A DNA stretch of 64,000 bases, from the NCBI RefSeq assembly GCF_021026375.1, contig NZ_JAJNDB010000002.1:62001-126000 (forward strand), in the 5' to 3' direction. The notes below the pieces were generated by a model. The model worked only from the letters and a program-made list of their open reading frames with translations, was not told where the DNA came from and did not search any database. Source of the DNA: Actinomycetospora endophytica (GTDB lineage Bacteria; Actinomycetota; Actinomycetes; Mycobacteriales; Pseudonocardiaceae). Of the stretch, positions 1 through 64,000 are shown in pieces. The stretch's first letter is position 1, and each line of letters begins with the position of its first letter. A program made the position numbers and the translations under genes.

Positions 1-161
1 CCGTGCTGACCGGCGACTTCGTCCCGCTGGCGGCGATCAACGACGCCAACGACTACGCCGGCCCCGGCACCGGCTACCGCCTGTCCGGCGAGCGGTGGGA
101 AGAGCTCAAGAAGCTCCGCCACGTCACCTCCGCCGAGAACCCCGAGGAGGAGGTCGTATGA
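1..161 (+). CDS. pduC: B12-dependent diol/glycerol dehydratase large subunit, C-terminal end (partial)
   Basis: The frame is open from base 3 to TGA at 159-161, giving the last 52 residues of a protein that starts outside the window. The segment contains AINDANDYAGPGTGYRLSGE, which resembles the C-terminus of the large (alpha) subunit of adenosylcobalamin-dependent diol/glycerol dehydratase. That enzyme converts 1,2-diols or glycerol to aldehydes. The stop overlaps the start of the medium subunit gene by 4 bp (ATGA), so the two are translationally coupled. No small-subunit gene follows the medium subunit here, so it must lie upstream, be fused to this protein, or be absent. The family call rests mainly on the neighbours; the short C-terminus alone is weak evidence. 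Confidence 0.75.
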   Translation, partial: VLTGDFVPLAAINDANDYAGPGTGYRLSGERWEELKKLRHVTSAENPEEEVV

Positions 162-739
162 CCGCCGCAGTGGAGTCGGTCCGCACGCTCGCGCTGCGCG
201 AGATCGGGCCCGCCGAGCGCGGGACCCGGCCCGAGGAGGTCGTCATCGCGCTCTCCCCGGCGTTCGGGGACCCGTTCACGAAGACGATCGTCGACGTGCC
301 GCACGCCGAGGTCGTCCGCCAACTGCTGGCGGGCATCGAGGAGCGCGGCGGCTCGGCGCGGGTGATCAAGGTCTACCGGACCACCGACCTCGCGGCGATC
401 GCCCACTTCGGGGCCAAGCTCTCCGGCTCCGGCATCGCGGTCGGCGTCCTCTCGCGGGGCACCACGGTGCTGCACCAGCGCGACCTGGCGCGGCTCTCGA
501 ACCTCGAGCTGTTCCCGCAGGCCCCGCTGCTCGACGCCGAGGTCTTCCGGGCGATCGGGGCGAACGCGGCGCAGTACGCGCAGGGGCAGTCGCCTCGCCC
601 GGTGCCGACGCGCAACGACCAGATGGCCCGCCCGCGCTGGCAGGCCAAGGCGGCGCTGCTGCACCTCAAGGAGTTCGAGTGCATCGACCACGCCCGCGCG
701 GCGGTCGAGGTCGAGCCGGTCATCACCCGCGTCGACTAG
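158..739 (+). CDS. pduD: diol/glycerol dehydratase medium subunit
   Basis: The product is 193 aa from the ATG at 158, which overlaps the large-subunit stop. The core matches the medium (beta) subunit family: EEVVIALSPAF, PHAEVVRQLLAGIEERG, the LSGSGIAVGVLSRGTTVLHQ segment, then DLARLSNLELFPQAPLL and VPTRNDQMARPRWQAKAALL. This subunit forms part of the adenosylcobalamin cleft of the dehydratase. No N-terminal extension of the kind used for microcompartment targeting is obvious, and no shell-protein genes are in view, so a soluble enzyme is likely (inference). The TAG stop (737-739) is the first triplet of a palindromic family A repeat. The next gene in the operon is the reactivase. Confidence 0.9.
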   Translation: MTAAVESVRTLALREIGPAERGTRPEEVVIALSPAFGDPFTKTIVDVPHAEVVRQLLAGIEERGGSARVIKVYRTTDLAAIAHFGAKLSGSGIAVGVLSRGTTVLHQRDLARLSNLELFPQAPLLDAEVFRAIGANAAQYAQGQSPRPVPTRNDQMARPRWQAKAALLHLKEFECIDHARAAVEVEPVITRVD

Positions 740-830
740 GTGCGCTGCCGCGCTCGTGAGCCCTATCGGCGTGCTCCCCTTATTCCGTGCTCTGGCACGG
801 ATTAGTGCTCACCGGGCCGGAGGCCACCTA
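737..830. repeat. family A palindromic repeat, copy 1 (variant with internal 20-mer)
   Basis: A 94-bp imperfect palindrome running from TAGGTGC (737) to GCCACCTA (830). The outer arms are GCTCGTGAGC on the left and GTGCTCACCGGGCC on the right, and an inner stem TTATTCCGTGC/GCACGGATTA lies around 780-802. Unlike the other four copies it carries an extra CCCTATCGGCGTGCTCCCCT (761-780), the same 20-mer found at 51770-51789. The left edge supplies the TAG stop of pduD. It lies between two co-directional operon genes (pduD and ddrA), whereas three of the other copies lie between convergent genes and the fourth between a convergent pair containing a small ORF. Confidence 0.85.
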
Positions 831-858
831 CCACCGTCACGACTCAGGAAGGCCGGGA

Positions 859-2712
859 GTGTCCCTCGTCATCGGCGTCGACATCGGCAACTCCACGACC
901 GAGGCGTGCATCGCGGAGGTCGTCCCCGGCGAGGTGGCGCGCCTGGCCTCCTCACTCACCCGGACGACGGGTGTGAAAGGCACCCCGGCGAACACCGCCG
1001 GGGCCGTCACGGCCGTCCGGCGTGCCCTCGAGGCCGCCGGGCGGCCCTCTGACGCCCTCGCGACGGTGCTCCTCAACGAGGCCACGCCGGTCATCAGCGG
1101 GCTCGCGATGGAGACCATCACCGAGACGATCATCACCGAGTCGACGATGATCGGCCACAACCCCGACACCCCCGGCGGCGAGGGCCTCGGCGTCGGGATG
1201 ACGGTGGCGCTGGACGAGCTGACGACCGTCGAGGCCGACGTCCCGGTCGTCGTCGTGATCGAAGCCGGCGCGGACTTCGACGACGTCGCGCACCTGCTGA
1301 ACGGGGCGTCCGAGCGCGGCGTCGACGTGGTCGCGGCCGTCATGCACGGCGACGACGCGGTCCTCGTCGTGAACCGCTTGCCGCACCGCATCCCGGTGGT
1401 CGACGAGGTGTCGGCCGTGGAGAAGGTGCCGCTGGGGATGCTCGCGGCGGTCGAGGTCGCGCCGCCCGGGCGGACCATCCGCACGTTGTCGGACTCGTAC
1501 GGGCTGGCCTCCACGTTCGACCTCGACGCCGAGCAGACCCGCCAGGTCTCGCCGGTCGCCCGGGCGCTCTCGGGCAACCGGTCCGCCGTCGTCGTGCGGA
1601 CCCCCGCCGGCGACGTGACCGACCGGCGCATCCCCGTCGGGACGCTGACCCTGTCCGGTTCCGGGCGATCCCTCGACGTCGGGGTCGACGGCGGCGCCGA
1701 CGCGATCATGGAGGCGATCGGGCGGGTCGCCCCGCTGACCGACGTACATGGTGAGCCGGGCACCCACGTCGGCGGGATGCTCGCGAACGTCCGGGACACG
1801 ATGACCGACGTGACCGGGCAGCCCGCGTCGGACATCCGGATCCGTGACGTCCTCGCCGTCGACACCGTCGTGCCGGCCGTGGTGCGCGGCGGGCTGGCCG
1901 GGGAGGTCTCGCGGGAGAACGCCGTCGCGCTCGCGGCGATGGTGCGCACCAGCCGCAGCCGCATGCAGGCGGTGGTGGACGCGATCTCCGTCGAGCTCGG
2001 CTGCGAGACGGTCATCGGCGGGGTCGAGGGCGAGGTCGCGGTGCGCGGCGCGCTCACCACCCCGGGCGCCTCGGTGCCGATCGCGATCATCGACATGGGC
2101 GGCGGCTCGACCGACGCGGCGCTGCTCGACCGGGACGGCGCGGTCTCGGCCGTGCACGTCGCCGGCGCGGGCGAGCTGGTCACCAAGCTCATCGACTCCG
2201 AGCTCGGCCTCGAGGACCGGGACGCCGCGGAGTCGGTGAAGCGCCACCCGCTGGCCAAGGTGGAGAGCTTCTTCCACGTGCGCCACGAGGACGGCACGGT
2301 CCAGTTCTACACCGACGCGCTGCCGCCCGCGGTCTTCGCGAAGGTCGTGACCGTCACGCCCGAGGGGCTCGCGCCGGTGCCGGTGCGCGGGTCGCTGGAG
2401 GAGGTCCGGCGGGTGCGCCGCGAGGCCAAGCGCCGGGTGTTCGTGGTGAACGCGCTGCGGGCGCTCGTCCAGGTCGCGCCGCAGGGCTCGCTGCGGCTGC
2501 TCGGCTCGGTGGTGCTGCTCGGCGGGTCCGCGCTGGACTTCGAGATCCCCGGGATGGTGGCCGACGCGCTGGCGCCCTACGGCGTGGTGTGCGGCATCGG
2601 CAACGTCCACGGCACCGAGGGTCCGCGCAACGCCGTGGCCGCCGGGCTGGTGGACACCCACGCCGGGACCGCGGCCGGGCCGACGGCGGCGTCGCGCGAG
2701 GCGGTGTCGTGA
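859..2712 (+). CDS. ddrA: diol dehydratase reactivase, large (ATPase) subunit
   Basis: The product is 617 aa. It belongs to the actin/Hsp70-like ATPase family that exchanges damaged cobalamin out of inactivated diol/glycerol dehydratase. The N-terminus VIGVDIGNSTTEACIAEV is the phosphate-1 loop and the second phosphate motif is IAIIDMGGGSTDAAL (about residues 410-424). GTG 859 is chosen because AGGAAGG (846-852) lies 6 nt upstream; an in-frame ATG at 787 would add 24 unrelated residues read from the family A repeat. Its stop overlaps the start of the small reactivase subunit (GTGA). With DdrB it would form a heterotetramer acting on the upstream dehydratase. Confidence 0.93.
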   Translation: MSLVIGVDIGNSTTEACIAEVVPGEVARLASSLTRTTGVKGTPANTAGAVTAVRRALEAAGRPSDALATVLLNEATPVISGLAMETITETIITESTMIGHNPDTPGGEGLGVGMTVALDELTTVEADVPVVVVIEAGADFDDVAHLLNGASERGVDVVAAVMHGDDAVLVVNRLPHRIPVVDEVSAVEKVPLGMLAAVEVAPPGRTIRTLSDSYGLASTFDLDAEQTRQVSPVARALSGNRSAVVVRTPAGDVTDRRIPVGTLTLSGSGRSLDVGVDGGADAIMEAIGRVAPLTDVHGEPGTHVGGMLANVRDTMTDVTGQPASDIRIRDVLAVDTVVPAVVRGGLAGEVSRENAVALAAMVRTSRSRMQAVVDAISVELGCETVIGGVEGEVAVRGALTTPGASVPIAIIDMGGGSTDAALLDRDGAVSAVHVAGAGELVTKLIDSELGLEDRDAAESVKRHPLAKVESFFHVRHEDGTVQFYTDALPPAVFAKVVTVTPEGLAPVPVRGSLEEVRRVRREAKRRVFVVNALRALVQVAPQGSLRLLGSVVLLGGSALDFEIPGMVADALAPYGVVCGIGNVHGTEGPRNAVAAGLVDTHAGTAAGPTAASREAVS

Positions 2713-3119
2713 GCAGCCCGCTCTCCGGGGTGATGGTTTCCGGCGGACCCGGGTGCCATGGCCGCATCGACCGCGCCGACGACCCCGCCCTGCCACCCGC
2801 GGTCCTGATCACCGTCCACGACGACGCCCCGCCGGGCGTGCTGCGGGAGGTCTGCGCGGGCGCGGAGGAACAGGGCATCCCGACGGCGATCCTGTCCGGC
2901 CCGCCGTCGGACGCCGATGACGCCGGACGGCACGCGGCGGGGGAGTCCCGGCTCGAGGTCGGCGTCGGGATCGGGCCCGACGGTGCCGTCGTCGTCCGGC
3001 ACGCCCTGGTGCCGGCGGCCGTGCTGGTGCTCGACGGCGGGTCCCCTCCGTCGCGGGTCCGCGCAGCGGGGGCGGACGCCGCGCGGATCGTGGCGGGGCT
3101 GGCGCTGCGCGCCATGTGA
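2709..3119 (+). CDS. ddrB: diol dehydratase reactivase, small subunit
   Basis: The product is 136 aa from a GTG that overlaps the ddrA stop. The family pattern is visible: PAVLITVHDDAPPGVLREV, then AGAEEQGIPTAI, an ESRLEVGVGIGPDGAVV block and HALVPAAVLV. DdrB-type subunits resemble the dehydratase medium subunit and swap with it during reactivation (established for the family). Overlapping start and stop codons indicate that the whole pdu/ddr set is one transcript. The stop codon lies in a 46-bp palindrome shared with the convergent patatin gene. Confidence 0.87.
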   Translation: MSSPLSGVMVSGGPGCHGRIDRADDPALPPAVLITVHDDAPPGVLREVCAGAEEQGIPTAILSGPPSDADDAGRHAAGESRLEVGVGIGPDGAVVVRHALVPAAVLVLDGGSPPSRVRAAGADAARIVAGLALRAM

Positions 3120-3158
3120 ATGAATTCGGTCGCCCGGACGACCACATTCGTTCACATG
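3113..3158. terminator. convergent palindrome carrying both stop codons (ddrB / patatin)
   Basis: The arms CATGTGAATGAATTCGGTCG (3113-3132) and CGACCACATTCGTTCACATG (3139-3158) pair at 17 of 20 positions around a 6-nt loop. The left arm carries the ddrB stop (TGA 3117-3119) and the right arm the patatin stop (3152-3154). Both proteins therefore end in Met encoded by the arm. A bidirectional terminator is the simplest reading. There is no T-run, which is usual in high-GC actinomycetes. Confidence 0.65.
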
Positions 3159-4111
3159 CCGAAGGCTTCCTTCAGCGCCTCGCATCCGGTCTCGACGCCC
3201 TGGCGAAGCCGGTCCGGGTCGGTCTCCAGCGGGTTGATCGTGTTCGATCCCTCCGGCGGCCGGACCTCGAACAGGTGCGGGGGCTCGTCGACGCCCTCGT
3301 CCCCGGCGATCGCGCTCGCCTTCGCGAGCCACTCGTCGTCGGCCCGACGGTTCTCCAGGCGCCGCCCCAGCACGTGCACCAGGCCGGGGACCCGGGCCTC
3401 GCCGAGCCGGGCCACGAGCGCCTTCTCCAGCCGGGTGGCGTCGATCGCCTCCTGGTCGGCGCGGCGGGTGCGCAGCATCAGCACGTGGGTCGCGCCCTGG
3501 TCGAGCGCGGTGTGGAAGGGCAGCGGCTCGGCCACCGCGGCGTCGACCAGCCGACGGCCGTGGATCTCGATCGGCATCCCCGCGAGCACCGGCACGTTCG
3601 CCGAGGCCTGCAGCGCCCGCTTGAGCGACTCGGGGTCGGAGATCGTGCCCTCCAGGTCGAGCGCCTGGCCGGTGTCGACGTCGGTCGCGACCGGGTGCAG
3701 CGGCAGGTCGGAGTCGACGACGTCCTGCCAGCGCACCGGGATGACCTTCTCGCCGACGGTGTGGATGAGGTACTCGACGTCCACGACCGGTCGCCCCCGC
3801 AACCCCCGGGCCGGCTTCGTCACCCGCTCCATCAGCCCGGGGCGCCACCAGCCCGCGCAGCACTCCTCGACCTGGCGCGCGGCGAGCCAGCTCCCGGCGA
3901 GCGCGCCCGCCGAGGCGCCGTAGACGGCGTCGAAGGAGTCGGTGAAACCCAGCCGCTCGAGCCCGAGCACCATGCCCGACGAGTACGTCGCCCGGCTCCC
4001 GCCGCCCTCGATCGCGACGACCACGCGGTGGCCGTCGTCGTGCGCGCCCGGACGTGTGCCCGCCGCCCGGCGGGCGGTGAGCACCTCGATGACGCGATGG
4101 GGCCGTGGCAC
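3152..4111 (-). CDS. patatin-like phospholipase family protein
   Basis: A serine lipid acyl hydrolase of about 319 aa. The oxyanion-hole motif EGGGSRATYSSGM is followed by the nucleophile elbow GASAG (Ser in G-A-S-A-G) and the Asp of the catalytic dyad in VDAAV. The family hydrolyses acyl esters of phospholipids or neutral lipids; no signal peptide or membrane helix is visible, so it is probably cytoplasmic. The start is uncertain. GTG at 4111 has a GAGG 8 nt upstream, whereas the frame stays open to 4270 through repeat-derived, low-complexity sequence. It is convergent with the pdu/ddr operon and shows no functional link to it. Confidence 0.85.
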   Translation of the reverse strand: MPRPHRVIEVLTARRAAGTRPGAHDDGHRVVVAIEGGGSRATYSSGMVLGLERLGFTDSFDAVYGASAGALAGSWLAARQVEECCAGWWRPGLMERVTKPARGLRGRPVVDVEYLIHTVGEKVIPVRWQDVVDSDLPLHPVATDVDTGQALDLEGTISDPESLKRALQASANVPVLAGMPIEIHGRRLVDAAVAEPLPFHTALDQGATHVLMLRTRRADQEAIDATRLEKALVARLGEARVPGLVHVLGRRLENRRADDEWLAKASAIAGDEGVDEPPHLFEVRPPEGSNTINPLETDPDRLRQGVETGCEALKEAFGM

Positions 4112-4195
4112 CCGGGCATCCTCGCGGGCGCCCGGGGCTCCGGCGACACGGAGGTGGCCCGTCACACGGCCCGCCGCGCCGGGGCAGCCCCGCGC

Positions 4196-4240
4196 GAGGA
4201 TGTGGAGTTGCTGACGTCCGGTGTCAGCGGTGCCGCATCG
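4196..4240. repeat. family B palindromic repeat, copy 1
   Basis: The 45-bp sequence GAGGATGTGGAGTTGCTGAC...CGCATCG differs from the copy at 13333-13377 at only 3 positions. It is an imperfect palindrome with GATG...CATC outer arms and an inner GCTGAC/GTCAGC stem. It opens a 340-bp stretch upstream of the patatin gene made up almost entirely of repeats. Confidence 0.85.
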
Positions 4241-4315
4241 CCCGCCACGCCCGACCGCCTCGCCCGCCACGCCCGACCGCCTCGCCCGCCACGCCCGACC
4301 GCCTCGCCTGCCACG
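4239..4315. repeat. 22-bp tandem repeat, three perfect units plus a partial
   Basis: The unit CGCCCGCCACGCCCGACCGC+CT is repeated exactly at 4239-4260, 4261-4282 and 4283-4304, followed by a diverged partial unit. It abuts family B copy 1 on the left and the first family C copy on the right. Together with the G-rich run at 4457-4490, these repeats fill most of the 424 bp between the patatin start and the phosphatase stop. I see no gene in this interval. Confidence 0.9.
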
Positions 4316-4374
4316 AAGGGCACATCACGCAGGTCGATGCGCCCGCCGGCCTGCGCCACGTGCCCCTGATCACC
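4311..4374. repeat. family C imperfect palindrome, copy 1
   Basis: The element runs from AGGGCACATCACGCAGG to CCTGCGCCACGTGCCC and ends CTGATCACC. The two halves are imperfect reverse complements. A second direct copy lies at 4394-4457, a third at 26511-26570, and a reversed partial copy at 12241-12282. Confidence 0.7.
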
Positions 4375-4393
4375 TGCGCCGGAGCCTGGCCCG

Positions 4394-4457
4394 CCACGAG
4401 GGGCACATCACGCATGCCCCACGGCCTTGCGGGATGCCTCCAGTGCTCTTGATCACC
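4394..4457. repeat. family C imperfect palindrome, copy 2
   Basis: Sequence CCACGAGGGGCACATCACGC through GTGCTCTTGATCACC, a direct repeat of copy 1 about 83 bp downstream with several substitutions. It is followed by a run of five GGGGGC units (4457-4490), a simple repeat able to form G-rich structures. Confidence 0.7.
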
Positions 4458-4535
4458 TGGCGGGGGCGGGGGCGGGGGCGGGGGCGGGTGCGGCAGGGCT
4501 GACCAATCCCGAGCCACACAGCACCGGCACCGCCC

Positions 4536-6245
4536 TCAGTGCGCGCGCCGCTCCAACGTGACGCGGTCGATCTCCTGACCGGTGTCGGTGATCGCCCGCA
4601 GCGTCATCGTCGTCGTCTGCCCCGGTCCCGGCGGCGGCACGACGTCCACCGTCACGTAGGCGTAGTCGAGGTAGCGGGCCTGCGACCAGTCGACGACGTC
4701 CGGGAGCTTCGCCGATTCCCCGACCGCCTGGTAGCTCACCACGTTCACCCCGCTGTCCGGGGTGGTGTCGCCGCGGTAGCGGTCGGTCTCGCCCGCCTGC
4801 CACGAGTACCGGGGCCGCCCGCCCGACCCCACGCAGACGTACGTGGTGCCGTCGGTCTCCGGCCGGACCGTCGCACCGTCGGGAGCCTGCGCGGCCGAGC
4901 GCCCGCGGCGGATCGGGTTCGTGCGTTCGTACTGGTGGTTGTGACCCTGCAGCGCCAGATCCACCGAGAACTCGTCGAACAACGGCGCGACCGCGGCCCG
5001 GACCCCGGCGTCGGAGGCGTGCGAGGCCGACGTCGCGAACGCGCAGTGGTGGAAGAACGCGACCACGAAGTCGATCGCGGGGTCGCCGCGCATCCCGGTC
5101 AGTGTCTGCCGGAGCCAGGTGACCTGGGCGCCGCCCGAGTAGCCCGCGTTCGTCGGGATCTCCATCGACAGGTCGTTCGCGTCGACGCTGACGACCCCGA
5201 CGTTGCCGTAGCGCATCGAGTACACGCTCGGGCAGGCGCTCGGCCCGGTGCGCGGGAGGTCGAGCCGCGCCGCGTGCCCGCCGTAGCCGTGGCGGGCGCC
5301 GTGCGCGGTGTTGTCGTCGTAGAGCGCCTCCATGTCGTGGTTGCCGGTCGCGAACATCCACGGCGTGGTTGCGGCGCTGCGCTCGATCAGCCCGAAGTAC
5401 GTCGTCCACACCGTGGGGTCGAAGCTGTCGAACCCGGAGGGCGACTTCGACGAGCCCGTCGACTTCACCGGCTTGCCCTCACCGGAGGGGTCGGCGTAGC
5501 AGATGTCCCCCGCGAGCAGGTGGAACGCGGGGCGGGTCGCGGCGACGCGGTCGACCATGGACGTCGACGGCGTCATCGAGCGACGGGTGTCGTCGGGCTT
5601 GTAGGGCTCGTTGGTGAACCCGGACAGCCCGCTCGGGGGGACCATGTCGACGCCCTGGTCGGCGAACGCGGTGAAGCTCCACGGGCCGGTCGCGGTCCGC
5701 GGCGCGGTGGTGAACGTGGCCGTCTCGGTCGTCGTGCCGTCGGGCATCCGGAACCGGTACTGGTAGCTCGCTCCGGGCTGGAGCCCGTTGGCGAGCGCGT
5801 GGACGAAGTACTGGTCGCTGGCGCGGATCGAGCCGTCGGCCTGCGGGACCTGGGAGACGAGGCGCCGCACCTCCACCGGGATCTGCGCGCCGAACGTCCC
5901 GCCCTGCCCGAGGTCGACGACCATCGCTCCCGCCGGCGGAGGTGCGGTCAGTTCGCCGGCCATCGCCATCGAGCGGGTCGGGTCGTCGCCGAACGCCAGG
6001 TGCCGCCCGACCACCGCGACCGGCGCCCCCGCGGCCGAGGCGCACGCGGCCAGCGTCCAGGGCGCGGACGCGAGCCCGAGGGCGGCGACGACACCGGAGC
6101 CCTGCTTCAGCGCGGTGCGCCGGCTCACCGGGTGGCGGTGCAGGAAGCTGCGCACCCAGTCGTGCTGCTCGGCGACGGTCATGTGCTCGGCGAGGTCCGC
6201 CGGCACGCCGACGTCGGGAGCCTGGCCACGGGGAGTGCGCGTCAC
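4536..6245 (-). CDS. TAT-exported purple acid phosphatase-like metallophosphoesterase
   Basis: About 569 aa from GTG 6245 (the frame is open to 6341). The twin-arginine signal is SRRTALKQGSG followed by the hydrophobic VVAALGLASAPWTLAACA. A fibronectin-like N-terminal domain ends near the FTTAP motif, and then the metal-site motifs appear in order: FADQG, GDICYAD, GNHDME, AFFHH and GHNHQYER. These correspond to the five metal-ligand blocks of purple acid phosphatases, except that the first block has DQG. It probably hydrolyses phosphomonoesters outside the membrane. No clear Shine-Dalgarno sequence is visible, so the start is uncertain. The gene is divergent from the CocE hydrolase. Confidence 0.87.
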   Translation of the reverse strand: MTRTPRGQAPDVGVPADLAEHMTVAEQHDWVRSFLHRHPVSRRTALKQGSGVVAALGLASAPWTLAACASAAGAPVAVVGRHLAFGDDPTRSMAMAGELTAPPPAGAMVVDLGQGGTFGAQIPVEVRRLVSQVPQADGSIRASDQYFVHALANGLQPGASYQYRFRMPDGTTTETATFTTAPRTATGPWSFTAFADQGVDMVPPSGLSGFTNEPYKPDDTRRSMTPSTSMVDRVAATRPAFHLLAGDICYADPSGEGKPVKSTGSSKSPSGFDSFDPTVWTTYFGLIERSAATTPWMFATGNHDMEALYDDNTAHGARHGYGGHAARLDLPRTGPSACPSVYSMRYGNVGVVSVDANDLSMEIPTNAGYSGGAQVTWLRQTLTGMRGDPAIDFVVAFFHHCAFATSASHASDAGVRAAVAPLFDEFSVDLALQGHNHQYERTNPIRRGRSAAQAPDGATVRPETDGTTYVCVGSGGRPRYSWQAGETDRYRGDTTPDSGVNVVSYQAVGESAKLPDVVDWSQARYLDYAYVTVDVVPPPGPGQTTTMTLRAITDTGQEIDRVTLERRAH

Positions 6246-6355
6246 GGACCGCAGCGTCACCCGGCCGGGAATCGTGTGCGACCGGACCCCGGCGAACACA
6301 CGGTGAACAGCGGCCGTGCTCCGTGCAGCGGCGAGGGCCACGTCATCATGGACCG

Positions 6356-8029
6356 ATGAGTCCCGTCACCCGGCTGCTGCGGCGGGGCATCGGCCTGCCC
6401 GCCCCGCGAACCCCCCGCGTCCGCGTCGTCCGGGACGTGGCGGTCCCGATGCCCGACGGCGTCGTCCTGCGGCACGACCGCTACGTCCCGGCGGGGATCT
6501 CGCGGGGCCCCGTCGTGCTCGTGCGCAGCCCGTACGGCCGGGCCGGCTGGGTCGGCCTCGTGTTCGGGCGGGTCGTGGCCGAGCGGGGCCACCAGGTCGT
6601 CGTCCAGTCGGTCCGCGGCACCCGGGACTCCGAGGGCGCGCTCTCGCCGTTCGACGAGGCCGACGACGGCGTCGCGACGGTGCGCTGGCTCGCGGCGCAG
6701 CCCTGGTGCGACGGCCGGGTGGTCACCCTCGGGCCGAGCTACCTCGGCATCACGCAGTGGGCCCTGGCTCCGGACGCGGGCCCGGCGCTGCAGGCGATGG
6801 GGACCATGGTCACCGCCTCGCAGTTCCGCGACCAGACCTATCCCGGCGGCACCTTCTCCCTCGACAACGGGCTGTCCTGGGCGGCGATGATGCAGCGTCG
6901 GACGATCGGCGCGCAGCTCGCCGAGCGCGTCCGCCACCGGGTCGAGGCCGGCTTCGGCACGGTTCCGCTGTCCGGGGCGGACACCGTCGCGTCGGGGCAC
7001 CCCGTCGACTTCTTCCAGGACTGGCTGCGCGAACAGGCGCCCGACTCGGCCTACTGGGCCAAGCGCTCCTACGCCGCCCGGGTCCCCGAGGTCGCGCGCA
7101 ACGGGGTCGCGGTGAGCATGACCGGGGGCTGGCAGGACATCTTCCTGCCCTGGCAGCTCGCCGACCACGCGGCACTGCGCGCCGCGGGCGCCCGCCCGCT
7201 GCTGCGCATCGGTCCCTGGGTGCACACCACGCCCGCCGGGATGGCCGCGGGGCTGCGCGACGCGCTGGCCCTGTTCGACCGCACCCTCGACGGCGTCACG
7301 GGTCCCGACAATGCAACTGAGCACGCCGATAGGGAGTTCCCGGTGCACCTCGAGCTCTCCGGCGGCGGGGGCGAGCGCCGCCTGCCCGACTGGCCGCCCA
7401 CGCACGTCACCGAGCACGCCCTCTACCTGCGGACCGACCACACCCTGCGCGACGAGCCCCCGACGGTCCCGGGCACCGGCGGCGAGCACTGGGCCGGCAC
7501 CCGGATCACGTACGACCCGTACGACCCGACCCCCGCCGTCGGCGGCCCGATCCTCACCGGACGCTCCGGTCCCCGGGACCAGACCGCGCTCGAGGCCCGC
7601 GACGACGTCGTCGTGTTCACCGGCCCGGTCCTCGCGGCCGACCTGGTCGCGCTCGGCCCGGTCCGCGCGACGATCCACGTCCGGGCCGAGGTCGAGCACC
7701 TCGACGTGTTCGTCCGGGTCTGCGACGTCGACGACGCCGGCCGCTCGGTCAACGTGACCGACGGGATCCGGCGCCTCACCCCGACCGAACCGGGTCCCTC
7801 GGCGGACGGGAGCGTCGCGGTCGAGATCGAGATGTGGCCGGTCGGACACCGCTTCGCCGCCGGGCACCGGCTGCGCGTGCAGGTCTCCGGCGGCGCCCAC
7901 CCGCGCTTCGCCCGGCACCCGGGCACCAGCGCGGCCCTGGGCGAGGCGGACATCCTCGTCCGCCGGGAGCGCGAGGTCCTCCACGACGCCGCGCACCCGT
8001 CCCACGTGGTCCTTCCGGTGGAGCGCTGA
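6356..8029 (+). CDS. CocE/NonD family serine hydrolase
   Basis: The product is 557 aa. The N-terminal alpha/beta-hydrolase domain carries RDVAVPMPDGVVLRHDRY and the nucleophile motif LGPSYLGITQW (G-x-S-Y-x-G). The C-terminal jelly-roll domain (from about residue 330) ends GHRLRVQVSGGAHPRFARHPG, as in X-Pro dipeptidyl-peptidase/cocaine-esterase proteins. There is no signal peptide. The ATG at 6356 lacks a Shine-Dalgarno sequence and may head a leaderless message. A copy of the 16-mer GAGCACGCCGATAGGG lies in frame at 7319-7334 and encodes EHADR in the linker between domains. The substrate cannot be predicted. Confidence 0.88.
   Translation: MSPVTRLLRRGIGLPAPRTPRVRVVRDVAVPMPDGVVLRHDRYVPAGISRGPVVLVRSPYGRAGWVGLVFGRVVAERGHQVVVQSVRGTRDSEGALSPFDEADDGVATVRWLAAQPWCDGRVVTLGPSYLGITQWALAPDAGPALQAMGTMVTASQFRDQTYPGGTFSLDNGLSWAAMMQRRTIGAQLAERVRHRVEAGFGTVPLSGADTVASGHPVDFFQDWLREQAPDSAYWAKRSYAARVPEVARNGVAVSMTGGWQDIFLPWQLADHAALRAAGARPLLRIGPWVHTTPAGMAAGLRDALALFDRTLDGVTGPDNATEHADREFPVHLELSGGGGERRLPDWPPTHVTEHALYLRTDHTLRDEPPTVPGTGGEHWAGTRITYDPYDPTPAVGGPILTGRSGPRDQTALEARDDVVVFTGPVLAADLVALGPVRATIHVRAEVEHLDVFVRVCDVDDAGRSVNVTDGIRRLTPTEPGPSADGSVAVEIEMWPVGHRFAAGHRLRVQVSGGAHPRFARHPGTSAALGEADILVRREREVLHDAAHPSHVVLPVER
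7319..7334 (+). repeat. 16-bp core repeat inside the CocE gene
   Basis: GAGCACGCCGATAGGG, read in frame as E-H-A-D-R. Identical cores occur at 20884-20899 (same strand, same reading frame in fcs), and in reverse at 761-776 and 51770-51785, with a 14/16 match at 61331-61346. The upstream ATGCAAC also matches the flank of the 61331 copy. Confidence 0.85.
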
Positions 8030-8360
8030 CCGCCGGTCCGAGCAGCGGTCCGCGGCGGACGGAGACGCAGGTCGCAGGCGTCGGCGGGGCGCCCGTCACA
8101 AGTTCCCCGTGAGTAGCATCGATGGTGCCGCCGGCTCGTCCGGCGGGACGCTCCCGGGCCCCTCCCCCCGGGCGCCCGGAGCGTCGAGCGGACCGGTCGT
8201 CCCCCCGGCCGGTCCGCTCTCCCCGATCACGCGAACCCGCGTGCGGCTCTCCGCCCCGCTCCCCGACGTGGGGGAGCGGCCGGGCCCGAGTGGCCCGACC
8301 GGATGCCCGTCCCGGTGGTGAGTCGGTCAGCTCCCCCCTGACGGGCTCCGGAGGTCTGTG
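8030..8360. other. 331-bp intergenic region with a strong hairpin
   Basis: No gene is supported here. The frames are short and proline/arginine-rich. GAGCGGACCGG (8186-8196) and CCGGTCCGCTC (8209-8219) form an 11-bp perfect stem that could terminate the CocE transcript. The Shine-Dalgarno GGAGG (8350-8354) for the next gene lies at the right end. Confidence 0.6.
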
Positions 8361-9299
8361 ATGGACACCGCTCTGCACGGCGGGCGAGAACGCCCGGTCC
8401 CCGGCGTCGTCGGCGACGACGGCGTCCCCCTCGACGTCACGATCCGCGGCTCGCGCGGCCCGACGGTCGTGTTCTGCCACGGCTTCACCGTGGACTCCCG
8501 GTTCTGGGAGCCCCAGATCGCCGCGCTCGACGGGCACGCCCGCATCGTCACGTGGGACCAGCGCGGGCACGGCCGCTCCGGCTGGGGCGAGCCCTCCCAC
8601 GCCACCGTCGACCAGACCGGGCGCGACCTGGCCGCGGTCGTCGACGCCGTCGCACCGTCGTCCCCGGTCGTGCTCGTCGGGCACTCGATGGGCGGCATGA
8701 GCATCCTGGCGCTGGCCCGGCAGCGCCCGGAGTGGTTCGGCACGCGGGTGGTCGGCGCGTTCCTCGTCGCGACCTCCGCCGGGGACCTGGTGCGCGAGGG
8801 CCCGCTCGGGCTCGCCCACGACGCCGCGCGCCGGCTCGGGCTGCTCCCGGCCCTGCTGGCCGGGGCCCGCGTGGCCGCCCCGTTCGCGGACACGCTGCCC
8901 TGGCGTGACTCCTGGATCGGGCGCTGGACGCTGCGCCGGCTGCTGTTCACCGACGACGCCACCGACGACGAGGTCCGCGACGCGCAGTCGCGCGCCGAGC
9001 AGCTGCCGCTGCCGGTGGGCCAGGCGTTCGGCGCCGGCCTGCTCTCCCACGACGAGTCCGGCGCCGTCCCGGTGCTCGCCCGGATCCCCGTCGTCGTGGT
9101 CACGGCGGTCGAGGACCGGCTCACCCCGGCGTCGCACGGACGACGGATCACCGAGGCGATCGGGCCCTCGGCGCGCCTGGTGGAGGTCGAGCACGCCGCC
9201 CACGCGGTGAGCGTCACCCACCACGACGTCGTCGACGCCGCACTGCTCGACCTGGTGCACGGGGTCGGCCCGGGCGGGTCGGTCGCGCGCGGCGCCTGA
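8361..9299 (+). CDS. alpha/beta hydrolase fold protein
   Basis: The product is 312 aa. Motifs in order are CHGFTVDSRFW (oxyanion region HGF), WDQRGHGRS, the nucleophile elbow GHSMGGMS, acid EDRLTP and histidine HAAHAVSVTHHD, which is a complete Ser-Asp-His triad. It resembles lactonases/haloperoxidase-like esterases; the substrate is unknown. ATG 8361 is preferred because GGAGG (8350-8354) is 6 nt upstream; GTG 8358 would be too close. It stands alone, 138 bp upstream of the sigma factor gene. Confidence 0.88.
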   Translation: MDTALHGGRERPVPGVVGDDGVPLDVTIRGSRGPTVVFCHGFTVDSRFWEPQIAALDGHARIVTWDQRGHGRSGWGEPSHATVDQTGRDLAAVVDAVAPSSPVVLVGHSMGGMSILALARQRPEWFGTRVVGAFLVATSAGDLVREGPLGLAHDAARRLGLLPALLAGARVAAPFADTLPWRDSWIGRWTLRRLLFTDDATDDEVRDAQSRAEQLPLPVGQAFGAGLLSHDESGAVPVLARIPVVVVTAVEDRLTPASHGRRITEAIGPSARLVEVEHAAHAVSVTHHDVVDAALLDLVHGVGPGGSVARGA

Positions 9300-9437
9300 T
9301 CAGGGTGCTTGCGCCCCGGGGAGCCGGGCTGACAACCTCGGCGAGCACGAGTCCTCCGGTTCACCCCGCAGCCGCGACGACACCGCTCGTGAGGTCCGCG
9401 TCCCGGCTCGCCGGGGAGCGGTGGCGGGGGACGACCC

Positions 9438-10262
9438 ATGACCGACGTGGCGCCGGGTGAGGACACCGACGGCGAGGACTTCGCCGCGCTCGTCCCGGTC
9501 TTCGTCGAGCACGCCGCCTGCGCGCTTGACGACCCGCGCCGGGCCGAACTGCGTGACCGGCTCGTCGTCGCCTACCTCCCGGTCGCGCGGAACATCGCCC
9601 GGCGCTTCTCGCGGCGCGGGGAGCCGACCGACGACCTCGAGCAGGTCGCGACCGTCGGGCTGATGCACGCCGTCGACCGCTTCGACCCCGGCCGGGAGCG
9701 GGACTTCCTCTCCTACGCGGTCCCGACGATCATGGGGGAGGTCCGGCGCTACTTCCGGGACTCGGCGTGGTCGGTGCGGACCCCGCGCAGCATCAAGGAC
9801 CGCTACCTCGCCGTGGGCGGCGCGACCGCGGCGCTCTCGCAGCGCCTCGGCCGCGCCCCGACGGTGCCCGAGATCGCCGAGCACCTCGGACTCGGGCGCG
9901 ACGAGGTGGCGGAGGCGGTGGCCGCGCACGGCTCGTACCACCCGGCCTCGCTGGACGAGACCCTCGGCGAGGGGGACGACTCGTCGCTGGCCAACATCCT
10001 GGGCACCGTCGACCCGGAGTTCGACCGCGTCGAGGTGCGCTCGCTGGTCGGATCGCTGGTCGCGAGCCTGCCCCCGCGGGAGCGGCTGATGCTGGCGCTG
10101 CGGTTCGTGCACGAACAGACGCAGGCCGAGATCGCGGAGGTGCTGTGCATCTCCCAGATGCACGTCTCGCGCCTGCTGACGCGCACGCTCGCGGCCCTGC
10201 GCGCCCAGGTGGAGGCGGAGGATCGGGCGGACGGAGGAGACGGTCCGCCCCTGGCGGTCTGA
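9438..10262 (+). CDS. SigB/SigF/SigG-family RNA polymerase sigma factor
   Basis: The product is 274 aa. Region 2 shows LPVARNIARRFSRRGEPTDD with LEQVATVGLMHAVDRFDP, then DFLSYAVPTIMGEVRRYFRD. Region 3 includes RTPRSIKDRY and region 4 has LPPRERLMLALRF followed by the helix-turn-helix QAEIAEVLCISQMHVSRLL. This is the group 3 SigF-like type that controls general stress or developmental genes in actinomycetes. Such genes usually follow an RsbW-like anti-sigma kinase gene, but the upstream neighbour here is a hydrolase and no anti-sigma or antagonist gene is nearby. Control must therefore come from genes elsewhere. Confidence 0.93.
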   Translation: MTDVAPGEDTDGEDFAALVPVFVEHAACALDDPRRAELRDRLVVAYLPVARNIARRFSRRGEPTDDLEQVATVGLMHAVDRFDPGRERDFLSYAVPTIMGEVRRYFRDSAWSVRTPRSIKDRYLAVGGATAALSQRLGRAPTVPEIAEHLGLGRDEVAEAVAAHGSYHPASLDETLGEGDDSSLANILGTVDPEFDRVEVRSLVGSLVASLPPRERLMLALRFVHEQTQAEIAEVLCISQMHVSRLLTRTLAALRAQVEAEDRADGGDGPPLAV

Positions 10263-10523
10263 CTGTGGGTGGCGGAAAACGCCGTCACGATGCACTCACA
10301 CGGTGACTCCGAATCGGTGCGGTGACATCTCAGCGTGACGGTCTGATTACGGCCTGTCGGATTGTTCCCGAGTTGTCCACCGACCTGCGCCGTTGATCGT
10401 TTTTACGCCCGCAAGTCCGGGTCGCGGACGGGGCGAGTGGTGCGCATCATCCCGCTGATCGAACGCGCCCGGGCCCGTGGGACGTGCTCGTCAGACCTGT
10501 CGACTTCGCGATCCGGGAGTGCC

Positions 10524-12173
10524 ATGTCCACGACCGCTGAACCGCCCGTCCTCACCACGGGCACCGGGCTGCGCCGGACCGTCGGGTTCAGTGCACTGAT
10601 GTTCATCTCGCTCGGCTCGATCATCGGGTCGGGCTGGCTGTTGGGTGCGCTGACGGCGGCCAAGTCCGCCGGCGGCGCGTCGATCCTGTCCTGGGTGCTC
10701 GCCGGGGTCATCGTCGTCCTGCTGGCCCTGGTGCACGCCGAGCTGGGGTCGACCTACCCGGTCGCCGGTGGCACGGCGCGCTACCCGCGGCTGGCGTTCG
10801 GCGCGATCGCCGGGTTCAGCGCGGGCTGGGTCGGCTGGATCCAGGCGGTCGCGATCGCGCCGATCGAGGTCGAGGCCGCGCTGTCCTACCTCGACCACAT
10901 CTTCCACGGCTTCATCGACGAGAACGGCAACCTCACCGGCTTCGGGTTCCTGATCGCGGCACTGCTCATGGTGCTGTTCACCGGGATCAACCTCCTCGGG
11001 GTCGCGTGGCTGGCCGAGACCAACCGGATCACCGTGCTGTGGAAGATCGCGATCCCCGTCCTGACGGTGATCGTGCTGATCTTCGTGTCGTTCCACGGGT
11101 CGAACTTCACCGCGGGCGGCGGGTTCGCCCCCTACGGCGCGCACGGGATCTTCGCGGCGCTGCCGCTCGGCGTTGTCTTCGCGCTCCAGGGGTTCGAGCA
11201 GGCGGCCCAGATGGGTGGCGAGGCCCGCAACCCGCAGCGGGACATGCCGCGTGCGCTCATCGGCGCGGTCGCGCTCGGTGTGATCATCTACCTGGCCCTC
11301 GAGGTCGCCTTCATCGGCGCGCTCGACCCGGCCAACCTCGTCGGAGGCTGGGCCGACCCGATCGGCAAGGGCGACTTCGGTCCCTACGTGACGATCGCGG
11401 GAACCCTGGGCCTGACCTGGCTGTCGATCCTGCTCTACGTCGACGCCTTCGTCTCGCCCGCGGGCACCGGCCTGGTCTACGTCGCGACCTCGGCCCGCCT
11501 GTCCTACGCACTGAGCCAGTCCGGCTTCGCACCCAAGGGCCTGTCGAAGATCTCGAAGCGCGGCATCCCGTGGGTGTCGACGGCCGTGGCCTTCGTCGTC
11601 GGGATCATCGCCTTCCTGCCCTTCCCGAGCTGGCAGTCGCTGGTCTCGCTGGTCACCTCGGCAACAGTGATCATGTACGGGTTCGCGCCCCTCACGCTCG
11701 CGGCGCTGCGCAAGGCCGACCCGGACCGGACCCGGCCCTACCGGATGCCCGCGGCCGGTGTCATCGCCCCGCTGTCGTTCATCGCGGCGAACGAGATCAT
11801 CTACTGGTCGGGGTGGACGACCCTCTGGAAGCTGTACGTGGCCATCGTCATCGGCTTCGTGCTCTTCGCCGTCTTCCGGGCCGTGCAGGTCTCCCGGAAC
11901 GGCGTCCCGGCGGCCGCCAAGGACCTCCAGCTGCGCTCGCTCGGCTGGATCCTGCCGTGGCTGCTCGGGATCGGGGTCATCTCGGCCTTCGGCCAGTACG
12001 ACGCGGCGGTCTCCGTGATCCCGGAGTGGTGGGACCTCATCCTCATCGCGGCATGGTCGCTGGTCATCTACTTCCTCGCGGTGCGGATGGTCATGCCGCG
12101 GGATCTGGTCGCGGCCCAGGTCGAGCAGGAGGCGGCCGACGCCGCTGCTGAGCCGGAGGAACTGCACGCGTAG
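10524..12173 (+). CDS. APC-superfamily amino acid permease
   Basis: About 549 aa with roughly 12 membrane segments. The first carries FSALMFISLGSIIGSGWLLG, the conserved APC glycine-rich bend that binds the substrate backbone. The next segments include SWVLAGVIVVLLALVHAELG and the TYPVAGGTARYP loop. The C-terminus is a short acidic tail. The start at 10524 follows GGGAG. The likely substrate is an amino acid or amine. The 261 bp upstream are AT-richer than the surroundings and hold the promoter. The gene is followed by a hairpin terminator. Confidence 0.9.
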   Translation: MSTTAEPPVLTTGTGLRRTVGFSALMFISLGSIIGSGWLLGALTAAKSAGGASILSWVLAGVIVVLLALVHAELGSTYPVAGGTARYPRLAFGAIAGFSAGWVGWIQAVAIAPIEVEAALSYLDHIFHGFIDENGNLTGFGFLIAALLMVLFTGINLLGVAWLAETNRITVLWKIAIPVLTVIVLIFVSFHGSNFTAGGGFAPYGAHGIFAALPLGVVFALQGFEQAAQMGGEARNPQRDMPRALIGAVALGVIIYLALEVAFIGALDPANLVGGWADPIGKGDFGPYVTIAGTLGLTWLSILLYVDAFVSPAGTGLVYVATSARLSYALSQSGFAPKGLSKISKRGIPWVSTAVAFVVGIIAFLPFPSWQSLVSLVTSATVIMYGFAPLTLAALRKADPDRTRPYRMPAAGVIAPLSFIAANEIIYWSGWTTLWKLYVAIVIGFVLFAVFRAVQVSRNGVPAAAKDLQLRSLGWILPWLLGIGVISAFGQYDAAVSVIPEWWDLILIAAWSLVIYFLAVRMVMPRDLVAAQVEQEAADAAAEPEELHA

Positions 12174-12188
12174 TCCGTTCGACGCTCA

Positions 12189-12234
12189 CGACGGGCGGGT
12201 CGGTGGTCTCTCGGAGGCCATGGCCCGCCCGTCG
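12189..12234 (+). terminator. hairpin terminator after the APC permease
   Basis: CGACGGGCGGG (12189-12199) pairs perfectly with CCCGCCCGTCG (12224-12234), with an inner GG...CC helix in the 24-nt loop. It starts 15 bp after the permease stop. Confidence 0.7.
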
Positions 12235-12240
12235 TCGTTC

Positions 12241-12282
12241 GTGGTGATCACGTTTGATGATGATCAGGAGCACCTGAGGCAC
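12241..12282. repeat. family C repeat, reversed partial copy
   Basis: GATGATCAGGAGCACCTGAG (12259-12278) is the reverse complement of the right end of the family C element at 26554-26570. A second TGATCA lies at 12245-12250. The left half of the element is poorly conserved. Confidence 0.55.
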
Positions 12283-12344
12283 GCCGGGATCGCTCCTGGC
12301 CTGCCTGGTGCGCCTCTCGCCGTCGTGCCTCCTCGCCCGGCAGG

Positions 12345-13322
12345 ATGCCGCGCGTGGCGCAGGACGAGGACGCAGCGGAGGCCCCCGACGTCGAGGACGC
12401 CGCCGACGAGCTCTACGGCCTGCACCCCGACCACTTCGTCCCGCGCCGCACCGAGCTGGTGAAGCAGGCCCGGGCGGCGAAGGACAAGGAGGCGGCCACC
12501 GCGATCGGCGCCCTGCGCAAGCCGTCGCTCGGCGCGTGGCTGGCCAACGTGCTGGCGCGGGAGTCCCCCGACGAGGTGGCGGCGCTCGAGGAGCTCGGTG
12601 CCTCGATGCGCACGGCCCAGGAGGAGCTGTCGGGGGATGCGCTGCGGACGCTGACGCGGCAGCGGCGCGAGCTCGTCGGGGCGCTGGTCGCGCGGGCGCG
12701 GCGGCTGGCCCGGGCGGACGGGGTCGGGGTCGGCGACTCCGTCGCGCGCGACCTCGAGAACACCATCGCCGCGGCGCTCGCCGACGAGGGCGCCGCGCGC
12801 GCGTTCGCGGCCGGGCGGCTCACGTCGGCGCTGGAGCCCGGCGTCGGGTTCACCGGCGGGGTCGAGCCGTCGCGGTCGTCGGGCCGGCGACCGCCGCCGC
12901 GGGGGTCGGCGAGCCATCGCCCGCCGCCTCGTCGGGAGCCCGAGCCGGAGCCGGAGCCGGAGTCGGAGTCGGCGGAGGTGCCCGACGACGAGGCGGCGTC
13001 CCGGGCGGCCGAGGAGGAACGGCGGCGGGCGCGCGAGGCGGCCGACCGCGCCGTCGAACGGGCCCGCGAGGCGCGCGACGACGCCGACCGCGCGGCCGAG
13101 CGGGCCCGGACCCGCGTCGGGCAGGCCGAGTCCGACCACACCGAGGCCGAGGACGCGGTCACCGCCCTGCGCGAGCGGCTCGAGCGGGCCGAGTCGGACG
13201 AGGAGCAGGCCCGGGAGCAGCGCGACGCCGCGCGCCAGGCCCGCGACGAGGCCAGCACCGCCGCGGACGAGGCGCGCCGCGCGCTCGACCAGGCCGAGGC
13301 GGAGCGTGCCGACCTCGAGTAA
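12345..13322 (+). CDS. conserved hypothetical coiled-coil protein
   Basis: The product is 325 aa. The N-terminal 100 residues (DELYGLHPDHFVPRRTELVK, then AATAIGALRKPSLGAWLANV) match a small helical domain seen in uncharacterised actinobacterial proteins. A Pro/Glu-rich linker (PRREPEPEPEPESES) follows. The last 110 residues are almost entirely Glu/Arg/Ala heptads, a long coiled coil. There is no signal peptide or membrane segment, and I cannot assign a function. The start ATG 12345 has an alternative GTG three codons later. A family B repeat begins 11 bp after the stop. Confidence 0.75.
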   Translation: MPRVAQDEDAAEAPDVEDAADELYGLHPDHFVPRRTELVKQARAAKDKEAATAIGALRKPSLGAWLANVLARESPDEVAALEELGASMRTAQEELSGDALRTLTRQRRELVGALVARARRLARADGVGVGDSVARDLENTIAAALADEGAARAFAAGRLTSALEPGVGFTGGVEPSRSSGRRPPPRGSASHRPPPRREPEPEPEPESESAEVPDDEAASRAAEEERRRAREAADRAVERAREARDDADRAAERARTRVGQAESDHTEAEDAVTALRERLERAESDEEQAREQRDAARQARDEASTAADEARRALDQAEAERADLE

Positions 13323-13332
13323 GCCTCGGGTC

Positions 13333-13383
13333 GAGGATGCGGAGTTGCTGACGTCCAATGTCAGCGGTGCCGCATCGCTGACA
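13333..13383. repeat. family B palindromic repeat, copy 2
   Basis: Bases 13333-13377 are identical to 4196-4240 except at three positions, and the element continues with GCTGAC. The imperfect palindrome has GATGCGG/CCGCATC outer arms and a GCTGAC/GTCAGC inner stem. It lies between convergent genes, 8 bp from the lipase stop, and may also terminate transcription. Confidence 0.85.
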
Positions 13384-13390
13384 CGGGGGC

Positions 13391-14458
13391 TCAGCCCCGC
13401 GCGTACGCCTTCAGCGGCGGCTCGGCGAGCTGGTGCGGGTAGGTCGCGACCTGGAAGCCGACGCCCGCGGTGTAGGCGGCGAGGTGGGCCGGGAAGGTCG
13501 CCGGGTCGACGCCGGGCTCGAGCGCCTGCAGGCACACCGACCGGTTGATCCGTGCGGCCGACCCCGGGCCGTCGTGGTCGAGCGCGTCGATCACCAGCGC
13601 GTACGCGAGCGCGTCGAACGACCCCATCGAGAGGTGGTCGGCGAGGTGGCCGGGGCACACGTCGAAGGTCGAGATGTTGGCGCGGCGCCCGGCCCCGGTG
13701 GTGAGCGCCGAGCTCGGGGCGGGGCCGAGGTTCGGGACGACGACCTCGTCGGTCGGGGTGAACATCGTCGTGTAGTCGATGCCGGCGAAGGTCTCGGGTC
13801 CGGAGTTGAGCGCCGTCGTGAAGTGGGAGTACGTCTGCTGCTGCCAGAAGGCGGGCGCGCAGCCCGCGGCGGCGCACACCGGGTAGGCGTCGAGGGTGCC
13901 GTGGTTGGACGGGTCGATGCCGATGAGCTTCCCGACCTTCGCGCGGGTGTCCGGCCAGTACTTCAGCGCCCAGCGGCCGATCATCCCGCCCTGGGAGAAG
14001 CCGACGATCGACACCTTCTGGCCGCTGCGCGCCCGCACCGAGCGGATCGCGTTGACGACGTACTCCGCCGAGATCTGGATGTCGCTCATCGCGTGGTTGG
14101 GCAGCTCGACCGAGCAGTACGGCCGGCCCGCGGCGGCGAACGCGCGGAAGTAGTTCCAGGAGAAGTTCTCCTGCGGGGTGAGCGTGGTGCCCGGGATGAA
14201 CAGCGCGACCGGGCGCTTCGCGTTCGTCGCGCCCGGGCTGCAGGTGATCGCCGCGTCGAGCTGACCCTGCGGCACGTCGAGGGCTGGCCCGGAATCCGAG
14301 CCGCCCCACGTCGGCACCGACGCCGACGCGACGGTGCTCCCCAGCAGCAGCACACCCGCCGTCACCACCGCGACCACCGCGGCCCGCAGCCCCCGCCCGA
14401 CCGTCCCGACCCCGCGCCCCGTGATCCGCTGCACTGATCTACGAACGAGGAGGACCAC
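13391..14458 (-). CDS. secreted lipase (CalB-like alpha/beta hydrolase)
   Basis: About 355 aa. The basic N-region is followed by the hydrophobic AAVVAVVTAGVLLLGSTVASA, with probable cleavage after ASA. The mature enzyme shows ALFIPGTTLTPQENFSWN (oxyanion region TT), the nucleophile elbow GFSQGGMIGRWAL, a GIDPSNHGT block and a late acid/His region (CPGHLADHLSMGS). Paired cysteines suggest disulfides. This arrangement resembles actinobacterial relatives of Candida antarctica lipase B. The start is uncertain: GTG 14458 has no good Shine-Dalgarno sequence, and another in-frame GTG is at 14434. It is adjacent to and codirectional with the IclR gene, 23 bp away. Confidence 0.85.
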   Translation of the reverse strand: MVLLVRRSVQRITGRGVGTVGRGLRAAVVAVVTAGVLLLGSTVASASVPTWGGSDSGPALDVPQGQLDAAITCSPGATNAKRPVALFIPGTTLTPQENFSWNYFRAFAAAGRPYCSVELPNHAMSDIQISAEYVVNAIRSVRARSGQKVSIVGFSQGGMIGRWALKYWPDTRAKVGKLIGIDPSNHGTLDAYPVCAAAGCAPAFWQQQTYSHFTTALNSGPETFAGIDYTTMFTPTDEVVVPNLGPAPSSALTTGAGRRANISTFDVCPGHLADHLSMGSFDALAYALVIDALDHDGPGSAARINRSVCLQALEPGVDPATFPAHLAAYTAGVGFQVATYPHQLAEPPLKAYARG

Positions 14459-14481
14459 GTTCGGGATGCGACCTGCCGGAC

Positions 14482-15402
14482 TCAGGGGCGTGTGCCGCCC
14501 CGGCGGGTCACCGCGTCGGACCGGGCGGCGGTCGGCGCGCCCAGAGCGCGGGAGATGCCCCGGGCGGCGGCGCGCACCGCAGGGACGAGCGTGCGGGGCT
14601 CGATGCCGCCACCCCCGCTGCCGCCGTCGCTCGGGGAGGGCACGACCACCGACAGCGCGGCGATCACCGAGTCGTCCTCGCCACGCACGGGCGCGGCGAC
14701 CGACAGCGCGGCGAGGTCGATCATGCCGTCGCACACCGCCACGCCGTCGCGCCGGACCGCCGCGAGGATCCGGCGCAGCGCCACCGGGTCGGTCACCGTC
14801 CTCGGAGTGAACGACGGCAGCCGCTCGGCCAGCACCGACTCCTGCACCGCCGCGGGCGCGTGCGCGAGCAGCACCTGCCCGACGGCGGTCGGGTGCAGCG
14901 GCCACCGCCCGCCGACCCGGGAGAACAGCCGCACCGCGTCCGGGTGGGCCAGCCGCTCGACGTAGACCACCTCGTGCCCGTCGCGCACCGCGAGCTGCAC
15001 GTTCTGGCGCACCGCCTCGTAGAGGTCCTCGAGGATCGGCATCGCCCGCTCGCGCAGGCCGACGCTGCGCGGGGCCAGCGACCCGACCTCCCAGAGCCGG
15101 AGCCCGACCCGGTACGCGCCGTCGGCCCCGCGTTCCAGCGCCCCCCAGGCGGCCAGCTCGCCGACGAGGCGGTGCGCGGTGGAGACCGGAAGGTCGGCGG
15201 CGCGGGCGATCTCGGTGAGGGACAGGGCGCGGTGGTCGCCGTCGAACGCCTCGAGGATCGAGAACACCCGGCCGGTCACGCTCGGCGCCCGGCGACCCCC
15301 CGACGAGCTCAGGCCACTGCCCTCGGGGAGCCCGCGCCGGGCGCGTCCCCGCGGACCCGATCGGGGCTCGCGGCCCGGCTCGGCATCGGTCGTCGACGGC
15401 AC
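14482..15402 (-). CDS. IclR-family regulator of the pca/pob operon
   Basis: The product is 306 aa from GTG 15402, chosen because AAGGAG lies 6 nt upstream. The wHTH domain reads SVTGRVFSILEAF, then LSLTEIARAADLPVSTAHRLVGELAAWG, and the effector domain follows (VQLAVRDGHEVVYVERL ... PLHPTAVGQVLLAH ... VAVCDGMIDLAALSVAAPV). PcaR/PobR/PcaU-type IclR regulators control protocatechuate and 4-hydroxybenzoate genes. This one is divergent from pcaH by 73 bp, which supports that role. An inverted repeat (15417-15433) lies just upstream of its own ribosome-binding site, so it probably also regulates itself. Confidence 0.9.
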   Translation of the reverse strand: MPSTTDAEPGREPRSGPRGRARRGLPEGSGLSSSGGRRAPSVTGRVFSILEAFDGDHRALSLTEIARAADLPVSTAHRLVGELAAWGALERGADGAYRVGLRLWEVGSLAPRSVGLRERAMPILEDLYEAVRQNVQLAVRDGHEVVYVERLAHPDAVRLFSRVGGRWPLHPTAVGQVLLAHAPAAVQESVLAERLPSFTPRTVTDPVALRRILAAVRRDGVAVCDGMIDLAALSVAAPVRGEDDSVIAALSVVVPSPSDGGSGGGGIEPRTLVPAVRAAARGISRALGAPTAARSDAVTRRGGTRP

Positions 15403-15416
15403 GCCGGGCTCCTTCG

Positions 15417-15433
15417 CTTCCGGTGAACGGAAG
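15417..15433. promoter_or_regulatory. candidate IclR operator in the divergent pca promoter
   Basis: CTTCCGGTGAACGGAAG is a perfect inverted repeat (CTTCCG / CGGAAG, 5-bp spacer). It lies between the IclR gene and pcaH, immediately upstream of the regulator's Shine-Dalgarno sequence. Length and symmetry fit IclR-family operators. Confidence 0.6.
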
Positions 15434-15475
15434 TCAGCCTCTCGCACCCGCGGGACGCCCGCCACCCTGGGCGGC

Positions 15476-16252
15476 GTGAGTCCCTCATCCGCCGGCGACC
15501 CCGCCCGCGAGCCCACCGAGCAGGACCGCGTGACCGCCGCGATCCGCGAGGCCGCGACCGCCCCGCCGCAGCGCGGCGGGCACCCCGACCGCGCGTACGC
15601 GCCCTACCGCTCGACCGCCCTGCGCGCGCCGTCCCAGCCGCTCGTCGTCGCGTCGCCGAGCCTGGTGGAGCGGACCGCGCCAGTGTTCGGCGCCGCCGAC
15701 GTCGCGCCGATCGACGCCGACCTCACCCAGCACTCCACCGGCGAACCGCTCGGGGAACGCATCGTCGTGACCGGCCGGGTGCTGGACGCGGCCGGCCGGC
15801 CGGTGCGCCACCAGCTCGTCGAGGTCTGGCAGGCGAACGCCGCGGGGCGCTACCGCCACGACGGCGACCTGCACCCGGCGCCGTTGGATCCGCACTTCGT
15901 CGGGGGCGGGCGCTGCCTGACCGACGACGACGGCCGCTACCGCTTCGTGACGATCAAGCCGGGCGCCTATCCGTGGCGCAACCACCACAACGCCTGGCGG
16001 CCCGCGCACATCCACTTCTCGCTGTTCGGGACGGCGTTCACCCAGCGCCTCGTCACGCAGATGTACTTCCCGGGCGACCAGCTCTTCGCCCTGGACCCGA
16101 TCTTCTCCTCGGTCACCGACGAGAAGGCCCAGCAGCGGCTGATCGCCCGCTACGACCACGACACCACCGTCGCCGAGTGGGCCCTGGGCTACCAGTGGGA
16201 CATCGTGCTCGACGGTCCCGGCGCCACGCCCCCCGACCCGGACGAGGTGTGA
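15476..16252 (+). CDS. pcaH: protocatechuate 3,4-dioxygenase beta subunit
   Basis: The product is 258 aa from GTG 15476. It is the iron-binding subunit of the intradiol dioxygenase that opens protocatechuate to 3-carboxy-cis,cis-muconate. Visible iron ligands are Tyr in AAGRYRHDGD, Tyr in PGAYPWRNHHNAW and the two His of RPAHIHFS. The segment RVLDAAGRPVRHQLVEVWQA is the family signature. It is followed by pcaG after 2 bp and sits in the operon pcaH-pcaG-pobA. The N-terminal 30 residues are Ala/Glu-rich and less conserved, so a slightly later start is possible. Confidence 0.95.
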   Translation: MSPSSAGDPAREPTEQDRVTAAIREAATAPPQRGGHPDRAYAPYRSTALRAPSQPLVVASPSLVERTAPVFGAADVAPIDADLTQHSTGEPLGERIVVTGRVLDAAGRPVRHQLVEVWQANAAGRYRHDGDLHPAPLDPHFVGGGRCLTDDDGRYRFVTIKPGAYPWRNHHNAWRPAHIHFSLFGTAFTQRLVTQMYFPGDQLFALDPIFSSVTDEKAQQRLIARYDHDTTVAEWALGYQWDIVLDGPGATPPDPDEV

Positions 16253-16254
16253 GG

Positions 16255-16872
16255 ATGACCGGCCCCCCGGAACCGACGCCCTCGCAGACGGTCGGCCCGT
16301 TCTTCGCCTTCGGGCTCCCCTTCGACGGCGGCGGCGACGTCGTCCCGCCCGGCACCGCGGGTGCCATCTCGCTGCACGGCACGGTGCGCGACGGCAACGG
16401 TGCGCCCGTCCCGGACGCGCTGCTGGAGTTCTGGCAGGCGGGTCCCGACGGGCGCCTGCCCACCCGCGGCGGGTCGATGGCCCGCGACGGCCGCACCTTC
16501 ACCGGCTTCGCGCGCGTGCCGACCGACCGCGCCGGCGACTACACCGTCCGGACGCTGCGCCCGGCCCCCGTCGCGGGGTCGACCGAGGCCCCGCACCTGG
16601 CGGTCACGGTGTTCGCCCGCGGGCTGCTGTTCCACCTGTTCACCCGGGTCTACTTCCCGAACCACACCGAGGCCAACGCCGCGGATCCGCTGCTGTCCTC
16701 GCTCCCGCCCGAGCGGGCGGCGACGTTGATCGCGGTCCCCGACGGCTGGTTCGGCGGGCCGGGCTACCGCTTCGACATCCGGATGCAGGGCGCGGGCGAG
16801 ACGGTCTTCCTCGATCTGACCGGAGACGGAGCGCAGCGGAGCTCGACCATCGATGGGGCCGGGCCGGCGTGA
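16255..16872 (+). CDS. pcaG: protocatechuate 3,4-dioxygenase alpha subunit
   Basis: The product is 205 aa. It begins with the family start PEPTPSQTVGPFFAFGLPFDGG and keeps the beta-sandwich core (ISLHGTVRDGNGAPVPDALL, EFWQAGPDGRLPT, then LLFHLFTRVYFPNHTEANAADPLL). It lacks the iron-ligand tyrosines, as is normal for the alpha subunit, which contributes to substrate binding. GAGG precedes the ATG, and its TGA overlaps the GTG start of pobA by 4 bp. Confidence 0.95.
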   Translation: MTGPPEPTPSQTVGPFFAFGLPFDGGGDVVPPGTAGAISLHGTVRDGNGAPVPDALLEFWQAGPDGRLPTRGGSMARDGRTFTGFARVPTDRAGDYTVRTLRPAPVAGSTEAPHLAVTVFARGLLFHLFTRVYFPNHTEANAADPLLSSLPPERAATLIAVPDGWFGGPGYRFDIRMQGAGETVFLDLTGDGAQRSSTIDGAGPA

Positions 16873-18092
16873 CCGTCCCCGACCGCACCGCCGTCGCGAT
16901 CGTCGGCGGCGGCCCCGCGGGCCTGCTGCTGTCGCACCTGCTCGTGCGCCAGGGAATCGACTCCGTCGTGCTCGAGTCCCGCTCCCGGGAGCGGGTCGAG
17001 TCGCGCCAGCGGGCCGGGATCCTCGAGCACGGCACGGTCGACGTGCTGCACGAGATCGGCGCCGACGCCCGGATGAACGCGCAGGGGATGCCCCACGACG
17101 GGTTCGCGTTCCACGCGCACGGCGAGGAGATCCGCGTCGACATGGCCGCCCTGACCGGCCGCGGCGTGATGATCTGGGCGCAGACCGAGGTCGTCCGCGA
17201 CCTGATCGCGCTCCGGCTGGAGCAGGGCGACCCGTTGCTGTTCGACGCCGAGGTGCTGGCGGTGGAGAAGGTCGACGGGCCGCTGGGGCACGACGGCGAG
17301 GCCGTGGTCCGGTACGCGTACGAGGGCGTCGAGCACGAGCTGCGCGCCGACGTCGTCGTCGGGTGCGACGGCTTCCACGGCGTCGCCCGCAGGGCCATCC
17401 CCGCCGAGGCGGTGCGGACCTTCGAGCGCGTCTACCCCTTCTCCTGGCTCGGGATCCTCGCCGACGCCCCGCCGTCGTCGGAGGAGCTCGTCTACGCCCG
17501 CCACGACCGCGGGTTCGCGCTGCTCTCGATGCGCTCGCCGTCGATCACCCGCGCCTACCTGCAGGTGCCGAACGACACCGACCCGTCGTCGTGGTCGCAC
17601 GAGGCGATCTGGGACGAGCTGACGGCCCGGACCGGGTTGGCGGACGGGTCGTTCACGCTGGGGCGCGGGCCGATCACCGACGTCTCGGTGACCCCGATGC
17701 GGTCGTTCGTCGCGGAGCCGATGCGCTCCGGTCGGCTCTTCCTCGCCGGCGACGCCGCCCACATCGTCCCGCCGACCGGCGCGAAGGGCCTCAACCTCGC
17801 CGTCGCCGACGTCCGGGTGCTGGCCGGGGCGCTCGCGTCGTGGCGCTCGACCGGCTCGCAGGAGCTGCTCGACGCCTACTCGGACACCGCGCTGCGGCGG
17901 GTGTGGCGGGCCGAGCACTTCAGCTGGACCATGACGACGATGCTGCACCGGCCCCCCGACGCCGACCCGTTCGACGACCGGCTCGCCCGCTCCCACCTGC
18001 AGCTCGTCGCGTCGTCGGAGGCCTACCGGACCGCGATCGCGGAGAACTACCGGGGCCTTGACCTAGATGGCCTACGGCCTCGTGAGCACTAA
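16869..18092 (+). CDS. pobA: 4-hydroxybenzoate 3-monooxygenase
   Basis: The product is 407 aa. It is the flavoprotein that hydroxylates 4-hydroxybenzoate to protocatechuate, the substrate of the two preceding gene products. Motifs are the FAD Rossmann loop AIVGGGPAGLLL, RQRAGILEHGTVDVL, QTEVVRDLI, the DGFHGVARRAIPAE segment and GDAAHIVPPTGAKGLNLA. The natural C-terminus is expected near AENYRGL. The last residues (LRPREH) are read from a family A repeat, which also supplies the TAA stop (18090-18092). The loop SRSRERVES differs from the Pseudomonas sequence in the cofactor-specificity region, so NADH use is possible (inference). Confidence 0.96.
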   Translation: MTVPDRTAVAIVGGGPAGLLLSHLLVRQGIDSVVLESRSRERVESRQRAGILEHGTVDVLHEIGADARMNAQGMPHDGFAFHAHGEEIRVDMAALTGRGVMIWAQTEVVRDLIALRLEQGDPLLFDAEVLAVEKVDGPLGHDGEAVVRYAYEGVEHELRADVVVGCDGFHGVARRAIPAEAVRTFERVYPFSWLGILADAPPSSEELVYARHDRGFALLSMRSPSITRAYLQVPNDTDPSSWSHEAIWDELTARTGLADGSFTLGRGPITDVSVTPMRSFVAEPMRSGRLFLAGDAAHIVPPTGAKGLNLAVADVRVLAGALASWRSTGSQELLDAYSDTALRRVWRAEHFSWTMTTMLHRPPDADPFDDRLARSHLQLVASSEAYRTAIAENYRGLDLDGLRPREH

Positions 18093-18137
18093 TTGATGCC
18101 CTGGCATCACTTACTGCTCACGGGCCGGAGGCACCTC
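18064..18137. repeat. family A palindromic repeat, copy 2
   Basis: A 74-bp imperfect palindrome between convergent pobA and the Lrp gene. The core is CTCGTGAGCACTAATTGATG ... CATCACTTACTGCTCACGGG, with the right edge GGCACCTC. The left core carries the TAA stop of pobA and the right core the TAA stop of the Lrp gene (18111-18113). The usual TAG at each edge is lost here, so both proteins read further into the repeat. Confidence 0.9.
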
Positions 18138-18611
18138 CGAGAACCGGTCCACCAGCGCGGACGTCGCGACCATCGTCGTGAACCGGGCGACCCCCGGGAT
18201 CTGGGCGAGCGTGCGGCGCAACAGCACGTCGAGGGCGTGCACGTCGGCGACGTCGACCCGCAGCAGGTAGTCGACGTCCCCGGTCACGTGGTGGCAGCTG
18301 ATCAGCCCGTCGAGGTCGACGATCCAGCGCTCGAAGCGCCCGACCGTCTCGGCGGTGTGGTCGACGAGCACGACCGACAGGTGCACCACCAGCGACCGGC
18401 CGATCGCCTCGGGATCGAGGACCGCCCGGTACCCGCGGATCACGCCGTCGGCCTCCAGCCGCCGCAGCCGTCGCTGCGCGGACGACGCCGAGATGGACAC
18501 CGCCTCGGCGAGATCGGCCAGGCTGGAGCGGCCGTGGTCGACGAGGTGAGCGAGGATCAGGCGGTCGATCCGGTCGAGCTGGGTGGATCGTCCAGTCAGA
18601 GGTGCAGCCAC
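18111..18611 (-). CDS. Lrp/AsnC-family transcriptional regulator
   Basis: The product is 166 aa from GTG 18611, with AGGA 7 nt upstream; the frame opens earlier at 18668. The N-terminal HTH reads LDRIDRLILAHLVDHGRSSL, then LAEAVSISASSAQRRLRRLEADG, followed by VIRGYRAVLDPEAIG. The C-terminal RAM domain includes CHHVTGDVDYLLRVDVADV. Lrp proteins of this type respond to amino acids and often control an adjacent exporter. This gene is divergent from an EamA exporter with an 80-bp gap. The C-terminal tail PPAREQ comes from the family A repeat. Confidence 0.9.
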   Translation of the reverse strand: MAAPLTGRSTQLDRIDRLILAHLVDHGRSSLADLAEAVSISASSAQRRLRRLEADGVIRGYRAVLDPEAIGRSLVVHLSVVLVDHTAETVGRFERWIVDLDGLISCHHVTGDVDYLLRVDVADVHALDVLLRRTLAQIPGVARFTTMVATSALVDRFSEVPPAREQ

Positions 18612-18691
18612 GGGAGAATCCTGCACCTCGGAGTCACTGGGCGCCCGAGATCGCCCGGCATCACCCACCCCTTCCGGCGCACTGTGGAGCC

Positions 18692-19636
18692 ATGACGAGG
18701 AAGGTGGCTCTGCTGGCGATGGTGATCGCCGGGGCGGCGTGGGGGGCGGTGTTCGTGGCGCCCGGGCTGGCGCCGCTCGCGCCCGCGCTGCTGCTGGCGA
18801 CGGGGCGGTTCGTGGCGTTCGGGGCGGTGTCGTTGCCCCAGGTCAAACAGGTCCTACGGGCGGATGTCCCGTGGGGCCGCGTGATCGCGCACGCGCTGAC
18901 CGGGTCGGTCCTCTACTACGCGCTCGTCGCCGTGTCGGTGCGCCTGGCCGGGCCGACCGTCGCGGTCGCGACCATCGGTCTCGTCCCCGTCGTCATGGCG
19001 CTGATCTCGGCGAGGGGGACCGGGCGGATCGTCGGTCTCGTCCCGGCCCTGGCGCTCGTCGGCGTCGGGCAGGTGCTGCTGCACGTCGGGCCGGGGCAGG
19101 ACTGGTCGCTCTCCGCGCTGGTCGGGCTCGGACTCGCCGTGCTCGCGCTGGTGTCGTGGTCCTGGTACGGCCTGGACTCGCACAAGCTGCTGCACGACCG
19201 GCCCGATCTCGCCCCGGTGCTCGCCGGCGCGCAGGGTCTCGCGGCGGGCGCGCTGGCGCTCCCGGCCGCCGTCGCACTCGTCCTGATCGGAGGCGTGCCG
19301 GCGCAGCCGCTGCGCACGCTGGCCGTGGTGCTCTTCCTCGGGCTGGTGTCGTCCTGGCTCGCGGTCCGGCTCTGGCACGCCGCGGCCGGGTACCTCTCGC
19401 CGGTGCTGGTCAGCCAGCTGATGGCGCTGGAGACGGCGTGGGGCTTCGTGTTCTCGGCGATCGCCGAGGGCGGGCTTCCTGGACCACTCGCGCTCACCGG
19501 CGAGGTCGCGATCCTCGGCGGGGTGACCCTGGCGGTGCTGGCCGACGCGCGCCGGGCTCGGGTCGCGGCACGCTCGGCGACGTCCGACGCCGGGTCCACC
19601 GGGCGGGCCCTGTCTGATCGTCAGGTTTCCTGTTAG
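18692..19636 (+). CDS. EamA/DMT-family exporter
   Basis: The product is 314 aa with about 10 predicted membrane segments arranged as two EamA repeats, for example VALLAMVIAGAAWGAVFVAP and ALVGLGLAVLALVSWSWYGL. The DMT family exports amino acids or small metabolites. The divergent Lrp regulator supports an amino-acid-type cargo, while the position beside aromatic catabolism genes leaves aromatic acids possible. Its last codons and TAG stop (19634-19636) overlap the CCTGT-N7-ACAGG inverted repeat at the ech start. Confidence 0.82.
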   Translation: MTRKVALLAMVIAGAAWGAVFVAPGLAPLAPALLLATGRFVAFGAVSLPQVKQVLRADVPWGRVIAHALTGSVLYYALVAVSVRLAGPTVAVATIGLVPVVMALISARGTGRIVGLVPALALVGVGQVLLHVGPGQDWSLSALVGLGLAVLALVSWSWYGLDSHKLLHDRPDLAPVLAGAQGLAAGALALPAAVALVLIGGVPAQPLRTLAVVLFLGLVSSWLAVRLWHAAAGYLSPVLVSQLMALETAWGFVFSAIAEGGLPGPLALTGEVAILGGVTLAVLADARRARVAARSATSDAGSTGRALSDRQVSC

Positions 19637-19645
19637 TTTCACAGG
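19629..19645. promoter_or_regulatory. inverted repeat at the ech start (candidate MarR operator)
   Basis: CCTGT-TAGTTTC-ACAGG ends one base before the ech ATG. This AT-richer palindrome in a high-GC setting overlaps both the end of the exporter gene and the ech ribosome-binding region. A MarR-family gene lies downstream of the ech-fcs pair; hydroxycinnamate operons are commonly repressed by MarR proteins that release DNA on binding the CoA thioester. Confidence 0.5.
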
Positions 19646-19646
19646 T

Positions 19647-20489
19647 ATGGCAGTGCCGCCCGCGTTCGAGACCGTCGCGATCGAGGTCGGGGAGGGCCCG
19701 GAGACCGGCATCGGGTGGCTGTTCTTCGACCGCCCGGACAAGCGCAACGCGATGAACCCGACGCTCAACCGCGAGATGATCGCCGCGCTCGACTGGCTGG
19801 AGGGCGACGACGAGGTGCGGGTCGTCGTGCTGACCGGGCGCGGCGAGGCGTGGTCGGCCGGGATGGACCTGCAGGAGTACTTCCGCGAGGTCGACGACGC
19901 CCCGCCGCACGTGGAGATCCGCGCCCGCCGGGACTCGGCCGAGTGGCAGTGGCGCCGGCTCATCCACTTCGCCAAGCCGACGATCGCGATGGTCAACGGC
20001 TGGTGCTTCGGCGGCGCGTTCACCCCGCTGGTGTGCTGCGACCTCGCGATCACCGCCGAGGACGCCTCCTTCGGACTGTCCGAGGTCAACTGGGGCATCC
20101 CGCCGGGCGGGCTGGTCAGCCGGGCGCTCGCCGAGACGATCCCCGCCCGCGACGCGCAGTGGTACGTCATGACCGGCGAGCGCTTCGACGGCCGGCAGGC
20201 CTCCGCGATGCGCCTGGTCAACGAGGCCGTGCCGGGTGACCGGCTCCGCGCGCGCACCGTCGAGGTGGCGGGCAGGCTGGCCGGGATGAACACCCACGTG
20301 CTGCGGGCCGCGAAGGTCGGCGTGAAGAAGGTCCGCCAGATGTCGTGGGACGTCGCCGAGGACTACCTCTACGCCAAGCTCGACGCCGCCACCGGCCACG
20401 ACCCGGAACAGGGCAAGCAGCGCGGCCTCACCCAGTTCCTCGACGACAAGACCTACCGGCCCGGTCTCGGCGCGTACGAGCGCGGCTGA
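19647..20489 (+). CDS. ech: p-hydroxycinnamoyl-CoA hydratase/lyase (HCHL)
   Basis: The product is 280 aa of the crotonase family. It hydrates feruloyl- or p-coumaroyl-CoA and cleaves it to vanillin or 4-hydroxybenzaldehyde plus acetyl-CoA. Diagnostic segments shared with the Pseudomonas enzyme are FDRPDKRNAMNPTLNREM, SAGMDLQEYFREVDD (substrate-phenol Tyr), KPTIAMVNGWCFGGAF, LSEVNWGIPPGGLVS (catalytic Glu) and EDYLYAKLD (second Tyr). It is followed 7 bp later by an acyl-CoA ligase that probably makes its substrate. An inverted repeat overlapping the start suggests tight repression. Confidence 0.93.
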   Translation: MAVPPAFETVAIEVGEGPETGIGWLFFDRPDKRNAMNPTLNREMIAALDWLEGDDEVRVVVLTGRGEAWSAGMDLQEYFREVDDAPPHVEIRARRDSAEWQWRRLIHFAKPTIAMVNGWCFGGAFTPLVCCDLAITAEDASFGLSEVNWGIPPGGLVSRALAETIPARDAQWYVMTGERFDGRQASAMRLVNEAVPGDRLRARTVEVAGRLAGMNTHVLRAAKVGVKKVRQMSWDVAEDYLYAKLDAATGHDPEQGKQRGLTQFLDDKTYRPGLGAYERG

Positions 20490-20496
20490 CCGGCCC

Positions 20497-22002
20497 ATGA
20501 GCCCGCCCCCCGGACTGGGCAGCTGGACGGTCCGCCGCGCCCGGACCACCCCGGAGCGGACGGCGCTGGCGCACGGGGGTCGGCGGCTGACGTACGCGGC
20601 GCTCGACGACCGGGTGCGGGCGCTGGCCGCCGGGCTGGCGGGGCTCGGCGTCGCGCGCGGCGACCGTGTCGCCTACCTCGGGCCGAACCACCCGGCCTTC
20701 GTCGAGACCCTGTTCGCGACGACGGCGCTGGGTGCGGTCTTCGTGCCGCTCAACGCCCGGCTCGCTCCGGAGGAGCACGCGTTCGCGCTGGCGGACACCG
20801 GGGCGCGGGTGCTCGTCCACGCCCCCGGTGCCGATGTCAGCGATGCGGCGTTGCAGACACTCGACGTCTTGGCGGTGCGCAGTGAGCACGCCGATAGGGC
20901 ATCGCTGACGACGCTCGAGGTCGGCGCCGGCTACGACGAGCTGATCACCACCGCCGCGACCCGCTCGGACCCCGTCCACGTCGACCCCGACGACACCGCC
21001 GTCCTGCTCTACACCTCCGGCACCACCGGCCGACCCAAGGCGGCCCGGCTGTCCCATGCCAACCTCACCTGGAACGCGCTCAACGTCCTCGTCGACGTCG
21101 ACCTCGCGCGCGACGAGGTCTGCCTGCTCTCGGCCCCGCTCTTCCACGCCGCGGCGCTCGGCATGACCTGCCTGCCCGTGCTGCTCAAGGGCGGCACCCT
21201 GGTGCTGGAGGAGGCGTTCGACGTCGACCGGACGCTCGACCTGGTCCCCGCCCAGGGCGTGACGATCATGTTCGGGGTCCCGACGATGTTCGCCGCGCTC
21301 GCGCGGTCGCCGCGCTTCGCCGACACCGACCTGTCGGGCGTGCGGTACCTGCTCTGCGGCGGCGCGCCGGTCCCGCCCTCGCTGCTCGAGGTCTACGCCG
21401 CGCGCGGCCTCACCTTCCTGCAGGGCTACGGGATGACCGAGGCCGCGCCCGGCGTGCTGCTGCTCGACCGCGAGCACGCCCGCGAGAAGACCGGAACCGC
21501 GGGGCGTCCGCACTTCTTCTCCGACGTCCGGCTCGGTGACTCCGGCGAGATCCTGGTCCGCGGCCCGAACGTCGTCGACGGGTACTGGCGCCGACCCGAC
21601 GAGAGCGCGGAGGCGTTCGACGACGAGGGCTGGTTCCGCTCGGGCGACGTCGCGACCGTCGACGACGACGGGTTCCACCGCATCGTCGACCGGGTGAAGG
21701 ACCTCTACATCTCCGGCGGGGAGAACGTCTCGCCGGCCGAGGTCGAGGGAGTGCTGGTCGGGCACCCGGACGTCGTCGACGCCGCTGTCATCGGCGTGCC
21801 CGACGAGCGCTGGGGCGAGATCGGGCGCGCCTGGGTCGTGCTTGCGCCCGGTGCGACGTCCACCCCGTCGGACGTGCTCACCTTCCTGGAGGGCCGGCTC
21901 GCGCGGTTCAAGCACCCGCGCGCCGTCGAGGTCGTCGACGCACTGCCGCGCAATCCGACGGGGAAGCTCGACAAGGGTGCCCTCCGGGCCCGTGAGCACT
22001 GA
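20497..22002 (+). CDS. fcs: hydroxycinnamate (feruloyl/p-coumaroyl)-CoA ligase
   Basis: The product is 501 aa of the ANL superfamily. Core motifs are LLYTSGTTGRPKAARLSH (A3), QGYGMTEAAPG (A5), WFRSGDVATVDDDGFHRIVD (A7), RVKDLYISGGENVSPAEVE (A8) and the catalytic-Lys PTGKLDKGAL (A10). Substrate identity is inferred from coupling to ech. Residues about 113-138 are encoded by a 74-bp family B repeat with 11-bp perfect inverted ends, inserted before LEVGAGYDELI. The C-terminal AREH and the TGA stop come from family A copy 3. Both repeats appear tolerated in frame. Confidence 0.88.
   Translation: MSPPPGLGSWTVRRARTTPERTALAHGGRRLTYAALDDRVRALAAGLAGLGVARGDRVAYLGPNHPAFVETLFATTALGAVFVPLNARLAPEEHAFALADTGARVLVHAPGADVSDAALQTLDVLAVRSEHADRASLTTLEVGAGYDELITTAATRSDPVHVDPDDTAVLLYTSGTTGRPKAARLSHANLTWNALNVLVDVDLARDEVCLLSAPLFHAAALGMTCLPVLLKGGTLVLEEAFDVDRTLDLVPAQGVTIMFGVPTMFAALARSPRFADTDLSGVRYLLCGGAPVPPSLLEVYAARGLTFLQGYGMTEAAPGVLLLDREHAREKTGTAGRPHFFSDVRLGDSGEILVRGPNVVDGYWRRPDESAEAFDDEGWFRSGDVATVDDDGFHRIVDRVKDLYISGGENVSPAEVEGVLVGHPDVVDAAVIGVPDERWGEIGRAWVVLAPGATSTPSDVLTFLEGRLARFKHPRAVEVVDALPRNPTGKLDKGALRAREH
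20836..20909 (+). repeat. family B repeat inside fcs with 11-bp inverted ends
   Basis: GTCAGCGATGC (20836-20846) and GCATCGCTGAC (20899-20909) are perfect inverted repeats bounding 74 bp. The element includes the 16-bp core GAGCACGCCGATAGGG (20884-20899). It is read through in frame as part of the ligase, in a surface-type loop ahead of the A3 motif. Confidence 0.85.
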
Positions 22003-22049
22003 GTGATGTCAAAGCATCAATTACTGCTCTCGAGCGCGCAGCGCACCTA
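21975..22049. repeat. family A palindromic repeat, copy 3
   Basis: A 75-bp palindrome between convergent fcs and the MarR gene, with left edge GGTGCC, core CCCGTGAGCACTGAGTGATG...GCATCAATTACTGCTCTCGA and right edge GCACCTA. It supplies the fcs TGA (22000-22002) and, on the other strand, the MarR TAG (22047-22049). Confidence 0.9.
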
Positions 22050-22496
22050 TTCCAGGGACGACCGCGCCCGGTTGAGGTAGTCGCGGAACCGTTCGCGCTC
22101 GCCGTCGTCGAACCCGTCGAGCATCTTGTCCTCGAGCCCGGCGACCGGCACCGCGAAGCGGTCCAGCAGCGCGGTCCCGGTGGCCGTGAGGCTGATCAGC
22201 AGCTGGCGACGGTTCTCGGGGTTGCGGTGGCGCTCGATGAACCCGTTGCGCTCCAGCGCGGTGACCAGGTCGGCCATCGCCTGCGGGGTGACGAACGAGT
22301 TCCGGGCCAGCTCGGCGGAGGTGAGGCCGCTGCGGCGGGACAGCACCGTCAGCGCGGTGTACTGCAGCGCGGTGACCCCGGACTCGCGCAGCAGGTCGTC
22401 GAGATGCGCGCGGACGATCAGCTCGACCTGCTTGACCGCGTAGAGCAGCGACGGCCGCGGTCGTGGCCGCGCCGCCGCCGGGGAGCCCTGACTCAC
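22047..22496 (-). CDS. MarR-family transcriptional regulator
   Basis: The product is 149 aa from GTG 22496. The winged-helix domain reads TALQYTALTVLSRRSGLTSA, then ELARNSFVTPQAMADLVTALERNGFIERHRNPENRRQLL. It ends ARSSLE at a TAG supplied by a family A repeat. It is convergent with ech-fcs and divergent (139 bp) from the MatB-like ligase. It could regulate either unit; MarR proteins that sense hydroxycinnamoyl-CoA are common near ech-fcs (family knowledge). Confidence 0.88.
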   Translation of the reverse strand: MSQGSPAAARPRPRPSLLYAVKQVELIVRAHLDDLLRESGVTALQYTALTVLSRRSGLTSAELARNSFVTPQAMADLVTALERNGFIERHRNPENRRQLLISLTATGTALLDRFAVPVAGLEDKMLDGFDDGERERFRDYLNRARSSLE

Positions 22497-22635
22497 CGTT
22501 GGATCGTCGCATGTCTGCTCACGGGGACTCCGGGCGCGCGCCGCGGCACCGGACGGGGCGAGAATGGGCGCGCCCGCTCCCCGGCGTCGTGCTGCCCCGG
22601 CCGACGCCGTGCCCCGCGTCCCCGGAGGTGCGACG

Positions 22636-24090
22636 GTGCCCTTGTTGCGCGCGCTGCTCGAGGGCGGCCTCGACGATCCGGACGCGGTCCGGATCGGCGA
22701 CACCGCGTTCTCCGGCCCGGAGCTGCTCGGCGCCGCGTCGGTCGTCGCCGACGAGATCGCCGAGCGGCCCGACCCGTCCTCCCCGGTGGCCGTCGGGGCG
22801 ACCGCGTCGGCCGAGACCGTGGTCGCCGTCGTCGGCGCCCTGCTCGCCGGCGCTCCCGTGGTACCGGTGCCGCCGGACAGCGGGATGGCCGAGCGCGCGC
22901 ACCTGCTCGGCGACTCGGGCGCCACCACGTGGTTCGGGGACCGGCCGCGGGACGTGACGCTGCCCGGCAAGCGGGTCGACCTGTCACGGCGGGCCGGCCA
23001 CGAGGTCCGCGAGGCCACGGGCGACGGCCCCGCGCTGATCCTCTACACCTCGGGCACCACCGGCTCCCCGAAGGGCGTGCTGCTCTCCGCCGACGCGATG
23101 GCCGCGGGCCTCGACGGGCTCGCCGACGCGTGGGGGTGGACCGCCGCCGACACCCTCGTCCACGGCCTGCCGCTGTTCCACGTCCACGGTCTGGTGCTCG
23201 GGGTCTTCGGCGCGCTGCGCACCGGCTCCCGGCTGGTGCACACCGTGAAGCCGACCCCGGAGAACTACGCCCGGGCCGTGCGCGAGCACGGCGGCTCGCT
23301 GCTGTTCGGGGTGCCCACGGTGTGGTCGCGCATCGGCGACGACCCGGCCTCGGCGGCCGCGCTGACCGACGCCCGGCTGCTGGTCAGCGGGTCGGCCCCG
23401 CTCCCGGTGCCGGTGTTCGAGCGGGTCCGCGAGCTCACCGGGCAGGCGCCCGTGGAGCGCTACGGGATGAGCGAAACCATGATCACGCTGGCCGTGCGCG
23501 CCGACGGCGAGCGGCGGCCGGGCTGGGTCGGGGTGCCGGTGGCCGGCGTCGAGTGCCGGCTGCGGGCCGTCACCGACGGTCCCGACGGCGAGTCGGTCAC
23601 CACCGACGAGGAGGTCCCCACCGACGGGGAGTCGATCGGCGAGCTGCAGGTCCGCGGCCCGTCGCTGTTCGACGGCTACCTCAACCGGCCCGAGGCGACC
23701 GCCGAGACCCAGACCGCGGACGGCTGGTTCCGCACCGGCGACGCGGCCGTCGTCGACGCCGACGGCTACCACCGCATCGTCGGGCGCCGCTCGGTCGACC
23801 TCATCAAGTCCGGCGGCTACCGCATCGGCGCCGGCGAGGTCGAGACCGCGCTCCTGGCGTACGAGGGCATCTCCGAGGCCGCGGTGGTCGGGGAGCCCGA
23901 CGACGACCTCGGGCAGCGGATCGTCGCCCACGTCGTCTGCTCCGGCGCCTCGGTGGACGCCCAGGACGTCATGGACTTCGTCGGGGAGCGGCTCTCGAAG
24001 CACAAGCGGCCGCGGGAGGTCGTCGTGGTCGACGAACTGCCCCGCAACGCGATGGGCAAGGTCCAGAAGGCGCGGCTACGACGCGGCTGA
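22636..24090 (+). CDS. matB: malonyl-CoA synthetase-like acyl-CoA ligase (MatB family)
   Basis: The product is 484 aa from GTG 22636, with GGAGG 7 nt upstream. The ANL core shows ALILYTSGTTGSPKGVLLSA, VERYGMSETMITL, WFRTGDAAVVDADGYHRIVG, RRSVDLIKSGGYRIGAGEVE and the catalytic NAMGKVQK. The block HGLPLFHVHGLVLGVFGALR and the SVDLIKSGGYRIGAGE region closely follow Streptomyces MatB, which activates malonate and methylmalonate. Methylmalonyl-CoA use would connect with mutAB 2.6 kb away (inference). Its 3' end overlaps the convergent desaturase by 15 bp. Confidence 0.82.
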   Translation: MPLLRALLEGGLDDPDAVRIGDTAFSGPELLGAASVVADEIAERPDPSSPVAVGATASAETVVAVVGALLAGAPVVPVPPDSGMAERAHLLGDSGATTWFGDRPRDVTLPGKRVDLSRRAGHEVREATGDGPALILYTSGTTGSPKGVLLSADAMAAGLDGLADAWGWTAADTLVHGLPLFHVHGLVLGVFGALRTGSRLVHTVKPTPENYARAVREHGGSLLFGVPTVWSRIGDDPASAAALTDARLLVSGSAPLPVPVFERVRELTGQAPVERYGMSETMITLAVRADGERRPGWVGVPVAGVECRLRAVTDGPDGESVTTDEEVPTDGESIGELQVRGPSLFDGYLNRPEATAETQTADGWFRTGDAAVVDADGYHRIVGRRSVDLIKSGGYRIGAGEVETALLAYEGISEAAVVGEPDDDLGQRIVAHVVCSGASVDAQDVMDFVGERLSKHKRPREVVVVDELPRNAMGKVQKARLRRG

Positions 24091-24993
24091 CTTCGTGGCG
24101 CGGAGGTTCTCGAGGCGCTCGGGGCGCGGCCAGCGCACCTTCCAGGCCCAGCCGAGCTTCTCGAACAGCGCGATCGTCTCCGCCGAGAGGTCGATCTCGA
24201 AGCGGCCCACCCCGTGGCGGGCGCTCGTCGGGTCGGCGTGGTGCAGGTTGTGCCACGACTCGCCCATCGAGAGGATCGCGAGCGGCCAGACGTTGGTCGA
24301 GCGGTCGCGCACGCGCCAGGGCCGCTCGCCGACCATGTGGCAGATCGAGTTGGTCGACCACGCCACGTGGTGCGAGAGCGCGATCCGGACGAGGCCGGCC
24401 CAGAAGAAGGCGGTGACGGCGCCCCAGAACGTGCCCGTCACGGCGCCGCCGATGATCGCGGGCAGCACGAACGACGCGAAGGTGATCCACCCGAACCAGC
24501 GGCTGACCCGCATCACGTCCGGGTCGGCGAGCAGGTCCGGGCAGTAGCGCTGCTGGTCGGAGAGGGTGCGCTCGAGAATCCAGCCGAGGTGGGCGTGCCA
24601 GAAGCCGCGCACCAGGGCCGCGGGGGAGGTGCCGTAGCGCCACGGCGAGTGCGGGTCCCCGTCCTTGTCGGCGAAGGCGTGGTGGCGCCGGTGGTCGGCC
24701 ACCCAGTGCGTGACCGGCCCCTGGACGGCGAGACTCCCCGCCACCGCGAGCGAGATCCGCAGCGCCCGCCCGGACCGGAACGCGCCGTGGGTGAAGTAGC
24801 GGTGGAACCCGACGGTGATCCCGAGCATCGAGACCACGTAGAAGCCGACCGCCAGGCCGGCGTCGAGCCAGGACAGGCCCCACCCCCAGGCCAGCGGTAT
24901 GGCGGCGATCAGGGCCGCGAAGGGCACGAGCACGGCCAGGTAGGTCATGACGTGCGGAGCCAGGGGGCGGGGGTGCGTGTCGGCACGGGTCAC
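24076..24993 (-). CDS. membrane acyl-CoA (delta-9) desaturase
   Basis: The product is 305 aa from GTG 24993. The three histidine boxes of the di-iron desaturases are present: HRYFTH (HX4H), HRRHH (HXXHH) and HNLHH (HXXHH). Two hydrophobic hairpins flank them (TYLAVLVPFAALIAAIPLAW; AGLAVGFYVVSMLGITVGF and FVLPAIIGGAVTGTFWGAV). It introduces a double bond in saturated acyl chains of membrane lipids. The frame is open upstream to 25137 but the extra residues are arginine-rich and unlikely. The stop (TAG) lies inside the 3' end of the MatB-like gene, so the two transcripts overlap. Confidence 0.9.
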   Translation of the reverse strand: MTRADTHPRPLAPHVMTYLAVLVPFAALIAAIPLAWGWGLSWLDAGLAVGFYVVSMLGITVGFHRYFTHGAFRSGRALRISLAVAGSLAVQGPVTHWVADHRRHHAFADKDGDPHSPWRYGTSPAALVRGFWHAHLGWILERTLSDQQRYCPDLLADPDVMRVSRWFGWITFASFVLPAIIGGAVTGTFWGAVTAFFWAGLVRIALSHHVAWSTNSICHMVGERPWRVRDRSTNVWPLAILSMGESWHNLHHADPTSARHGVGRFEIDLSAETIALFEKLGWAWKVRWPRPERLENLRATKSAAS

Positions 24994-25172
24994 GATGGGG
25001 AGTCTCTCCGGAGGTCGGTGCCGCGTACGACGGGCGTTCGGAACGTCACGTTGAGTCTGCCGTGCCCCGACGATCCGTGACGTCGGTGTCCGGCGGACCT
25101 CGCGCGGCCATCCGGCGCACCACGGGTACGTGAGCACCCGGGGACCCCGATCCGCGGTGTACCGTGATCGTC

Positions 25173-25238
25173 GTGCAGCGCTGGTACCGGTTTACGTGCC
25201 CGGCCCGGGAGGGGTCGGCGGGTAGACCGCTGCGCTGA
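25173..25238 (+). CDS. 21-aa leader peptide with Trp, Tyr and Phe codons (attenuator of DAHP synthase)
   Basis: A short ORF GTG...TGA starting M-Q-R-W-Y-R-F-T-C, i.e. Trp-Tyr-x-Phe at positions 4, 5 and 7, ending 103 bp before the first enzyme of aromatic amino acid synthesis. All three pathway end products are represented within four codons. A TACCGT at 25159-25164 could be a -10 element placing the transcript start almost at the GTG (leaderless). An upstream in-frame GTG (25164) would add three residues. A GC-rich hairpin follows (25246-25278). The codon run and position are seen directly; the regulatory role is inferred. Confidence 0.65.
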   Translation: MQRWYRFTCPAREGSAGRPLR

Positions 25239-25245
25239 CATCCAT

Positions 25246-25335
25246 CCCGCGAGCCGGACCCGGAACCGGCTCGGCGGGAACGCGGCGGGCAGGTCCCGGG
25301 TCCTCAGGCCGATCCGGCCCAGACCCCGGAGGACC
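25246..25335 (+). promoter_or_regulatory. leader hairpins upstream of aroG (attenuator / SD-masking)
   Basis: CCCGCGAGCCGG (25246-25257) pairs with CCGGCTCGGCGGG (25266-25278). Further on, GGTCCTC (25299-25305) can pair with GAGGACC (25329-25335), which contains the Shine-Dalgarno GGAGG, with GGCC-N5-GGCC nested inside. The second helix would mask the aroG ribosome-binding site. Ribosome stalling on the Trp/Tyr/Phe codons could shift the fold. There is no T-run, so control may be translational. Confidence 0.5.
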
Positions 25336-25341
25336 ACCCTC

Positions 25342-26445
25342 ATGACCGCCCCGACCCTCCATCGATCCGTCGACGACGGCAGTCCCGACTCCGTTGGCGA
25401 CGACCCGCTCGACGGCGCGCGCACCGCCGTCGTCACCCCGCTGCCCTCACCCGCGCTGCTGCGTCACGAGCTGCCCGTCCGCCCGGAGCCGGCCGCCGCC
25501 GTGCGCCGCGGCCGCGCCGCCGCCGTCGACGTGCTGCAGGGCCGCGACGACCGCCTGCTCGTCGTCGTCGGGCCCTGCTCGATCCACGACGACGACGCCG
25601 CGCGCGAGTACGGCGCCCGTCTCGCCGAGCAGGCCGCCGCGCACGCCGACGACCTGCACGTCGTGATGCGCACCTACTTCGAGAAGCCGCGCTCCACGGT
25701 GGGCTGGAAGGGCCTGATCAACGACCCGGGCCTCGACGGGAGCTTCGACGTGGCCCGCGGCCTGCGGACCGCCCGGGCGCTGATGCTCGATCTCGCCGGG
25801 CTGGGCCTGCCCCTGGGCTGCGAGTTCCTCGACCCGATCACGCCGCAGTACCTCGCGGACCTGGTCGCGTGGGGCTCGATCGGCGCGCGGACGGCGGCCA
25901 GTCAGGTCCACCGCCAGCTCGCGAGCGGCCTGTCGATGCCGGTGGGCGTGAAGAACGGCACCGACGGCGACGTCGGGGTCGCCATCGACGCGATCGGCGC
26001 CGCCGCCGCTCCGCACGCCTTCATGGGCGTGACGACGGAGGGGCTCGCCGGTCTGATCACGACCACCGGCAACGAGGACGCCCACCTCATCCTGCGGGGC
26101 GGCTCGTCCGGGCCGAACTTCGACGCGTCCTCGGTGGCGGACGCGGTCGGGCGGCTCGACGCGGCGGGGCGCGCGGGCCGGGTGGTGGTGGACGCGAGCC
26201 ACGGCAACTCCGGCAAGGACCACCGCCGCCAGCCGGCCGTCGTCGCCGACCTCGCCGGCCAGGTCGCCGCGGGCGGGCCGGTGGCGGGCGTGATGATCGA
26301 GAGCTTCCTGGTCGAGGGTCGCCAGGAGATCGGGCCCGAGATGGAGCGCGGGTGCAGCGTCACCGACGCGTGCGTCGGCTGGGACACCACGGTGGGCCTG
26401 CTCGAGGAGCTGGCAGGAGCGGTCCGGTCGCGTCGACGTCGGTGA
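25342..26445 (+). CDS. aroG: 3-deoxy-7-phosphoheptulonate (DAHP) synthase, class I
   Basis: The product is 367 aa. It condenses phosphoenolpyruvate with erythrose-4-phosphate as the first step of the shikimate pathway. Class I signatures are GRDDRLLVVVGPCSIHD, MRTYFEKPRSTVGWKGLIND, GCEFLDPITPQYLADLV, WGSIGARTAASQVHRQLASG, MPVGVKNGTDG, ILRGG, VVDASHGNSGKDHRRQ and GVMIESFLVEGRQEI. GGAGG (25328-25332) precedes the ATG. It stands alone behind a short aromatic leader ORF, which suggests amino-acid-responsive expression. Confidence 0.96.
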   Translation: MTAPTLHRSVDDGSPDSVGDDPLDGARTAVVTPLPSPALLRHELPVRPEPAAAVRRGRAAAVDVLQGRDDRLLVVVGPCSIHDDDAAREYGARLAEQAAAHADDLHVVMRTYFEKPRSTVGWKGLINDPGLDGSFDVARGLRTARALMLDLAGLGLPLGCEFLDPITPQYLADLVAWGSIGARTAASQVHRQLASGLSMPVGVKNGTDGDVGVAIDAIGAAAAPHAFMGVTTEGLAGLITTTGNEDAHLILRGGSSGPNFDASSVADAVGRLDAAGRAGRVVVDASHGNSGKDHRRQPAVVADLAGQVAAGGPVAGVMIESFLVEGRQEIGPEMERGCSVTDACVGWDTTVGLLEELAGAVRSRRRR

Positions 26446-26510
26446 GCGTCGGCGTCGGTGAGCAGCGGTGTCGGTGCGCTCCGCCGGCGGGCGGCCAGAC
26501 CAACCTGGCA

Positions 26511-26570
26511 CTGAGGCACATGGCGCAGGCGGGCGGGGCCGGCGAGGTGCGTGGTGCTCCTGATCATCGC
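26511..26570. repeat. family C imperfect palindrome, copy 3
   Basis: CTGAGGCACATGGCGCAGG (26511-26529) through GTGCTCCTGATCATC. It lies in the 244-bp gap between aroG and mutA, which otherwise holds no gene. The gap also contains GGTGCGCTCCGC, as in the arm of family A copy 4. Confidence 0.6.
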
Positions 26571-26689
26571 GGGAGCCGCCCGGACGTGGAGCGAAGGCAC
26601 GTCGACTGAACCGATCCGGCATCGCCGGGCCCGGTGGCGTGAGCCATCACCCGGAACCGGTCCGGCGTGACCGTTCTACGATCCCGCCC

Positions 26690-28630
26690 ATGACTGCAGG
26701 CCCGGACACGGAGCAGAGCGGGGGCGGCCCCTCCGGGACGCCGGCGGCACCGGAGGAGCTCACCCTCGCCGCCGAGTTCGACACCCCCGCACGAGCGCGG
26801 TGGCGCGAGCTGGTCGCCGAGGCACTCTCGAAGTCGGGCCGCGAGGTCCAGGCCGAGGACGCCGAGGCCGCGATCGCCACCGCCACCGACGACGGCTTCG
26901 ACATCGCGGCGCTCTACACCGCCGAGGACGCCCCCGACGTCCCCACCGGCGCTCCCGGGCTGCCGCCGTTCACGCGCGCGTCGCGGCCGGAGGGACACGT
27001 CGCGGAGGGCTGGTACCGCCGCCAGCGGCACGCCTTCGGTGCCGACATCGCCCCGAAGGACGCCCACGAGACCCTCATGGCGGACCTCGAGAACGGCGTC
27101 TCGTCGCTCTGGCTGGTCCTCGGCGACGCGGGGGGCCCTCCGGTCGACGCCCTGCCGGCGCTGCTCGAGGGTGTCTTCCTCGACCTCGCCCCGGTCGGGC
27201 TCGAGGCCGGGCGGGACACCCCCGACGCGGCCGCGACGCTGCTGCGGCTGGCCTCCGAGCACGGCGTGACGACCTCGCTCGGCGGATCGCTCGGCTACGA
27301 CCCGCTGCTGGCGCGCACCCACGGCGGCGCGGCGCTGACCGACGCGTTCACCGAGTCGATGGTTGAGCACTCGCGCACCGCGGCCGCCCAGCACCCGAGC
27401 CTCGCGACCCTGGTGGCCGACGGCCTCCCGTACCACGAGGCGGGCGGGTCCGACGGCCAGGAGCTCGGCGCGGCGCTCGCCGCCGGCCTGCACGCGGTCC
27501 GGGTGCTGAACGACGCCGGGCTCTCCGTCGACGACGCCTTCGCGCGGGTCGAGTTCCGCCTCGCCGCGACCGCCGACCAGTTCTCCACGCTCGCCAAGCT
27601 CCGCGCTGCGCGCCGCTGCTGGGAGCGGATCGGGTCGGTCGCCGGGGCCTCCGCCGAGGCGCGCGCGATGCGCCAGCACGCCGTGACCTCGCCGGCGATG
27701 ATGACCGCGCGCGATCCCTGGGTGAACATCCTGCGCACCACGATCGCCGCGGTCGGGGCCGGGCTCGGCGGGGCCGACGCCGTCACGGTGCTGCCCTTCG
27801 ACACCGCGCTCGGCCTGCCCGACGACTTCGCCCTCCGCATCGCCCGCAACACCCAGGCGCTGCTGCTCGAGGAGTCCCACCTCGCGCACGTGATCGACCC
27901 GGCGGGCGGCTCCTGGTGCGTCGAGTCGCTCACCGACGCGCTCGCCCACGCCGCGTGGGAGGTGTTCACGACGGTCGAGGGCGCCGGCGGGATCGAGGCC
28001 GCGCTCGATGACGGGTCGCTGGCCGTGGCGCTCGAGGAGACCTGGACGGCCCGTGCCGACCGGATCGGGCACCGCAAGGATCCCATCACCGGGGTCAGCG
28101 AGTTCCCGAACCTGCACGAGAGCCTGCCGAGCCGGACACCGTCGGGCGGTCCGGGCGAGGAGGCCGGCGGCCTGCCGCGCCGTCGCTACGCGCAGGTCTT
28201 CGAGGTCCTGCGCGACCGCGCGGACGCCCAGCAGGAGCGCCCGCAGGCGTTCCTCGCCACGGTCGGCGCGCTCGCGCAGTACACCGCGCGGGCCTCGTTC
28301 GCCACGAACCTGCTGCACGCGGGCGGCATCGACGTCGTCGACGGCCCGGGCGGGACCGGGATCGACGAGATCGTGGCGGCGTTCCGGGAGTCCGGGACGA
28401 CGGTGGCCGTGGTCGCCTCGAGCGACAAGGTCTACGCCGAGCACGCCGCACCCCTGGCGACGGCGCTCGCCGAGGCCGGCGCCACGCGGGTGCTGCTCGC
28501 CGGGTCGCCGAAGACCGAGGGGCTCGGCCCCGACGACGGAACCGCGCTGACCGGGTACCTGTACACCGGGTGCGACGCCGCCGCACTGCTCACCGACCTG
28601 CTGGACGTGCTGACCGGGGAGGCCTCCTGA
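26690..28630 (+). CDS. mutA: methylmalonyl-CoA mutase small (non-catalytic) subunit
   Basis: The product is 646 aa. It has the mutase TIM-barrel fold ([20 protein letters not shown], then [24 protein letters not shown] and [18 protein letters not shown]). The C-terminal cobalamin-type domain ([16 protein letters not shown]) lacks the DxHxxG motif, as expected for the small subunit that supports MutB. No Shine-Dalgarno sequence precedes the ATG, but TACGAT (26677-26682) sits 7 nt upstream like a -10 box, so the message is probably leaderless. It overlaps mutB by one base (TGATG). Confidence 0.95.
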
Positions 28631-30834
28631 TGGGCATCGGATCGTTCGCCGACGTCGAGCTCGGCACCCCGACCTCCGAGGGCGACTGGGGCGAGGCCCT
28701 CGAGGCCGCCACCGGCAAGGGGCCCGAGGACCTGCTCTGGGAGACGCCCGAGGGGATCGGCGTCAAGCCGCTCTACACCGCGGCCGACACCGAGGGCCTG
28801 GACTTCCTGGAGACCCTCCCGGGCCTGCCGCCGTTCCTGCGTGGGCCGTACCCGACGATGTACCGCACCCAGCCCTGGACGGTGCGCCAGTACGCCGGGT
28901 TCTCGACGGCGAAGGAGTCGAACGCCTTCTACCGGCGCAACCTCGCCGCCGGCCAGAAGGGCCTCTCGGTCGCCTTCGACCTGCCGACCCACCGCGGGTA
29001 CGACTCCGACAACCCGCGCGTCGCCGGTGACGTCGGCATGGCGGGCGTGTCGATCGACTCGATCCTCGACATGCGGCAGCTCTTCGACGGCATCCCGCTG
29101 GACCGGATGTCGGTGTCCATGACCATGAACGGGGCCGTGCTCCCCGTGATGGCGCTCTACGTGGCCGCGGCGGGGGAGCAGGGCGTCGAGCCCGAGAAGC
29201 TCGCCGGGACCATCCAGAACGACATCCTCAAGGAGTTCATGGTCCGCAACACCTATATCTACCCGCCCCAACCCTCGATGCAGATCATCTCCGACATCTT
29301 CAGCTACACCTCGGAGAAGATGCCGAAGTTCAACTCGATCTCCATCTCGGGCTATCACATCCAGGAGGCCGGGGCCTCGGCCGACCTGGAGCTCGCGTAC
29401 ACCCTCGCCGACGGCGTGGAGTACCTGCGGGCGGGCCGGGACGCCGGTCTCGACATCGACAAGTTCGCGCCGCGCCTGAGCTTCTTCTGGGGCATCGGCA
29501 TGAACTACTTCATGGAGATCGCCAAGCTGCGGGCCGCCCGCCTGCTCTGGGCGAAGCTGGTCAAGGGGTTCGGCGCGAAGAGCGCCAAGTCGCTCTCGCT
29601 GCGGACCCACTCGCAGACCTCGGGCTGGTCGCTCACCGCGCAGGACGTCTACAACAACGTCGTCCGGACCTGCGTCGAGGCGATGGCCGCGACCCAGGGC
29701 CACACGCAGTCGCTGCACACCAACGCCCTCGATGAGGCACTCGCGCTGCCGACCGACTTCTCGGCGCGGATCGCCCGGAACACGCAGCTGCTGCTCCAGC
29801 AGGAGTCGGGCACGACGCGGACCGTCGACCCGTGGGGCGGCTCGGCCTACGTCGAGCGGCTGACCCGGGAGCTCGCGGGCCGGGCGTGGGCCCACATCGA
29901 GGAGGTCGAGGGCACCGGCGGCATGGCCAAGGCCATCGACGAGGGCCTGCCCAAGATGCGCATCGAGGAGGCGGCCGCCCGTACCCAGGCGCGCATCGAC
30001 TCCGGACGCCAGGCCCTCGTCGGCGTGAACAGGTATCCGCTGCTCGGCGGCGAGGACGTCGAGGTGCTCAAGGTCGACAACGCCGACGTGCTGCGCCAGC
30101 AGGTCTCGCGGCTCAAGGAGCTTCGCGACGACCGCGACGGCGCCGCGGCGGAGGCCGCGCTGAACGCGCTCACGAACGCCGCGCAGGCCGCGCAGGACGG
30201 CTCCCGTGGGGCCGACCTCGAGGGCAACCTGCTCAAGCTCGCCATCGACGCCGCCCGCGCGCACGCCTCGGTCGGCGAGATCAGCGACGCCCTCGAGAAG
30301 GTCTACGGCCGGCACCGCTCGGACGTCCGGACGATCTCCGGGGTCTACCGTGACGAGGTGGGCGAGAACTCCGCGGTCGAGAAGGCCCGGGCCGCCGCGG
30401 CCGCCTTCGAGGAGTCCGAGGGCCGCCGGCCCCGCATCCTCGTCGCGAAGATGGGCCAGGACGGTCACGACCGCGGCCAGAAGGTCATCGCGACCGCGTT
30501 CGCCGACCTCGGCTTCGACGTCGACGTGGGCCCGCTGTTCCAGACCCCCGAGGAGGTCGCGCGGCAGGCCGTCGAGGCCGACGTGCACGTCGTCGGGGTG
30601 TCCTCGCTCGCGGCGGGTCACCTGACCCTGGTGCCGGCGCTGCGCGACGCGCTGGCCGAACTGGGCGCCGAGGAGATCCTCATCGTGGCCGGCGGCGTGA
30701 TCCCGCCCGGCGATCACGAGGAGCTGCTCGAGAAGGGCGCGGCGGCGATCTTCGGGCCGGGCACGGTGATCGCCGACGCGGCGACCCAGCTGCTCGGTCA
30801 GCTCTCGGAGAAGCTGGGGCACGGGGGCTCCTGA
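28630..30834 (+). CDS. mutB: methylmalonyl-CoA mutase large (catalytic) subunit
   Basis: The product is 734 aa. It interconverts (R)-methylmalonyl-CoA and succinyl-CoA with adenosylcobalamin. The substrate-binding barrel includes [56 protein letters not shown] and [17 protein letters not shown]. The C-terminal B12 domain has the ligand motif [20 protein letters not shown] (D-x-H-x-x-G), with [12 protein letters not shown] and IVAGGVIPP. The GTPase chaperone meaB lies 4 kb downstream. The stop is 3 bp from the convergent helicase stop. Confidence 0.98.
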
Positions 30835-30839
30835 GCTCC

Positions 30840-33800
30840 TCACGAGACCAGGGCGCGGATGTCGTCGGCGTCCAGGGACCCGGCGAAGGCGGCCTCGTCG
30901 TCCATCACCCCGGTGGTGAGGGCGGCCTTGCGCTGGGCCAGGGCGCGGACCTTCTCCTCGATGGTGTCCTGGCTGATCAGCCGGTAGACCATGACGGTGC
31001 GGTCCTGGCCGATGCGGTGGGTCCGGTCGATCGCCTGGGCCTCGGTGGCCGGGTTCCACCAGGGGTCGAGCAGGAAGCAGTAGTCGGCCTCGGTGAGGTT
31101 GAGCCCGAACCCACCGGCCTTGAGGCTGATCAGGAACACCGGTGCGTCGCCGTCCTTGAAGCCCTCGATCGCCGCCGCGCGGTCGCGCGTCGAGCCGTCG
31201 AGGTAGGCGTAGGCGATCCCGGCGGCGTCGAGGGCGTCGCGCACATGGGCCAGGAACCCCGTGAACTGGCTGAACACCAGCGCCCGGTGCCCCGCCCCGG
31301 CGACGTCGCGAATCTGGTCGACGAGCAGGTCGATCTTCGCCGAGCCGCCGGCCGAGTCCTCCTCGACCAGCGCCGGGTGCAGGGCGAGCCGGCGCAGCTT
31401 CGTGATCGAGGCGAGGATCGAGATCCGGTTGGCGTCGACGTCGCCGAGCAGCTGCAGGATCTTCTGCCGTTCGCGCTGCAGCACCCGCTGGTAGAGCCGG
31501 TGGTGGGCGGGCGCCAGCTCGACGGGGAGCACCTGCTCCTGCTTCGCCGGCAGGTCGGGGGCGACCTGCTCCTTCGTGCGCCGTAGCACCAGCGGGCGGA
31601 TCCGCCGACGCAGGCGGGCCAGGAGGTCGGCGTCCCCCTTCTCGATCGGCTTCGCGTAGGTCTCCCGGAAGCTCTCCGGGTTCGGGAACAGACCGGGGGC
31701 CGTGATCGAGAGCAGCGACCACAGCTCCATCAGGTCGTTCTCCATCGGCGTGCCGGTGATCGCGAGCTTGAACGCCGCCGGCACCCGGCGGGCGCACGCG
31801 TACGCCTTCGACCGGCGGTTCTTCAGGAACTGCGCCTCGTCGAACAGCGCCGCCGACCAGCCGATCCGCTCGTGCGCCTCGGCGTCGAGCCGGAACAGCG
31901 TGTACGAGGTGACGACGACGTCGGCGCCCGCGACCACGGACTCCAGGTCCTGCCCGCGCCGCTTGAGGGTGTCGGTCAGCGCGACCACGCGGAGGTCCGG
32001 AGCGAACCGCGCGGCCTCGGACGTCCAGTTCGCCACCACGCTCGTGGGCGCGACGATCAGGACCGGGCCGGCATCGGGGGCGGTCTCCCGGGCGTGCGCG
32101 ATCAGGGCGAGCGCCTGCAGGGTCTTGCCGAGCCCCATGTCGTCCGCGAGCACGCCGCCGAGCCGGTGGCGCCAGAGGAACGCGAGCCATTCGAAGCCGG
32201 CCTGCTGGTAGGGGCGCAGCTCGGCGTCCACCGAGGCCGGGACCGCGGCGGGATCGAGCGCCCCGGGATCGAGGAGCCCGCCGACCCGCTCGCGCCAGGC
32301 CTCGGCCTGGTGGGTGACGACCCCGAGCGCGGCCAGCTCCTCCCACCAGCCCGCCTGGTAGGGGCTGATGCGGAGCTGACCGTCCGCGGGGCGCTCCAGC
32401 ATCGCGCGTGACTCGTCGATGAGGGTGCGGAGGGCGGCGAACTCCGGCTTCTCGAGCGAGAAGAACGCCCCGTCGGGGAGCAGGAGATGCGTCTCGCCGC
32501 GGGCGAGGGCCTTGAACACCTCGACGAAGGGGATCTGGCGGCCCTCGGCCGCGACGGTGATGCCGAGATCGAACCAGTCGTTCCCGGCGTCGGACTCGGT
32601 GGTGGAGATCTCGATCGCGACCTCGTCGCCGACCTCGCGGTAGTCGGCCACCGTGCCGGACCGCTCGACCCGGATCCCGTCAGCGTCCTCGAGCACCGGG
32701 AGCGCCTCGGTGGCGAACGCGGCCGTGTGCAGCCCGATGAACCGCTGCGTCCCGCGGTCGCGCGCCGGGTGGACGCGGAACTGCTCCCAGTCGACGGGGA
32801 GGGCGTCCACGGCGTCGAGCGCCTCCTGCTCGGCCAGGCCGTCGCGGAACTGCTCGGTGTGCCTTCGCCGAGCGAGCTCGACCCGGGTGTCGACGCCGTC
32901 GATGTCGTAGGACCACTCCCAGGACAGCGAGAGCGCGTGCTCGCCGGTGAAGTCGGCCCTCAGCACCAGGACCGGCGAGCCGACCTCGGGCGGGGCGAAG
33001 GAGCCGTCCGACGAGGTCACCGACCGCAGCTCGGCCAGACGGCCGCCGAACCGCTCGCGGAACCGGTCGACCTGGTCCGCGGGCACGGTGATCGCGGCGT
33101 CCTCGTCGAGCGCCGCCTGCCAGATCGCCCGGGGGACCGGCGGATCGAGCCGCGCCCACCGCAGCCGGGCCGAGGGCGCGGCCAGGCGCTCCGCGGCCGA
33201 GATGTACGCGACGCCGTGGGCGGTGTCGCCGCCGAGGAAGGCGATCGGCCCGGCGTCGAGGTCGGGTTCCCCGTCCTCGAACCGCAGCGTGGGGCTCAGG
33301 ATCAGCGCGGCGCGGGGGCCCGCGGTGACGTCGAGCGAGAGCTGCGCCGTCCGGTAGGGCTCGACGGGGCCCAGCCGGTGCCGGGAGGGCAGGAACGCCA
33401 GCCCGACCTCGGTGGCCTCGTCGAGCAGCGCCCAGAACCGCCTGCTGGTGAGGGCCGCGAGATCGATCCGCCGCTCGTCGGATCCGTAGCCGTAGTAGCG
33501 GTACGGCGAGTGCCCGCCCTCGCCCCGCGCCGCGTGGTGCAGCAGGTAGAGCTCCCGGACGACGGCCAGATGGTCCGGCCGGTGCTCCTGCGCCGCCGCG
33601 GGCAGCAGCATCCGGTTCCAGGTGAGGCCGCCGTTGACCCACCCGCTCGAGCCGGGCCGCAGCAGGCGGGCCTCGAGCCGGCCACCGGCGGGCACCACCT
33701 CGACCGCGAGCGGACCACCGGCCGGCGGCGCGGTCTCCGTCCCGGAGACCAGCGCGTCGAGCGCGCTCTCCCAGGCGGGCGTCGCCGGGGCCGGTGCGTC

Positions 33801-34124
33801 CGCCGGACAGGCGGCGAGCGCGGCCGTCGCGACGTGCGCGCACATCGACCCCGTCCGGCAGGAGCACTCGCCGTGGACCAGGGTGAGGCCGCCGTGATCG
33901 TCGGAGTCGAACGACAGGATCGCCGAGAACACCTGGCTCCCGACGCCGCGGACGACCGCTCGGAGCTGGAGCGCGGCGGCGTGCCACTCCGAGTACAGGA
34001 CGGACCCGGCCGCCGCGTGCCGCGCTCCCGTGGCGGCGTTCACGGCGCCGACCGCCCGCGCCACGTCGTCGGCCCTGATGCCCTCGACCGTCTCGTTCAC
34101 CGCCACGTCGAACTCCCTGCTCAT
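30840..34124 (-). CDS. SNF2-family helicase with SWIM zinc finger
   Basis: About 1,094 aa. The N-terminus carries a SWIM finger, HGECSCRTGSMCAHV (C-x-C-x5-C-x-H), at roughly residues 85-100. A long middle region precedes the helicase core from about residue 640: DDMGLGKTLQALALI (Walker A), APTSVVANWTSE, LFDEAQFLKN (DEAQ box), ITGTPMENDL, then FSQFTGFLAHVRDAL, LISLKAGGFGLNLT and QAIDRTHRIGQDRTV. It remodels nucleic acid-protein complexes using ATP; the specific role is unknown. The ATG at 34124 lacks a normally spaced Shine-Dalgarno sequence. It interrupts the mut/meaB region on the opposite strand. Confidence 0.93.
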   Translation of the reverse strand: MSREFDVAVNETVEGIRADDVARAVGAVNAATGARHAAAGSVLYSEWHAAALQLRAVVRGVGSQVFSAILSFDSDDHGGLTLVHGECSCRTGSMCAHVATAALAACPADAPAPATPAWESALDALVSGTETAPPAGGPLAVEVVPAGGRLEARLLRPGSSGWVNGGLTWNRMLLPAAAQEHRPDHLAVVRELYLLHHAARGEGGHSPYRYYGYGSDERRIDLAALTSRRFWALLDEATEVGLAFLPSRHRLGPVEPYRTAQLSLDVTAGPRAALILSPTLRFEDGEPDLDAGPIAFLGGDTAHGVAYISAAERLAAPSARLRWARLDPPVPRAIWQAALDEDAAITVPADQVDRFRERFGGRLAELRSVTSSDGSFAPPEVGSPVLVLRADFTGEHALSLSWEWSYDIDGVDTRVELARRRHTEQFRDGLAEQEALDAVDALPVDWEQFRVHPARDRGTQRFIGLHTAAFATEALPVLEDADGIRVERSGTVADYREVGDEVAIEISTTESDAGNDWFDLGITVAAEGRQIPFVEVFKALARGETHLLLPDGAFFSLEKPEFAALRTLIDESRAMLERPADGQLRISPYQAGWWEELAALGVVTHQAEAWRERVGGLLDPGALDPAAVPASVDAELRPYQQAGFEWLAFLWRHRLGGVLADDMGLGKTLQALALIAHARETAPDAGPVLIVAPTSVVANWTSEAARFAPDLRVVALTDTLKRRGQDLESVVAGADVVVTSYTLFRLDAEAHERIGWSAALFDEAQFLKNRRSKAYACARRVPAAFKLAITGTPMENDLMELWSLLSITAPGLFPNPESFRETYAKPIEKGDADLLARLRRRIRPLVLRRTKEQVAPDLPAKQEQVLPVELAPAHHRLYQRVLQRERQKILQLLGDVDANRISILASITKLRRLALHPALVEEDSAGGSAKIDLLVDQIRDVAGAGHRALVFSQFTGFLAHVRDALDAAGIAYAYLDGSTRDRAAAIEGFKDGDAPVFLISLKAGGFGLNLTEADYCFLLDPWWNPATEAQAIDRTHRIGQDRTVMVYRLISQDTIEEKVRALAQRKAALTTGVMDDEAAFAGSLDADDIRALVS

Positions 34125-34253
34125 CCTGCGATGGGCGGAAGGTAGCGAGGGGGTCCGACACTCTCGGTCGCCGAGGACGATCCCGACAGGACGACCGGGC
34201 CCGGACGCCATGACCTACACTTCGCTACAACGTGCTACAGCCACGGAGGAGTC

Positions 34254-34514
34254 ATGCCCGAGATCGCCTCGAGAGAGCTCCGGAACGACACGGCGGGAGT
34301 GCTCCGCCGCGTCGAGGCCGGCGAGTCGTTGACGGTGACGTCGAACGGGCGGCCGGTGGCGCAGCTCGTGCCCGTGCCGAGGAGCCGTCGCTCGGGCATG
34401 TCACGCGCCGAACTCATCGACGCCGTCCGCCACGCGCAGGCCGATCCGGGGCTCCGGGACGATCTGCGGGAGCTCGCCGGAGAGACGACCGACGATCTCG
34501 GTCCCATCCGGTGA
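34254..34514 (+). CDS. vapB: Phd/YefM-type antitoxin
   Basis: The product is 86 aa. The N-terminal DNA-binding domain reads EIASRELRNDTAGVLRRVEAGESLTVTSNGRPVAQLVP, typical of Phd/YefM antitoxins, and the C-terminal acidic helix neutralises the toxin. GGAGG precedes the ATG. The upstream TACACTTCGCTACAACGTGC segment has repeated CTACA motifs, a likely autoregulatory operator. The stop overlaps the toxin start (GTGA). The toxin-antitoxin role comes from the pairing with a PIN-domain gene. Confidence 0.9.
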   Translation: MPEIASRELRNDTAGVLRRVEAGESLTVTSNGRPVAQLVPVPRSRRSGMSRAELIDAVRHAQADPGLRDDLRELAGETTDDLGPIR

Positions 34515-34948
34515 CCTCATCGACCGGTCGGACTCCGCTCCGCTCGGTGTCTCCCGGTCGGGCCGTCGTCGACACCAGCGTGCTGATCGCCTCGGAGAGT
34601 GGGCGCGCGGTCGACGAGTCGGGGCTGCCCGGGGATCCGGTGTTGTCGGTGGTGACCCTCGCGGAGCTGCACGCGGGCGTTCTCGCGGCTCCGGACTCCG
34701 AGGCGAGGGCACGGCGCCTCGTGACACTGGACCGGTACTCGCACATCGAGGTCCTCGACGTGACCGAGGACGTGGCGACGGAGTGGGCCCGATTGCGGGT
34801 GCACCTCGCCGAACACCGACGACGGGTGAACGTGAACGATCTCTGGATCGCGGCGAGCGCCGTGGCGCACCGGCTGCCGATCGTGACCCAGGACGACGAT
34901 TTCGACCCTCTCGACGGCGTGCGCGGGCTCGTCGTCGTGAAGGTCTGA
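34511..34948 (+). CDS. vapC: VapC-type PIN-domain ribonuclease toxin
   Basis: The product is 145 aa from a GTG that overlaps the antitoxin stop. PIN acidic residues are present: Asp in AVVDTSVLIASE, Glu in VTLAELHAGVL, Asp in RVNVNDLWIAASAVAH and the distal TQDDDFDPL. These coordinate Mg2+ for RNA cleavage. The reading frame is open upstream, but earlier starts would replace the antitoxin overlap. Only 10 bp separate it from meaB, so the toxin-antitoxin pair and meaB are probably cotranscribed. Confidence 0.9.
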   Translation: MTSSTGRTPLRSVSPGRAVVDTSVLIASESGRAVDESGLPGDPVLSVVTLAELHAGVLAAPDSEARARRLVTLDRYSHIEVLDVTEDVATEWARLRVHLAEHRRRVNVNDLWIAASAVAHRLPIVTQDDDFDPLDGVRGLVVVKV

Positions 34949-34958
34949 GGAGACCGAC

Positions 34959-35939
34959 GTGACCGACATCGACCTGCAGCCCTACGTCGACGGCGTCCGT
35001 TCGGGCTCGCGGCTCTGGATCGGACGGGCGATCACGCTCGTCGAGTCCACCCGCGCCGACCACCGCGACGCCGCCCAGGAGTTGCTCGTCGAGCTCCTGC
35101 CACATGCCGGAGGCGCGAGACGGATCGGGATCTCGGGCGTGCCCGGCGTCGGGAAGTCGACCTTCATCGGCGCGCTCGGCTCCCAGCTGACCGCGAGCGG
35201 CAGCAAGGTCGCGGTCCTCGCCGTCGACCCGAGCTCGACGCGCTCCGGCGGCTCGATCCTCGGCGACAAGACCCGCATGGACGCGCTGGCCACCGACGAC
35301 GACGCCTTCATCCGGCCGAGCCCGACGGCGGGCACGCTCGGCGGGGTCGCGAAGGCCACCCGGGAGACGATGGTGGTGATGGAGGCGGCGGGCTACGACG
35401 TCGTCATCGTCGAGACCGTCGGCGTCGGGCAGTCGGAGACCGCGGTCGCGGAGATGGTCGACTCGTTCCTGTTCCTCACCCTCGCCCGCACCGGCGACTC
35501 GCTGCAGGGCATCAAGCGCGGCATCCTCGAGATCGCCGACGTCATCGCGGTGAACAAGTCCGACGGTCCGCACGCGCGCGACGCCAAGCGCGCCGCCCGG
35601 GAGCTGGAGTCGGCGCTGAAGATGCTCCGCGGTGAGCGCGACCCCTGGCAGGTCCCGGTGCTGACGTGCAGCGCGCAGGAGCGGACGGGTCTCGACGACG
35701 TCTGGTCGGGTCTGGTCCGCCACCAGGACTTCCTCGCCGAGCGCGACGAGTTCGCCGCCAAGCGCGCCCGTCAGCAGGTCGACTGGACCTGGCAGATGGT
35801 CCGCGAGCGGCTGCTGGGTCGGCTGCGCGACCACCCGAAGGTGAAGGACATCCGCGCCGAGACCGAGCGCGAGGTCCTCGACGGCGAGCTCACCCCCGCC
35901 CTCGCGGCCGACCGCATCCTGGACGCATTCGGCTCGTGA
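34959..35939 (+). CDS. meaB: methylmalonyl-CoA mutase-associated GTPase MeaB
   Basis: The product is 326 aa. This G3E-type GTPase gates adenosylcobalamin loading into MutAB and protects it from inactivation. Motifs are GISGVPGVGKSTFI (P-loop), VLAVDPSSTRSGGSILGDKTRM, IVETVGVGQSETAVAEMVDSF (switch II) and AVNKSDG (base recognition). The GTG start follows GAGGAG by 6 nt. It is separated from mutAB by a convergent helicase and a VapBC pair, which is unusual because meaB normally follows mutB directly. Confidence 0.96.
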   Translation: MTDIDLQPYVDGVRSGSRLWIGRAITLVESTRADHRDAAQELLVELLPHAGGARRIGISGVPGVGKSTFIGALGSQLTASGSKVAVLAVDPSSTRSGGSILGDKTRMDALATDDDAFIRPSPTAGTLGGVAKATRETMVVMEAAGYDVVIVETVGVGQSETAVAEMVDSFLFLTLARTGDSLQGIKRGILEIADVIAVNKSDGPHARDAKRAARELESALKMLRGERDPWQVPVLTCSAQERTGLDDVWSGLVRHQDFLAERDEFAAKRARQQVDWTWQMVRERLLGRLRDHPKVKDIRAETEREVLDGELTPALAADRILDAFGS

Positions 35940-35959
35940 ACGGTCGGCGATCCCGTTCA
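35937..35959. terminator. short palindrome carrying both stop codons (meaB / zinc-ribbon gene)
   Basis: TGAACGG (35937-35943) pairs perfectly with CCGTTCA (35953-35959). The first three bases are the meaB stop and the last three the stop of the convergent gene. It is the same arrangement as the larger palindrome at 3113-3158. Confidence 0.5.
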
Positions 35960-36262
35960 GAAGATGCCGAGGAATCGACTCCGCGTCGGCTTCGGAAAAT
36001 TCTTGGTGCCCGGCGCGAATTTTCCGTTGATGCGCGGATAACGTGGCTCCCCGATTCCCAGGAGCGCCGCGCCGAACCGTTGCTTGCTTCCCCGGCCACG
36101 GCATCGCCAGCAGGGCCGGTAGGCGTACGTGAAGAACATGCCGTTCTCACGCTGAGCGCCGCGCCGATGGCACGCCTCGCACGCCGTGTACGGGTGCAGC
36201 AGCAGCGACAATACGTAGAGGCCGACCAGGACTAGGCCGACGATGACCAGGAACCTCTCCAT
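35957..36262 (-). CDS. small membrane-anchored zinc-ribbon-like protein
   Basis: The product is 101 aa from ATG 36262, which follows a G-rich Shine-Dalgarno sequence. The N-terminal helix FLVIVGLVLVGLYVLSLLL is a single membrane segment. It is followed by C-x2-C (CEACHRRG) and a second C-x2-C (CWRCRGRGSK), probably a zinc ribbon. The rest is basic (GKFAPGTKNFPKPTRSRF). Base composition is noticeably less GC-rich than the neighbours, with codons such as AAA, TTT and ATT, suggesting weaker codon adaptation or transfer. Function unknown. An in-frame ATG six codons earlier is also possible. Confidence 0.72.
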   Translation of the reverse strand: MERFLVIVGLVLVGLYVLSLLLHPYTACEACHRRGAQRENGMFFTYAYRPCWRCRGRGSKQRFGAALLGIGEPRYPRINGKFAPGTKNFPKPTRSRFLGIF

Positions 36263-36391
36263 GATCCCCCCCAGAATCATGGGCTGAATCGCCGATCGCG
36301 ATTTTCCCCCGCGTTCTTGATACCCGATGGGGAACCAGTGCGCGAGGGAGATCCGACAATTCGACGTTCCCGCTTACGGGGCGTCACGGAC

Positions 36392-37327
36392 TCAGGCGGG
36401 CCGACGCGACGTGAGGACCTCGAGCATCGCCGCCGTCGCGGGCGAGGGCTGCGGCGGCGACAGCGCCCGGATGCGCCGGACGAGCCGCGGTCGCAGCCGC
36501 CGCAGCACCACGCGGCGCCCCATCTGGTGCACGGCGAGGTCCGGCACGAGCGCCACCCCGACCCCGGACTCGATCAGCCCGCTGACCATCGGGAAGTCGT
36601 CGGAGTCGAACGCGACGTGTGGGGTGAACCCGGCCGCGGCGCACATCTCGACGAGCTGTTCGCGGCAGACCTGACCCGAGTCCCGGATCCACGCCGCGTC
36701 GCGCAGCGTGGACACGTCGATCTCGTCGGTCGGCGAGACCCCGGCGTCCTCGAGGGCCGGGTGGTGGGGCGGGAGGGCGACGTTGACGACGTCGTCGAGC
36801 AGCCACGTCGTCGTGAGGCCCTCGGTGTCGACGGACGGGCCGGAGGCGACCGCCGAACCGTCGCCAGGACCGGTCAGGTAGTCGAACGTGATCGCGAGGT
36901 CGAGCTCGCCCTCGCGCACCAGGTCCGGGACGTCCTCGGGCTCCCGCAGCTCGAGGGAGAGCCGGACGCCGGGATGGCGCCGGCGGAACACCCCGATCGC
37001 TCCCGGCAGCAGTCGGGCGCCGGCGCTCGCGAAGGCCGCGAGGCGCAGCCGGCCCGCCCGCAGCGCGGTGAGGTCGGCCACCTCGTCGGCGGCCCGCGTG
37101 AGCCGCCCGGCCACGACGTCCGCGTGCTCGACGAGCAGCGACCCGGCCTCCGTCGGGACCACCCCGCGGGAGTGGCGGACCAGCAGCGGCGTCCTGACCT
37201 CCCGTTCCAGCGTCGCGACCTGCTGCGAGACCGCGGACGGGGTGTAGCCGAGCTCCGTGGCGGCGGCGCTCATCGAGCCGGCCCGGATCACGGCACGCAG
37301 CACGAGCAGGCGTCGCGGATCGAGCAT
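36392..37327 (-). CDS. LysR-family transcriptional regulator
   Basis: The product is 311 aa from ATG 37327. The N-terminal HTH reads LLVLRAVIRAGSMSAAATEL, then GYTPSAVSQQVATLEREV and VRHSRGVVPTEAGSLLVEHA. The periplasmic-binding-type effector domain includes RLRLAAFASAGARLLPGAIG, LDLAITFDY and VSGLIESGVGVALVPDLAV. It is divergent from a small ORF (63-bp gap). No metabolic gene next to it reveals its target. Confidence 0.9.
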   Translation of the reverse strand: MLDPRRLLVLRAVIRAGSMSAAATELGYTPSAVSQQVATLEREVRTPLLVRHSRGVVPTEAGSLLVEHADVVAGRLTRAADEVADLTALRAGRLRLAAFASAGARLLPGAIGVFRRRHPGVRLSLELREPEDVPDLVREGELDLAITFDYLTGPGDGSAVASGPSVDTEGLTTTWLLDDVVNVALPPHHPALEDAGVSPTDEIDVSTLRDAAWIRDSGQVCREQLVEMCAAAGFTPHVAFDSDDFPMVSGLIESGVGVALVPDLAVHQMGRRVVLRRLRPRLVRRIRALSPPQPSPATAAMLEVLTSRRPA

Positions 37328-37390
37328 GAAGCCCAGCTTAACGCCGTATGCGTGGATATTCGCTGGTCGTGAGGCCGGAACCGCCGGAGC

Positions 37391-37636
37391 ATGGACACCG
37401 TGAAGACGGCATGGAGCGCTCTGGCCCGGGTGTGGGCGGAGCAGAAGGAGATCTCGGAACGGCTGAGCCTCGTCGACCGCCCGTGGGAGGAGCGCTACCT
37501 CCACTGGGCGTTCGAGGGCGGCGAGTACGTCCTGCACGGCGACCTGATGCCCTCGACGCGGCGTCGGATGTCGACCACGCGCGGCGGCTGGTGCCGGCGC
37601 GCGGCCGGTCGTCCGCTGCCGCGTCCGCGCCGGTAG
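37391..37636 (+). CDS. small conserved-type hypothetical protein (81 aa)
   Basis: It begins MDTVKTAWSALARVWAEQKE and has a tryptophan-rich core (DRPWEERYLHWAFEGGEYVL). The C-terminal third is very Arg-rich. The composition of the first 55 residues looks protein-like, and the divergent placement beside a LysR gene supports a real gene; I do not recognise a family with a known function. The TAG stop is the first triplet of family A copy 4. Confidence 0.55.
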   Translation: MDTVKTAWSALARVWAEQKEISERLSLVDRPWEERYLHWAFEGGEYVLHGDLMPSTRRRMSTTRGGWCRRAAGRPLPRPRR

Positions 37637-37709
37637 GTGCGCTCCGCGCTCGTGAGCAGTAAGTGACGCCAGAGCCTCACTTACTGCTCACGAGCCCGCA
37701 GGGCACCTA
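37634..37709. repeat. family A palindromic repeat, copy 4 (most symmetric)
   Basis: A 76-bp palindrome from TAGGTGC to GCACCTA. The inner stem GCTCGTGAGCAGTAAGTGA (37648-37666) pairs perfectly with 37677-37695 (19 bp, 10-nt loop). Both edges donate a TAG stop, to the 81-aa ORF on the left and to the TetR gene on the right (37707-37709). Confidence 0.95.
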
Positions 37710-38315
37710 CTCGGTGATGGCGAGACCGGCGAGCAGCGCCACGAACGGCGCCCGGCACTCGCCCCGCACCCGCTCCCGGTCCTCGGCCCGCGTGCGCGCG
37801 AGCAGCTGACCGGCCGCGCCGAGCATCCCGAACGCGATGCTCGTGAGCGCCTCACCGCGGTGGGCCGGGATGCGCCCGGCGGCGGTCATCGCGTCGAGCA
37901 TGTCGGAGAGCAGCGCGTACGAGTACTTCTCCTCGCACAGCCGCCACGCGTCCCAGCCGAGCGCGAGGGGTGCCTCCCGGAAGACCAGTGCGCCGTAGAC
38001 CGGCTCGGAGCAGGCGAGCAGGAACTGGTCGAGCGCCGCGAGGGCGCCGACCGTCGGGTCCTCCTCGGCCTCGAACGCCGCCCGGGCCGCGCCGTTCTCG
38101 GTGCGCTCGAGCTCCTCGAAGAGCGCCTCGAACAGGCCCGGCTTGCTCGAGAAGTGGTGGTAGATCGCGCCCTTGGTCACCCGGGCGACCGCCGCGACGT
38201 CGTCGAGCGAGGTCCGCGCGAAGCCGCGCTCGGTGAACAGGTCCGCCGCCGCGTCCAGCAGGGCGCGCCGCGTCGCCTCGGTGTACTCCCCACGACGACT
38301 CTTGACCTCCGGCAC
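37707..38315 (-). CDS. TetR-family repressor (of the adjacent P450)
   Basis: The product is 202 aa. The HTH domain reads YTEATRRALLDAAADLFTERG, then FARTSLDDVAAVARVTKGAIYHHFSSKPGLFEALF. The GTG start at 38315 is followed upstream by a 17-bp palindrome, ACATACTC-C-GAGTATGT, in the intergenic region shared with the divergent cytochrome P450, a probable common operator. The TAG stop is the edge of family A copy 4. Confidence 0.92.
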   Translation of the reverse strand: MPEVKSRRGEYTEATRRALLDAAADLFTERGFARTSLDDVAAVARVTKGAIYHHFSSKPGLFEALFEELERTENGAARAAFEAEEDPTVGALAALDQFLLACSEPVYGALVFREAPLALGWDAWRLCEEKYSYALLSDMLDAMTAAGRIPAHRGEALTSIAFGMLGAAGQLLARTRAEDRERVRGECRAPFVALLAGLAITE

Positions 38316-38342
38316 GACACCGGAGCATAGTCCCGGTCAGTC

Positions 38343-38359
38343 ACATACTCCGAGTATGT
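38343..38359. promoter_or_regulatory. TetR operator between the TetR gene and the P450
   Basis: ACATACTC-C-GAGTATGT is a perfect 8-bp inverted repeat with a 1-bp centre. It is AT-rich for this genome and sits 28 bp upstream of the TetR start and 33 bp upstream of the P450 start. Confidence 0.75.
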
Positions 38360-38391
38360 CTCTGACGGATGGTTCGTGAGAGGTGGTCCCC

Positions 38392-39768
38392 ATGTCGTCG
38401 GCTCCCGTGTCCACCCCGCCGCGCGCGGCGACCGACAAGCCCGTGCCCGGGTCCGGCCGGGGCCCGTCGACGGCCGCCCTCGCCGCCCGCTGGGGGTTCT
38501 CCCACGGACTGCTGCGCACGGTGCTGGCCCAGCGCGCCCGCGGAGGGAGCGCCGACGCGCGACTGCTGCGCGACCCGGCGCTGCAGGCCGAGCCCTGGGC
38601 GCACTACCGGGACCTGCGCGCGCAGCGCCCGTTCGCGCAGGCGCCGCTGGGCAGGGCCACTGCACACCACGAGGTCGCGACGGCCGTGCTGCGCAGCGAC
38701 GACTTCGGCGCGGCCGACCGCGACCAGGTGCTCCCCGCGCCGGTGCGCGCCGGGATGCGGCTGGTCGGGCCGCGCCGCTACGCCGGCGTCGACACCCCGC
38801 CGTCCATGCTCGTCGTCGACCCGCCCGACCACGCCCGCTACCGCCGGCTCGTCTCGCGGGCGTTCACCGCCAAGGCGGTCGCGGCGCTGCGGACCCGTAC
38901 CGAGGAGATCACGGCCGAGCTGCTCGACGAGCTCGCCGCCACGCTCGAGCGCGAGGGTTCCGCGGACCTGGTGCGCCACTACGCGGCGCTGGTGCCGGTG
39001 ACCGTCATCGCCGAGATGCTCGGTGTGCCCCAGGACATGCGCGATACCCTGCTGACCTGGGGCGACGGCGCGGCGGCGAGCCTCGACATGGGGCTGCCGT
39101 GGCAGCGCTACGCCCGCGCGGAGCGCTCGCTGGCGGCGTTCGACGGCTGGTTGCGGGGCCACCTGCGCACGCTCCGGGCCGCTCCCGGCGAGGACCTGCT
39201 CTCGAAGCTGGTGCAGGTCGCCGACGACGACGGCACCGGCCTCTCCGAGCAGGAGCTGGTCGCCACCTCGATGCTCATCCTGGCGGCCGGCTTCGAGACG
39301 ACGGTCAACCTGATCTCCAACGGCGTCACGCAGCTCTTCGCGCACCCCGATCAGCGGGCCGTGCTGGCCGAGGACCCGTCGCGGTGGCCGAACGCCGTCG
39401 ACGAGGTGCTGCGCTTCGATTCCCCGGTGCAGCGCACCGCGCGGATGGCGCGCCGCGACACCGAGGTCGAGGGCGTGCCGGTCGCGCAGGGCGAGATCGT
39501 CGTGACGGTGCTCGGCGCGGCCAACCGCGACCCCGCGAAGTTCGCCGACCCCGACCGCTTCGACGTCACCCGGGCCAACGCCAAGGAGCACGTCGCGTTC
39601 TCCAGCGGCATCCACTACTGCCTGGGGGCGGCGCTGGCGCGCATGGAGGGTGAGGTGGCGCTGCGGGAGCTCTTCACGCGGTTCCCCGACCTGGCACCGG
39701 CCGGCACCGGGGTCCGGCGCCCGACGATCATCCTGCGGGGGTGGGAGACGCTCCCTGTCCGGGCCTGA
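38392..39768 (+). CDS. cytochrome P450
   Basis: The product is 458 aa, soluble bacterial class. The I-helix oxygen-activation motif is [10 protein letters not shown], the K-helix E-x-x-R lies in [12 protein letters not shown], and the heme-cysteine loop is [17 protein letters not shown] (F-x-x-G-x-H-x-C-x-G). The N-terminal 50 residues are longer than usual for CYP107/CYP105-like enzymes. No ferredoxin or reductase gene is adjacent, so electron partners are elsewhere. ATG 38392 follows GAGAGG. The divergent TetR and the palindromic operator suggest induction by the substrate. Confidence 0.95.
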
Positions 39769-39833
39769 CCCGCACAGGGCACACACAGCGACTGCCCAGC
39801 ACGGGCGAACCGGGCAGTGCCAGGCTGGTGCCC

Positions 39834-40562
39834 ATGAACGCGACCCGTGCCGAGCTGCGGCGGCCCGACGGCAGTCCGGTCCGCGCCCTCGTCGTCGACG
39901 ACGAGCCGACGCTGGCCGACCTCCTCTCCATGGCCCTGCGCTACGAGGGCTGGGACGTGCGCAGCGCGGGCGACGGCCTCGGCGCCGTGACGCAGGGCCG
40001 GGAGTTCCGCCCGGACGTCGTCGTGCTCGACGTGATGCTCCCCGACATCGACGGCTTCGAGGTCCTGCGCCGGCTGCGGGCCGACATCCCCGAGGTCCCG
40101 GTGCTGTTCCTGACCGCGCGGGACGCCGTGGAGGACCGGGTCGCGGGCATCACCGCGGGCGGCGACGACTACGTCACCAAGCCGTTCAGCCTCGAGGAGG
40201 TCGTCGCGCGCCTGCGGGGCCTGCTGCGCCGCGCCGCCGTCGCGACCGCCGTCCGCGGCGACGCGGGCCTCGTCGTCGGGGACCTGACCCTCGACGAGGA
40301 CTCGCACGAGGTCTTCCGCGGCGGCGCGCAGGTCGACCTCACCGCCACCGAGTTCGAGCTGCTGCGCTTCCTCATGCGCAACCCCCGCCGCGTGCTCTCC
40401 AAGGCCCAGATCCTCGACCGGGTGTGGAACTACGATTTCGGCGGCCAGTCGAACATCGTCGAGCTCTACATCTCCTACCTGCGCAAGAAGATCGACGCCG
40501 GCCGCGCCCCGATGATCCACACCGTGCGCGGCGCCGGGTACGTCCTCAAGCCCGCAGGCTGA
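39834..40562 (+). CDS. OmpR-family response regulator
   Basis: The product is 242 aa. The receiver domain shows RALVVDDEPTLADLL, the phospho-acceptor Asp in VVVLDVMLPDIDG (about residue 66), LFLTARD and the Lys of YVTKPFSLEEV. The C-terminal winged helix includes LTATEFELLRFLMRNPRRVL, then SKAQILDRVWNYDFGG and YISYLRKKID...HTVRGAGYVLKP. It resembles mycobacterial TrcR/TcrA-type regulators. It is followed by its sensor kinase 15 bp downstream. ACTGCCC-N14-GGGCAGT (39791-39818) just upstream could be an autoregulatory site. Confidence 0.95.
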   Translation: MNATRAELRRPDGSPVRALVVDDEPTLADLLSMALRYEGWDVRSAGDGLGAVTQGREFRPDVVVLDVMLPDIDGFEVLRRLRADIPEVPVLFLTARDAVEDRVAGITAGGDDYVTKPFSLEEVVARLRGLLRRAAVATAVRGDAGLVVGDLTLDEDSHEVFRGGAQVDLTATEFELLRFLMRNPRRVLSKAQILDRVWNYDFGGQSNIVELYISYLRKKIDAGRAPMIHTVRGAGYVLKPAG

Positions 40563-40577
40563 CCGGGAGGACATCGC

Positions 40578-42104
40578 ATGACGTGGATGCGCTCGCTCCA
40601 GGCCCGCATCGTCCTCACGACGGTGGTCCTGATGGCCGTGGTGTGCGCGGTCGTCGGGATCGGTGCCGCCCTCTCGCTGCGCCACTACCTGGGTGAGCAG
40701 CTCGCCCAGGAGGTCTCGCGCACCGTCGGGTTCACGGCGAACCCGCCGAACGACGACTCCGACCACCGCCCGCCGCCCCCCGACGCGGGCAGCGGCATCG
40801 GCGGCGGCGACGGCACCAGCCGCATCGAGGTGCGCAGCATCGACGGCCAGGTCGTCTCGGCCGCGGCGCTCGGGAACTTCCGCTCCGCCGACCAGCCGCT
40901 CTCCGCCGTCCAGGTGGCGCCGGTCCTGGCGGTCACCCCGGACCAGGGCAGTCCCGGCGACCCCGGCGCGGAGGCGGTCACGCTGCCCGGGCTCGGCACC
41001 TACTTCATGGAGGCCCGGACCGTGTCCGACGGTTCGGTGGTCGCCGTCGGCATCTCGACGGCGCGCATGGACGCGACCGTCGGCCGGCTCGCGGTCATCG
41101 AGATCGTCATCTTCGCGATCGGGGTGGCGGTCGCCGGGGTGATCGCGGCGTTCGCGACCGGGGCCACGCTGCGCCCGCTGCACCGCGTCTCGGCCACCGC
41201 CCGCCGCGTGTCCGAACTGCCGCTCGAGCGCGGCGAGGTGGAGCTCGACGACCGCGTGCCCGAGGCCGACGCCGATCCCCGCACCGAGGTCGGGCAGGTG
41301 GGCGTCGCCCTCAACCGCATGCTCGGTCACGTCGCGGGTGCCCTCGAGGTCCGTCAGGAGAGCGAGACCCGGGTGCGCCGGTTCGTCGCGGACGCCTCGC
41401 ACGAGCTGCGCACCCCGCTCGCCGCCATCCGCGGGTACTCCGAGCTGGCCCGGCGCCGCTCCGACGAGCTGCCGCCCGAGGTCGCCGCGATGCTCGAGCG
41501 CGTCGGCTCGCAGACCGAGCGCATGACGCTGCTCGTCGAGGACCTGCTGCTCCTGGCCCGTCTCGACGCCGGCCGCCCGCTGGCCCGCGAGCGGGTCGAC
41601 CTCGCGCGGATCGTCGCCGACGTGGTCGCCGACGCGCACGCCGTGGCCTCCGACCACCACTGGTCGCTGCAGCTGCCCGAGGACCCGGAGGCGATCGGGT
41701 TCGACGTCGTCGGGGACCCGGAGCGCCTGCACCAGGTCGTGGCGAACCTGCTGGCCAACGCCCGCACCCACACCCCGTCGGGCACCCACGTCGTCGCCGG
41801 CCTGAGTCGCCGCGGTGACACGGTGCGTCTCGAGGTGTCCGACGACGGCCCCGGTATCGCCCCGGACCTGCTCGGCCATGTCTTCGAGCGGTTCGCCCGC
41901 GGCGACACCGGGCGCGCCCGGACCACCGGCAGCACCGGGCTCGGGCTGTCGATCGTGTCGGCCGTCGTCACCGAGCACGGCGGGACGCTCGGCGTCACCA
42001 GCGTGCCCGGGGACACCCGCTTCGCCGTCGCGCTGCCGGCCGCGGACCGGGGCGGTCCCTCGCTGCCCCCGGTCACCGCCCCGGTGTCGGTGCGACGGGG
42101 CTGA
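40578..42104 (+). CDS. membrane sensor histidine kinase
   Basis: The product is 508 aa. TM1 (VLTTVVLMAVVCAVVGIGAA) is followed by an extracytoplasmic sensor of about 130 residues with a Pro/Asp/Gly-rich stretch, then TM2 (VIEIVIFAIGVAVAGVIAAF), HAMP, the HisKA box ADASHELRTPLAAIRGYSEL (His about 275), N box NLLANARTHTP, G1 DDGPGIAPD, F box FERFARGD and G2 GSTGLGLSIV. It is the partner of the response regulator. The signal cannot be predicted. The stop sits in GCTGA-TCC-TCAGC, which also holds the convergent DUF1918 stop. Confidence 0.95.
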   Translation: MTWMRSLQARIVLTTVVLMAVVCAVVGIGAALSLRHYLGEQLAQEVSRTVGFTANPPNDDSDHRPPPPDAGSGIGGGDGTSRIEVRSIDGQVVSAAALGNFRSADQPLSAVQVAPVLAVTPDQGSPGDPGAEAVTLPGLGTYFMEARTVSDGSVVAVGISTARMDATVGRLAVIEIVIFAIGVAVAGVIAAFATGATLRPLHRVSATARRVSELPLERGEVELDDRVPEADADPRTEVGQVGVALNRMLGHVAGALEVRQESETRVRRFVADASHELRTPLAAIRGYSELARRRSDELPPEVAAMLERVGSQTERMTLLVEDLLLLARLDAGRPLARERVDLARIVADVVADAHAVASDHHWSLQLPEDPEAIGFDVVGDPERLHQVVANLLANARTHTPSGTHVVAGLSRRGDTVRLEVSDDGPGIAPDLLGHVFERFARGDTGRARTTGSTGLGLSIVSAVVTEHGGTLGVTSVPGDTRFAVALPAADRGGPSLPPVTAPVSVRRG

Positions 42105-42107
42105 TCC

Positions 42108-42431
42108 TCAGCGCTGGAGGCGATCCGCGACGGTGGCCGCGGCGTCGGCCACCGCGCGGGCGGCGCGGCCCGTCGCGTCCTGGGCGGCGTCCCGGGCCCG
42201 CTCGGCGGACTCGCTCGCGCGGTCGGCCACCTGGCCGAGACGTTCCCCCACGGTCGGCGCCTCGATGGTCGCGTCCGGGCCCGGTGTCAGGATCGACTCG
42301 TCGCCGGAGTCGAAGCGCACCCGGTAGGGCGGCCCGTCCGTCCCGAGGACGGCGACGATGGTGCCCGTCCGGTCCGGGGCGTCGACGGTGTTGGCGTGCA
42401 GGGTGATGCGGTCACCGACGTCAGCACTCAC
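42108..42431 (-). CDS. DUF1918 domain protein with helical tail
   Basis: The product is 107 aa from GTG 42431, with GGAGGAG 7 nt upstream. The N-terminal SH3-like DUF1918 domain reads VGDRITLHANTVDAPDRTG, then TIVAVLGTDGPPYRVRFDSGDESILTPG. An Ala/Arg-rich amphipathic helix of about 45 residues follows (ERLGQVADRASESAERARDA). DUF1918 proteins are widespread in actinobacteria and their function is not established. Three codons separate its stop from the histidine kinase stop. Confidence 0.82.
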   Translation of the reverse strand: MSADVGDRITLHANTVDAPDRTGTIVAVLGTDGPPYRVRFDSGDESILTPGPDATIEAPTVGERLGQVADRASESAERARDAAQDATGRAARAVADAAATVADRLQR

Positions 42432-42515
42432 GATGGCTCTCCTCCCGGCGGGTGTCGCGCGGACGGATACCCACGCGATGATCACCCCAGACAGGTCCGT
42501 CCCACCCCGGAACGA

Positions 42516-42562
42516 GCGAAGGGCCCCTCCGGTCGAGTGGATCGACCGGAGGGGCCCTTCGC
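42516..42562. terminator. 21-bp perfect hairpin terminator of the Clp ATPase gene
   Basis: The stem 42516-42536 pairs exactly with 42542-42562 around the 5-nt loop GTGGA. It begins GCGAAGGGCCCCTCCGG. It lies 12 bp after the Clp stop on the minus strand. A related hairpin with the same GCGAAGGGCCCC start follows the MaoC gene (50833-50884). Confidence 0.85.
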
Positions 42563-42573
42563 CGGAGTGCGGG

Positions 42574-45114
<2,541 letters not shown>

Positions 45115-45203
45115 GCGTACCTCTCTGTGGGGGTCCTACCGCCTGCGGCCTGGTGCCTGCGGCGGCTGTCAGGAGGATCAGCAATCGGTGATCCCGATTC
45201 ATT

Positions 45204-45224
45204 CCTGAGTCGGTGTGACTCATG
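45204..45224 (-). promoter_or_regulatory. HAIR box (HspR operator) upstream of the Clp ATPase
   Basis: CCTGAGT-CGGTGTG-ACTCATG matches the HAIR consensus CTTGAGT-N7-ACTCAAG at 12 of 14 arm positions, with the mismatches symmetric. It lies 90 bp upstream of the Clp start, in the gap shared with the divergent oxidoreductase. HspR repression of clpB/dnaK through HAIR is established in actinomycetes. Confidence 0.75.
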
Positions 45225-45314
45225 TCTGGTCCGAGCAGGGTGCGCCGACCCGGCTCACGTGTTCCCCGTCGCCGTCGCGGGACACACCCCCGGCGTCGTG
45301 GGTAACCGGGGGCC

Positions 45315-46331
45315 ATGAGCACTGCCCACGAGGTCCACCTGGTCCGCCGCCCCCACGGCTTCCCCGACGCCGACGACTTCCGCCTCGTCGAACGCGAGCT
45401 CGGAGAGCCCGGGCCGGGCGAGGCCGCCGTCGTCAACCGCGCGTTCTCCGTCGACCCGTACATGCGTGGCCGGATGAACGACGTGCCGTCCTACGTCGCG
45501 CCGTTCGGGCTGGACGAGGCGATGGACGGCCGCTCGGTCGGCGAGGTCTCGGCCGTCGGCGACGGGGTCACCGACCTCGCCGCCGGGGACCTGGTGCTGG
45601 GCAACCTCGCGTGGCGCGACCGCGGGATCGCGAAGGCCAAGCACCTGCAGAAGGTCCCGGACGTCGAGGGTGTCGACCCGAAGGCCTACCTCGGCGTGCT
45701 CGGCGCGCCGGGGCTCACCGCCTGGGTCGGGCTGCTGGACAAGGCGTCGTTCCAGCCCGGGGACGCGGTCTTCGTCTCCGGCGCGGCCGGGGCGGTGGGC
45801 AGCCTCGTCGGGCAGATCGCGAAGGCCAAGGGCGCGTCACGCGTGGTGGGCAGCGCGGGCAGCGCCGAGAAGGTCAGGTGGCTGACCGACGAGCTCGGCT
45901 TCGACGCCGCGTTCAACTATCGCGATGCCCCCGTGCTCGACCAGCTGGAGAAGGCGATGCCCTCCGGCCTGGACGTGTACTTCGACAACGTCGGCGCGGA
46001 CCACCTCGAGGCCGCGATCGACGTCGCGAACGATCACGCGCGGGTGGCCGCCTGCGGGGCGATCGCGCACTACAACGACACCGCGGAGGACCTCACGCCC
46101 GGCCCGCGGAACCTGTTCAAGATCGTCAAGAAGCGGCTGTCGATCCAGGGCTTCATCGTCACCGACTCGCTGGACCGGTTCCCGCCGTTCCTGGAGGAGG
46201 TCACGCCGTGGGTGGCCCAGGGTCGGGTGCGGTTCTCGGAGACGGTCGTGTCGGGCGTGGACCACGCGGTCGAGGCCTTCCAGGGGCTCCTGCGCGGGGA
46301 GAACACCGGGAAGATGCTGGTCACGCCCTAG
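45315..46331 (+). CDS. zinc-independent NADP-dependent oxidoreductase (alkenal/enone reductase-like MDR)
   Basis: The product is 338 aa. Motifs are VDPYMRGRMND, LGVLGAPGLTAWVGLLDKA, the nucleotide loop VFVSGAAGAVGSLVGQIAKAKG, and GLDVYFDNVGADHLEAAID followed by ACGAIAHYND. These define the leukotriene-B4 12-hydroxydehydrogenase/CurA branch of medium-chain reductases, which reduce alpha,beta-unsaturated carbonyls. There is no zinc-binding site. The TAG stop is the edge of family A copy 5. It is divergent from the HAIR-controlled Clp gene, so it could share stress-related expression (inference). Confidence 0.92.
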   Translation: MSTAHEVHLVRRPHGFPDADDFRLVERELGEPGPGEAAVVNRAFSVDPYMRGRMNDVPSYVAPFGLDEAMDGRSVGEVSAVGDGVTDLAAGDLVLGNLAWRDRGIAKAKHLQKVPDVEGVDPKAYLGVLGAPGLTAWVGLLDKASFQPGDAVFVSGAAGAVGSLVGQIAKAKGASRVVGSAGSAEKVRWLTDELGFDAAFNYRDAPVLDQLEKAMPSGLDVYFDNVGADHLEAAIDVANDHARVAACGAIAHYNDTAEDLTPGPRNLFKIVKKRLSIQGFIVTDSLDRFPPFLEEVTPWVAQGRVRFSETVVSGVDHAVEAFQGLLRGENTGKMLVTP

Positions 46332-46400
46332 GTGCCTGCGGCTCGTGAGCAGTAATTGCTGCTCTGGCGTCAATTACTGCTCACGAGCGCGGAGCGCACC
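46329..46400. repeat. family A palindromic repeat, copy 5
   Basis: A 72-bp palindrome. The inner stem GCTCGTGAGCAGTAATTG (46341-46358) pairs perfectly with 46371-46388 (18 bp, 12-nt loop). The left TAG ends the oxidoreductase. The right core TTA (46374-46376) is the TAA stop of the MFS gene, whose C-terminus ALRAREQ is read from the repeat. Confidence 0.95.
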
Positions 46401-47927
46401 GGGCCCGAGCTCGACGTCCACCCGACCGGGCGCGGCCCGCTGCGCGAGCGGGGCGTGGTCCGGCGCGGCGCACACCAGCAGGCAGGGGATCGGTGGCACG
46501 TCCAGCTCGTAGCCCCCCGCCTCGTCGGTGCGTGTCGCGCCGAGCTGGCGGCCGTCGTCGCCGACCAGGGTGATGGTGGCGCCGGTGAGCGGGGTCCCGC
46601 CGCCGGTGCGCACGACGCCGCGCAGGGTCGGGCGGACGCCGGCCGGTCGGCCTTCGGACTGATGCGTGAGTGGCGCCGTTCGCTCGTCAGATGACAGCGA
46701 TGCGTCACTGCTGACGACGGCGGCGGGTGGGTCGGCCGACCCCGACGCCGACCCCACGTGCCGGTTCCGCGCCGCCCCGATCCCCGCGAGCGCGAGCGGC
46801 ACCAGCAGCACCATCAGCGTGATGATCGGCGCCGTCCAGCTCCCGGTCGCGTCGTGGATCGCCCCGAGCGCGAGGGGGCCGGCCGCGGCGAGCACGTAGC
46901 CCACGCCCTGCGCCATCCCCGAGAGCTCGGACGTGTGTGCGGCGTCGGGGGAGCGCAGCGTGATCAGCGTCAGGCCGAGGCTGATCCCGACCCCCTGACC
47001 CAGCCCGATCAGCACCATCCACAGCGGCGCCAGGGCCCCGGGCGCCAACAGAAGCCCGAGGTAGCCGACCACCCAGAGCGTGATCAACAGCGCGACCAGG
47101 TGGTGCTGGGTGCGGCTGCGCGCCGCGAGTACCGGGGTGACCGCCGAGGTCACCAGCGAGGACAGCCCGGCGACCGAGAGCAGCAGCCCGGCGGCGGTCG
47201 GCGTCCGGCCCTCGTCGACGAAGATCGTCGGAGCCCACGCCGTGAGCGCGTAGAACTGCAGCGACTGCAGGCCCATGACCAGCGTGACCTGCCACGCCAG
47301 CGGGCTGTTCCACAGTCCCCGTACCGGAGCGGCGGGCGCGGCCGGCGGCTCGGCCGCGGCATGGCGCCGCGCGCGCACCACCCAGGGGAGCCAGAGCACT
47401 ACCCCGAGCGCCACGAGCACCGCCCACAGCGCCAACGACGGCCGCCAGCCCAGTCCCGTCGCGTGCTCGACCGGCACCATCACCGCGGCGGCCAGGGCAC
47501 CGCCGCCGGAGATCATCGTCGAGTAGGCGCCGGTCATCACGCCGGTGCGGTGCCGGAAGTCGCGCTTAACGACGACGGGCATGAGTGTGTTGCCGATCGC
47601 GATCGCGATCCCGGCCAGCACGCTCCCCGCGAGCAGGGCCCCCAGCGTGGGAACCAGCCGCACGAGGATGCCCGCGGTCAGGACGAGCAGTGCCGCCAGC
47701 AGCGCGGTCTCGAGCCCGATCCGGCGCGCCAGCCGGCCCGCGAACGGCGCGAGCAGCCCGAAGCAGAGCACCGGCAGCGTCGTGAGCAGCCCGCCGACCG
47801 CGCCGCCGATCCCGAGGTCGTCGCGGATCTGCGAGAGCAACGGCGACACCGCGACGACGGCCGGGCGCAGGTTGAGAGCGATCAGCAGGACGGCGACGAC
47901 GAGCGCCACGGTCCGGGCCCGGCTCAC
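46374..47927 (-). CDS. MFS transporter fused to a C-terminal carboxypeptidase-regulatory-like domain
   Basis: The product is 517 aa from a GTG overlapping the GntR stop. Residues 1 to about 395 form a 12-helix CynX/NimT-type MFS transporter (LLIALNLRPAVVAVSPLLSQ; GIAIGNTLMPVVVKRDF; GLGQGVGISLGLTLITLRSP). After a linker comes an extra beta-sandwich unit, LRGVVRTGGGTPLTGATITL then VGDDGRQLGATRTDEAGGYELDVPP, typical of CarboxypepD_reg domains. The linker (SSDASLSSDERTAPLTHQSEG region) is encoded by family B copy 4 and the C-terminal ALRAREQ by family A copy 5. GntR control is likely. Cargo unknown. Confidence 0.88.
   Translation of the reverse strand: MSRARTVALVVAVLLIALNLRPAVVAVSPLLSQIRDDLGIGGAVGGLLTTLPVLCFGLLAPFAGRLARRIGLETALLAALLVLTAGILVRLVPTLGALLAGSVLAGIAIAIGNTLMPVVVKRDFRHRTGVMTGAYSTMISGGGALAAAVMVPVEHATGLGWRPSLALWAVLVALGVVLWLPWVVRARRHAAAEPPAAPAAPVRGLWNSPLAWQVTLVMGLQSLQFYALTAWAPTIFVDEGRTPTAAGLLLSVAGLSSLVTSAVTPVLAARSRTQHHLVALLITLWVVGYLGLLLAPGALAPLWMVLIGLGQGVGISLGLTLITLRSPDAAHTSELSGMAQGVGYVLAAAGPLALGAIHDATGSWTAPIITLMVLLVPLALAGIGAARNRHVGSASGSADPPAAVVSSDASLSSDERTAPLTHQSEGRPAGVRPTLRGVVRTGGGTPLTGATITLVGDDGRQLGATRTDEAGGYELDVPPIPCLLVCAAPDHAPLAQRAAPGRVDVELGPGALRAREQ
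46661..46715 (-). repeat. family B palindromic repeat, copy 4 (inside the MFS gene)
   Basis: The sequence around GTGGCGCCGTTCGCTCGTCAG and ATGACAGCGATGCGTCACTGCTGAC matches the right half of the copy at 61318-61395. It encodes the linker between the MFS and the beta-sandwich domain. Confidence 0.6.
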
Positions 47928-48613
47928 GACTGCCCGCCGAGCAGGGCGAGGAGCTCGTCGAGCAGGGCGTCGGAGGCCCGGCCGGCGGCGTCCGGGTCCC
48001 CGTTGCGGATCGCGTCGACGAGGTCGGTGTGGACGTGGAACGCGGGCGTCCCCACTGCGTGCTGCTCGTCGACGGTGATCCGGATCGTCGCGACGAGCGC
48101 GTCGCCGAGGTGGTCGAGCAGGTCCGAGAGCACGGGGTTGTGGGCGGCCGCGGCGACCCGGCGATGGAACTCGAGGTCGCCGCGCACGAAGCCGTCGCGG
48201 TCGTCGGCGGCGGCCAGCTCGTGCTGGCGGGCGAGGGCCTCGGTGAGCCCGGCGAGGTCGTCGTCGGTGCGGTTGCGGGCGGCGAGGCGCGCGGCCTCCC
48301 GCTCGAGACCCCGTCGCACCTCGAGGACGTGGCGGGCGTCGGCGCGGCGGACGTAGCGGTCGAGGGCGGCGCCGAGCCCGCTGGCCGCCCGCACCCAGGT
48401 CCCGTCGCCCTGGCGGACCTCGAGCATCCCGGAGTGCGCGAGCGCGCGGACCGCCTCGCGCACCGAGTTCCGCCCGACGCCGAGCGCGACGACCAGTTCC
48501 GGTTCCGGCGGGATCCGCGTGCCCACCGGCCACTCCCCGGAGACGACCATCGTCTCCATCTGGGTGATCACGTCGCCGATGACGCTCGCGCGCCGAGGGG
48601 TCTCCAGGGGCAC
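47924..48613 (-). CDS. FadR/GntR-family transcriptional regulator
   Basis: The product is 229 aa from GTG 48613 (AGGA 7 nt upstream; ATG 48634 is the alternative). The wHTH reads SVIGDVITQMETMVVSGEWPVG, then PEPELVVALGVGRNSVREAVRALAHSGMLEVRQGDGTWV. The FCD effector domain has the metal-site pattern RRGLEREAARLAA, DLEFHRRVAAAAHN and FHVHTDLVDAI. Its stop overlaps the MFS start, so the two form an operon. CAGACAT-N11-ATGTCTG surrounds the start region and could be its own operator. Confidence 0.9.
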   Translation of the reverse strand: MPLETPRRASVIGDVITQMETMVVSGEWPVGTRIPPEPELVVALGVGRNSVREAVRALAHSGMLEVRQGDGTWVRAASGLGAALDRYVRRADARHVLEVRRGLEREAARLAARNRTDDDLAGLTEALARQHELAAADDRDGFVRGDLEFHRRVAAAAHNPVLSDLLDHLGDALVATIRITVDEQHAVGTPAFHVHTDLVDAIRNGDPDAAGRASDALLDELLALLGGQS

Positions 48614-48638
48614 CCAGACATCCTGACATCCCATGTCT
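48614..48638. promoter_or_regulatory. inverted repeat at the GntR start (candidate operator)
   Basis: CAGACAT (48614-48620) and ATGTCTG (48632-48638) flank 11 bp with a further GACATCC. It overlaps the probable ribosome-binding site of the regulator and fits GntR autoregulation. Confidence 0.5.
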
Positions 48639-48673
48639 GACGGCGAGAAGACCGCGACGCGGTGCTGCGGGTC

Positions 48674-50617
48674 TCAGGGGTGCTGCTTCGACCCCGACGA
48701 GCGCTTGCCGCCCTTGTGCTGCTGCGAGGTCGCCGGGGTGTTGCCGGTGCCGACGGCGTCGGCGAGCGAGCGCAGGTCGAACGAGACGAAGTCCCGGCTC
48801 GAGGTCTGCAGGTAGTGCTGCGCCCCGACCTGCTCGCCCGGGAAGAGCTGGAACGCGTCGGGCCGCGGCTGGCCGGTCGGGTGGAAGTAGGCGCCGGACA
48901 CCCACGCCGGGTTGATGTCGAGCTCCATCCCGCGCACCGCGCCCGCCGAGCGGAGGATGTCGCCGAGGGTGCAGACCGACAGCGCCGGACCGCCCACGTA
49001 GATCTCCGCCCCCGTCGCGGTGACGCCGAACGCGGACCGGTTGATGTAGGCCGCCTGCCCGACGGTCGAGCCCCACTCGGCGGTGCCGCCGGTCGCGCAG
49101 GTCGGGTTCACCGTGCCGTGGTCGACCAGCGGGATCAGGTTCTGCCGCACCGCGGCGACGTTCGAGGACATCTTCACCTCGGTGCCCCACGCGCCGACGT
49201 CCGTCGTCCCGTTCTTGTTGATCACCAGGCTCGCGGCGCCGGGCACCAACGGTCGGGCCTCCTTGCCGTCGAGGTACCAGCCCCCGTGGCTGTCGCCCTG
49301 CAACCGGAAGCCCGCCGAGAAGGCGTCGACGACCGTGCGCTGCTCGTTCGAGTCGACCGAGGTGGGCACCGGCCAGGTGCCGCCCGGGTCCTCGGTGCCG
49401 GGGTGCAGCACGCCGCGCACGAGCGTCGGGTCCATCCACAGCACGCCGACGAGGAACGACGTGTGGGCCGCGTCCGGGCGCACCGTCGTCAGGCGCACCG
49501 CGTCGCCGTGCGGGGTGGAGACCACCGGCTGCCACTGGCCCTCGCCCGGCAGCGGCGCCAGGCCGGCCGGCGGGGAGAGCGGCGGCGGTGCGGGACTGCC
49601 TCCGGGGTGATCGGCGACCGCCCCGTTCGCGTGCGGGATGCCGCCGGCCGGGGTGCCGCCGGTCGCGGGCTGGTCGAGGTCGTACTGCCGCGCCTCGAGC
49701 CACGTCACCATCGGACCGAAGCCGTGGTCGCGACCCCACTCGGCGAGCCGGGCCGCCACGGTGTCCGATCCGGGCCGGGTGAGTGCGTGGATCAGCGACG
49801 GGGCGGAGATCGCGGCGAGGAGCACGACGACGACGGCGAGTGCGGCCAGGCTGCGCCGCAGCCACCGGGTGTGCGGGATGAGGTGGGACCGGCGGCGGGG
49901 CTTCTCCGGGACCGGGATCGCCGTCGTGTCGTCGTCGGCGGCGTCGGTCTCGGAGGTGCCGTCGCCGGGGTCGGCTCCGTCGTCGGTCCCGGTCGGGTCG
50001 GTCTCGACGGTGCCCGTCGGGGCGGTGGTCGCGCCGACGGGCGCAGCGACGGCGGCGACGGGGACCGTGCCCGCGTCCATCGATTCGTCGCCGGTCTCGG
50101 CGGCGGTGCCCGGCTCGGCCTCCGGGCCGGCGCCCGCCCCGGTCTCGCCCGGCGCGGGGAGTCCCTCGGTCGGCTGGGGCTCGTCCGGCGTGGGGAGTGC
50201 CGTGGTCGGCTCGGCCTGCTCGGGTGCGGGGAGCGCCTCCGTGGGCGCGACGGGGACGGTGCCGGTGTCCGCCGACCCGTCGTCGGGCTCCTCGTCGTCG
50301 TCGGACTCGGTGGCGGAGTCGGTCTCGGTGGCTGAGTGCGCCGACCCGTCGTCGTGCTCGTCGTCCGCGGGCTCCGTCTCGCCGGTCCCGTCGTCCACGG
50401 GGAGCGCGGTGGTCTCCGGCTCGGGGCGGCCGGCGTCCGTGGGGTCGGCCTGGTCCTCCGGCGCCTCGTCCTCGGGGTCCCGGACCGCCGCGGTGGCCAC
50501 CGTCGGCACGTCGAGGGCGTCCTCGTCCGCGGCCGGGCGGTCGTCGTGGGAGACGTCGACCCGCTCGGTCGGTCCGGTGTCCGGGGCCGCCAGGCCGGAC
50601 GATGGATGAGGGGCCAT
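48674..50617 (-). CDS. membrane-anchored phosphodiester glycosidase-like protein with long acidic cytoplasmic tail
   Basis: The product is 647 aa. Residues 1 to about 235 are low-complexity acidic (Asp/Glu/Thr/Pro) with recurring GTVPVA, TTALP and EGLPAP-type units. A basic KPRRRSH...RWLRR stretch then leads into one membrane helix (SLAALAVVVVLLAAISAPSL). The exported 380 residues match the phosphodiester-glycosidase (DUF2233/NAGPA-like) fold, with FRLQGDSHGGWYLDGKEARP, AAYINRSAFGVTATGAEIYV and a GMELDINPAWVSG segment. The substrate is probably a cell-envelope sugar phosphodiester (inference). The C-terminus is basic (KGGKRSSGSKQHP). It is not in an operon. Confidence 0.8.
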   Translation of the reverse strand: MAPHPSSGLAAPDTGPTERVDVSHDDRPAADEDALDVPTVATAAVRDPEDEAPEDQADPTDAGRPEPETTALPVDDGTGETEPADDEHDDGSAHSATETDSATESDDDEEPDDGSADTGTVPVAPTEALPAPEQAEPTTALPTPDEPQPTEGLPAPGETGAGAGPEAEPGTAAETGDESMDAGTVPVAAVAAPVGATTAPTGTVETDPTGTDDGADPGDGTSETDAADDDTTAIPVPEKPRRRSHLIPHTRWLRRSLAALAVVVVLLAAISAPSLIHALTRPGSDTVAARLAEWGRDHGFGPMVTWLEARQYDLDQPATGGTPAGGIPHANGAVADHPGGSPAPPPLSPPAGLAPLPGEGQWQPVVSTPHGDAVRLTTVRPDAAHTSFLVGVLWMDPTLVRGVLHPGTEDPGGTWPVPTSVDSNEQRTVVDAFSAGFRLQGDSHGGWYLDGKEARPLVPGAASLVINKNGTTDVGAWGTEVKMSSNVAAVRQNLIPLVDHGTVNPTCATGGTAEWGSTVGQAAYINRSAFGVTATGAEIYVGGPALSVCTLGDILRSAGAVRGMELDINPAWVSGAYFHPTGQPRPDAFQLFPGEQVGAQHYLQTSSRDFVSFDLRSLADAVGTGNTPATSQQHKGGKRSSGSKQHP

Positions 50618-50832
50618 GACAGCTCATCGTCCACGTGACCTGCGGCGTGACCGTGAAGCCCCCCGCCGTGTGGGTCTTCCCGCCGACTCCGGACGGCCCG
50701 GTTGAGCCCGGTTCGTCCCGGGTTGTGACCGAAGCTCCGGTGCCCGCGGACCAAGATCGTGAAGCGTGTGAGAAAAGCCCCTGTGGACCGAACGGTCCGC
50801 CTCAGGCGTCGCGATCATGCACGGCCCCGAAC

Positions 50833-50884
50833 CGAGCGAAGGGCCCCGTCGATCGATCTACTCGACCGAAGGGGCCCTTTGCTC
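50833..50884. terminator. hairpin terminator after the MaoC gene
   Basis: GAGCGAAGGGCCCC (50834-50847) pairs with GGGGCCCTTTGCTC near 50871-50884, with an inner TCGA helix. It lies 20 bp after the MaoC stop on the minus strand and shares its first 14 bp with the Clp terminator. The remaining sequence up to 50617 has no gene and should hold the promoter of the phosphodiester glycosidase gene. Confidence 0.75.
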
Positions 50885-50904
50885 AGAACGGACCGGAAGA
50901 GCGC

Positions 50905-51759
50905 CTACGCCGGACGCACCGTCAGCAGCAGGTGGTCCTTGCCCTTCGTCGACCGCAGCACGGCGTCCCAGCCGTCCTTCGCCGCCGCCGTGTAGAGCAG
51001 CGCCGTCGACGGGGTGCGAAGCGGCGCACGGAACACCGCGTCGACGGTCGATGCCGGGTCGTAGCGCCCGGACAGCGCCGCGAGCACCCGCGCCTTCGAC
51101 CACATGCCGTGCGCGATCGTCCCCGGCATCCCGAACGCCCGGGCCGCGAGCCCGTTCACGTGGATCGGGTTCACGTCGCCCGAGACCGCCGCGTAGCGCC
51201 GCCCGATGTCGCCCGGCACCTTCCACACCGCGTGCGGCCGCTTCCCGACGACGGGTGCGGGCTCCGGCGGCGCGGGCTCCGCGGCATCGTCCGCCGACGC
51301 CCCGCGCACGAAGTAGGTCGAGCGCGACGACCACGTACCCGCACCGTCGCCGGTGTCGATCGACGAGACCAGGTCGACCTGGGCACCCTTGGGGTGGGCG
51401 ACCAGTCGCTCGGCGTGGACGGCCAGCCGCAGCGGCTCGCCCACCTCGAGCGAGCGCCGCTGGGTGATGACGTTGCGCAGGTGCACCATGCCCGGCGCGG
51501 GCAGCGGGAACTCGCGGTCGGTCATCAGCCGCATCTGCAGCGGGAACGCCAGCATGTGGGGGTAGGTCAGCGGGACGTCGCCGCCGACCCGGAACCCGCA
51601 CACGTGCGCGTAGTCGGCCACCGCGTCGGCGGAGATCGACACCCCGGCGAGCTCGAGCGTGCGGTCGGGCAGCGTGTCCCCGCCCGAGCGTGCGGTGAGC
51701 AGCGCCCGTCCGTACAGCGCGCCGAGGGTCGGCGGCGCGTCGAGTGTCTCCGTGTTCAT
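50905..51759 (-). CDS. htdX: MaoC-family (R)-hydratase, HtdX-like
   Basis: The product is 284 aa with a double hotdog fold. The hydratase-2 motif YAAVSGDVNPIHVNGLAARAFGMPGTIAHGMW (D-x-N-P-x-H) lies in the C-terminal half; the N-terminal half has VSISADAVADYAHVCGFRVG. It hydrates 2-enoyl-CoA or dehydrates 3-hydroxyacyl thioesters. The order hydratase-FabG4-FadA2 matches the Mycobacterium tuberculosis Rv0241c-Rv0243 region. Its Shine-Dalgarno AGGGGAG is formed by the end of the 16-bp core repeat at 51770-51785, so the repeat contributes the ribosome-binding site. Confidence 0.9.
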   Translation of the reverse strand: MNTETLDAPPTLGALYGRALLTARSGGDTLPDRTLELAGVSISADAVADYAHVCGFRVGGDVPLTYPHMLAFPLQMRLMTDREFPLPAPGMVHLRNVITQRRSLEVGEPLRLAVHAERLVAHPKGAQVDLVSSIDTGDGAGTWSSRSTYFVRGASADDAAEPAPPEPAPVVGKRPHAVWKVPGDIGRRYAAVSGDVNPIHVNGLAARAFGMPGTIAHGMWSKARVLAALSGRYDPASTVDAVFRAPLRTPSTALLYTAAAKDGWDAVLRSTKGKDHLLLTVRPA

Positions 51760-51769
51760 GGTCGAGCTC

Positions 51770-51789
51770 CCCTATCGGCGTGCTCCCCT
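51770..51789 (-). repeat. 20-bp repeat identical to 761-780, providing a ribosome-binding site
   Basis: CCCTATCGGCGTGCTCCCCT on the plus strand. Read on the minus strand it ends ...GATAGGG followed by GAG, the Shine-Dalgarno sequence 7 nt before the MaoC ATG. It lies in the 52-bp gap between the fabG4 and MaoC genes. Confidence 0.85.
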
Positions 51790-51811
51790 GAATGCTGCGT
51801 CTCCGTCGCCA

Positions 51812-53197
51812 TCACGCCCCCAGCAGATTCTGGCCGCACACCCGCAGGACCTGGCCGTTCACCGCGTACGAGGCGCCCTGCGCGAAGTACGCGATGGTCT
51901 CGGCGACGTCGACCGGCAGCCCGCCCTGCGTGAGCGACGACAGCCGCCGCCCGGCCTCGCGGGTCCCGACCGGCATCGCGGCGGTCATGTCGGTCTCGAT
52001 GAACCCGGGCGCGACCGCGTTGATCGTCGCCTTCTTCGGCGCCAGCAGCGGGGCGGTGGCCTCGACGAGACCGATGACGCCGGCCTTGGAGGAGCCGTAC
52101 GACGTCTGGCCGCGGTTGCCCGCGATCCCCGCCATCGACGACACCGTGACGATGCGCCCGCCGGGGTGGAAGCCCTGGTCGTCGGACGACGCGAGCAGCA
52201 CCTCGTCGATCGCGAGCTGCGCGTTGAGGTTGACGTCGATCACCGAGTTCCAGCGGTCGGTGTCCTGGTTGGCGAGCAGCTTGTCGCGGGTGATCCCGGC
52301 GTTGTGCACGACGATGTCGATCCCGCCGTGCCGCTTCGCGTGCTCGACGATGGCCGCGCCGGCGCCCTCGGAGGTGATGTCGAGCTGCAGCGAGGTCCCG
52401 CCGACGTCGTTGGCGGTGCGGGCCAGCGCGTCCCCGGCGGCCGGGATGTCGACGCAGACGACCGTCGCACCGTCGCGGGCCAGCGTCTTCGCCACCGTGC
52501 GCCCGATCCCGCGGGCGGCACCGGTGACGACCGCGACCTTGCCCGCGATCGGACGGTCCCAGTCGGTGCCCGACGCCGAGCCCGCGTAGCCGGCCACCGT
52601 CCCGACGTCCACCCGCTGCCCGTCGACGAACGCCGAGCGGGAGGAGAGGAAGAAGCGCAGCGTCGACTCGAGGTCGGCCCCGACAGCCTCTTCCGCGACG
52701 TGCACCAGGTTCACCGTCGCGCCGTACCGGGCCTCCTTGGCCGCGGAGCGCACCAGACCCTCGAGGGAGCGGCGCGCCGCCCGGACGGCGGGCCGGTCGG
52801 CCTCGGCGGGCACGTCACCGATCACGAGGATGCGCCCGGATGGTCCCACGCGGCGCATGACCGGCGTCAGGAACTGCTGGATCGCCGCCAGATCGGCGGG
52901 GGAGGACAGGCCGGTCGCGTCGACGATCGCCGCGGCGACCTTGGAGGTCGACGAGCCGCCGCCGATGGGCGCGTTCGGGTCCTCGTGGACCTCGACGCCG
53001 GCCTCGGTGAGCACGGCGCGCACCACCTTCGCGACGCGCCCGTTCGCGGTGGCCGTGCCGAGCAGCGCCGCGCCGGAGAGCAGCGGCTGCCCGGGCTCCC
53101 AGCGGCGCAGCTTCGGCACCGGGGGAAGGCCGACGTTGCCGGCGATCGCCTTGCCGACGCCGGAGTTGACGAAGTCGGAGTACCAGTCGTGCGACAT
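51812..53197 (-). CDS. fabG4: high-molecular-weight 3-oxoacyl thioester reductase (FabG4-like)
   Basis: The product is 461 aa, about twice the size of ordinary FabG. An N-terminal flavodoxin-like domain (1 to about 205, PVPKLRRWEPGQPLLSGAAL) precedes the SDR domain, with AVVTGAARGIGRTVAKTLA (cofactor loop), HNAGITRDKLL, and the catalytic Ser of VSSMAGIAGNRGQTSYGSSKAG with Y-x-x-x-K. HMwFabG enzymes reduce 3-oxoacyl-CoA/ACP with NADH. It is the middle gene of fadA2-fabG4-maoC, 9 bp after fadA2. Confidence 0.94.
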   Translation of the reverse strand: MSHDWYSDFVNSGVGKAIAGNVGLPPVPKLRRWEPGQPLLSGAALLGTATANGRVAKVVRAVLTEAGVEVHEDPNAPIGGGSSTSKVAAAIVDATGLSSPADLAAIQQFLTPVMRRVGPSGRILVIGDVPAEADRPAVRAARRSLEGLVRSAAKEARYGATVNLVHVAEEAVGADLESTLRFFLSSRSAFVDGQRVDVGTVAGYAGSASGTDWDRPIAGKVAVVTGAARGIGRTVAKTLARDGATVVCVDIPAAGDALARTANDVGGTSLQLDITSEGAGAAIVEHAKRHGGIDIVVHNAGITRDKLLANQDTDRWNSVIDVNLNAQLAIDEVLLASSDDQGFHPGGRIVTVSSMAGIAGNRGQTSYGSSKAGVIGLVEATAPLLAPKKATINAVAPGFIETDMTAAMPVGTREAGRRLSSLTQGGLPVDVAETIAYFAQGASYAVNGQVLRVCGQNLLGA

Positions 53198-53206
53198 GAC
53201 TACCTC

Positions 53207-54496
53207 TCAGGCCTCGAGGATGGCGACGACGCCCTGGCCGCCGGCTGCGCAGATGGAGATCAGTCCGCGGCCGCTGCCCTTGGCGTGCAGCGTCTTGGCC
53301 AGCGTCGGGACGATGCGCGCCCCGGTGGCCGCGAACGGGTGCCCGGCCGCGAGCGACGAGCCGTGCACGTTGAGCTTCGCGCGGTCGATCGAGCCGAGCG
53401 GCGCGTCGAGCCCGAGGCGCTCCTTGCAGAACTGCGGGCTCTCCCACGCGGCCAGCGTCGCGAGGACCGTGGACGCGAACGCCTCGTGGATCTCGTAGTA
53501 GTCGAAGTCCTGCAGCGTGAGGCCGTTGCGCTCGAGCAGCCGGGGCACCGCGTAGGCCGGGGCCATGAGCAGGCCCTCGTCGCCGTGCACGTAGTCCACC
53601 GCCGCGGTCTCGGCGTCCACGAGGTGCGCGAGCACCGGCAGACCGCGCTCGGCGGCCCACGCGTCGGAGGACAGCAGCACGGTGGCCGCGCCGTCGGTCA
53701 GCGGCGTCGAGTTGCCCGCCGTCATGGTGGCCTCGGCCCTGTCCCCGCCCGCGGGGAAGAACACCGGCTTGAGCTTGCCGAGCTTCTCGACGGTCGAGTC
53801 GGCGCGCAGGTTGTTGTCCTTGGTGAGCCCGAGGTAGGGCGTCAGCAGGTCGTCGAAGAACCCGTCCTCGTAGGCCCTCGCGAGGTTCTGGTGCGAGAGC
53901 GCGGTGAGCTCGTCCTGGGCGGTGCGCTCGATGCCCCAGTACGCGGCGGTGATGGCGGCGTGATCACCCATCGCCATGCCGGTGCGCGGCTCCCGGTTGG
54001 CGGGGATCTCGGGAACGAGCTGGCCCGGGCGCAGTCCGGCGAGCGCCTTGAGCATGCCCGCGGTGGACTTCGCGCGGTTGGCGGCGAGCAGGACCTCGCG
54101 CAGGTCCTCGTTCACCGCGATCGGGGCGTCCGAGGTGGTGTCCACGCCGCCCGCGATGCCGACCTCGACCTGGCCGAGGGCGATCTTGTTGGCGATGAGG
54201 ATCGCGGCCTCGAGGCCGGTCCCGCAGGCCTGCTGGACGTCGTAGGTGGGGGTGGCGGCGGACAGGCGCGAGCCGAGCACGGCCTCGCGCGTGAGGTTGA
54301 AGTCGCGGCTGTGTTTGAGCACGGCGCCCGCGACGACCTCCCCGATGCGCTCACCGGTCAGCCCGAAGCGGGCGACGAGGCCGTCGAGGGCCGCGGTGAG
54401 CATGTCCTGGTTGGAGGCGCGCGCGTAGGCGCCGTTGGATCGGGCGAACGGGATGCGGTTGGCACCGACGACCGCCGCGCGACGGGGGCTGGCCAC
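53207..54496 (-). CDS. fadA2: acetyl-CoA C-acyltransferase (thiolase), FadA2-like
   Basis: The product is 429 aa from GTG 54496, with GGAGGA just upstream; the long upstream frame is not part of the gene. Thiolase residues are visible: nucleophile Cys in YDVQQACGTGLEAAI, NEDLRE, DYYEIHEAFAST, GSSLAAGHPFAATGAR (His) and ISICAAGGQGVVAI (second Cys). It cleaves or forms 3-ketoacyl-CoA. With the FabG4 reductase and MaoC hydratase it gives three of the four activities of a fatty acyl cycle; the fourth (acyl-CoA oxidation) is the divergent gene at 55558. Confidence 0.95.
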   Translation of the reverse strand: MASPRRAAVVGANRIPFARSNGAYARASNQDMLTAALDGLVARFGLTGERIGEVVAGAVLKHSRDFNLTREAVLGSRLSAATPTYDVQQACGTGLEAAILIANKIALGQVEVGIAGGVDTTSDAPIAVNEDLREVLLAANRAKSTAGMLKALAGLRPGQLVPEIPANREPRTGMAMGDHAAITAAYWGIERTAQDELTALSHQNLARAYEDGFFDDLLTPYLGLTKDNNLRADSTVEKLGKLKPVFFPAGGDRAEATMTAGNSTPLTDGAATVLLSSDAWAAERGLPVLAHLVDAETAAVDYVHGDEGLLMAPAYAVPRLLERNGLTLQDFDYYEIHEAFASTVLATLAAWESPQFCKERLGLDAPLGSIDRAKLNVHGSSLAAGHPFAATGARIVPTLAKTLHAKGSGRGLISICAAGGQGVVAILEA

Positions 54497-54538
54497 TGGT
54501 TCCTCCAGGGGTGCTGGCTCTGTAGTAGGCAAAACTGT

Positions 54539-54553
54539 GTTACTCGAAAGTAG
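54539..54553. promoter_or_regulatory. candidate operator, site 1 (fadA2 / TetR divergent promoter)
   Basis: GTTACTCGAAAGTAG contains TACT-CGAA-AGTA. It is matched at 12 of 15 positions, in reverse orientation, by 55484-55498 in front of the acyl-CoA oxidase-like gene. It is probably bound by the adjacent TetR protein. Confidence 0.6.
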
Positions 54554-54561
54554 CAGGTACC

Positions 54562-55374
54562 GTGGGTGCCGTGAGCCGTCGTTCGCAACGTCACGGGGAC
54601 GAGGGGCAGGGCCGTCGCGACGGATCTCGTCGAGGCCACCCGGGCTCCTCGTCGGACGGCGCTGCGGCCGACGCCCCGGCCGGCGACGACGCCGGTGCGG
54701 GTGGAGCTGACGAGGACAGTGCCCCGCCGCCACGTCGTGACAAACGTTCGAGCCGCTGGGACGAGCACCGTCGTGCCCGCCGCAAGGAGCTGACCCTCGC
54801 CACGATCGTCGCCATCCGCGCCCACGGCGCGGACGTGGGGATGAGCCAGGTCGCGGCGCAGGCGCGCACCTCCAAGACCGTGGTCTATCGCCACTTCGCA
54901 GACAAGTTCGACCTGTACCAGGCGGTCTGCGAGCGGGTCGGCGCGGTGATCGTGGGCCAGGTCCAGGAGGCGATGCGCCAGGCGGGCCCGCCGGAGAAGA
55001 CCCTCCTCGCGGGCGTCGACGCCTACCTCGGGCTCATCGAGGCGGACCCGGACATCTACCGCTACGTGATGCGCCCGCCGACCTCGGAGCGCTCCTCGTC
55101 CTCGGGCGGCCCGAACGACTTCGTCGGCGACCTGACCTCGTTCATCGGGGACTTCGTCGGCGACATCATCTCGACGGAGCTGCACCGCCAGAACCGCGAC
55201 GCGACGCCGGCCACCACCTGGGGGCACGCGCTCGTCGGGATGGTGCGCTCGGTGGGGGACCACTGGCTGACGGTGCGCCCCGAGGTGCCGCGCGAGACGA
55301 TCGCCACCGAGATCGCCGACCTCGCGTGGGCCGGGCTCTCCCGCACCGTGAACGAGGCCGCCGCGTCGGCCTAG
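54562..55374 (+). CDS. TetR-family regulator of the fatty-acid locus
   Basis: The product is 270 aa from GTG 54562 (GTG 54571 also possible). It has an unusually long disordered N-terminus of about 75 residues (Gly/Asp/Arg-rich). The HTH then reads ARRKELTLATIVAIRAHGAD, then VGMSQVAAQARTSKTVVYRHFADKFDLYQAV. The ligand domain includes YLGLIEADPDIYRYVMRP. It lies between the thiolase operon and the acyl-CoA oxidase-like gene, with matching palindromes before both, so it likely represses the whole locus and responds to an acyl-CoA (inference). Confidence 0.88.
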   Translation: MGAVSRRSQRHGDEGQGRRDGSRRGHPGSSSDGAAADAPAGDDAGAGGADEDSAPPPRRDKRSSRWDEHRRARRKELTLATIVAIRAHGADVGMSQVAAQARTSKTVVYRHFADKFDLYQAVCERVGAVIVGQVQEAMRQAGPPEKTLLAGVDAYLGLIEADPDIYRYVMRPPTSERSSSSGGPNDFVGDLTSFIGDFVGDIISTELHRQNRDATPATTWGHALVGMVRSVGDHWLTVRPEVPRETIATEIADLAWAGLSRTVNEAAASA

Positions 55375-55483
55375 ACGTCACCCGGACGGCGTCGTCCGGC
55401 GCTCCCCGGGTGTCTGGGACATCTCCCCCGGGAATCGTGACCGTGACCACCGCGTCGACGGGCTGACCAGCGGAATGGCATCC

Positions 55484-55498
55484 CTACTCGCGGGTAAC
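55484..55498. promoter_or_regulatory. candidate operator, site 2 (acyl-CoA oxidase promoter)
   Basis: CTACTCGCGGGTAAC, reverse complement GTTACCCGCGAGTAG, with core TAC-YCGCGR-GTA. It lies 60 bp upstream of the oxidase start and is the partner of site 1 at 54539-54553. Confidence 0.6.
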
Positions 55499-55557
55499 CT
55501 CAAGTCGACGGCGGTCGTCCGACCGTCGTCATCCCCGCCTCCCGGGAGGTCCGGACG

Positions 55558-57594
55558 ATGACCGCCAGCACACCCCTCGACCCCGGTTCGGTGACGCCCG
55601 CGGCCGTCGTCGCCGTCCGGCACGCCCTCGACGGACGCTGGTCGGCCCTGCGCGACGAGATCCGCGCCCGCGACGACTTCGCCTCGCTGCGCGTCGCGCC
55701 CGGCACCGACTCGGAGACCTACCGCGACCGCGTCTGGGAGATGCTCGGCCGGCTGGCCGCCGACGGGCACGCCCTGCACGGCTTCCCCGCGTCGGTCGGT
55801 GGGCACGGCGACATCGGCGGGTCCGTGGTCTCGTTCGAGATGCTCGCCTTCGCCGACCTGTCGCTGCAGGTCAAGAGCGGTGTGCAGTGGGGACTGTTCG
55901 GCGGCGCGATCCAGGCCCTCGGCAACCCCGAGCAGCACGCGCGCTACCTGCCGTCGGTCATGGACCTGAGCCTCCCGGGCTGCTTCGGGATGACCGAGAC
56001 CGGCCACGGGTCGGACGTCCAGTCGGTGCACACCACTGCGACGTACGACCCGGCGACCGACGAGTTCGTCATCGACACCCCGACCGAGTCGGCCCGCAAG
56101 GACTACATCGGCAACGCCGCCCGCGACGGGCGGATGGCCGCGCTGTTCGTCCAGCTCTTCACCGCGCCCGCCGGGGAGGAACCGCAGCGCTACGGGGTGC
56201 ACGCGATCCTCGTCCCGCTGCGCGACGAGGACGGCACCGTCCTGCCCGGCGTCGAGATCACCGACGACGGGCACAAGGAGGGGCTCAACGGCGTCGACAA
56301 CGGGCGCCTGGCGTTCCACGGCGTCCGTGTGCCGCGCGAGAACCTCCTCGACCGCTACGGCACCGTCGCCGCCGACGGCTCCTACTCCAGCTCCATCGAG
56401 AGCGAGAACCGCCGGTTCTTCACGATGCTCGGTGCGCTGGTGCGCGGGCGGATCAGCGTGTCGGGCTCGGCGGTCGGCGCCGCGATGCTCGCGCTGACGA
56501 TCGCCGTCCGCTACGGCGAGGTCCGCCGGCAGTTCTCCGCGCCCGGCGGCGACGGCGAGATCGCGATCCTCGACTACCTCGCCCACCAGCGGAAACTGCT
56601 CCCGCTCCTGGCGCGGACCTACGCGCTGCGGTTCGCCCAGAACGAGCTGGTCGAGATGCTCCACGACATCCAGACCACCCGGGAGGCCGGCGGCGACGTC
56701 GACGAGAAGCGCCAGCGCGAGCTCGAGTCCCGCGCGGCCGGCATCAAGGCACTCTCCACCTGGAACGCCACCGAGGTCATCCAGGTCTGCCGGGAGGCCT
56801 GCGGCGGGCAGGGCTACCTCTCCGAGAACCGGCTCGGCGCGCTGCGCACCGACACCGACGTCTTCACCACCTTCGAGGGCGACAACACCGTCCTGCTCCA
56901 GCTGGTCGCCAAGGGCCTGATCTCCGGGTACGCCGACGACTTCGGTCACCTCGACACCCTCGGGACCATCCGCTTCGTCGCCGACCAGGTCCTCGACTCG
57001 GTCGCCGAGCGCACCTCCCTGCACTCGCTGGCGGAGCGGCTGCGCGGCGCCGCGGGCGGCGACGAGGACGAGGTCCTCGACAGCTCCTGGCAGATCAAGC
57101 TGCTCGACGACCGCGAGGAGCACACGCTCGACTCGCTGGTGCGCCGGCTGCGGCCCGCGCGGGGCAAGGGGGTGGGCGCCGACCGGGCCTTCGAGATCTT
57201 CAACAACGCCCAGGACCACCTGCTGCGGGCGGCGCGCAGCCACCTCGACGGGCTCGTGCTCGACGCGTTCAACCGGGCCTGCGAGTCCCGGACCGACCCC
57301 GCGGCGCGCACGCTGATGCGGCAGGTCTGCGACCTCTACGCGCTCTCGGTCATCGAGGACGACAAGGGCTGGTTCCTCGAGCACGGCCGGATCTCCGCCT
57401 CGCGGGCCAAGGCCGTGACGGCCGAGGTCAACCGGCTCTGTCAGGGACTGCGCCCGCACGCCCGGGCGCTGATCGACGCGTTCGGCATCCCGGAGAGCTG
57501 GATCGGGGCACCCATCGCCGTCGGCGACGAGGCCCGCCGTCAGGACGAGGCCAGTGCGCACGCCCACGCGGACGCGGGCGCTGCGACGAGTTGA
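55558..57594 (+). CDS. acyl-CoA oxidase/dehydrogenase-family protein
   Basis: The product is 678 aa, longer than ordinary acyl-CoA dehydrogenases (about 380-610). The FAD domain motifs are GCFGMTETGHGSDVQSVHTT and RKDYIGNAARDGRMAALFVQ, then GLNGVDNGRLAFHGVRVPRENLL; further on ACGGQGYLSENRLGALRTDT leads into FTTFEGDNTVLLQLVAKGLI. The FEGDN and GHGSDV patterns and the C-terminal extension (VCDLYALSVIEDDKGWFLEH) are those of the peroxisomal-type acyl-CoA oxidase family. It introduces the 2,3 double bond in acyl-CoA, feeding the MaoC-FabG4-FadA2 steps. GGGAGG precedes the ATG. Confidence 0.92.
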   Translation: MTASTPLDPGSVTPAAVVAVRHALDGRWSALRDEIRARDDFASLRVAPGTDSETYRDRVWEMLGRLAADGHALHGFPASVGGHGDIGGSVVSFEMLAFADLSLQVKSGVQWGLFGGAIQALGNPEQHARYLPSVMDLSLPGCFGMTETGHGSDVQSVHTTATYDPATDEFVIDTPTESARKDYIGNAARDGRMAALFVQLFTAPAGEEPQRYGVHAILVPLRDEDGTVLPGVEITDDGHKEGLNGVDNGRLAFHGVRVPRENLLDRYGTVAADGSYSSSIESENRRFFTMLGALVRGRISVSGSAVGAAMLALTIAVRYGEVRRQFSAPGGDGEIAILDYLAHQRKLLPLLARTYALRFAQNELVEMLHDIQTTREAGGDVDEKRQRELESRAAGIKALSTWNATEVIQVCREACGGQGYLSENRLGALRTDTDVFTTFEGDNTVLLQLVAKGLISGYADDFGHLDTLGTIRFVADQVLDSVAERTSLHSLAERLRGAAGGDEDEVLDSSWQIKLLDDREEHTLDSLVRRLRPARGKGVGADRAFEIFNNAQDHLLRAARSHLDGLVLDAFNRACESRTDPAARTLMRQVCDLYALSVIEDDKGWFLEHGRISASRAKAVTAEVNRLCQGLRPHARALIDAFGIPESWIGAPIAVGDEARRQDEASAHAHADAGAATS

Positions 57595-57672
57595 CCACGG
57601 CCGCGCAGGACGGGTGAATTCGGACGTCCCGGGTGGTAGAAGGTGCGCACGCATCCGAGAGAGGACGTCGAC

Positions 57673-58119
57673 GTGAGCGCACCGGGTGAGGGCTACGGCC
57701 AGTGGGACACGGGCGCCCAGGCGGCGCCCCCGCCGCGGCCCAGGAACGGCATGGGCATCGCCGCGCTGGTCCTCGGCATCCTCGCCATCCTCTCCTGCTG
57801 GACCGCCGCGGGCGGGGTCCTCTTCGGCATCCTCGCGATCGTCTTCGGCGTGATCGGGGCCGGCCGGGCCCGGCGAGGTGTGGCGAACAACCGTGGCGTG
57901 GCGATCGCCGGCATCGTCACCGGCGTCCTCGGCCTCATCGTCGGGATCATCTTCGTGGTCATCGGGATCTTCGTCGGGTTCTTCTTCGTCTCGGGCGGCG
58001 GCCAGGCGGTCTTCCAGCAGGCGCAGCAGTGCGCGCAGCAACGGATCGCCCAGGGCGCGTCCCCGCAGCAGGCGTTCGAGCAGTGCCGGCAACAGGTTCC
58101 CGGCCTCAACGGCGGGTAG
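57673..58119 (+). CDS. DUF4190 membrane protein
   Basis: The product is 148 aa from GTG 57673 (GAGG 8 nt upstream). A Pro/Ala-rich cytoplasmic N-terminus (AQAAPPPRPRNGMG) is followed by two hydrophobic hairpins (IAALVLGILAILSCWTAAGG; GVAIAGIVTGVLGLIVGIIF) with the GxxRARRGVANNRGVA connecting loop typical of DUF4190. A Gln-rich C-terminus with three Cys follows (QQCAQQRIAQG...FEQCRQQ). The function of the family is unknown. Confidence 0.82.
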   Translation: MSAPGEGYGQWDTGAQAAPPPRPRNGMGIAALVLGILAILSCWTAAGGVLFGILAIVFGVIGAGRARRGVANNRGVAIAGIVTGVLGLIVGIIFVVIGIFVGFFFVSGGGQAVFQQAQQCAQQRIAQGASPQQAFEQCRQQVPGLNGG

Positions 58120-58140
58120 CAGCGCGGTCCCCAGACACGA

Positions 58141-58176
58141 ACGGGCCCCGCACCTCGGGTGAGGTGCGGGGCCCGT
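58141..58176 (+). terminator. 16-bp perfect hairpin terminator
   Basis: ACGGGCCCCGCACCTC (58141-58156) pairs exactly with GAGGTGCGGGGCCCGT (58161-58176) around a GGGT loop. It lies 21 bp after the DUF4190 stop. The following 197 bp to 58373 contain no convincing gene. They include an AT-rich CTTATTATTGAG (58265-58276) and GGCACATGGCGC, which also occurs in family C copy 3. Confidence 0.85.
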
Positions 58177-58373
58177 CGTGTGAGTGGGTGTCCGAACCGG
58201 GCGATGAGCCGCCTCGCGGCGCGTGGCACACCAGGGCTTCAGCCGAACGATCGTCCCTGGCGGCTCTTATTATTGAGACCCGGGGGCACATGGCGCCCGG
58301 TCCGGACGCCCCATTCAACCAAGTGGCCCGTCGTGATGTTCCTGGGCCACCGAGAAAATCTGCGTAGCCCGGA

Positions 58374-59624
58374 TCATCCGCCGCCGGGCACCACCGCGAG
58401 GGCGTCGCGGATGCGGCGCAGCTGGACGTCGGAGGGGCTGTTGGCGACGGCGAGCGCGCCCCCGGCCGGCCGCCGCACCATCTGGGTGGAGCCGCCGCCG
58501 TCGAACGCGACCGCCTGCGGGTAGCCCAGCTCGGAGACCAGTCGCCCGAGCTGGGCGAGGGTGGCTCCCACGCTGGCCTGCTGCCGGCCGTCCACCGCGA
58601 TCAGAGCGAGGGTCCGGCCGTCGGCGGAGAGGCCGACCGCGGTACGCGGTGCGCGCTCGGTGTCCTGCAGCCCCGGCCACGGCGCCCCGGCACGGACCAG
58701 GGGCAGTGCCCCGACCGCGGTGCGCAACGACGGCGATCCCCCCGCGCGCAGTTCCCAGTGCGGCACGACCGGGTCGCCGACCCGGAGCCCGCGCAGGAGA
58801 TCCGCGCCGGCGTCCCGCCCGACGAGCGCCACCGCGCCGGTGGGGACGGCTCCGGTGCCGACCGGCCCGGTGGCGATCACCTTCCCGTCACGCACCTGCA
58901 CCTCGACGGCGTCCGGGCTGCACGGCGCCTTCGGGTCGGTGTCCGAGCCGCACACGGTGCGCGACCGGGGCAGCGCGCCCCAGGCCGGGGTGAACACCGC
59001 GACGCCGCCGACCGGCACGGCGTAGGTGTTCAGACCGGTCAGCGGGATCGTGCCCGACGGTGCGTCGGCGCCTCCCGCGAAGTGCACGGTGTCGATCCGC
59101 GCGGCGCCGGATCGGTCGACGCCGAGGACGGTGTCCGGGTCGGAGCCGGGCGGCCCGGGCGGGGCGGGCCGGCGGCCGGGGGTGACGGCCGAGGTGATCG
59201 GCACGCCGTCGGCGAGCTCGACCCCGACGGGCGCCCCGGTGCCGCCCTCGTCGAAGAAGTCGGCGTTGACGGCCGCGATCGCGTTCGCCCGGCCGGCGAG
59301 GTCGGGCACGGTCGCCGTCGCGGTGACGACCGGTGGGTGGAGCAGCGCCATCGCCACCTTCCGGTTCGCCAGGTCGACCCGGACGACGTGGCCGCGCACG
59401 CGGCCGGCGGCCTCCGTCGTCGTGAAGTCGCGGTACTCGGTGCCCGGGACGTCGACGTCACGCGGGCCGAGGACCTGGTCGAGGACACGCCCGGGAGGGG
59501 CCGGAGGTGGGGGCGGCGGCGCCGGGGCGTCCGGTCCGGCGAGGGCGGACGGGGCGACGACGAGCGTCGTCACCAGCGCCGCGAACCCGCCCGCGAGGGG
59601 GCGCACCGGCCCGACCGCCCGCAT
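58374..59624 (-). CDS. secreted phosphodiester glycosidase-like protein
   Basis: About 416 aa from ATG 59624 (GTG 59642 possible). The signal peptide PLAGGFAALVTTLVVAPSALA is followed by a Pro-rich linker (APPPPPPAPPG). The domain shows GRANAIAAVNADFFDEGGTG, RTAVGLSADGRTLALIAVDG and the signature YPQAVAFDGGGSTQMV near the C-terminus, as in the NAGPA-like phosphodiester glycosidase (DUF2233) family. It is the second member of this family in the window, here without a membrane anchor. It is divergent from TerC. Confidence 0.88.
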   Translation of the reverse strand: MRAVGPVRPLAGGFAALVTTLVVAPSALAGPDAPAPPPPPPAPPGRVLDQVLGPRDVDVPGTEYRDFTTTEAAGRVRGHVVRVDLANRKVAMALLHPPVVTATATVPDLAGRANAIAAVNADFFDEGGTGAPVGVELADGVPITSAVTPGRRPAPPGPPGSDPDTVLGVDRSGAARIDTVHFAGGADAPSGTIPLTGLNTYAVPVGGVAVFTPAWGALPRSRTVCGSDTDPKAPCSPDAVEVQVRDGKVIATGPVGTGAVPTGAVALVGRDAGADLLRGLRVGDPVVPHWELRAGGSPSLRTAVGALPLVRAGAPWPGLQDTERAPRTAVGLSADGRTLALIAVDGRQQASVGATLAQLGRLVSELGYPQAVAFDGGGSTQMVRRPAGGALAVANSPSDVQLRRIRDALAVVPGGG

Positions 59625-59835
59625 CGCTCTCCCATCGATCACCGCTGTGGCGCGGCGGACGATCTCCGATCGGGCGACGGCGGGGATGCGCGCGACGGGC
59701 GCGCCGGGGAGAGTCCCCCTCGTCGGGTGACGTGGCGGACCTCACCAGGTAAAGGGAACCTCAAGCGATTCCCATTCGTCATCAAGGGGAGTATCGCGAC
59801 GAGGCGCCGCGCGGACGGGGCTCGAGGAGGACAGC

Positions 59836-60852
59836 GTGACGGTCCCGTTCTGGGTCTGGGCGGCGACGGTCGGTGGGATCGCCGTCCTGGTCGCCGTCGA
59901 CATCTGGCACGCCCGGTCGCCGCACGAGGTGAGCTTCCGCGAGGCGACGCTGTGGTCGGTGATCTACATCGTCGTCGCGCTGGCGTTCGGCGTCGGGCTG
60001 TGGATCTTCATGGGCACGCAGCCGGCCACCGAGTACTTCGCCGGGTGGCTGGTCGAGAAGAGCCTCTCGGTCGACAACCTCTTCATCTTCGCGGTGATCC
60101 TGGGCCAGTTCGCGGTGCCCAAGCGCCATCAGCAGCGGGTGCTGCTCTGGGGCGTCATCGGGGCCCTCGTGATGCGCGCGATCTTCATCCTGATCGGCGC
60201 CGCGGTGATCTCGGCGTTCGCGTTCGTCTTCGTGATCTTCGGGCTGTTCCTGCTCTACACCGCGTACGGCCTGATCCGCTCCCACGGTGCCGGTCCGAAG
60301 GACATGAGCGACAACGCCGCGGTGCGGCTGACCCGCCGGCTCGTGACCGTCCACGAGGAGGACACGGCCGCGGGCGACCCGCACGACGGCCGGTTGACCC
60401 GGCGCATCGGCGGCCGCTTCGGGGTCACCCCGCTGTTCATCGCGGTCGCCGTGATCCTCTCGGTCGACCTGGTGTTCGCGCTCGACTCGATCCCGGCGAT
60501 CTTCGGCATCACGCAGAACGCCTACCTGGTCTTCACCGCGAACGCGTTCGCCCTGCTGGGTCTGCGGGCCCTGTACTTCCTGCTGGTCGGGCTGCTCGAC
60601 CGCCTGGTGCACCTGTCCTACGGGCTCGCGTTCATCCTGGCCTTCATCGGCGTGAAGCTGATCCTGCTCTACCTCCACGAGGACGTCTCGCCCTCGATCC
60701 CCGCGGTGCCGACCTGGCTCTCGCTCGCGGTGATCGTGGCGACGCTGGCGATCGTCACCGCCACCAGCCTCGTCGCCACCCGGCCGCCGAAGGTGACAGG
60801 CTCGGAGCATGACGGCACCGGGAGCCCACGGGCAGGCGAGCGCCGATCGTGA
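59836..60852 (+). CDS. TerC/Alx-family integral membrane protein
   Basis: The product is 338 aa with about 9 membrane helices. Family motifs are WLVEKSLSVDNLFIFAVILG, VLLWGVIGALVMRAIFILIG, then VILSVDLVFALDSIPAIFGI and ALLGLRALYFLLVGLLDRLV. TerC/Alx proteins are linked to manganese export and metal homeostasis (family knowledge). The GTG start follows GAGGAGG. AAGGGGAGTA (59785-59794) upstream recalls the beginning of the yybP-ykoY Mn2+ riboswitch, but too few bases remain before the start for the whole aptamer. The gene overlaps DUF309 by 44 bp. Confidence 0.93.
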   Translation: MTVPFWVWAATVGGIAVLVAVDIWHARSPHEVSFREATLWSVIYIVVALAFGVGLWIFMGTQPATEYFAGWLVEKSLSVDNLFIFAVILGQFAVPKRHQQRVLLWGVIGALVMRAIFILIGAAVISAFAFVFVIFGLFLLYTAYGLIRSHGAGPKDMSDNAAVRLTRRLVTVHEEDTAAGDPHDGRLTRRIGGRFGVTPLFIAVAVILSVDLVFALDSIPAIFGITQNAYLVFTANAFALLGLRALYFLLVGLLDRLVHLSYGLAFILAFIGVKLILLYLHEDVSPSIPAVPTWLSLAVIVATLAIVTATSLVATRPPKVTGSEHDGTGSPRAGERRS

Positions 60853-61306
60853 CCGCGACCCGACCGGTCGCGCCCGCAACGCCCGCCCGCGCGACGCGTC
60901 CGGCCGGCCCCTCCCGCCGGGCGAGGCCGGGGTCGAGCGGGTCGACGAGGACGTGGTGCTCGCCCCGCAGGACGCGCTCACCGAGGCCCAGCGGCTGCTC
61001 GACGGCGGCTACCCCTTCCACGCGCACGAGGTCCTGGAGGGCGCCTGGAAGTCGGGTCCCGACGACGAGCGCGCGTTCTGGCAGGGCCTCGCCCAGCTCG
61101 CCGTCGGGCTGACCCACGAGCAGCGCGGGAACCGGCGGGGCGCCCCGTCGCTGCTGCGCCGCGGCGCGGACAACATCACCGAGGACCCGGCGACGGGGAC
61201 CCGGCACGGCGTCGACACGGCGCGGCTGGCCGGGTGGGCGCGGTCGAGGGCGGACGCGGTCGAGGCGGGGGAGGAGTCGGGCGGGGCGCCTCGGCTGCAG
61301 GACTGA
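60809..61306 (+). CDS. DUF309 domain protein
   Basis: The product is 165 aa. The DUF309 helical core reads ALTEAQRLLDGGYPFHAHEVLEGAWKS and RAFWQGLAQLAVGLTHEQRG, then GAPSLLRRGADNI. The conserved H-x-x-E and F-W-Q-G residues mark this small uncharacterised family. The first 50 residues are polar and disordered. ATG 60809 lies inside the terC 3' end; no closer in-frame start is convincing. It is probably cotranscribed with terC. Confidence 0.82.
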   Translation: MTAPGAHGQASADRDRDPTGRARNARPRDASGRPLPPGEAGVERVDEDVVLAPQDALTEAQRLLDGGYPFHAHEVLEGAWKSGPDDERAFWQGLAQLAVGLTHEQRGNRRGAPSLLRRGADNITEDPATGTRHGVDTARLAGWARSRADAVEAGEESGGAPRLQD

Positions 61307-61317
61307 CCCCAGCCCCG

Positions 61318-61395
61318 GTCAGCGAAGGTCCCCCATCGACGTGCTCGGTTGCATCGCTGACATCAGACGTCAGGAAGGCGCCATCCTCACATCGT
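61318..61395. repeat. family B palindromic repeat, copy 5
   Basis: GTCAGCGA (61318-61325) and TCGCTGAC (61354-61361) flank a diverged 16-bp core (61331-61346, 14/16 matches). The right part, ATCAGACGTCAGGAAGGCGCC, matches copies 1, 2 and 4. It lies between DUF309 and the DJ-1 gene, where it could form a terminator. Confidence 0.75.
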
Positions 61396-61467
61396 TTCGG
61401 GAGTGCTGACGGTCGGGCATCCACGCCCGTCCAGCGCACCAGAACTTTCAGGAGGTGGCCCTCCGTC

Positions 61468-62007
61468 ATGGCCAACGAGCTCTCCGGCAAGCGCGTGGCG
61501 ATCCTCGCGGCGAGCGGCGTCGAGCAGGTCGAGCTGACGCAGCCGCGTCAGGCCGTCCAGGACGCCGGCGCCATCACCACCCTCGTCTCCGTCGACACCG
61601 GCGAGATCCAGGCGATGAACGCCGACATCAACAAGGCCGACACGTTCACCGTCGACGCCGCGATCGGCTCCGTCTCCGCCGACGACTTCGACGCGCTCAT
61701 CCTGCCCGGCGGCACCTGCAACCCCGACACCCTGCGCCAGAACGCCGACGTGATCGCGTTCGTGCAGGCCGTCGCGCGCGCGGGCAAGCCGATCGCCGCG
61801 ATCTGCCACGCGCCGTGGACCCTGGTCGAGGCCGACATCGTGCGTGGGAAGCGCCTCACCTCCTTCCCGAGCGTGCGCACCGACATCCGCAACGCCGGGG
61901 GCACCGTCGTCGACGAGCAGGTCGTCGTCGACCAGGGCCTGATCACCAGCCGCAACCCCGACGACCTGGACGCGTTCTGCGCGACGCTGGTCAAGGAGTT
62001 CGCCTGA
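61468..62007 (+). CDS. DJ-1/PfpI family protein (type 1 glutamine amidotransferase-like)
   Basis: The product is 179 aa. The nucleophile elbow is AAICHAPWTL (Cys), preceded by the glutamate-containing ILAASGVEQVELTQPRQAVQ and the LILPGGTCNPDTLRQN loop. PfpI/YhbO-type proteins act as stress-related hydrolases or deglycases (family knowledge; the activity is debated). AGGAGGTGG precedes the ATG. It is a single gene between a repeat and the pcaBC pair. Confidence 0.93.
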   Translation: MANELSGKRVAILAASGVEQVELTQPRQAVQDAGAITTLVSVDTGEIQAMNADINKADTFTVDAAIGSVSADDFDALILPGGTCNPDTLRQNADVIAFVQAVARAGKPIAAICHAPWTLVEADIVRGKRLTSFPSVRTDIRNAGGTVVDEQVVVDQGLITSRNPDDLDAFCATLVKEFA

Positions 62008-62056
62008 GCGGAAACGCCCTGGCCGGGCCGGGTGACGCGCGCGGCATGATGCGCCC

Positions 62057-63439
62057 GTGACGCCGGGCCTGTTCGACGAGATCCTCGCCCGCGGCGGGGC
62101 CCGCGAGGCGGTCGACGACACCGCCTGGCTCACCGCTCTGCTCGACGTCGAGGCCGCCCTGGCCGGCGCGACCGCCGACGCGGGCGGGCTCGACGCCGAC
62201 GTCGCGGCGTCCATCGCGACCGCCTGCCGGCCCGAGCGCTTCGACATCGCCGCGCTCGCCGTCGAGGCCGCGAACGCGGGCAACCCCGTCGTCCCGCTGG
62301 TCGCCGCGCTGCGTGAGCTCGTCCGCGCCCACGCGGGCGACGAGGCCGCCGCCGCGGTGCACCGGGGCGCGACCAGCCAGGACGTCGTCGACACGGCGAG
62401 CGCCCTCGTGACCCGCCGCGCCCTCGCGGTCGTCGTCGGCGACCTCACCGCGGCCGCAGACGCGGCGGCCGGACTCGCCCGGGAGCACCGCGATCGCGCG
62501 GCCGCCGGCCGGACGCTGCTGCAGCAGGCCGCGCCGGTGACCGTCGGGCTGCGCGCGGCCGGGTGGGCGAACGGGCTCGACGGGGCGGTGGCCGCGCTGC
62601 AGTCCTGGCGCCCCGCGGTCCAGCTGGGCGGCGCCGTCGGCACGCTGGCCGCCTTCGCCGGCCGTGGGCGCGCCGAACGCGCCGCGCTCGCCCGGAGGCT
62701 GGACCTCGACGAGCCGCCGCTGCCCTGGCACACCGAGCGGGGCCGCGTCGCCGAGCTCGCCGGGGTGCTCGGATGTGCTGGCGCGGCGATCGGGTCGGTG
62801 GCCACCGACCTGGTGCTGCTCGCGCAGACCGAGGTCGGCGAGGTTCGCGAGGACGTGCCCGGACGCGGCGGCTCCTCGACGCTGCCGCACAAGCGGAACC
62901 CGGTCGGCGCCGTCTCCGCCCGTGCCGCCGCGATCGCGGTCCCGGGCCTGGTCGCCTCCCTGCTGACGGCGGCCTCGGGTCACGAGTACGAGCGCGCCGC
63001 CGGGTCCTGGCACGCGGAGTGGCGGCCGACCTCGGAGCTGCTGCGCACGGTCGGCTCCGGGGCGACCTGGCTCGCGGACTCGCTCGGGCACCTGGTGCTC
63101 GAGCCGGCCCGGGTGGCCGCCTCGCTCGACGTCACCGGCGGGCTGCTCCTCGCCGAGAACGTCACGACGACGTTGCGCGGCCGCGTGGACGACCCGAAGG
63201 GCCTCGTCACCACCGCGGCTTCGACCAGCCTCGACGAGGGCAGGCCGTTCGCGGACGTGCTCGCCGACGCCCTCGCCGGCACCGACGTCACCCGCGCCGA
63301 GATCGACGCCGCCCTCGACCCGGCGGCCCACGTCGGTGAGGCCCTCGAGCTCGTCGACGACTTCCTCGCCACCCGCACCGCTGCCGCCCGCACCGCTGCC
63401 GCCCGCACCTCCGCCGTCGACCCCGAGGAGCATCCGTGA
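62057..63439 (+). CDS. pcaB: 3-carboxy-cis,cis-muconate cycloisomerase
   Basis: The product is 460 aa of the fumarase/aspartase superfamily. It closes the PcaHG product to 4-carboxymuconolactone. Signatures are HRGATSQDVVDTASALVTRR, the mobile catalytic loop GRGGSSTLPHKRNPVGAVSA and HEYERAAGSWHAEWRPTSEL. CATGAT (62045-62050) 6 nt before the GTG start, with no Shine-Dalgarno sequence, suggests a leaderless message. A 15-bp tandem ACCGCTGCCGCCCGC (about 63378-63407) encodes repeated TAAAR in the disordered C-terminus. The stop overlaps pcaC. It lies far from pcaHG (about 44 kb). Confidence 0.95.
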   Translation: MTPGLFDEILARGGAREAVDDTAWLTALLDVEAALAGATADAGGLDADVAASIATACRPERFDIAALAVEAANAGNPVVPLVAALRELVRAHAGDEAAAAVHRGATSQDVVDTASALVTRRALAVVVGDLTAAADAAAGLAREHRDRAAAGRTLLQQAAPVTVGLRAAGWANGLDGAVAALQSWRPAVQLGGAVGTLAAFAGRGRAERAALARRLDLDEPPLPWHTERGRVAELAGVLGCAGAAIGSVATDLVLLAQTEVGEVREDVPGRGGSSTLPHKRNPVGAVSARAAAIAVPGLVASLLTAASGHEYERAAGSWHAEWRPTSELLRTVGSGATWLADSLGHLVLEPARVAASLDVTGGLLLAENVTTTLRGRVDDPKGLVTTAASTSLDEGRPFADVLADALAGTDVTRAEIDAALDPAAHVGEALELVDDFLATRTAAARTAAARTSAVDPEEHP

Positions 63440-63816
63440 CCGACGACCTCGACCCCGCCGGCCTCGCGACCCGCCGGGAGGTCCTCGGCGACGAGCACGT
63501 GGACCGCGCGCTCGCGAACTCCGACGAGACCACCGCGGACTTCCAGGCGTTCATCACCCGCTACGCGTGGGACGGGATCTGGAACCGACCGGGCCTCGAC
63601 CGCCGGCAGCGCAGCATCGTCACCCTCTCGGTGCTCGCCGCGTTGCACCACGACGGGGAGCTCGCGATGCACGTCAGGGCGGCGCTGCGCAACGGCCTGA
63701 CCCGCGAGGAGATCCGGGAGGTTCTCCTCCAGGTCGGGGTGTACGCCGGGGTGCCCGCCGCGAACCGGGCGTTCGGGGTGGCGCAGCGGGTGCTCGCGGA
63801 GGTCGCGGAGGACTGA
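63436..63816 (+). CDS. pcaC: 4-carboxymuconolactone decarboxylase
   Basis: The product is 126 aa from a GTG overlapping the pcaB stop. The AhpD-like helical fold includes FQAFITRYAWDGIWNRPGLD, then RRQRSIVTLSVLAALHHDGELAMHVRAALRNG and EIREVLLQVGVYAGVPAANRAF. It decarboxylates 4-carboxymuconolactone to beta-ketoadipate enol-lactone. No enol-lactonase (pcaD) domain is fused to it, unlike PcaL of some actinomycetes, and none follows within the window. Confidence 0.95.
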   Translation: MTDDLDPAGLATRREVLGDEHVDRALANSDETTADFQAFITRYAWDGIWNRPGLDRRQRSIVTLSVLAALHHDGELAMHVRAALRNGLTREEIREVLLQVGVYAGVPAANRAFGVAQRVLAEVAED

Positions 63817-63938
63817 GCCGCGCCCCGGTCGTGGGTGCGACGCACCCGTGCGCCGCGCGGGGAACTCGCCGGTGCGCCCACTACCGTGGGCGGGCACCAG
63901 CCGGTGCGGTCGAGGGGACGAGGGTGCGAGGACGGATC

Positions 63939-64000
63939 GTGACGACGACGGGGGCCCGCCGGCGCGCGGTGCCCGGGGGACTCGCGACGGCCGTCGTGGG
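63939..64000 (+). CDS. start of a probable secreted or membrane protein (partial)
   Basis: GTG 63939 follows GAGGA (63928-63932) by 6 nt and opens a frame to the window end reading M-T-T-T-G-A-R-R-R-A-V-P-G-G-L-A-T-A-V-V, an N-terminal basic segment leading into hydrophobic residues, like a signal peptide. Nothing more can be said from the 20 codons visible. Confidence 0.4.
   Translation, partial: MTTTGARRRAVPGGLATAVV

Follow-up and report, generated by a model that had tools for sequence, protein, structure and literature searches.

Five related palindromes lie in a 64,000-nt stretch of the Actinomycetospora endophytica genome (hereafter, the window), and the genes that end against them take their stop codons from within them. 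What kind of element sits at gene ends in this way? The first-pass annotation of the window had proposed either a dedicated bidirectional gene-end module, made of stop codons plus a terminator, or a mobile palindrome that survives only where it can end two frames. The second alternative fits our observations best, whereas the stop-plus-terminator module has found no support so far; overall, we regard that interpretation as partly supported. The copies are probably members of a dispersed, REPIN-like family of palindromic DNA with TA ends that is kept at gene ends.

Architecture of the palindromes in the window

All five annotated copies were recovered at their positions, and our own gene calls placed nine abutting gene 3' ends inside them (739, 18092, 18111, 22002, 22047, 37636, 37707, 46331 and 46374). 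The features are as follows; copies and hairpins are given without strand.

737..830: copy 1, 94 nt with an enlarged asymmetric core, in a tandem context; the diol dehydratase medium-subunit gene (158-739, + strand) has its stop in the edge TAG at 737-739, and the next called gene runs from 859
18064..18137: copy 2, between convergent genes; TAA 18090-18092 ends an FAD-binding oxygenase (pobA-like) gene, and 18111-18113 (- strand) is the stop of an Lrp/AsnC gene
21974..22049: copy 3, between convergent genes; TGA 22000-22002 ends an AMP-ligase (fcs-like) gene and the edge TAG 22047-22049 (- strand) a MarR gene
37634..37709: copy 4, canonical 76 nt, between convergent genes; both edge TAGs are used, 37634-37636 by an 81-aa ORF (+ strand) and 37707-37709 by a TetR gene (- strand)
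37634..37638, + strand: 5' side of the closing stem of copy 4 (TAGGT), pairing with 37705-37709, from sequence and folding
37639..37649: left arm hairpin of copy 4, 4 bp with a 3-nt loop, from arm-pair covariation across copies
37652..37691: core hairpin of copy 4, 40 nt, 18 bp with a 4-nt loop (GTGAGC...GCTCAC)
37694..37704: right arm hairpin of copy 4, from arm-pair covariation
37705..37709, + strand: 3' side of the closing stem of copy 4 (ACCTA), from sequence and folding
46329..46402: copy 5, between convergent genes; the edge TAG 46329-46331 ends an oxidoreductase gene and TAA 46374-46376 (- strand) an MFS gene

Re-calling the genes reproduced the annotated division of the nine stops, five at an edge TAG and four in the core. 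Eight of the nine abutting genes are backed by Pfam (diol dehydratase medium subunit, FAD-binding oxygenase, Lrp/AsnC, AMP-ligase, MarR, TetR, zinc-type oxidoreductase and MFS); the 81-aa ORF has no Pfam match. By gene calls and Pfam, copy 1 lies between two same-strand diol-dehydratase genes. Every copy folds better than its dinucleotide shuffles (z = -2.8, -7.0, -4.7, -9.1 and -7.7 for copies 1 to 5), and Rfam gave 0 matches at gathering score in the window. The edges TAGGTGC and GCACCTA, annotated as common to all five copies, are both present in the copy at 37634-37709, but the others are altered at one or both, on the left to TAGATGG (copy at 18064) or GGGTGCC (21975) and on the right to GCACCTC (18064), GCACCGG (46329) or GCCACCTA (737). 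Likewise, the supposedly shared core, GTGAGCAGTAA with TTACTGCTCAC, is complete in the copies at 37634 and 46329 only.

The element consists of two inverted small hairpins (GGTG followed by a 4-bp arm hairpin) that flank a 40-nt hairpin, with TAGGT and ACCTA closing the whole. In 63 canonical copies from A. endophytica (genome G000) and 50 from a relative (G010; this and the other G numbers below denote Actinomycetospora relatives), arm positions 7-15 and 8-14 are paired within the arm in 95-99% of cases, compared with 51-72% in shuffles, and G-C/C-G swaps occur, whereas their pairing across to the opposite arm does not exceed chance (0.34-0.63). This local pairing of the arms, with none above chance between them, indicates a cloverleaf fold. 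RNAalifold recovers the same arms; energy folding of single copies favours one long hairpin instead. All 195 of the 195 GTGA..TCAC hairpins are exactly 40 nt long (lengths of 34-49 were tested), a count that is partly circular because the stretches were selected by a model of that length. The same 40-nt core is read from the sequences of seven GTG..CAC hairpins in 400 kb of G011 that were not model-selected.

Placement and stop codons across the genome

A covariance model of the palindrome, built from 18 rows (nine copies, both strands each), gave at least 150 matches in the 6.98-Mb, 74% GC source genome. A core 15-mer with up to 2 mismatches matched 134 times forward and 123 times in reverse, compared with 0 and 4 for a reversed control. 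We analysed 133 copies in the window and in 73 stretches around matches (1.44 Mb), picked from the core 15-mer and covariance-model matches and thus a non-random sample in which decayed copies are under-represented, and the copy numbers are lower bounds (at least 133 in G000 and at least 70 in G010). Genes were called with a codon-phase model trained on long high-GC3 ORFs of the same stretches. The gene ends come from this caller alone, and the gene starts are approximate because the caller was purpose-made from these stretches.

Copies scattered without relation to gene ends, which would have spoken against both readings of the first-pass annotation, were sought among the 133 and not found: 131 face at least one gene 3' end, 91 lying between convergent and 40 between tandem genes; the other 2 are between divergent genes, and 0 are inside called genes. 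The 70 copies of G010 are distributed similarly, with 45 in convergent, 23 in tandem and 1 in divergent gaps and the last one at the end of a contig. Non-coding DNA outside the copies in the G000 stretches amounts to 10,630 nt in convergent, 74,271 nt in tandem and 55,718 nt in divergent gaps (140,619 nt in total). The convergent excess (p 3e-69) and divergent deficit (p 3e-26) are extreme because convergent gaps make up a small and divergent gaps a large share of the non-coding DNA; these P-values, like the others given here, treat copies as independent although the copies are related. Among the relatives' loci, L113 is the one where a copy falls within a called gene, close to the end of its contig. 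We found 172 equal-length copy pairs that are more than 90% identical, two of them at 98.7%.

The element supplies stops on both strands. In G000, 207 of the 222 facing gene 3' ends have their stop inside a copy by virtue of the edge TAG (141) or a stop deeper inside (66); of the remaining ends, 2 lie across the edge and 13 fall short of the copy. In G010, where the copy at the contig end was excluded from the side counts, 63 of the 113 ends use the edge and 42 a deeper stop, while 1 lies across the edge and 7 fall short of the copy. Of the 91 occupied convergent pairs, 80 have both stops inside the copy, 35 of them using the two edges, 35 combining an edge with a deeper stop and 10 using deeper stops only; the other 11 have one stop outside. 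Among the 178 convergent pairs that have no copy, by contrast, only 33 overlap, the commonest gap being a 4-nt overlap, necessarily YTAR (10 pairs); this difference indicates that the gene ends at occupied junctions were selected or remodelled. Within the G000 stretches, stops inside copies are TAG in 147, TGA in 51 and TAA in 11 cases, and those outside are TGA in 976, TAG in 187 and TAA in 24.

Might the stops simply fall where they do by chance, or through an artefact of gene calling, because the copies are richer in AT than the 74% GC genome around them? Stop codons are AT-rich, and a canonical copy carries stops in the other two frames as well (TGA ending at position 22 and TAA at 29). 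Nevertheless, we consider this explanation highly improbable. Of the 207 gene ends inside copies in G000, 155 are in the frame of the edge, where one third would be expected (p 3e-34), and in G010 the same is true of 69 of 105. Bare 40-nt hairpins, which occur at some junctions without the arms, have no such effect: the stop is in the foot of the hairpin at 3 of 15 facing ends in G000 and 2 of 7 in G010, and 3/15 compares with 207/222 for the complete copies at p 1e-10. At the junction L058, the left protein ends in Gln-Ser-stop in 10 of the 10 relatives fetched (9 with TGA and 1 with TAG), as it does in G000; the gene beyond differs in the readable relatives.

The edges themselves bear on why the element is found there. 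TA occupies 21 of 44 edges facing gene starts in G000 and 5 of 25 in G010, in contrast to 0.9% TA in intergenic DNA, and TA is therefore part of the element or of its target. Sides that face a gene 3' end carry the edge TAG more often than sides that face a gene start (160/222 versus 21/44 in G000, p 0.002; 68/113 versus 5/25 in G010, p 0.0003), which indicates that use as a stop also protects the TAG. The base before the edge TAG is G at 75 of 141 ends in G000 and 18 of 63 in G010.

In the mechanism that we favour, the unit would spread or be copied as DNA. Its ends carry TA, and it would join at a stop codon (TAG or TAA) or at the TA common to tail-to-tail stops (YTAR), so that TA followed by G would restore TAG at both edges and leave both genes intact. 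Copies elsewhere would be purged, and the element would be kept at gene ends because TA plus G remakes TAG on both strands. The retained copies would then be homogenised, through gene conversion or repeated replacement at the same address. If this is right, 147 of the 334 TAG stops in our copy-enriched sample come from a mobile palindrome, and gene ends may offer a repeat a low-cost niche, since it restores the stop on either strand. Simple insertion at TA does not suffice as the full explanation: outside the copies there are 583 divergent intergenic TAs and 199 stop-codon TAs.

A dedicated bidirectional module would instead combine selected stops on both strands with a U-less (I-shaped) terminator that separates convergent transcription. 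The near-exclusive 3'-end location of the copies, the greater retention of the edge TAG where a gene ends and the very stable folds would all suit it, and the portion of PMC8269248 available to us considers whether structured 3' ends that lack a U-tract in Streptomyces clavuligerus might be I-shaped terminators or depend on Rho. We nonetheless consider such a module unlikely. The copies have no T-run, the longest in the 12 nt past the core being 2 nt among 266 strands in G000 and 1 nt among 138 strands in G010, and no terminator-like site was found at window copies 2 to 5. In 61 tandem copies, the transcribed strand shows no excess of GU pairs over AC mismatches (31 versus 26). Where a gene starts beyond a copy, the start is within 30 nt in 22 of 44 cases, similar to tandem-pair gaps generally (361/844). 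Neither a copy nor a strong inverted repeat is present in 144 of the 269 convergent pairs in the G000 stretches, and the scarcity of stops in the feet of the bare hairpins likewise speaks against a module. Considered separately, a canonical intrinsic (Rho-independent) terminator is rejected for want of a T-run, and wobble asymmetry gave no signal of RNA-level selection. As a by-product, the element may plausibly slow or end transcription or protect the ends of mRNAs, and in the convergent class a block to collision would be useful.

Shared addresses, divergent cores and empty sites in relatives

The covariance model matched 16 of the 17 same-genus relatives (E <= 1e-6), G012 being the one with no match at that threshold; under stricter filters, 24 of 231 genomes and 4 of 46 genera of the family Pseudonocardiaceae matched. 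Each of the 16 relatives has its own core sequence with the pairing mostly kept (one or two loci examined in each). In 400 contiguous kb of G011 there are seven bare hairpins, six between convergent genes and one between tandem genes, with the stop inside the inverted repeat at 6 of 13 facing ends.

Addresses are often shared in the one pair of genomes compared. At G000 copies with colinear flanks in G010, a copy is present at the same junction in 15 of 19 cases, and in the reverse direction in 16 of 19; both fractions are biased upward because the stretches of either genome were chosen for holding copies. Flanks at these junctions are about 72-93% identical. The orthologous junctions of window copies 1 and 4 both hold a copy in G010, 37 nt of the left flank being unaligned at the latter. 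The 28-nt cores follow the genome: their mean identity is 0.750 within G000, 0.789 within G010 and 0.616 between the two. Seventeen orthologous pairs were available, from which window copy 1, whose core is broken, was dropped. The 16 pairs compared gave 0.616, against 0.600 for non-orthologous G010 copies (p 0.23). Omitting the G010 copy that pairs with two G000 copies left 14 unambiguous pairs, with an identity of 0.635, against 0.603 for the same copies and other G010 copies (p 0.02) and 0.731 for copies of their own genome. Judged from these sequences, the addresses appear to persist while the copies are homogenised within each genome; a small excess likeness between orthologous copies remains, which suggests that turnover is incomplete. 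Such a pattern could come from gene conversion among copies, but just as well from replacement or from independent insertions at a single address.

The sixteen relatives with model matches carry what may be called dialects of one element. Gilson and colleagues reportedly noted the species specificity of palindromic units. Dialects at shared addresses make the species-specific upkeep of a palindrome testable, whether its basis is gene conversion, replacement or a binding protein that co-evolves with it. One could go further and regard the family as self-homogenising punctuation, in which a cloverleaf palindrome copied by a non-RAYT route holds gene-end addresses for long periods, supplies stops on both strands, and has its core rewritten genome-wide as species diverge, so that the dialect marks the species. 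We put this forward only tentatively, as the whole chain is rather doubtful.

The first-pass annotation had suggested comparing syntenic gene pairs with and without the element, and the outcome is mixed. Of seven colinear sites where the other genome has no copy, three, all tandem (L136:4380, L100:14312 and L036:15858), keep TAG at the same codon and continue with sequence like the far flank. The other four do not show the TA site expected: the site of window copy 5 (46329), where the left gene in G010 ends in TGA, and L095:16501, L144:8561 (a half copy) and L153:9068 (another hairpin). At the junction L053, G006 has CTAA, two stops sharing the TA, and its proteins end like those at the occupied G000 junction. 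The left gene there ends at the same codon in G013, G017, G012 and G005 (TGA, TGA, TGA and TAG, respectively); it is two codons longer, with a TGA end, in G016, G007, G001, G003 and G015, which is not a clean empty site. At L042, the longer form is found in G001, G003, G016 and G007, a broken half copy in G010 and an eroded copy in G015. At the junction of window copy 2, 11 other Actinomycetospora loci were compared: four have a hairpin (L184, L185, L186 and L196), L187 (G010) has none, and six have different downstream sequence. Insertion at the TA of a stop is thus supported at some junctions and remodelling of gene ends at others.

Some of these sites would also suit a Tc1/mariner-like (IS630-type) MITE that, like RUP, duplicates a TA target and is moved by an unseen transposase. 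TA is at both ends and is retained at non-stop edges, and the three tandem empty sites with TAG at the same codon and the CTAA junction of G006 would fit it. The ends of IS630/Tc1-mariner elements require neither conserved arm hairpins nor a fixed core length, and homogenisation in place is unexpected from simple insertion. A search by arm motif, covering 2.3 Mb, likewise brought up no transposon with these ends. Of 396 arm motifs, 20 lie outside copies, and none belongs to a full-length relative or composite transposon; they are mostly unrelated-looking matches, the exceptions being a half copy (L066:5364), a broken copy (L089:12312) and two full variant elements in L102. Taken together, these observations leave an IS630-type origin improbable. 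One query against plasmid sequences and one exact pattern against viral contigs gave no match.

Relation to known palindromic repeats

REPINs, or head-to-head dimers of GTAG REPs, are inverted, tagged small hairpins around a hairpin-forming spacer, for which a clover fold and compensatory spacer changes are described in the text available from PMC3116915. The Actinomycetospora element likewise has two inverted REP-like hairpins and a spacer hairpin, is clover-capable, and occurs in many extragenic copies, mainly between convergent or co-directional genes. It departs from REPINs in its tag, which is TAG with no fixed G before it, and the 5' GTAG/GTGG tetranucleotide that adjoins the hairpin in REPs is not found. 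It also lacks the usual mover: the Y1 transposase PF01797 (RAYT) is present in 0 of 18 genus genomes, mostly drafts, and in 5 of 14 control genomes, and RAYT-driven membership in the REPINs is accordingly rejected. A RAYT may have been lost after the element spread. The REPIN-like architecture occurs here in a genus whose 18 searched genomes yielded no RAYT.

Other short repeats share some features. RUP, ERIC/IRU and Correia/NEMIS are similarly short, with terminal inverted repeats, a terminal TA and target-site duplication, the duplication having been seen in those systems, and RUP is linked to the IS630-Spn1 transposase and TA targets (PMC2229807, in the sections available). RUP and one Correia form are 107 bp and ERIC is 127 bp, compared with 76 for the present element. 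RUP has stops in all six frames, yet the same sections describe no use of it at gene ends, and a cloverleaf with covarying arms, as seen here, goes unmentioned in them for RUP, ERIC and Correia (PMC2229807). I-shaped (U-less) terminators of GC-rich bacteria resemble the element in having a strong GC stem at gene ends and no U-tract, to judge from the available portion of PMC8269248; the Actinomycetospora element differs in that it recurs as a family whose edges, arms and core length are conserved.

In the open PubMed Central literature, we found no paper describing the element in Actinomycetospora or Pseudonocardiaceae. The supply of stop codons has nevertheless been seen elsewhere, contrary to the initial view that no named element has this property. 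According to the accessible text of PMC3733652, GTAG REPs lie mostly between convergent and co-directional ORFs, and their TAG termini 'often provide' the stop codon of the flanking ORFs; TAG-ended repeats that give stop codons are thus already known. About 11% of the E. coli REPs counted by RepRanger are within 15 nt of a stop, where they stall ribosomes, in the part of PMC12306157 available, whereas 207 of 222 facing gene ends have their stop inside the Actinomycetospora element. Although it departs from the REPs in two respects, the GTAG tag and the RAYT, the Actinomycetospora family works like them.

Divergent and variant copies of the cloverleaf element

One of the two copies of the 76-nt cloverleaf palindrome that lie between divergent genes in the A. 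endophytica source genome has an orthologous counterpart in the Actinomycetospora relative G010, again between divergent genes (L038:17412 and L152:4846 in the fetched stretches). This exception to the 3'-end location is therefore old. Variant elements lie at the following place in the fetched stretches:

L102:12535-13640, two variant elements on either side of a quinone-reductase-like gene

Three genes end here in ...Met-stop, since the hairpin foot CATGTGA provides ATG TGA.

Other repeats at gene ends and in the window

The 14-mer CGGAGCTGAGCCGG is present at two unrelated gene ends lacking a copy, namely the junctions orthologous to the source-genome stretches L042 and L053 (L169, L296 and L297). 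Its inner 11-mer has no match in 2.3 Mb of the source genome and G010, and occurs three times in 400 kb of G011, another Actinomycetospora relative. The window also contains the following repeats:

42514-42562, palindrome of the GAAGGGGCCCTTCG type, a family separate from the cloverleaf element
50836-50884, palindrome of the same separate family
4233-4315, 22-nt direct repeat in about three successive copies

The arms of the two palindromes are 88% complementary between both sites. Sequences resembling this palindrome lie close to gene ends in L066, L088 and L284.

Other forms of the 40-nt hairpin

A second dialect of the 40-nt hairpin, GTGCGT..ACGCAC, has eight copies in the fetched stretches of the source genome, none of which carries the stop codon of any gene in its foot:

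L035:769, L036:16754, L040:11893, L059:11918, L065:17452, L079:7202, L095:11284 and L095:11370, GTGCGT..ACGCAC hairpins

In other genera of the Pseudonocardiaceae, bare hairpins may be spread more widely than the cloverleaf, because GTGAGC..GCTCAC pairs are in excess (52-99 versus 2-11 in the control) in four genomes (G030, G196, G208 and G219) that are not among the full-model matches in 24 genomes of the family.
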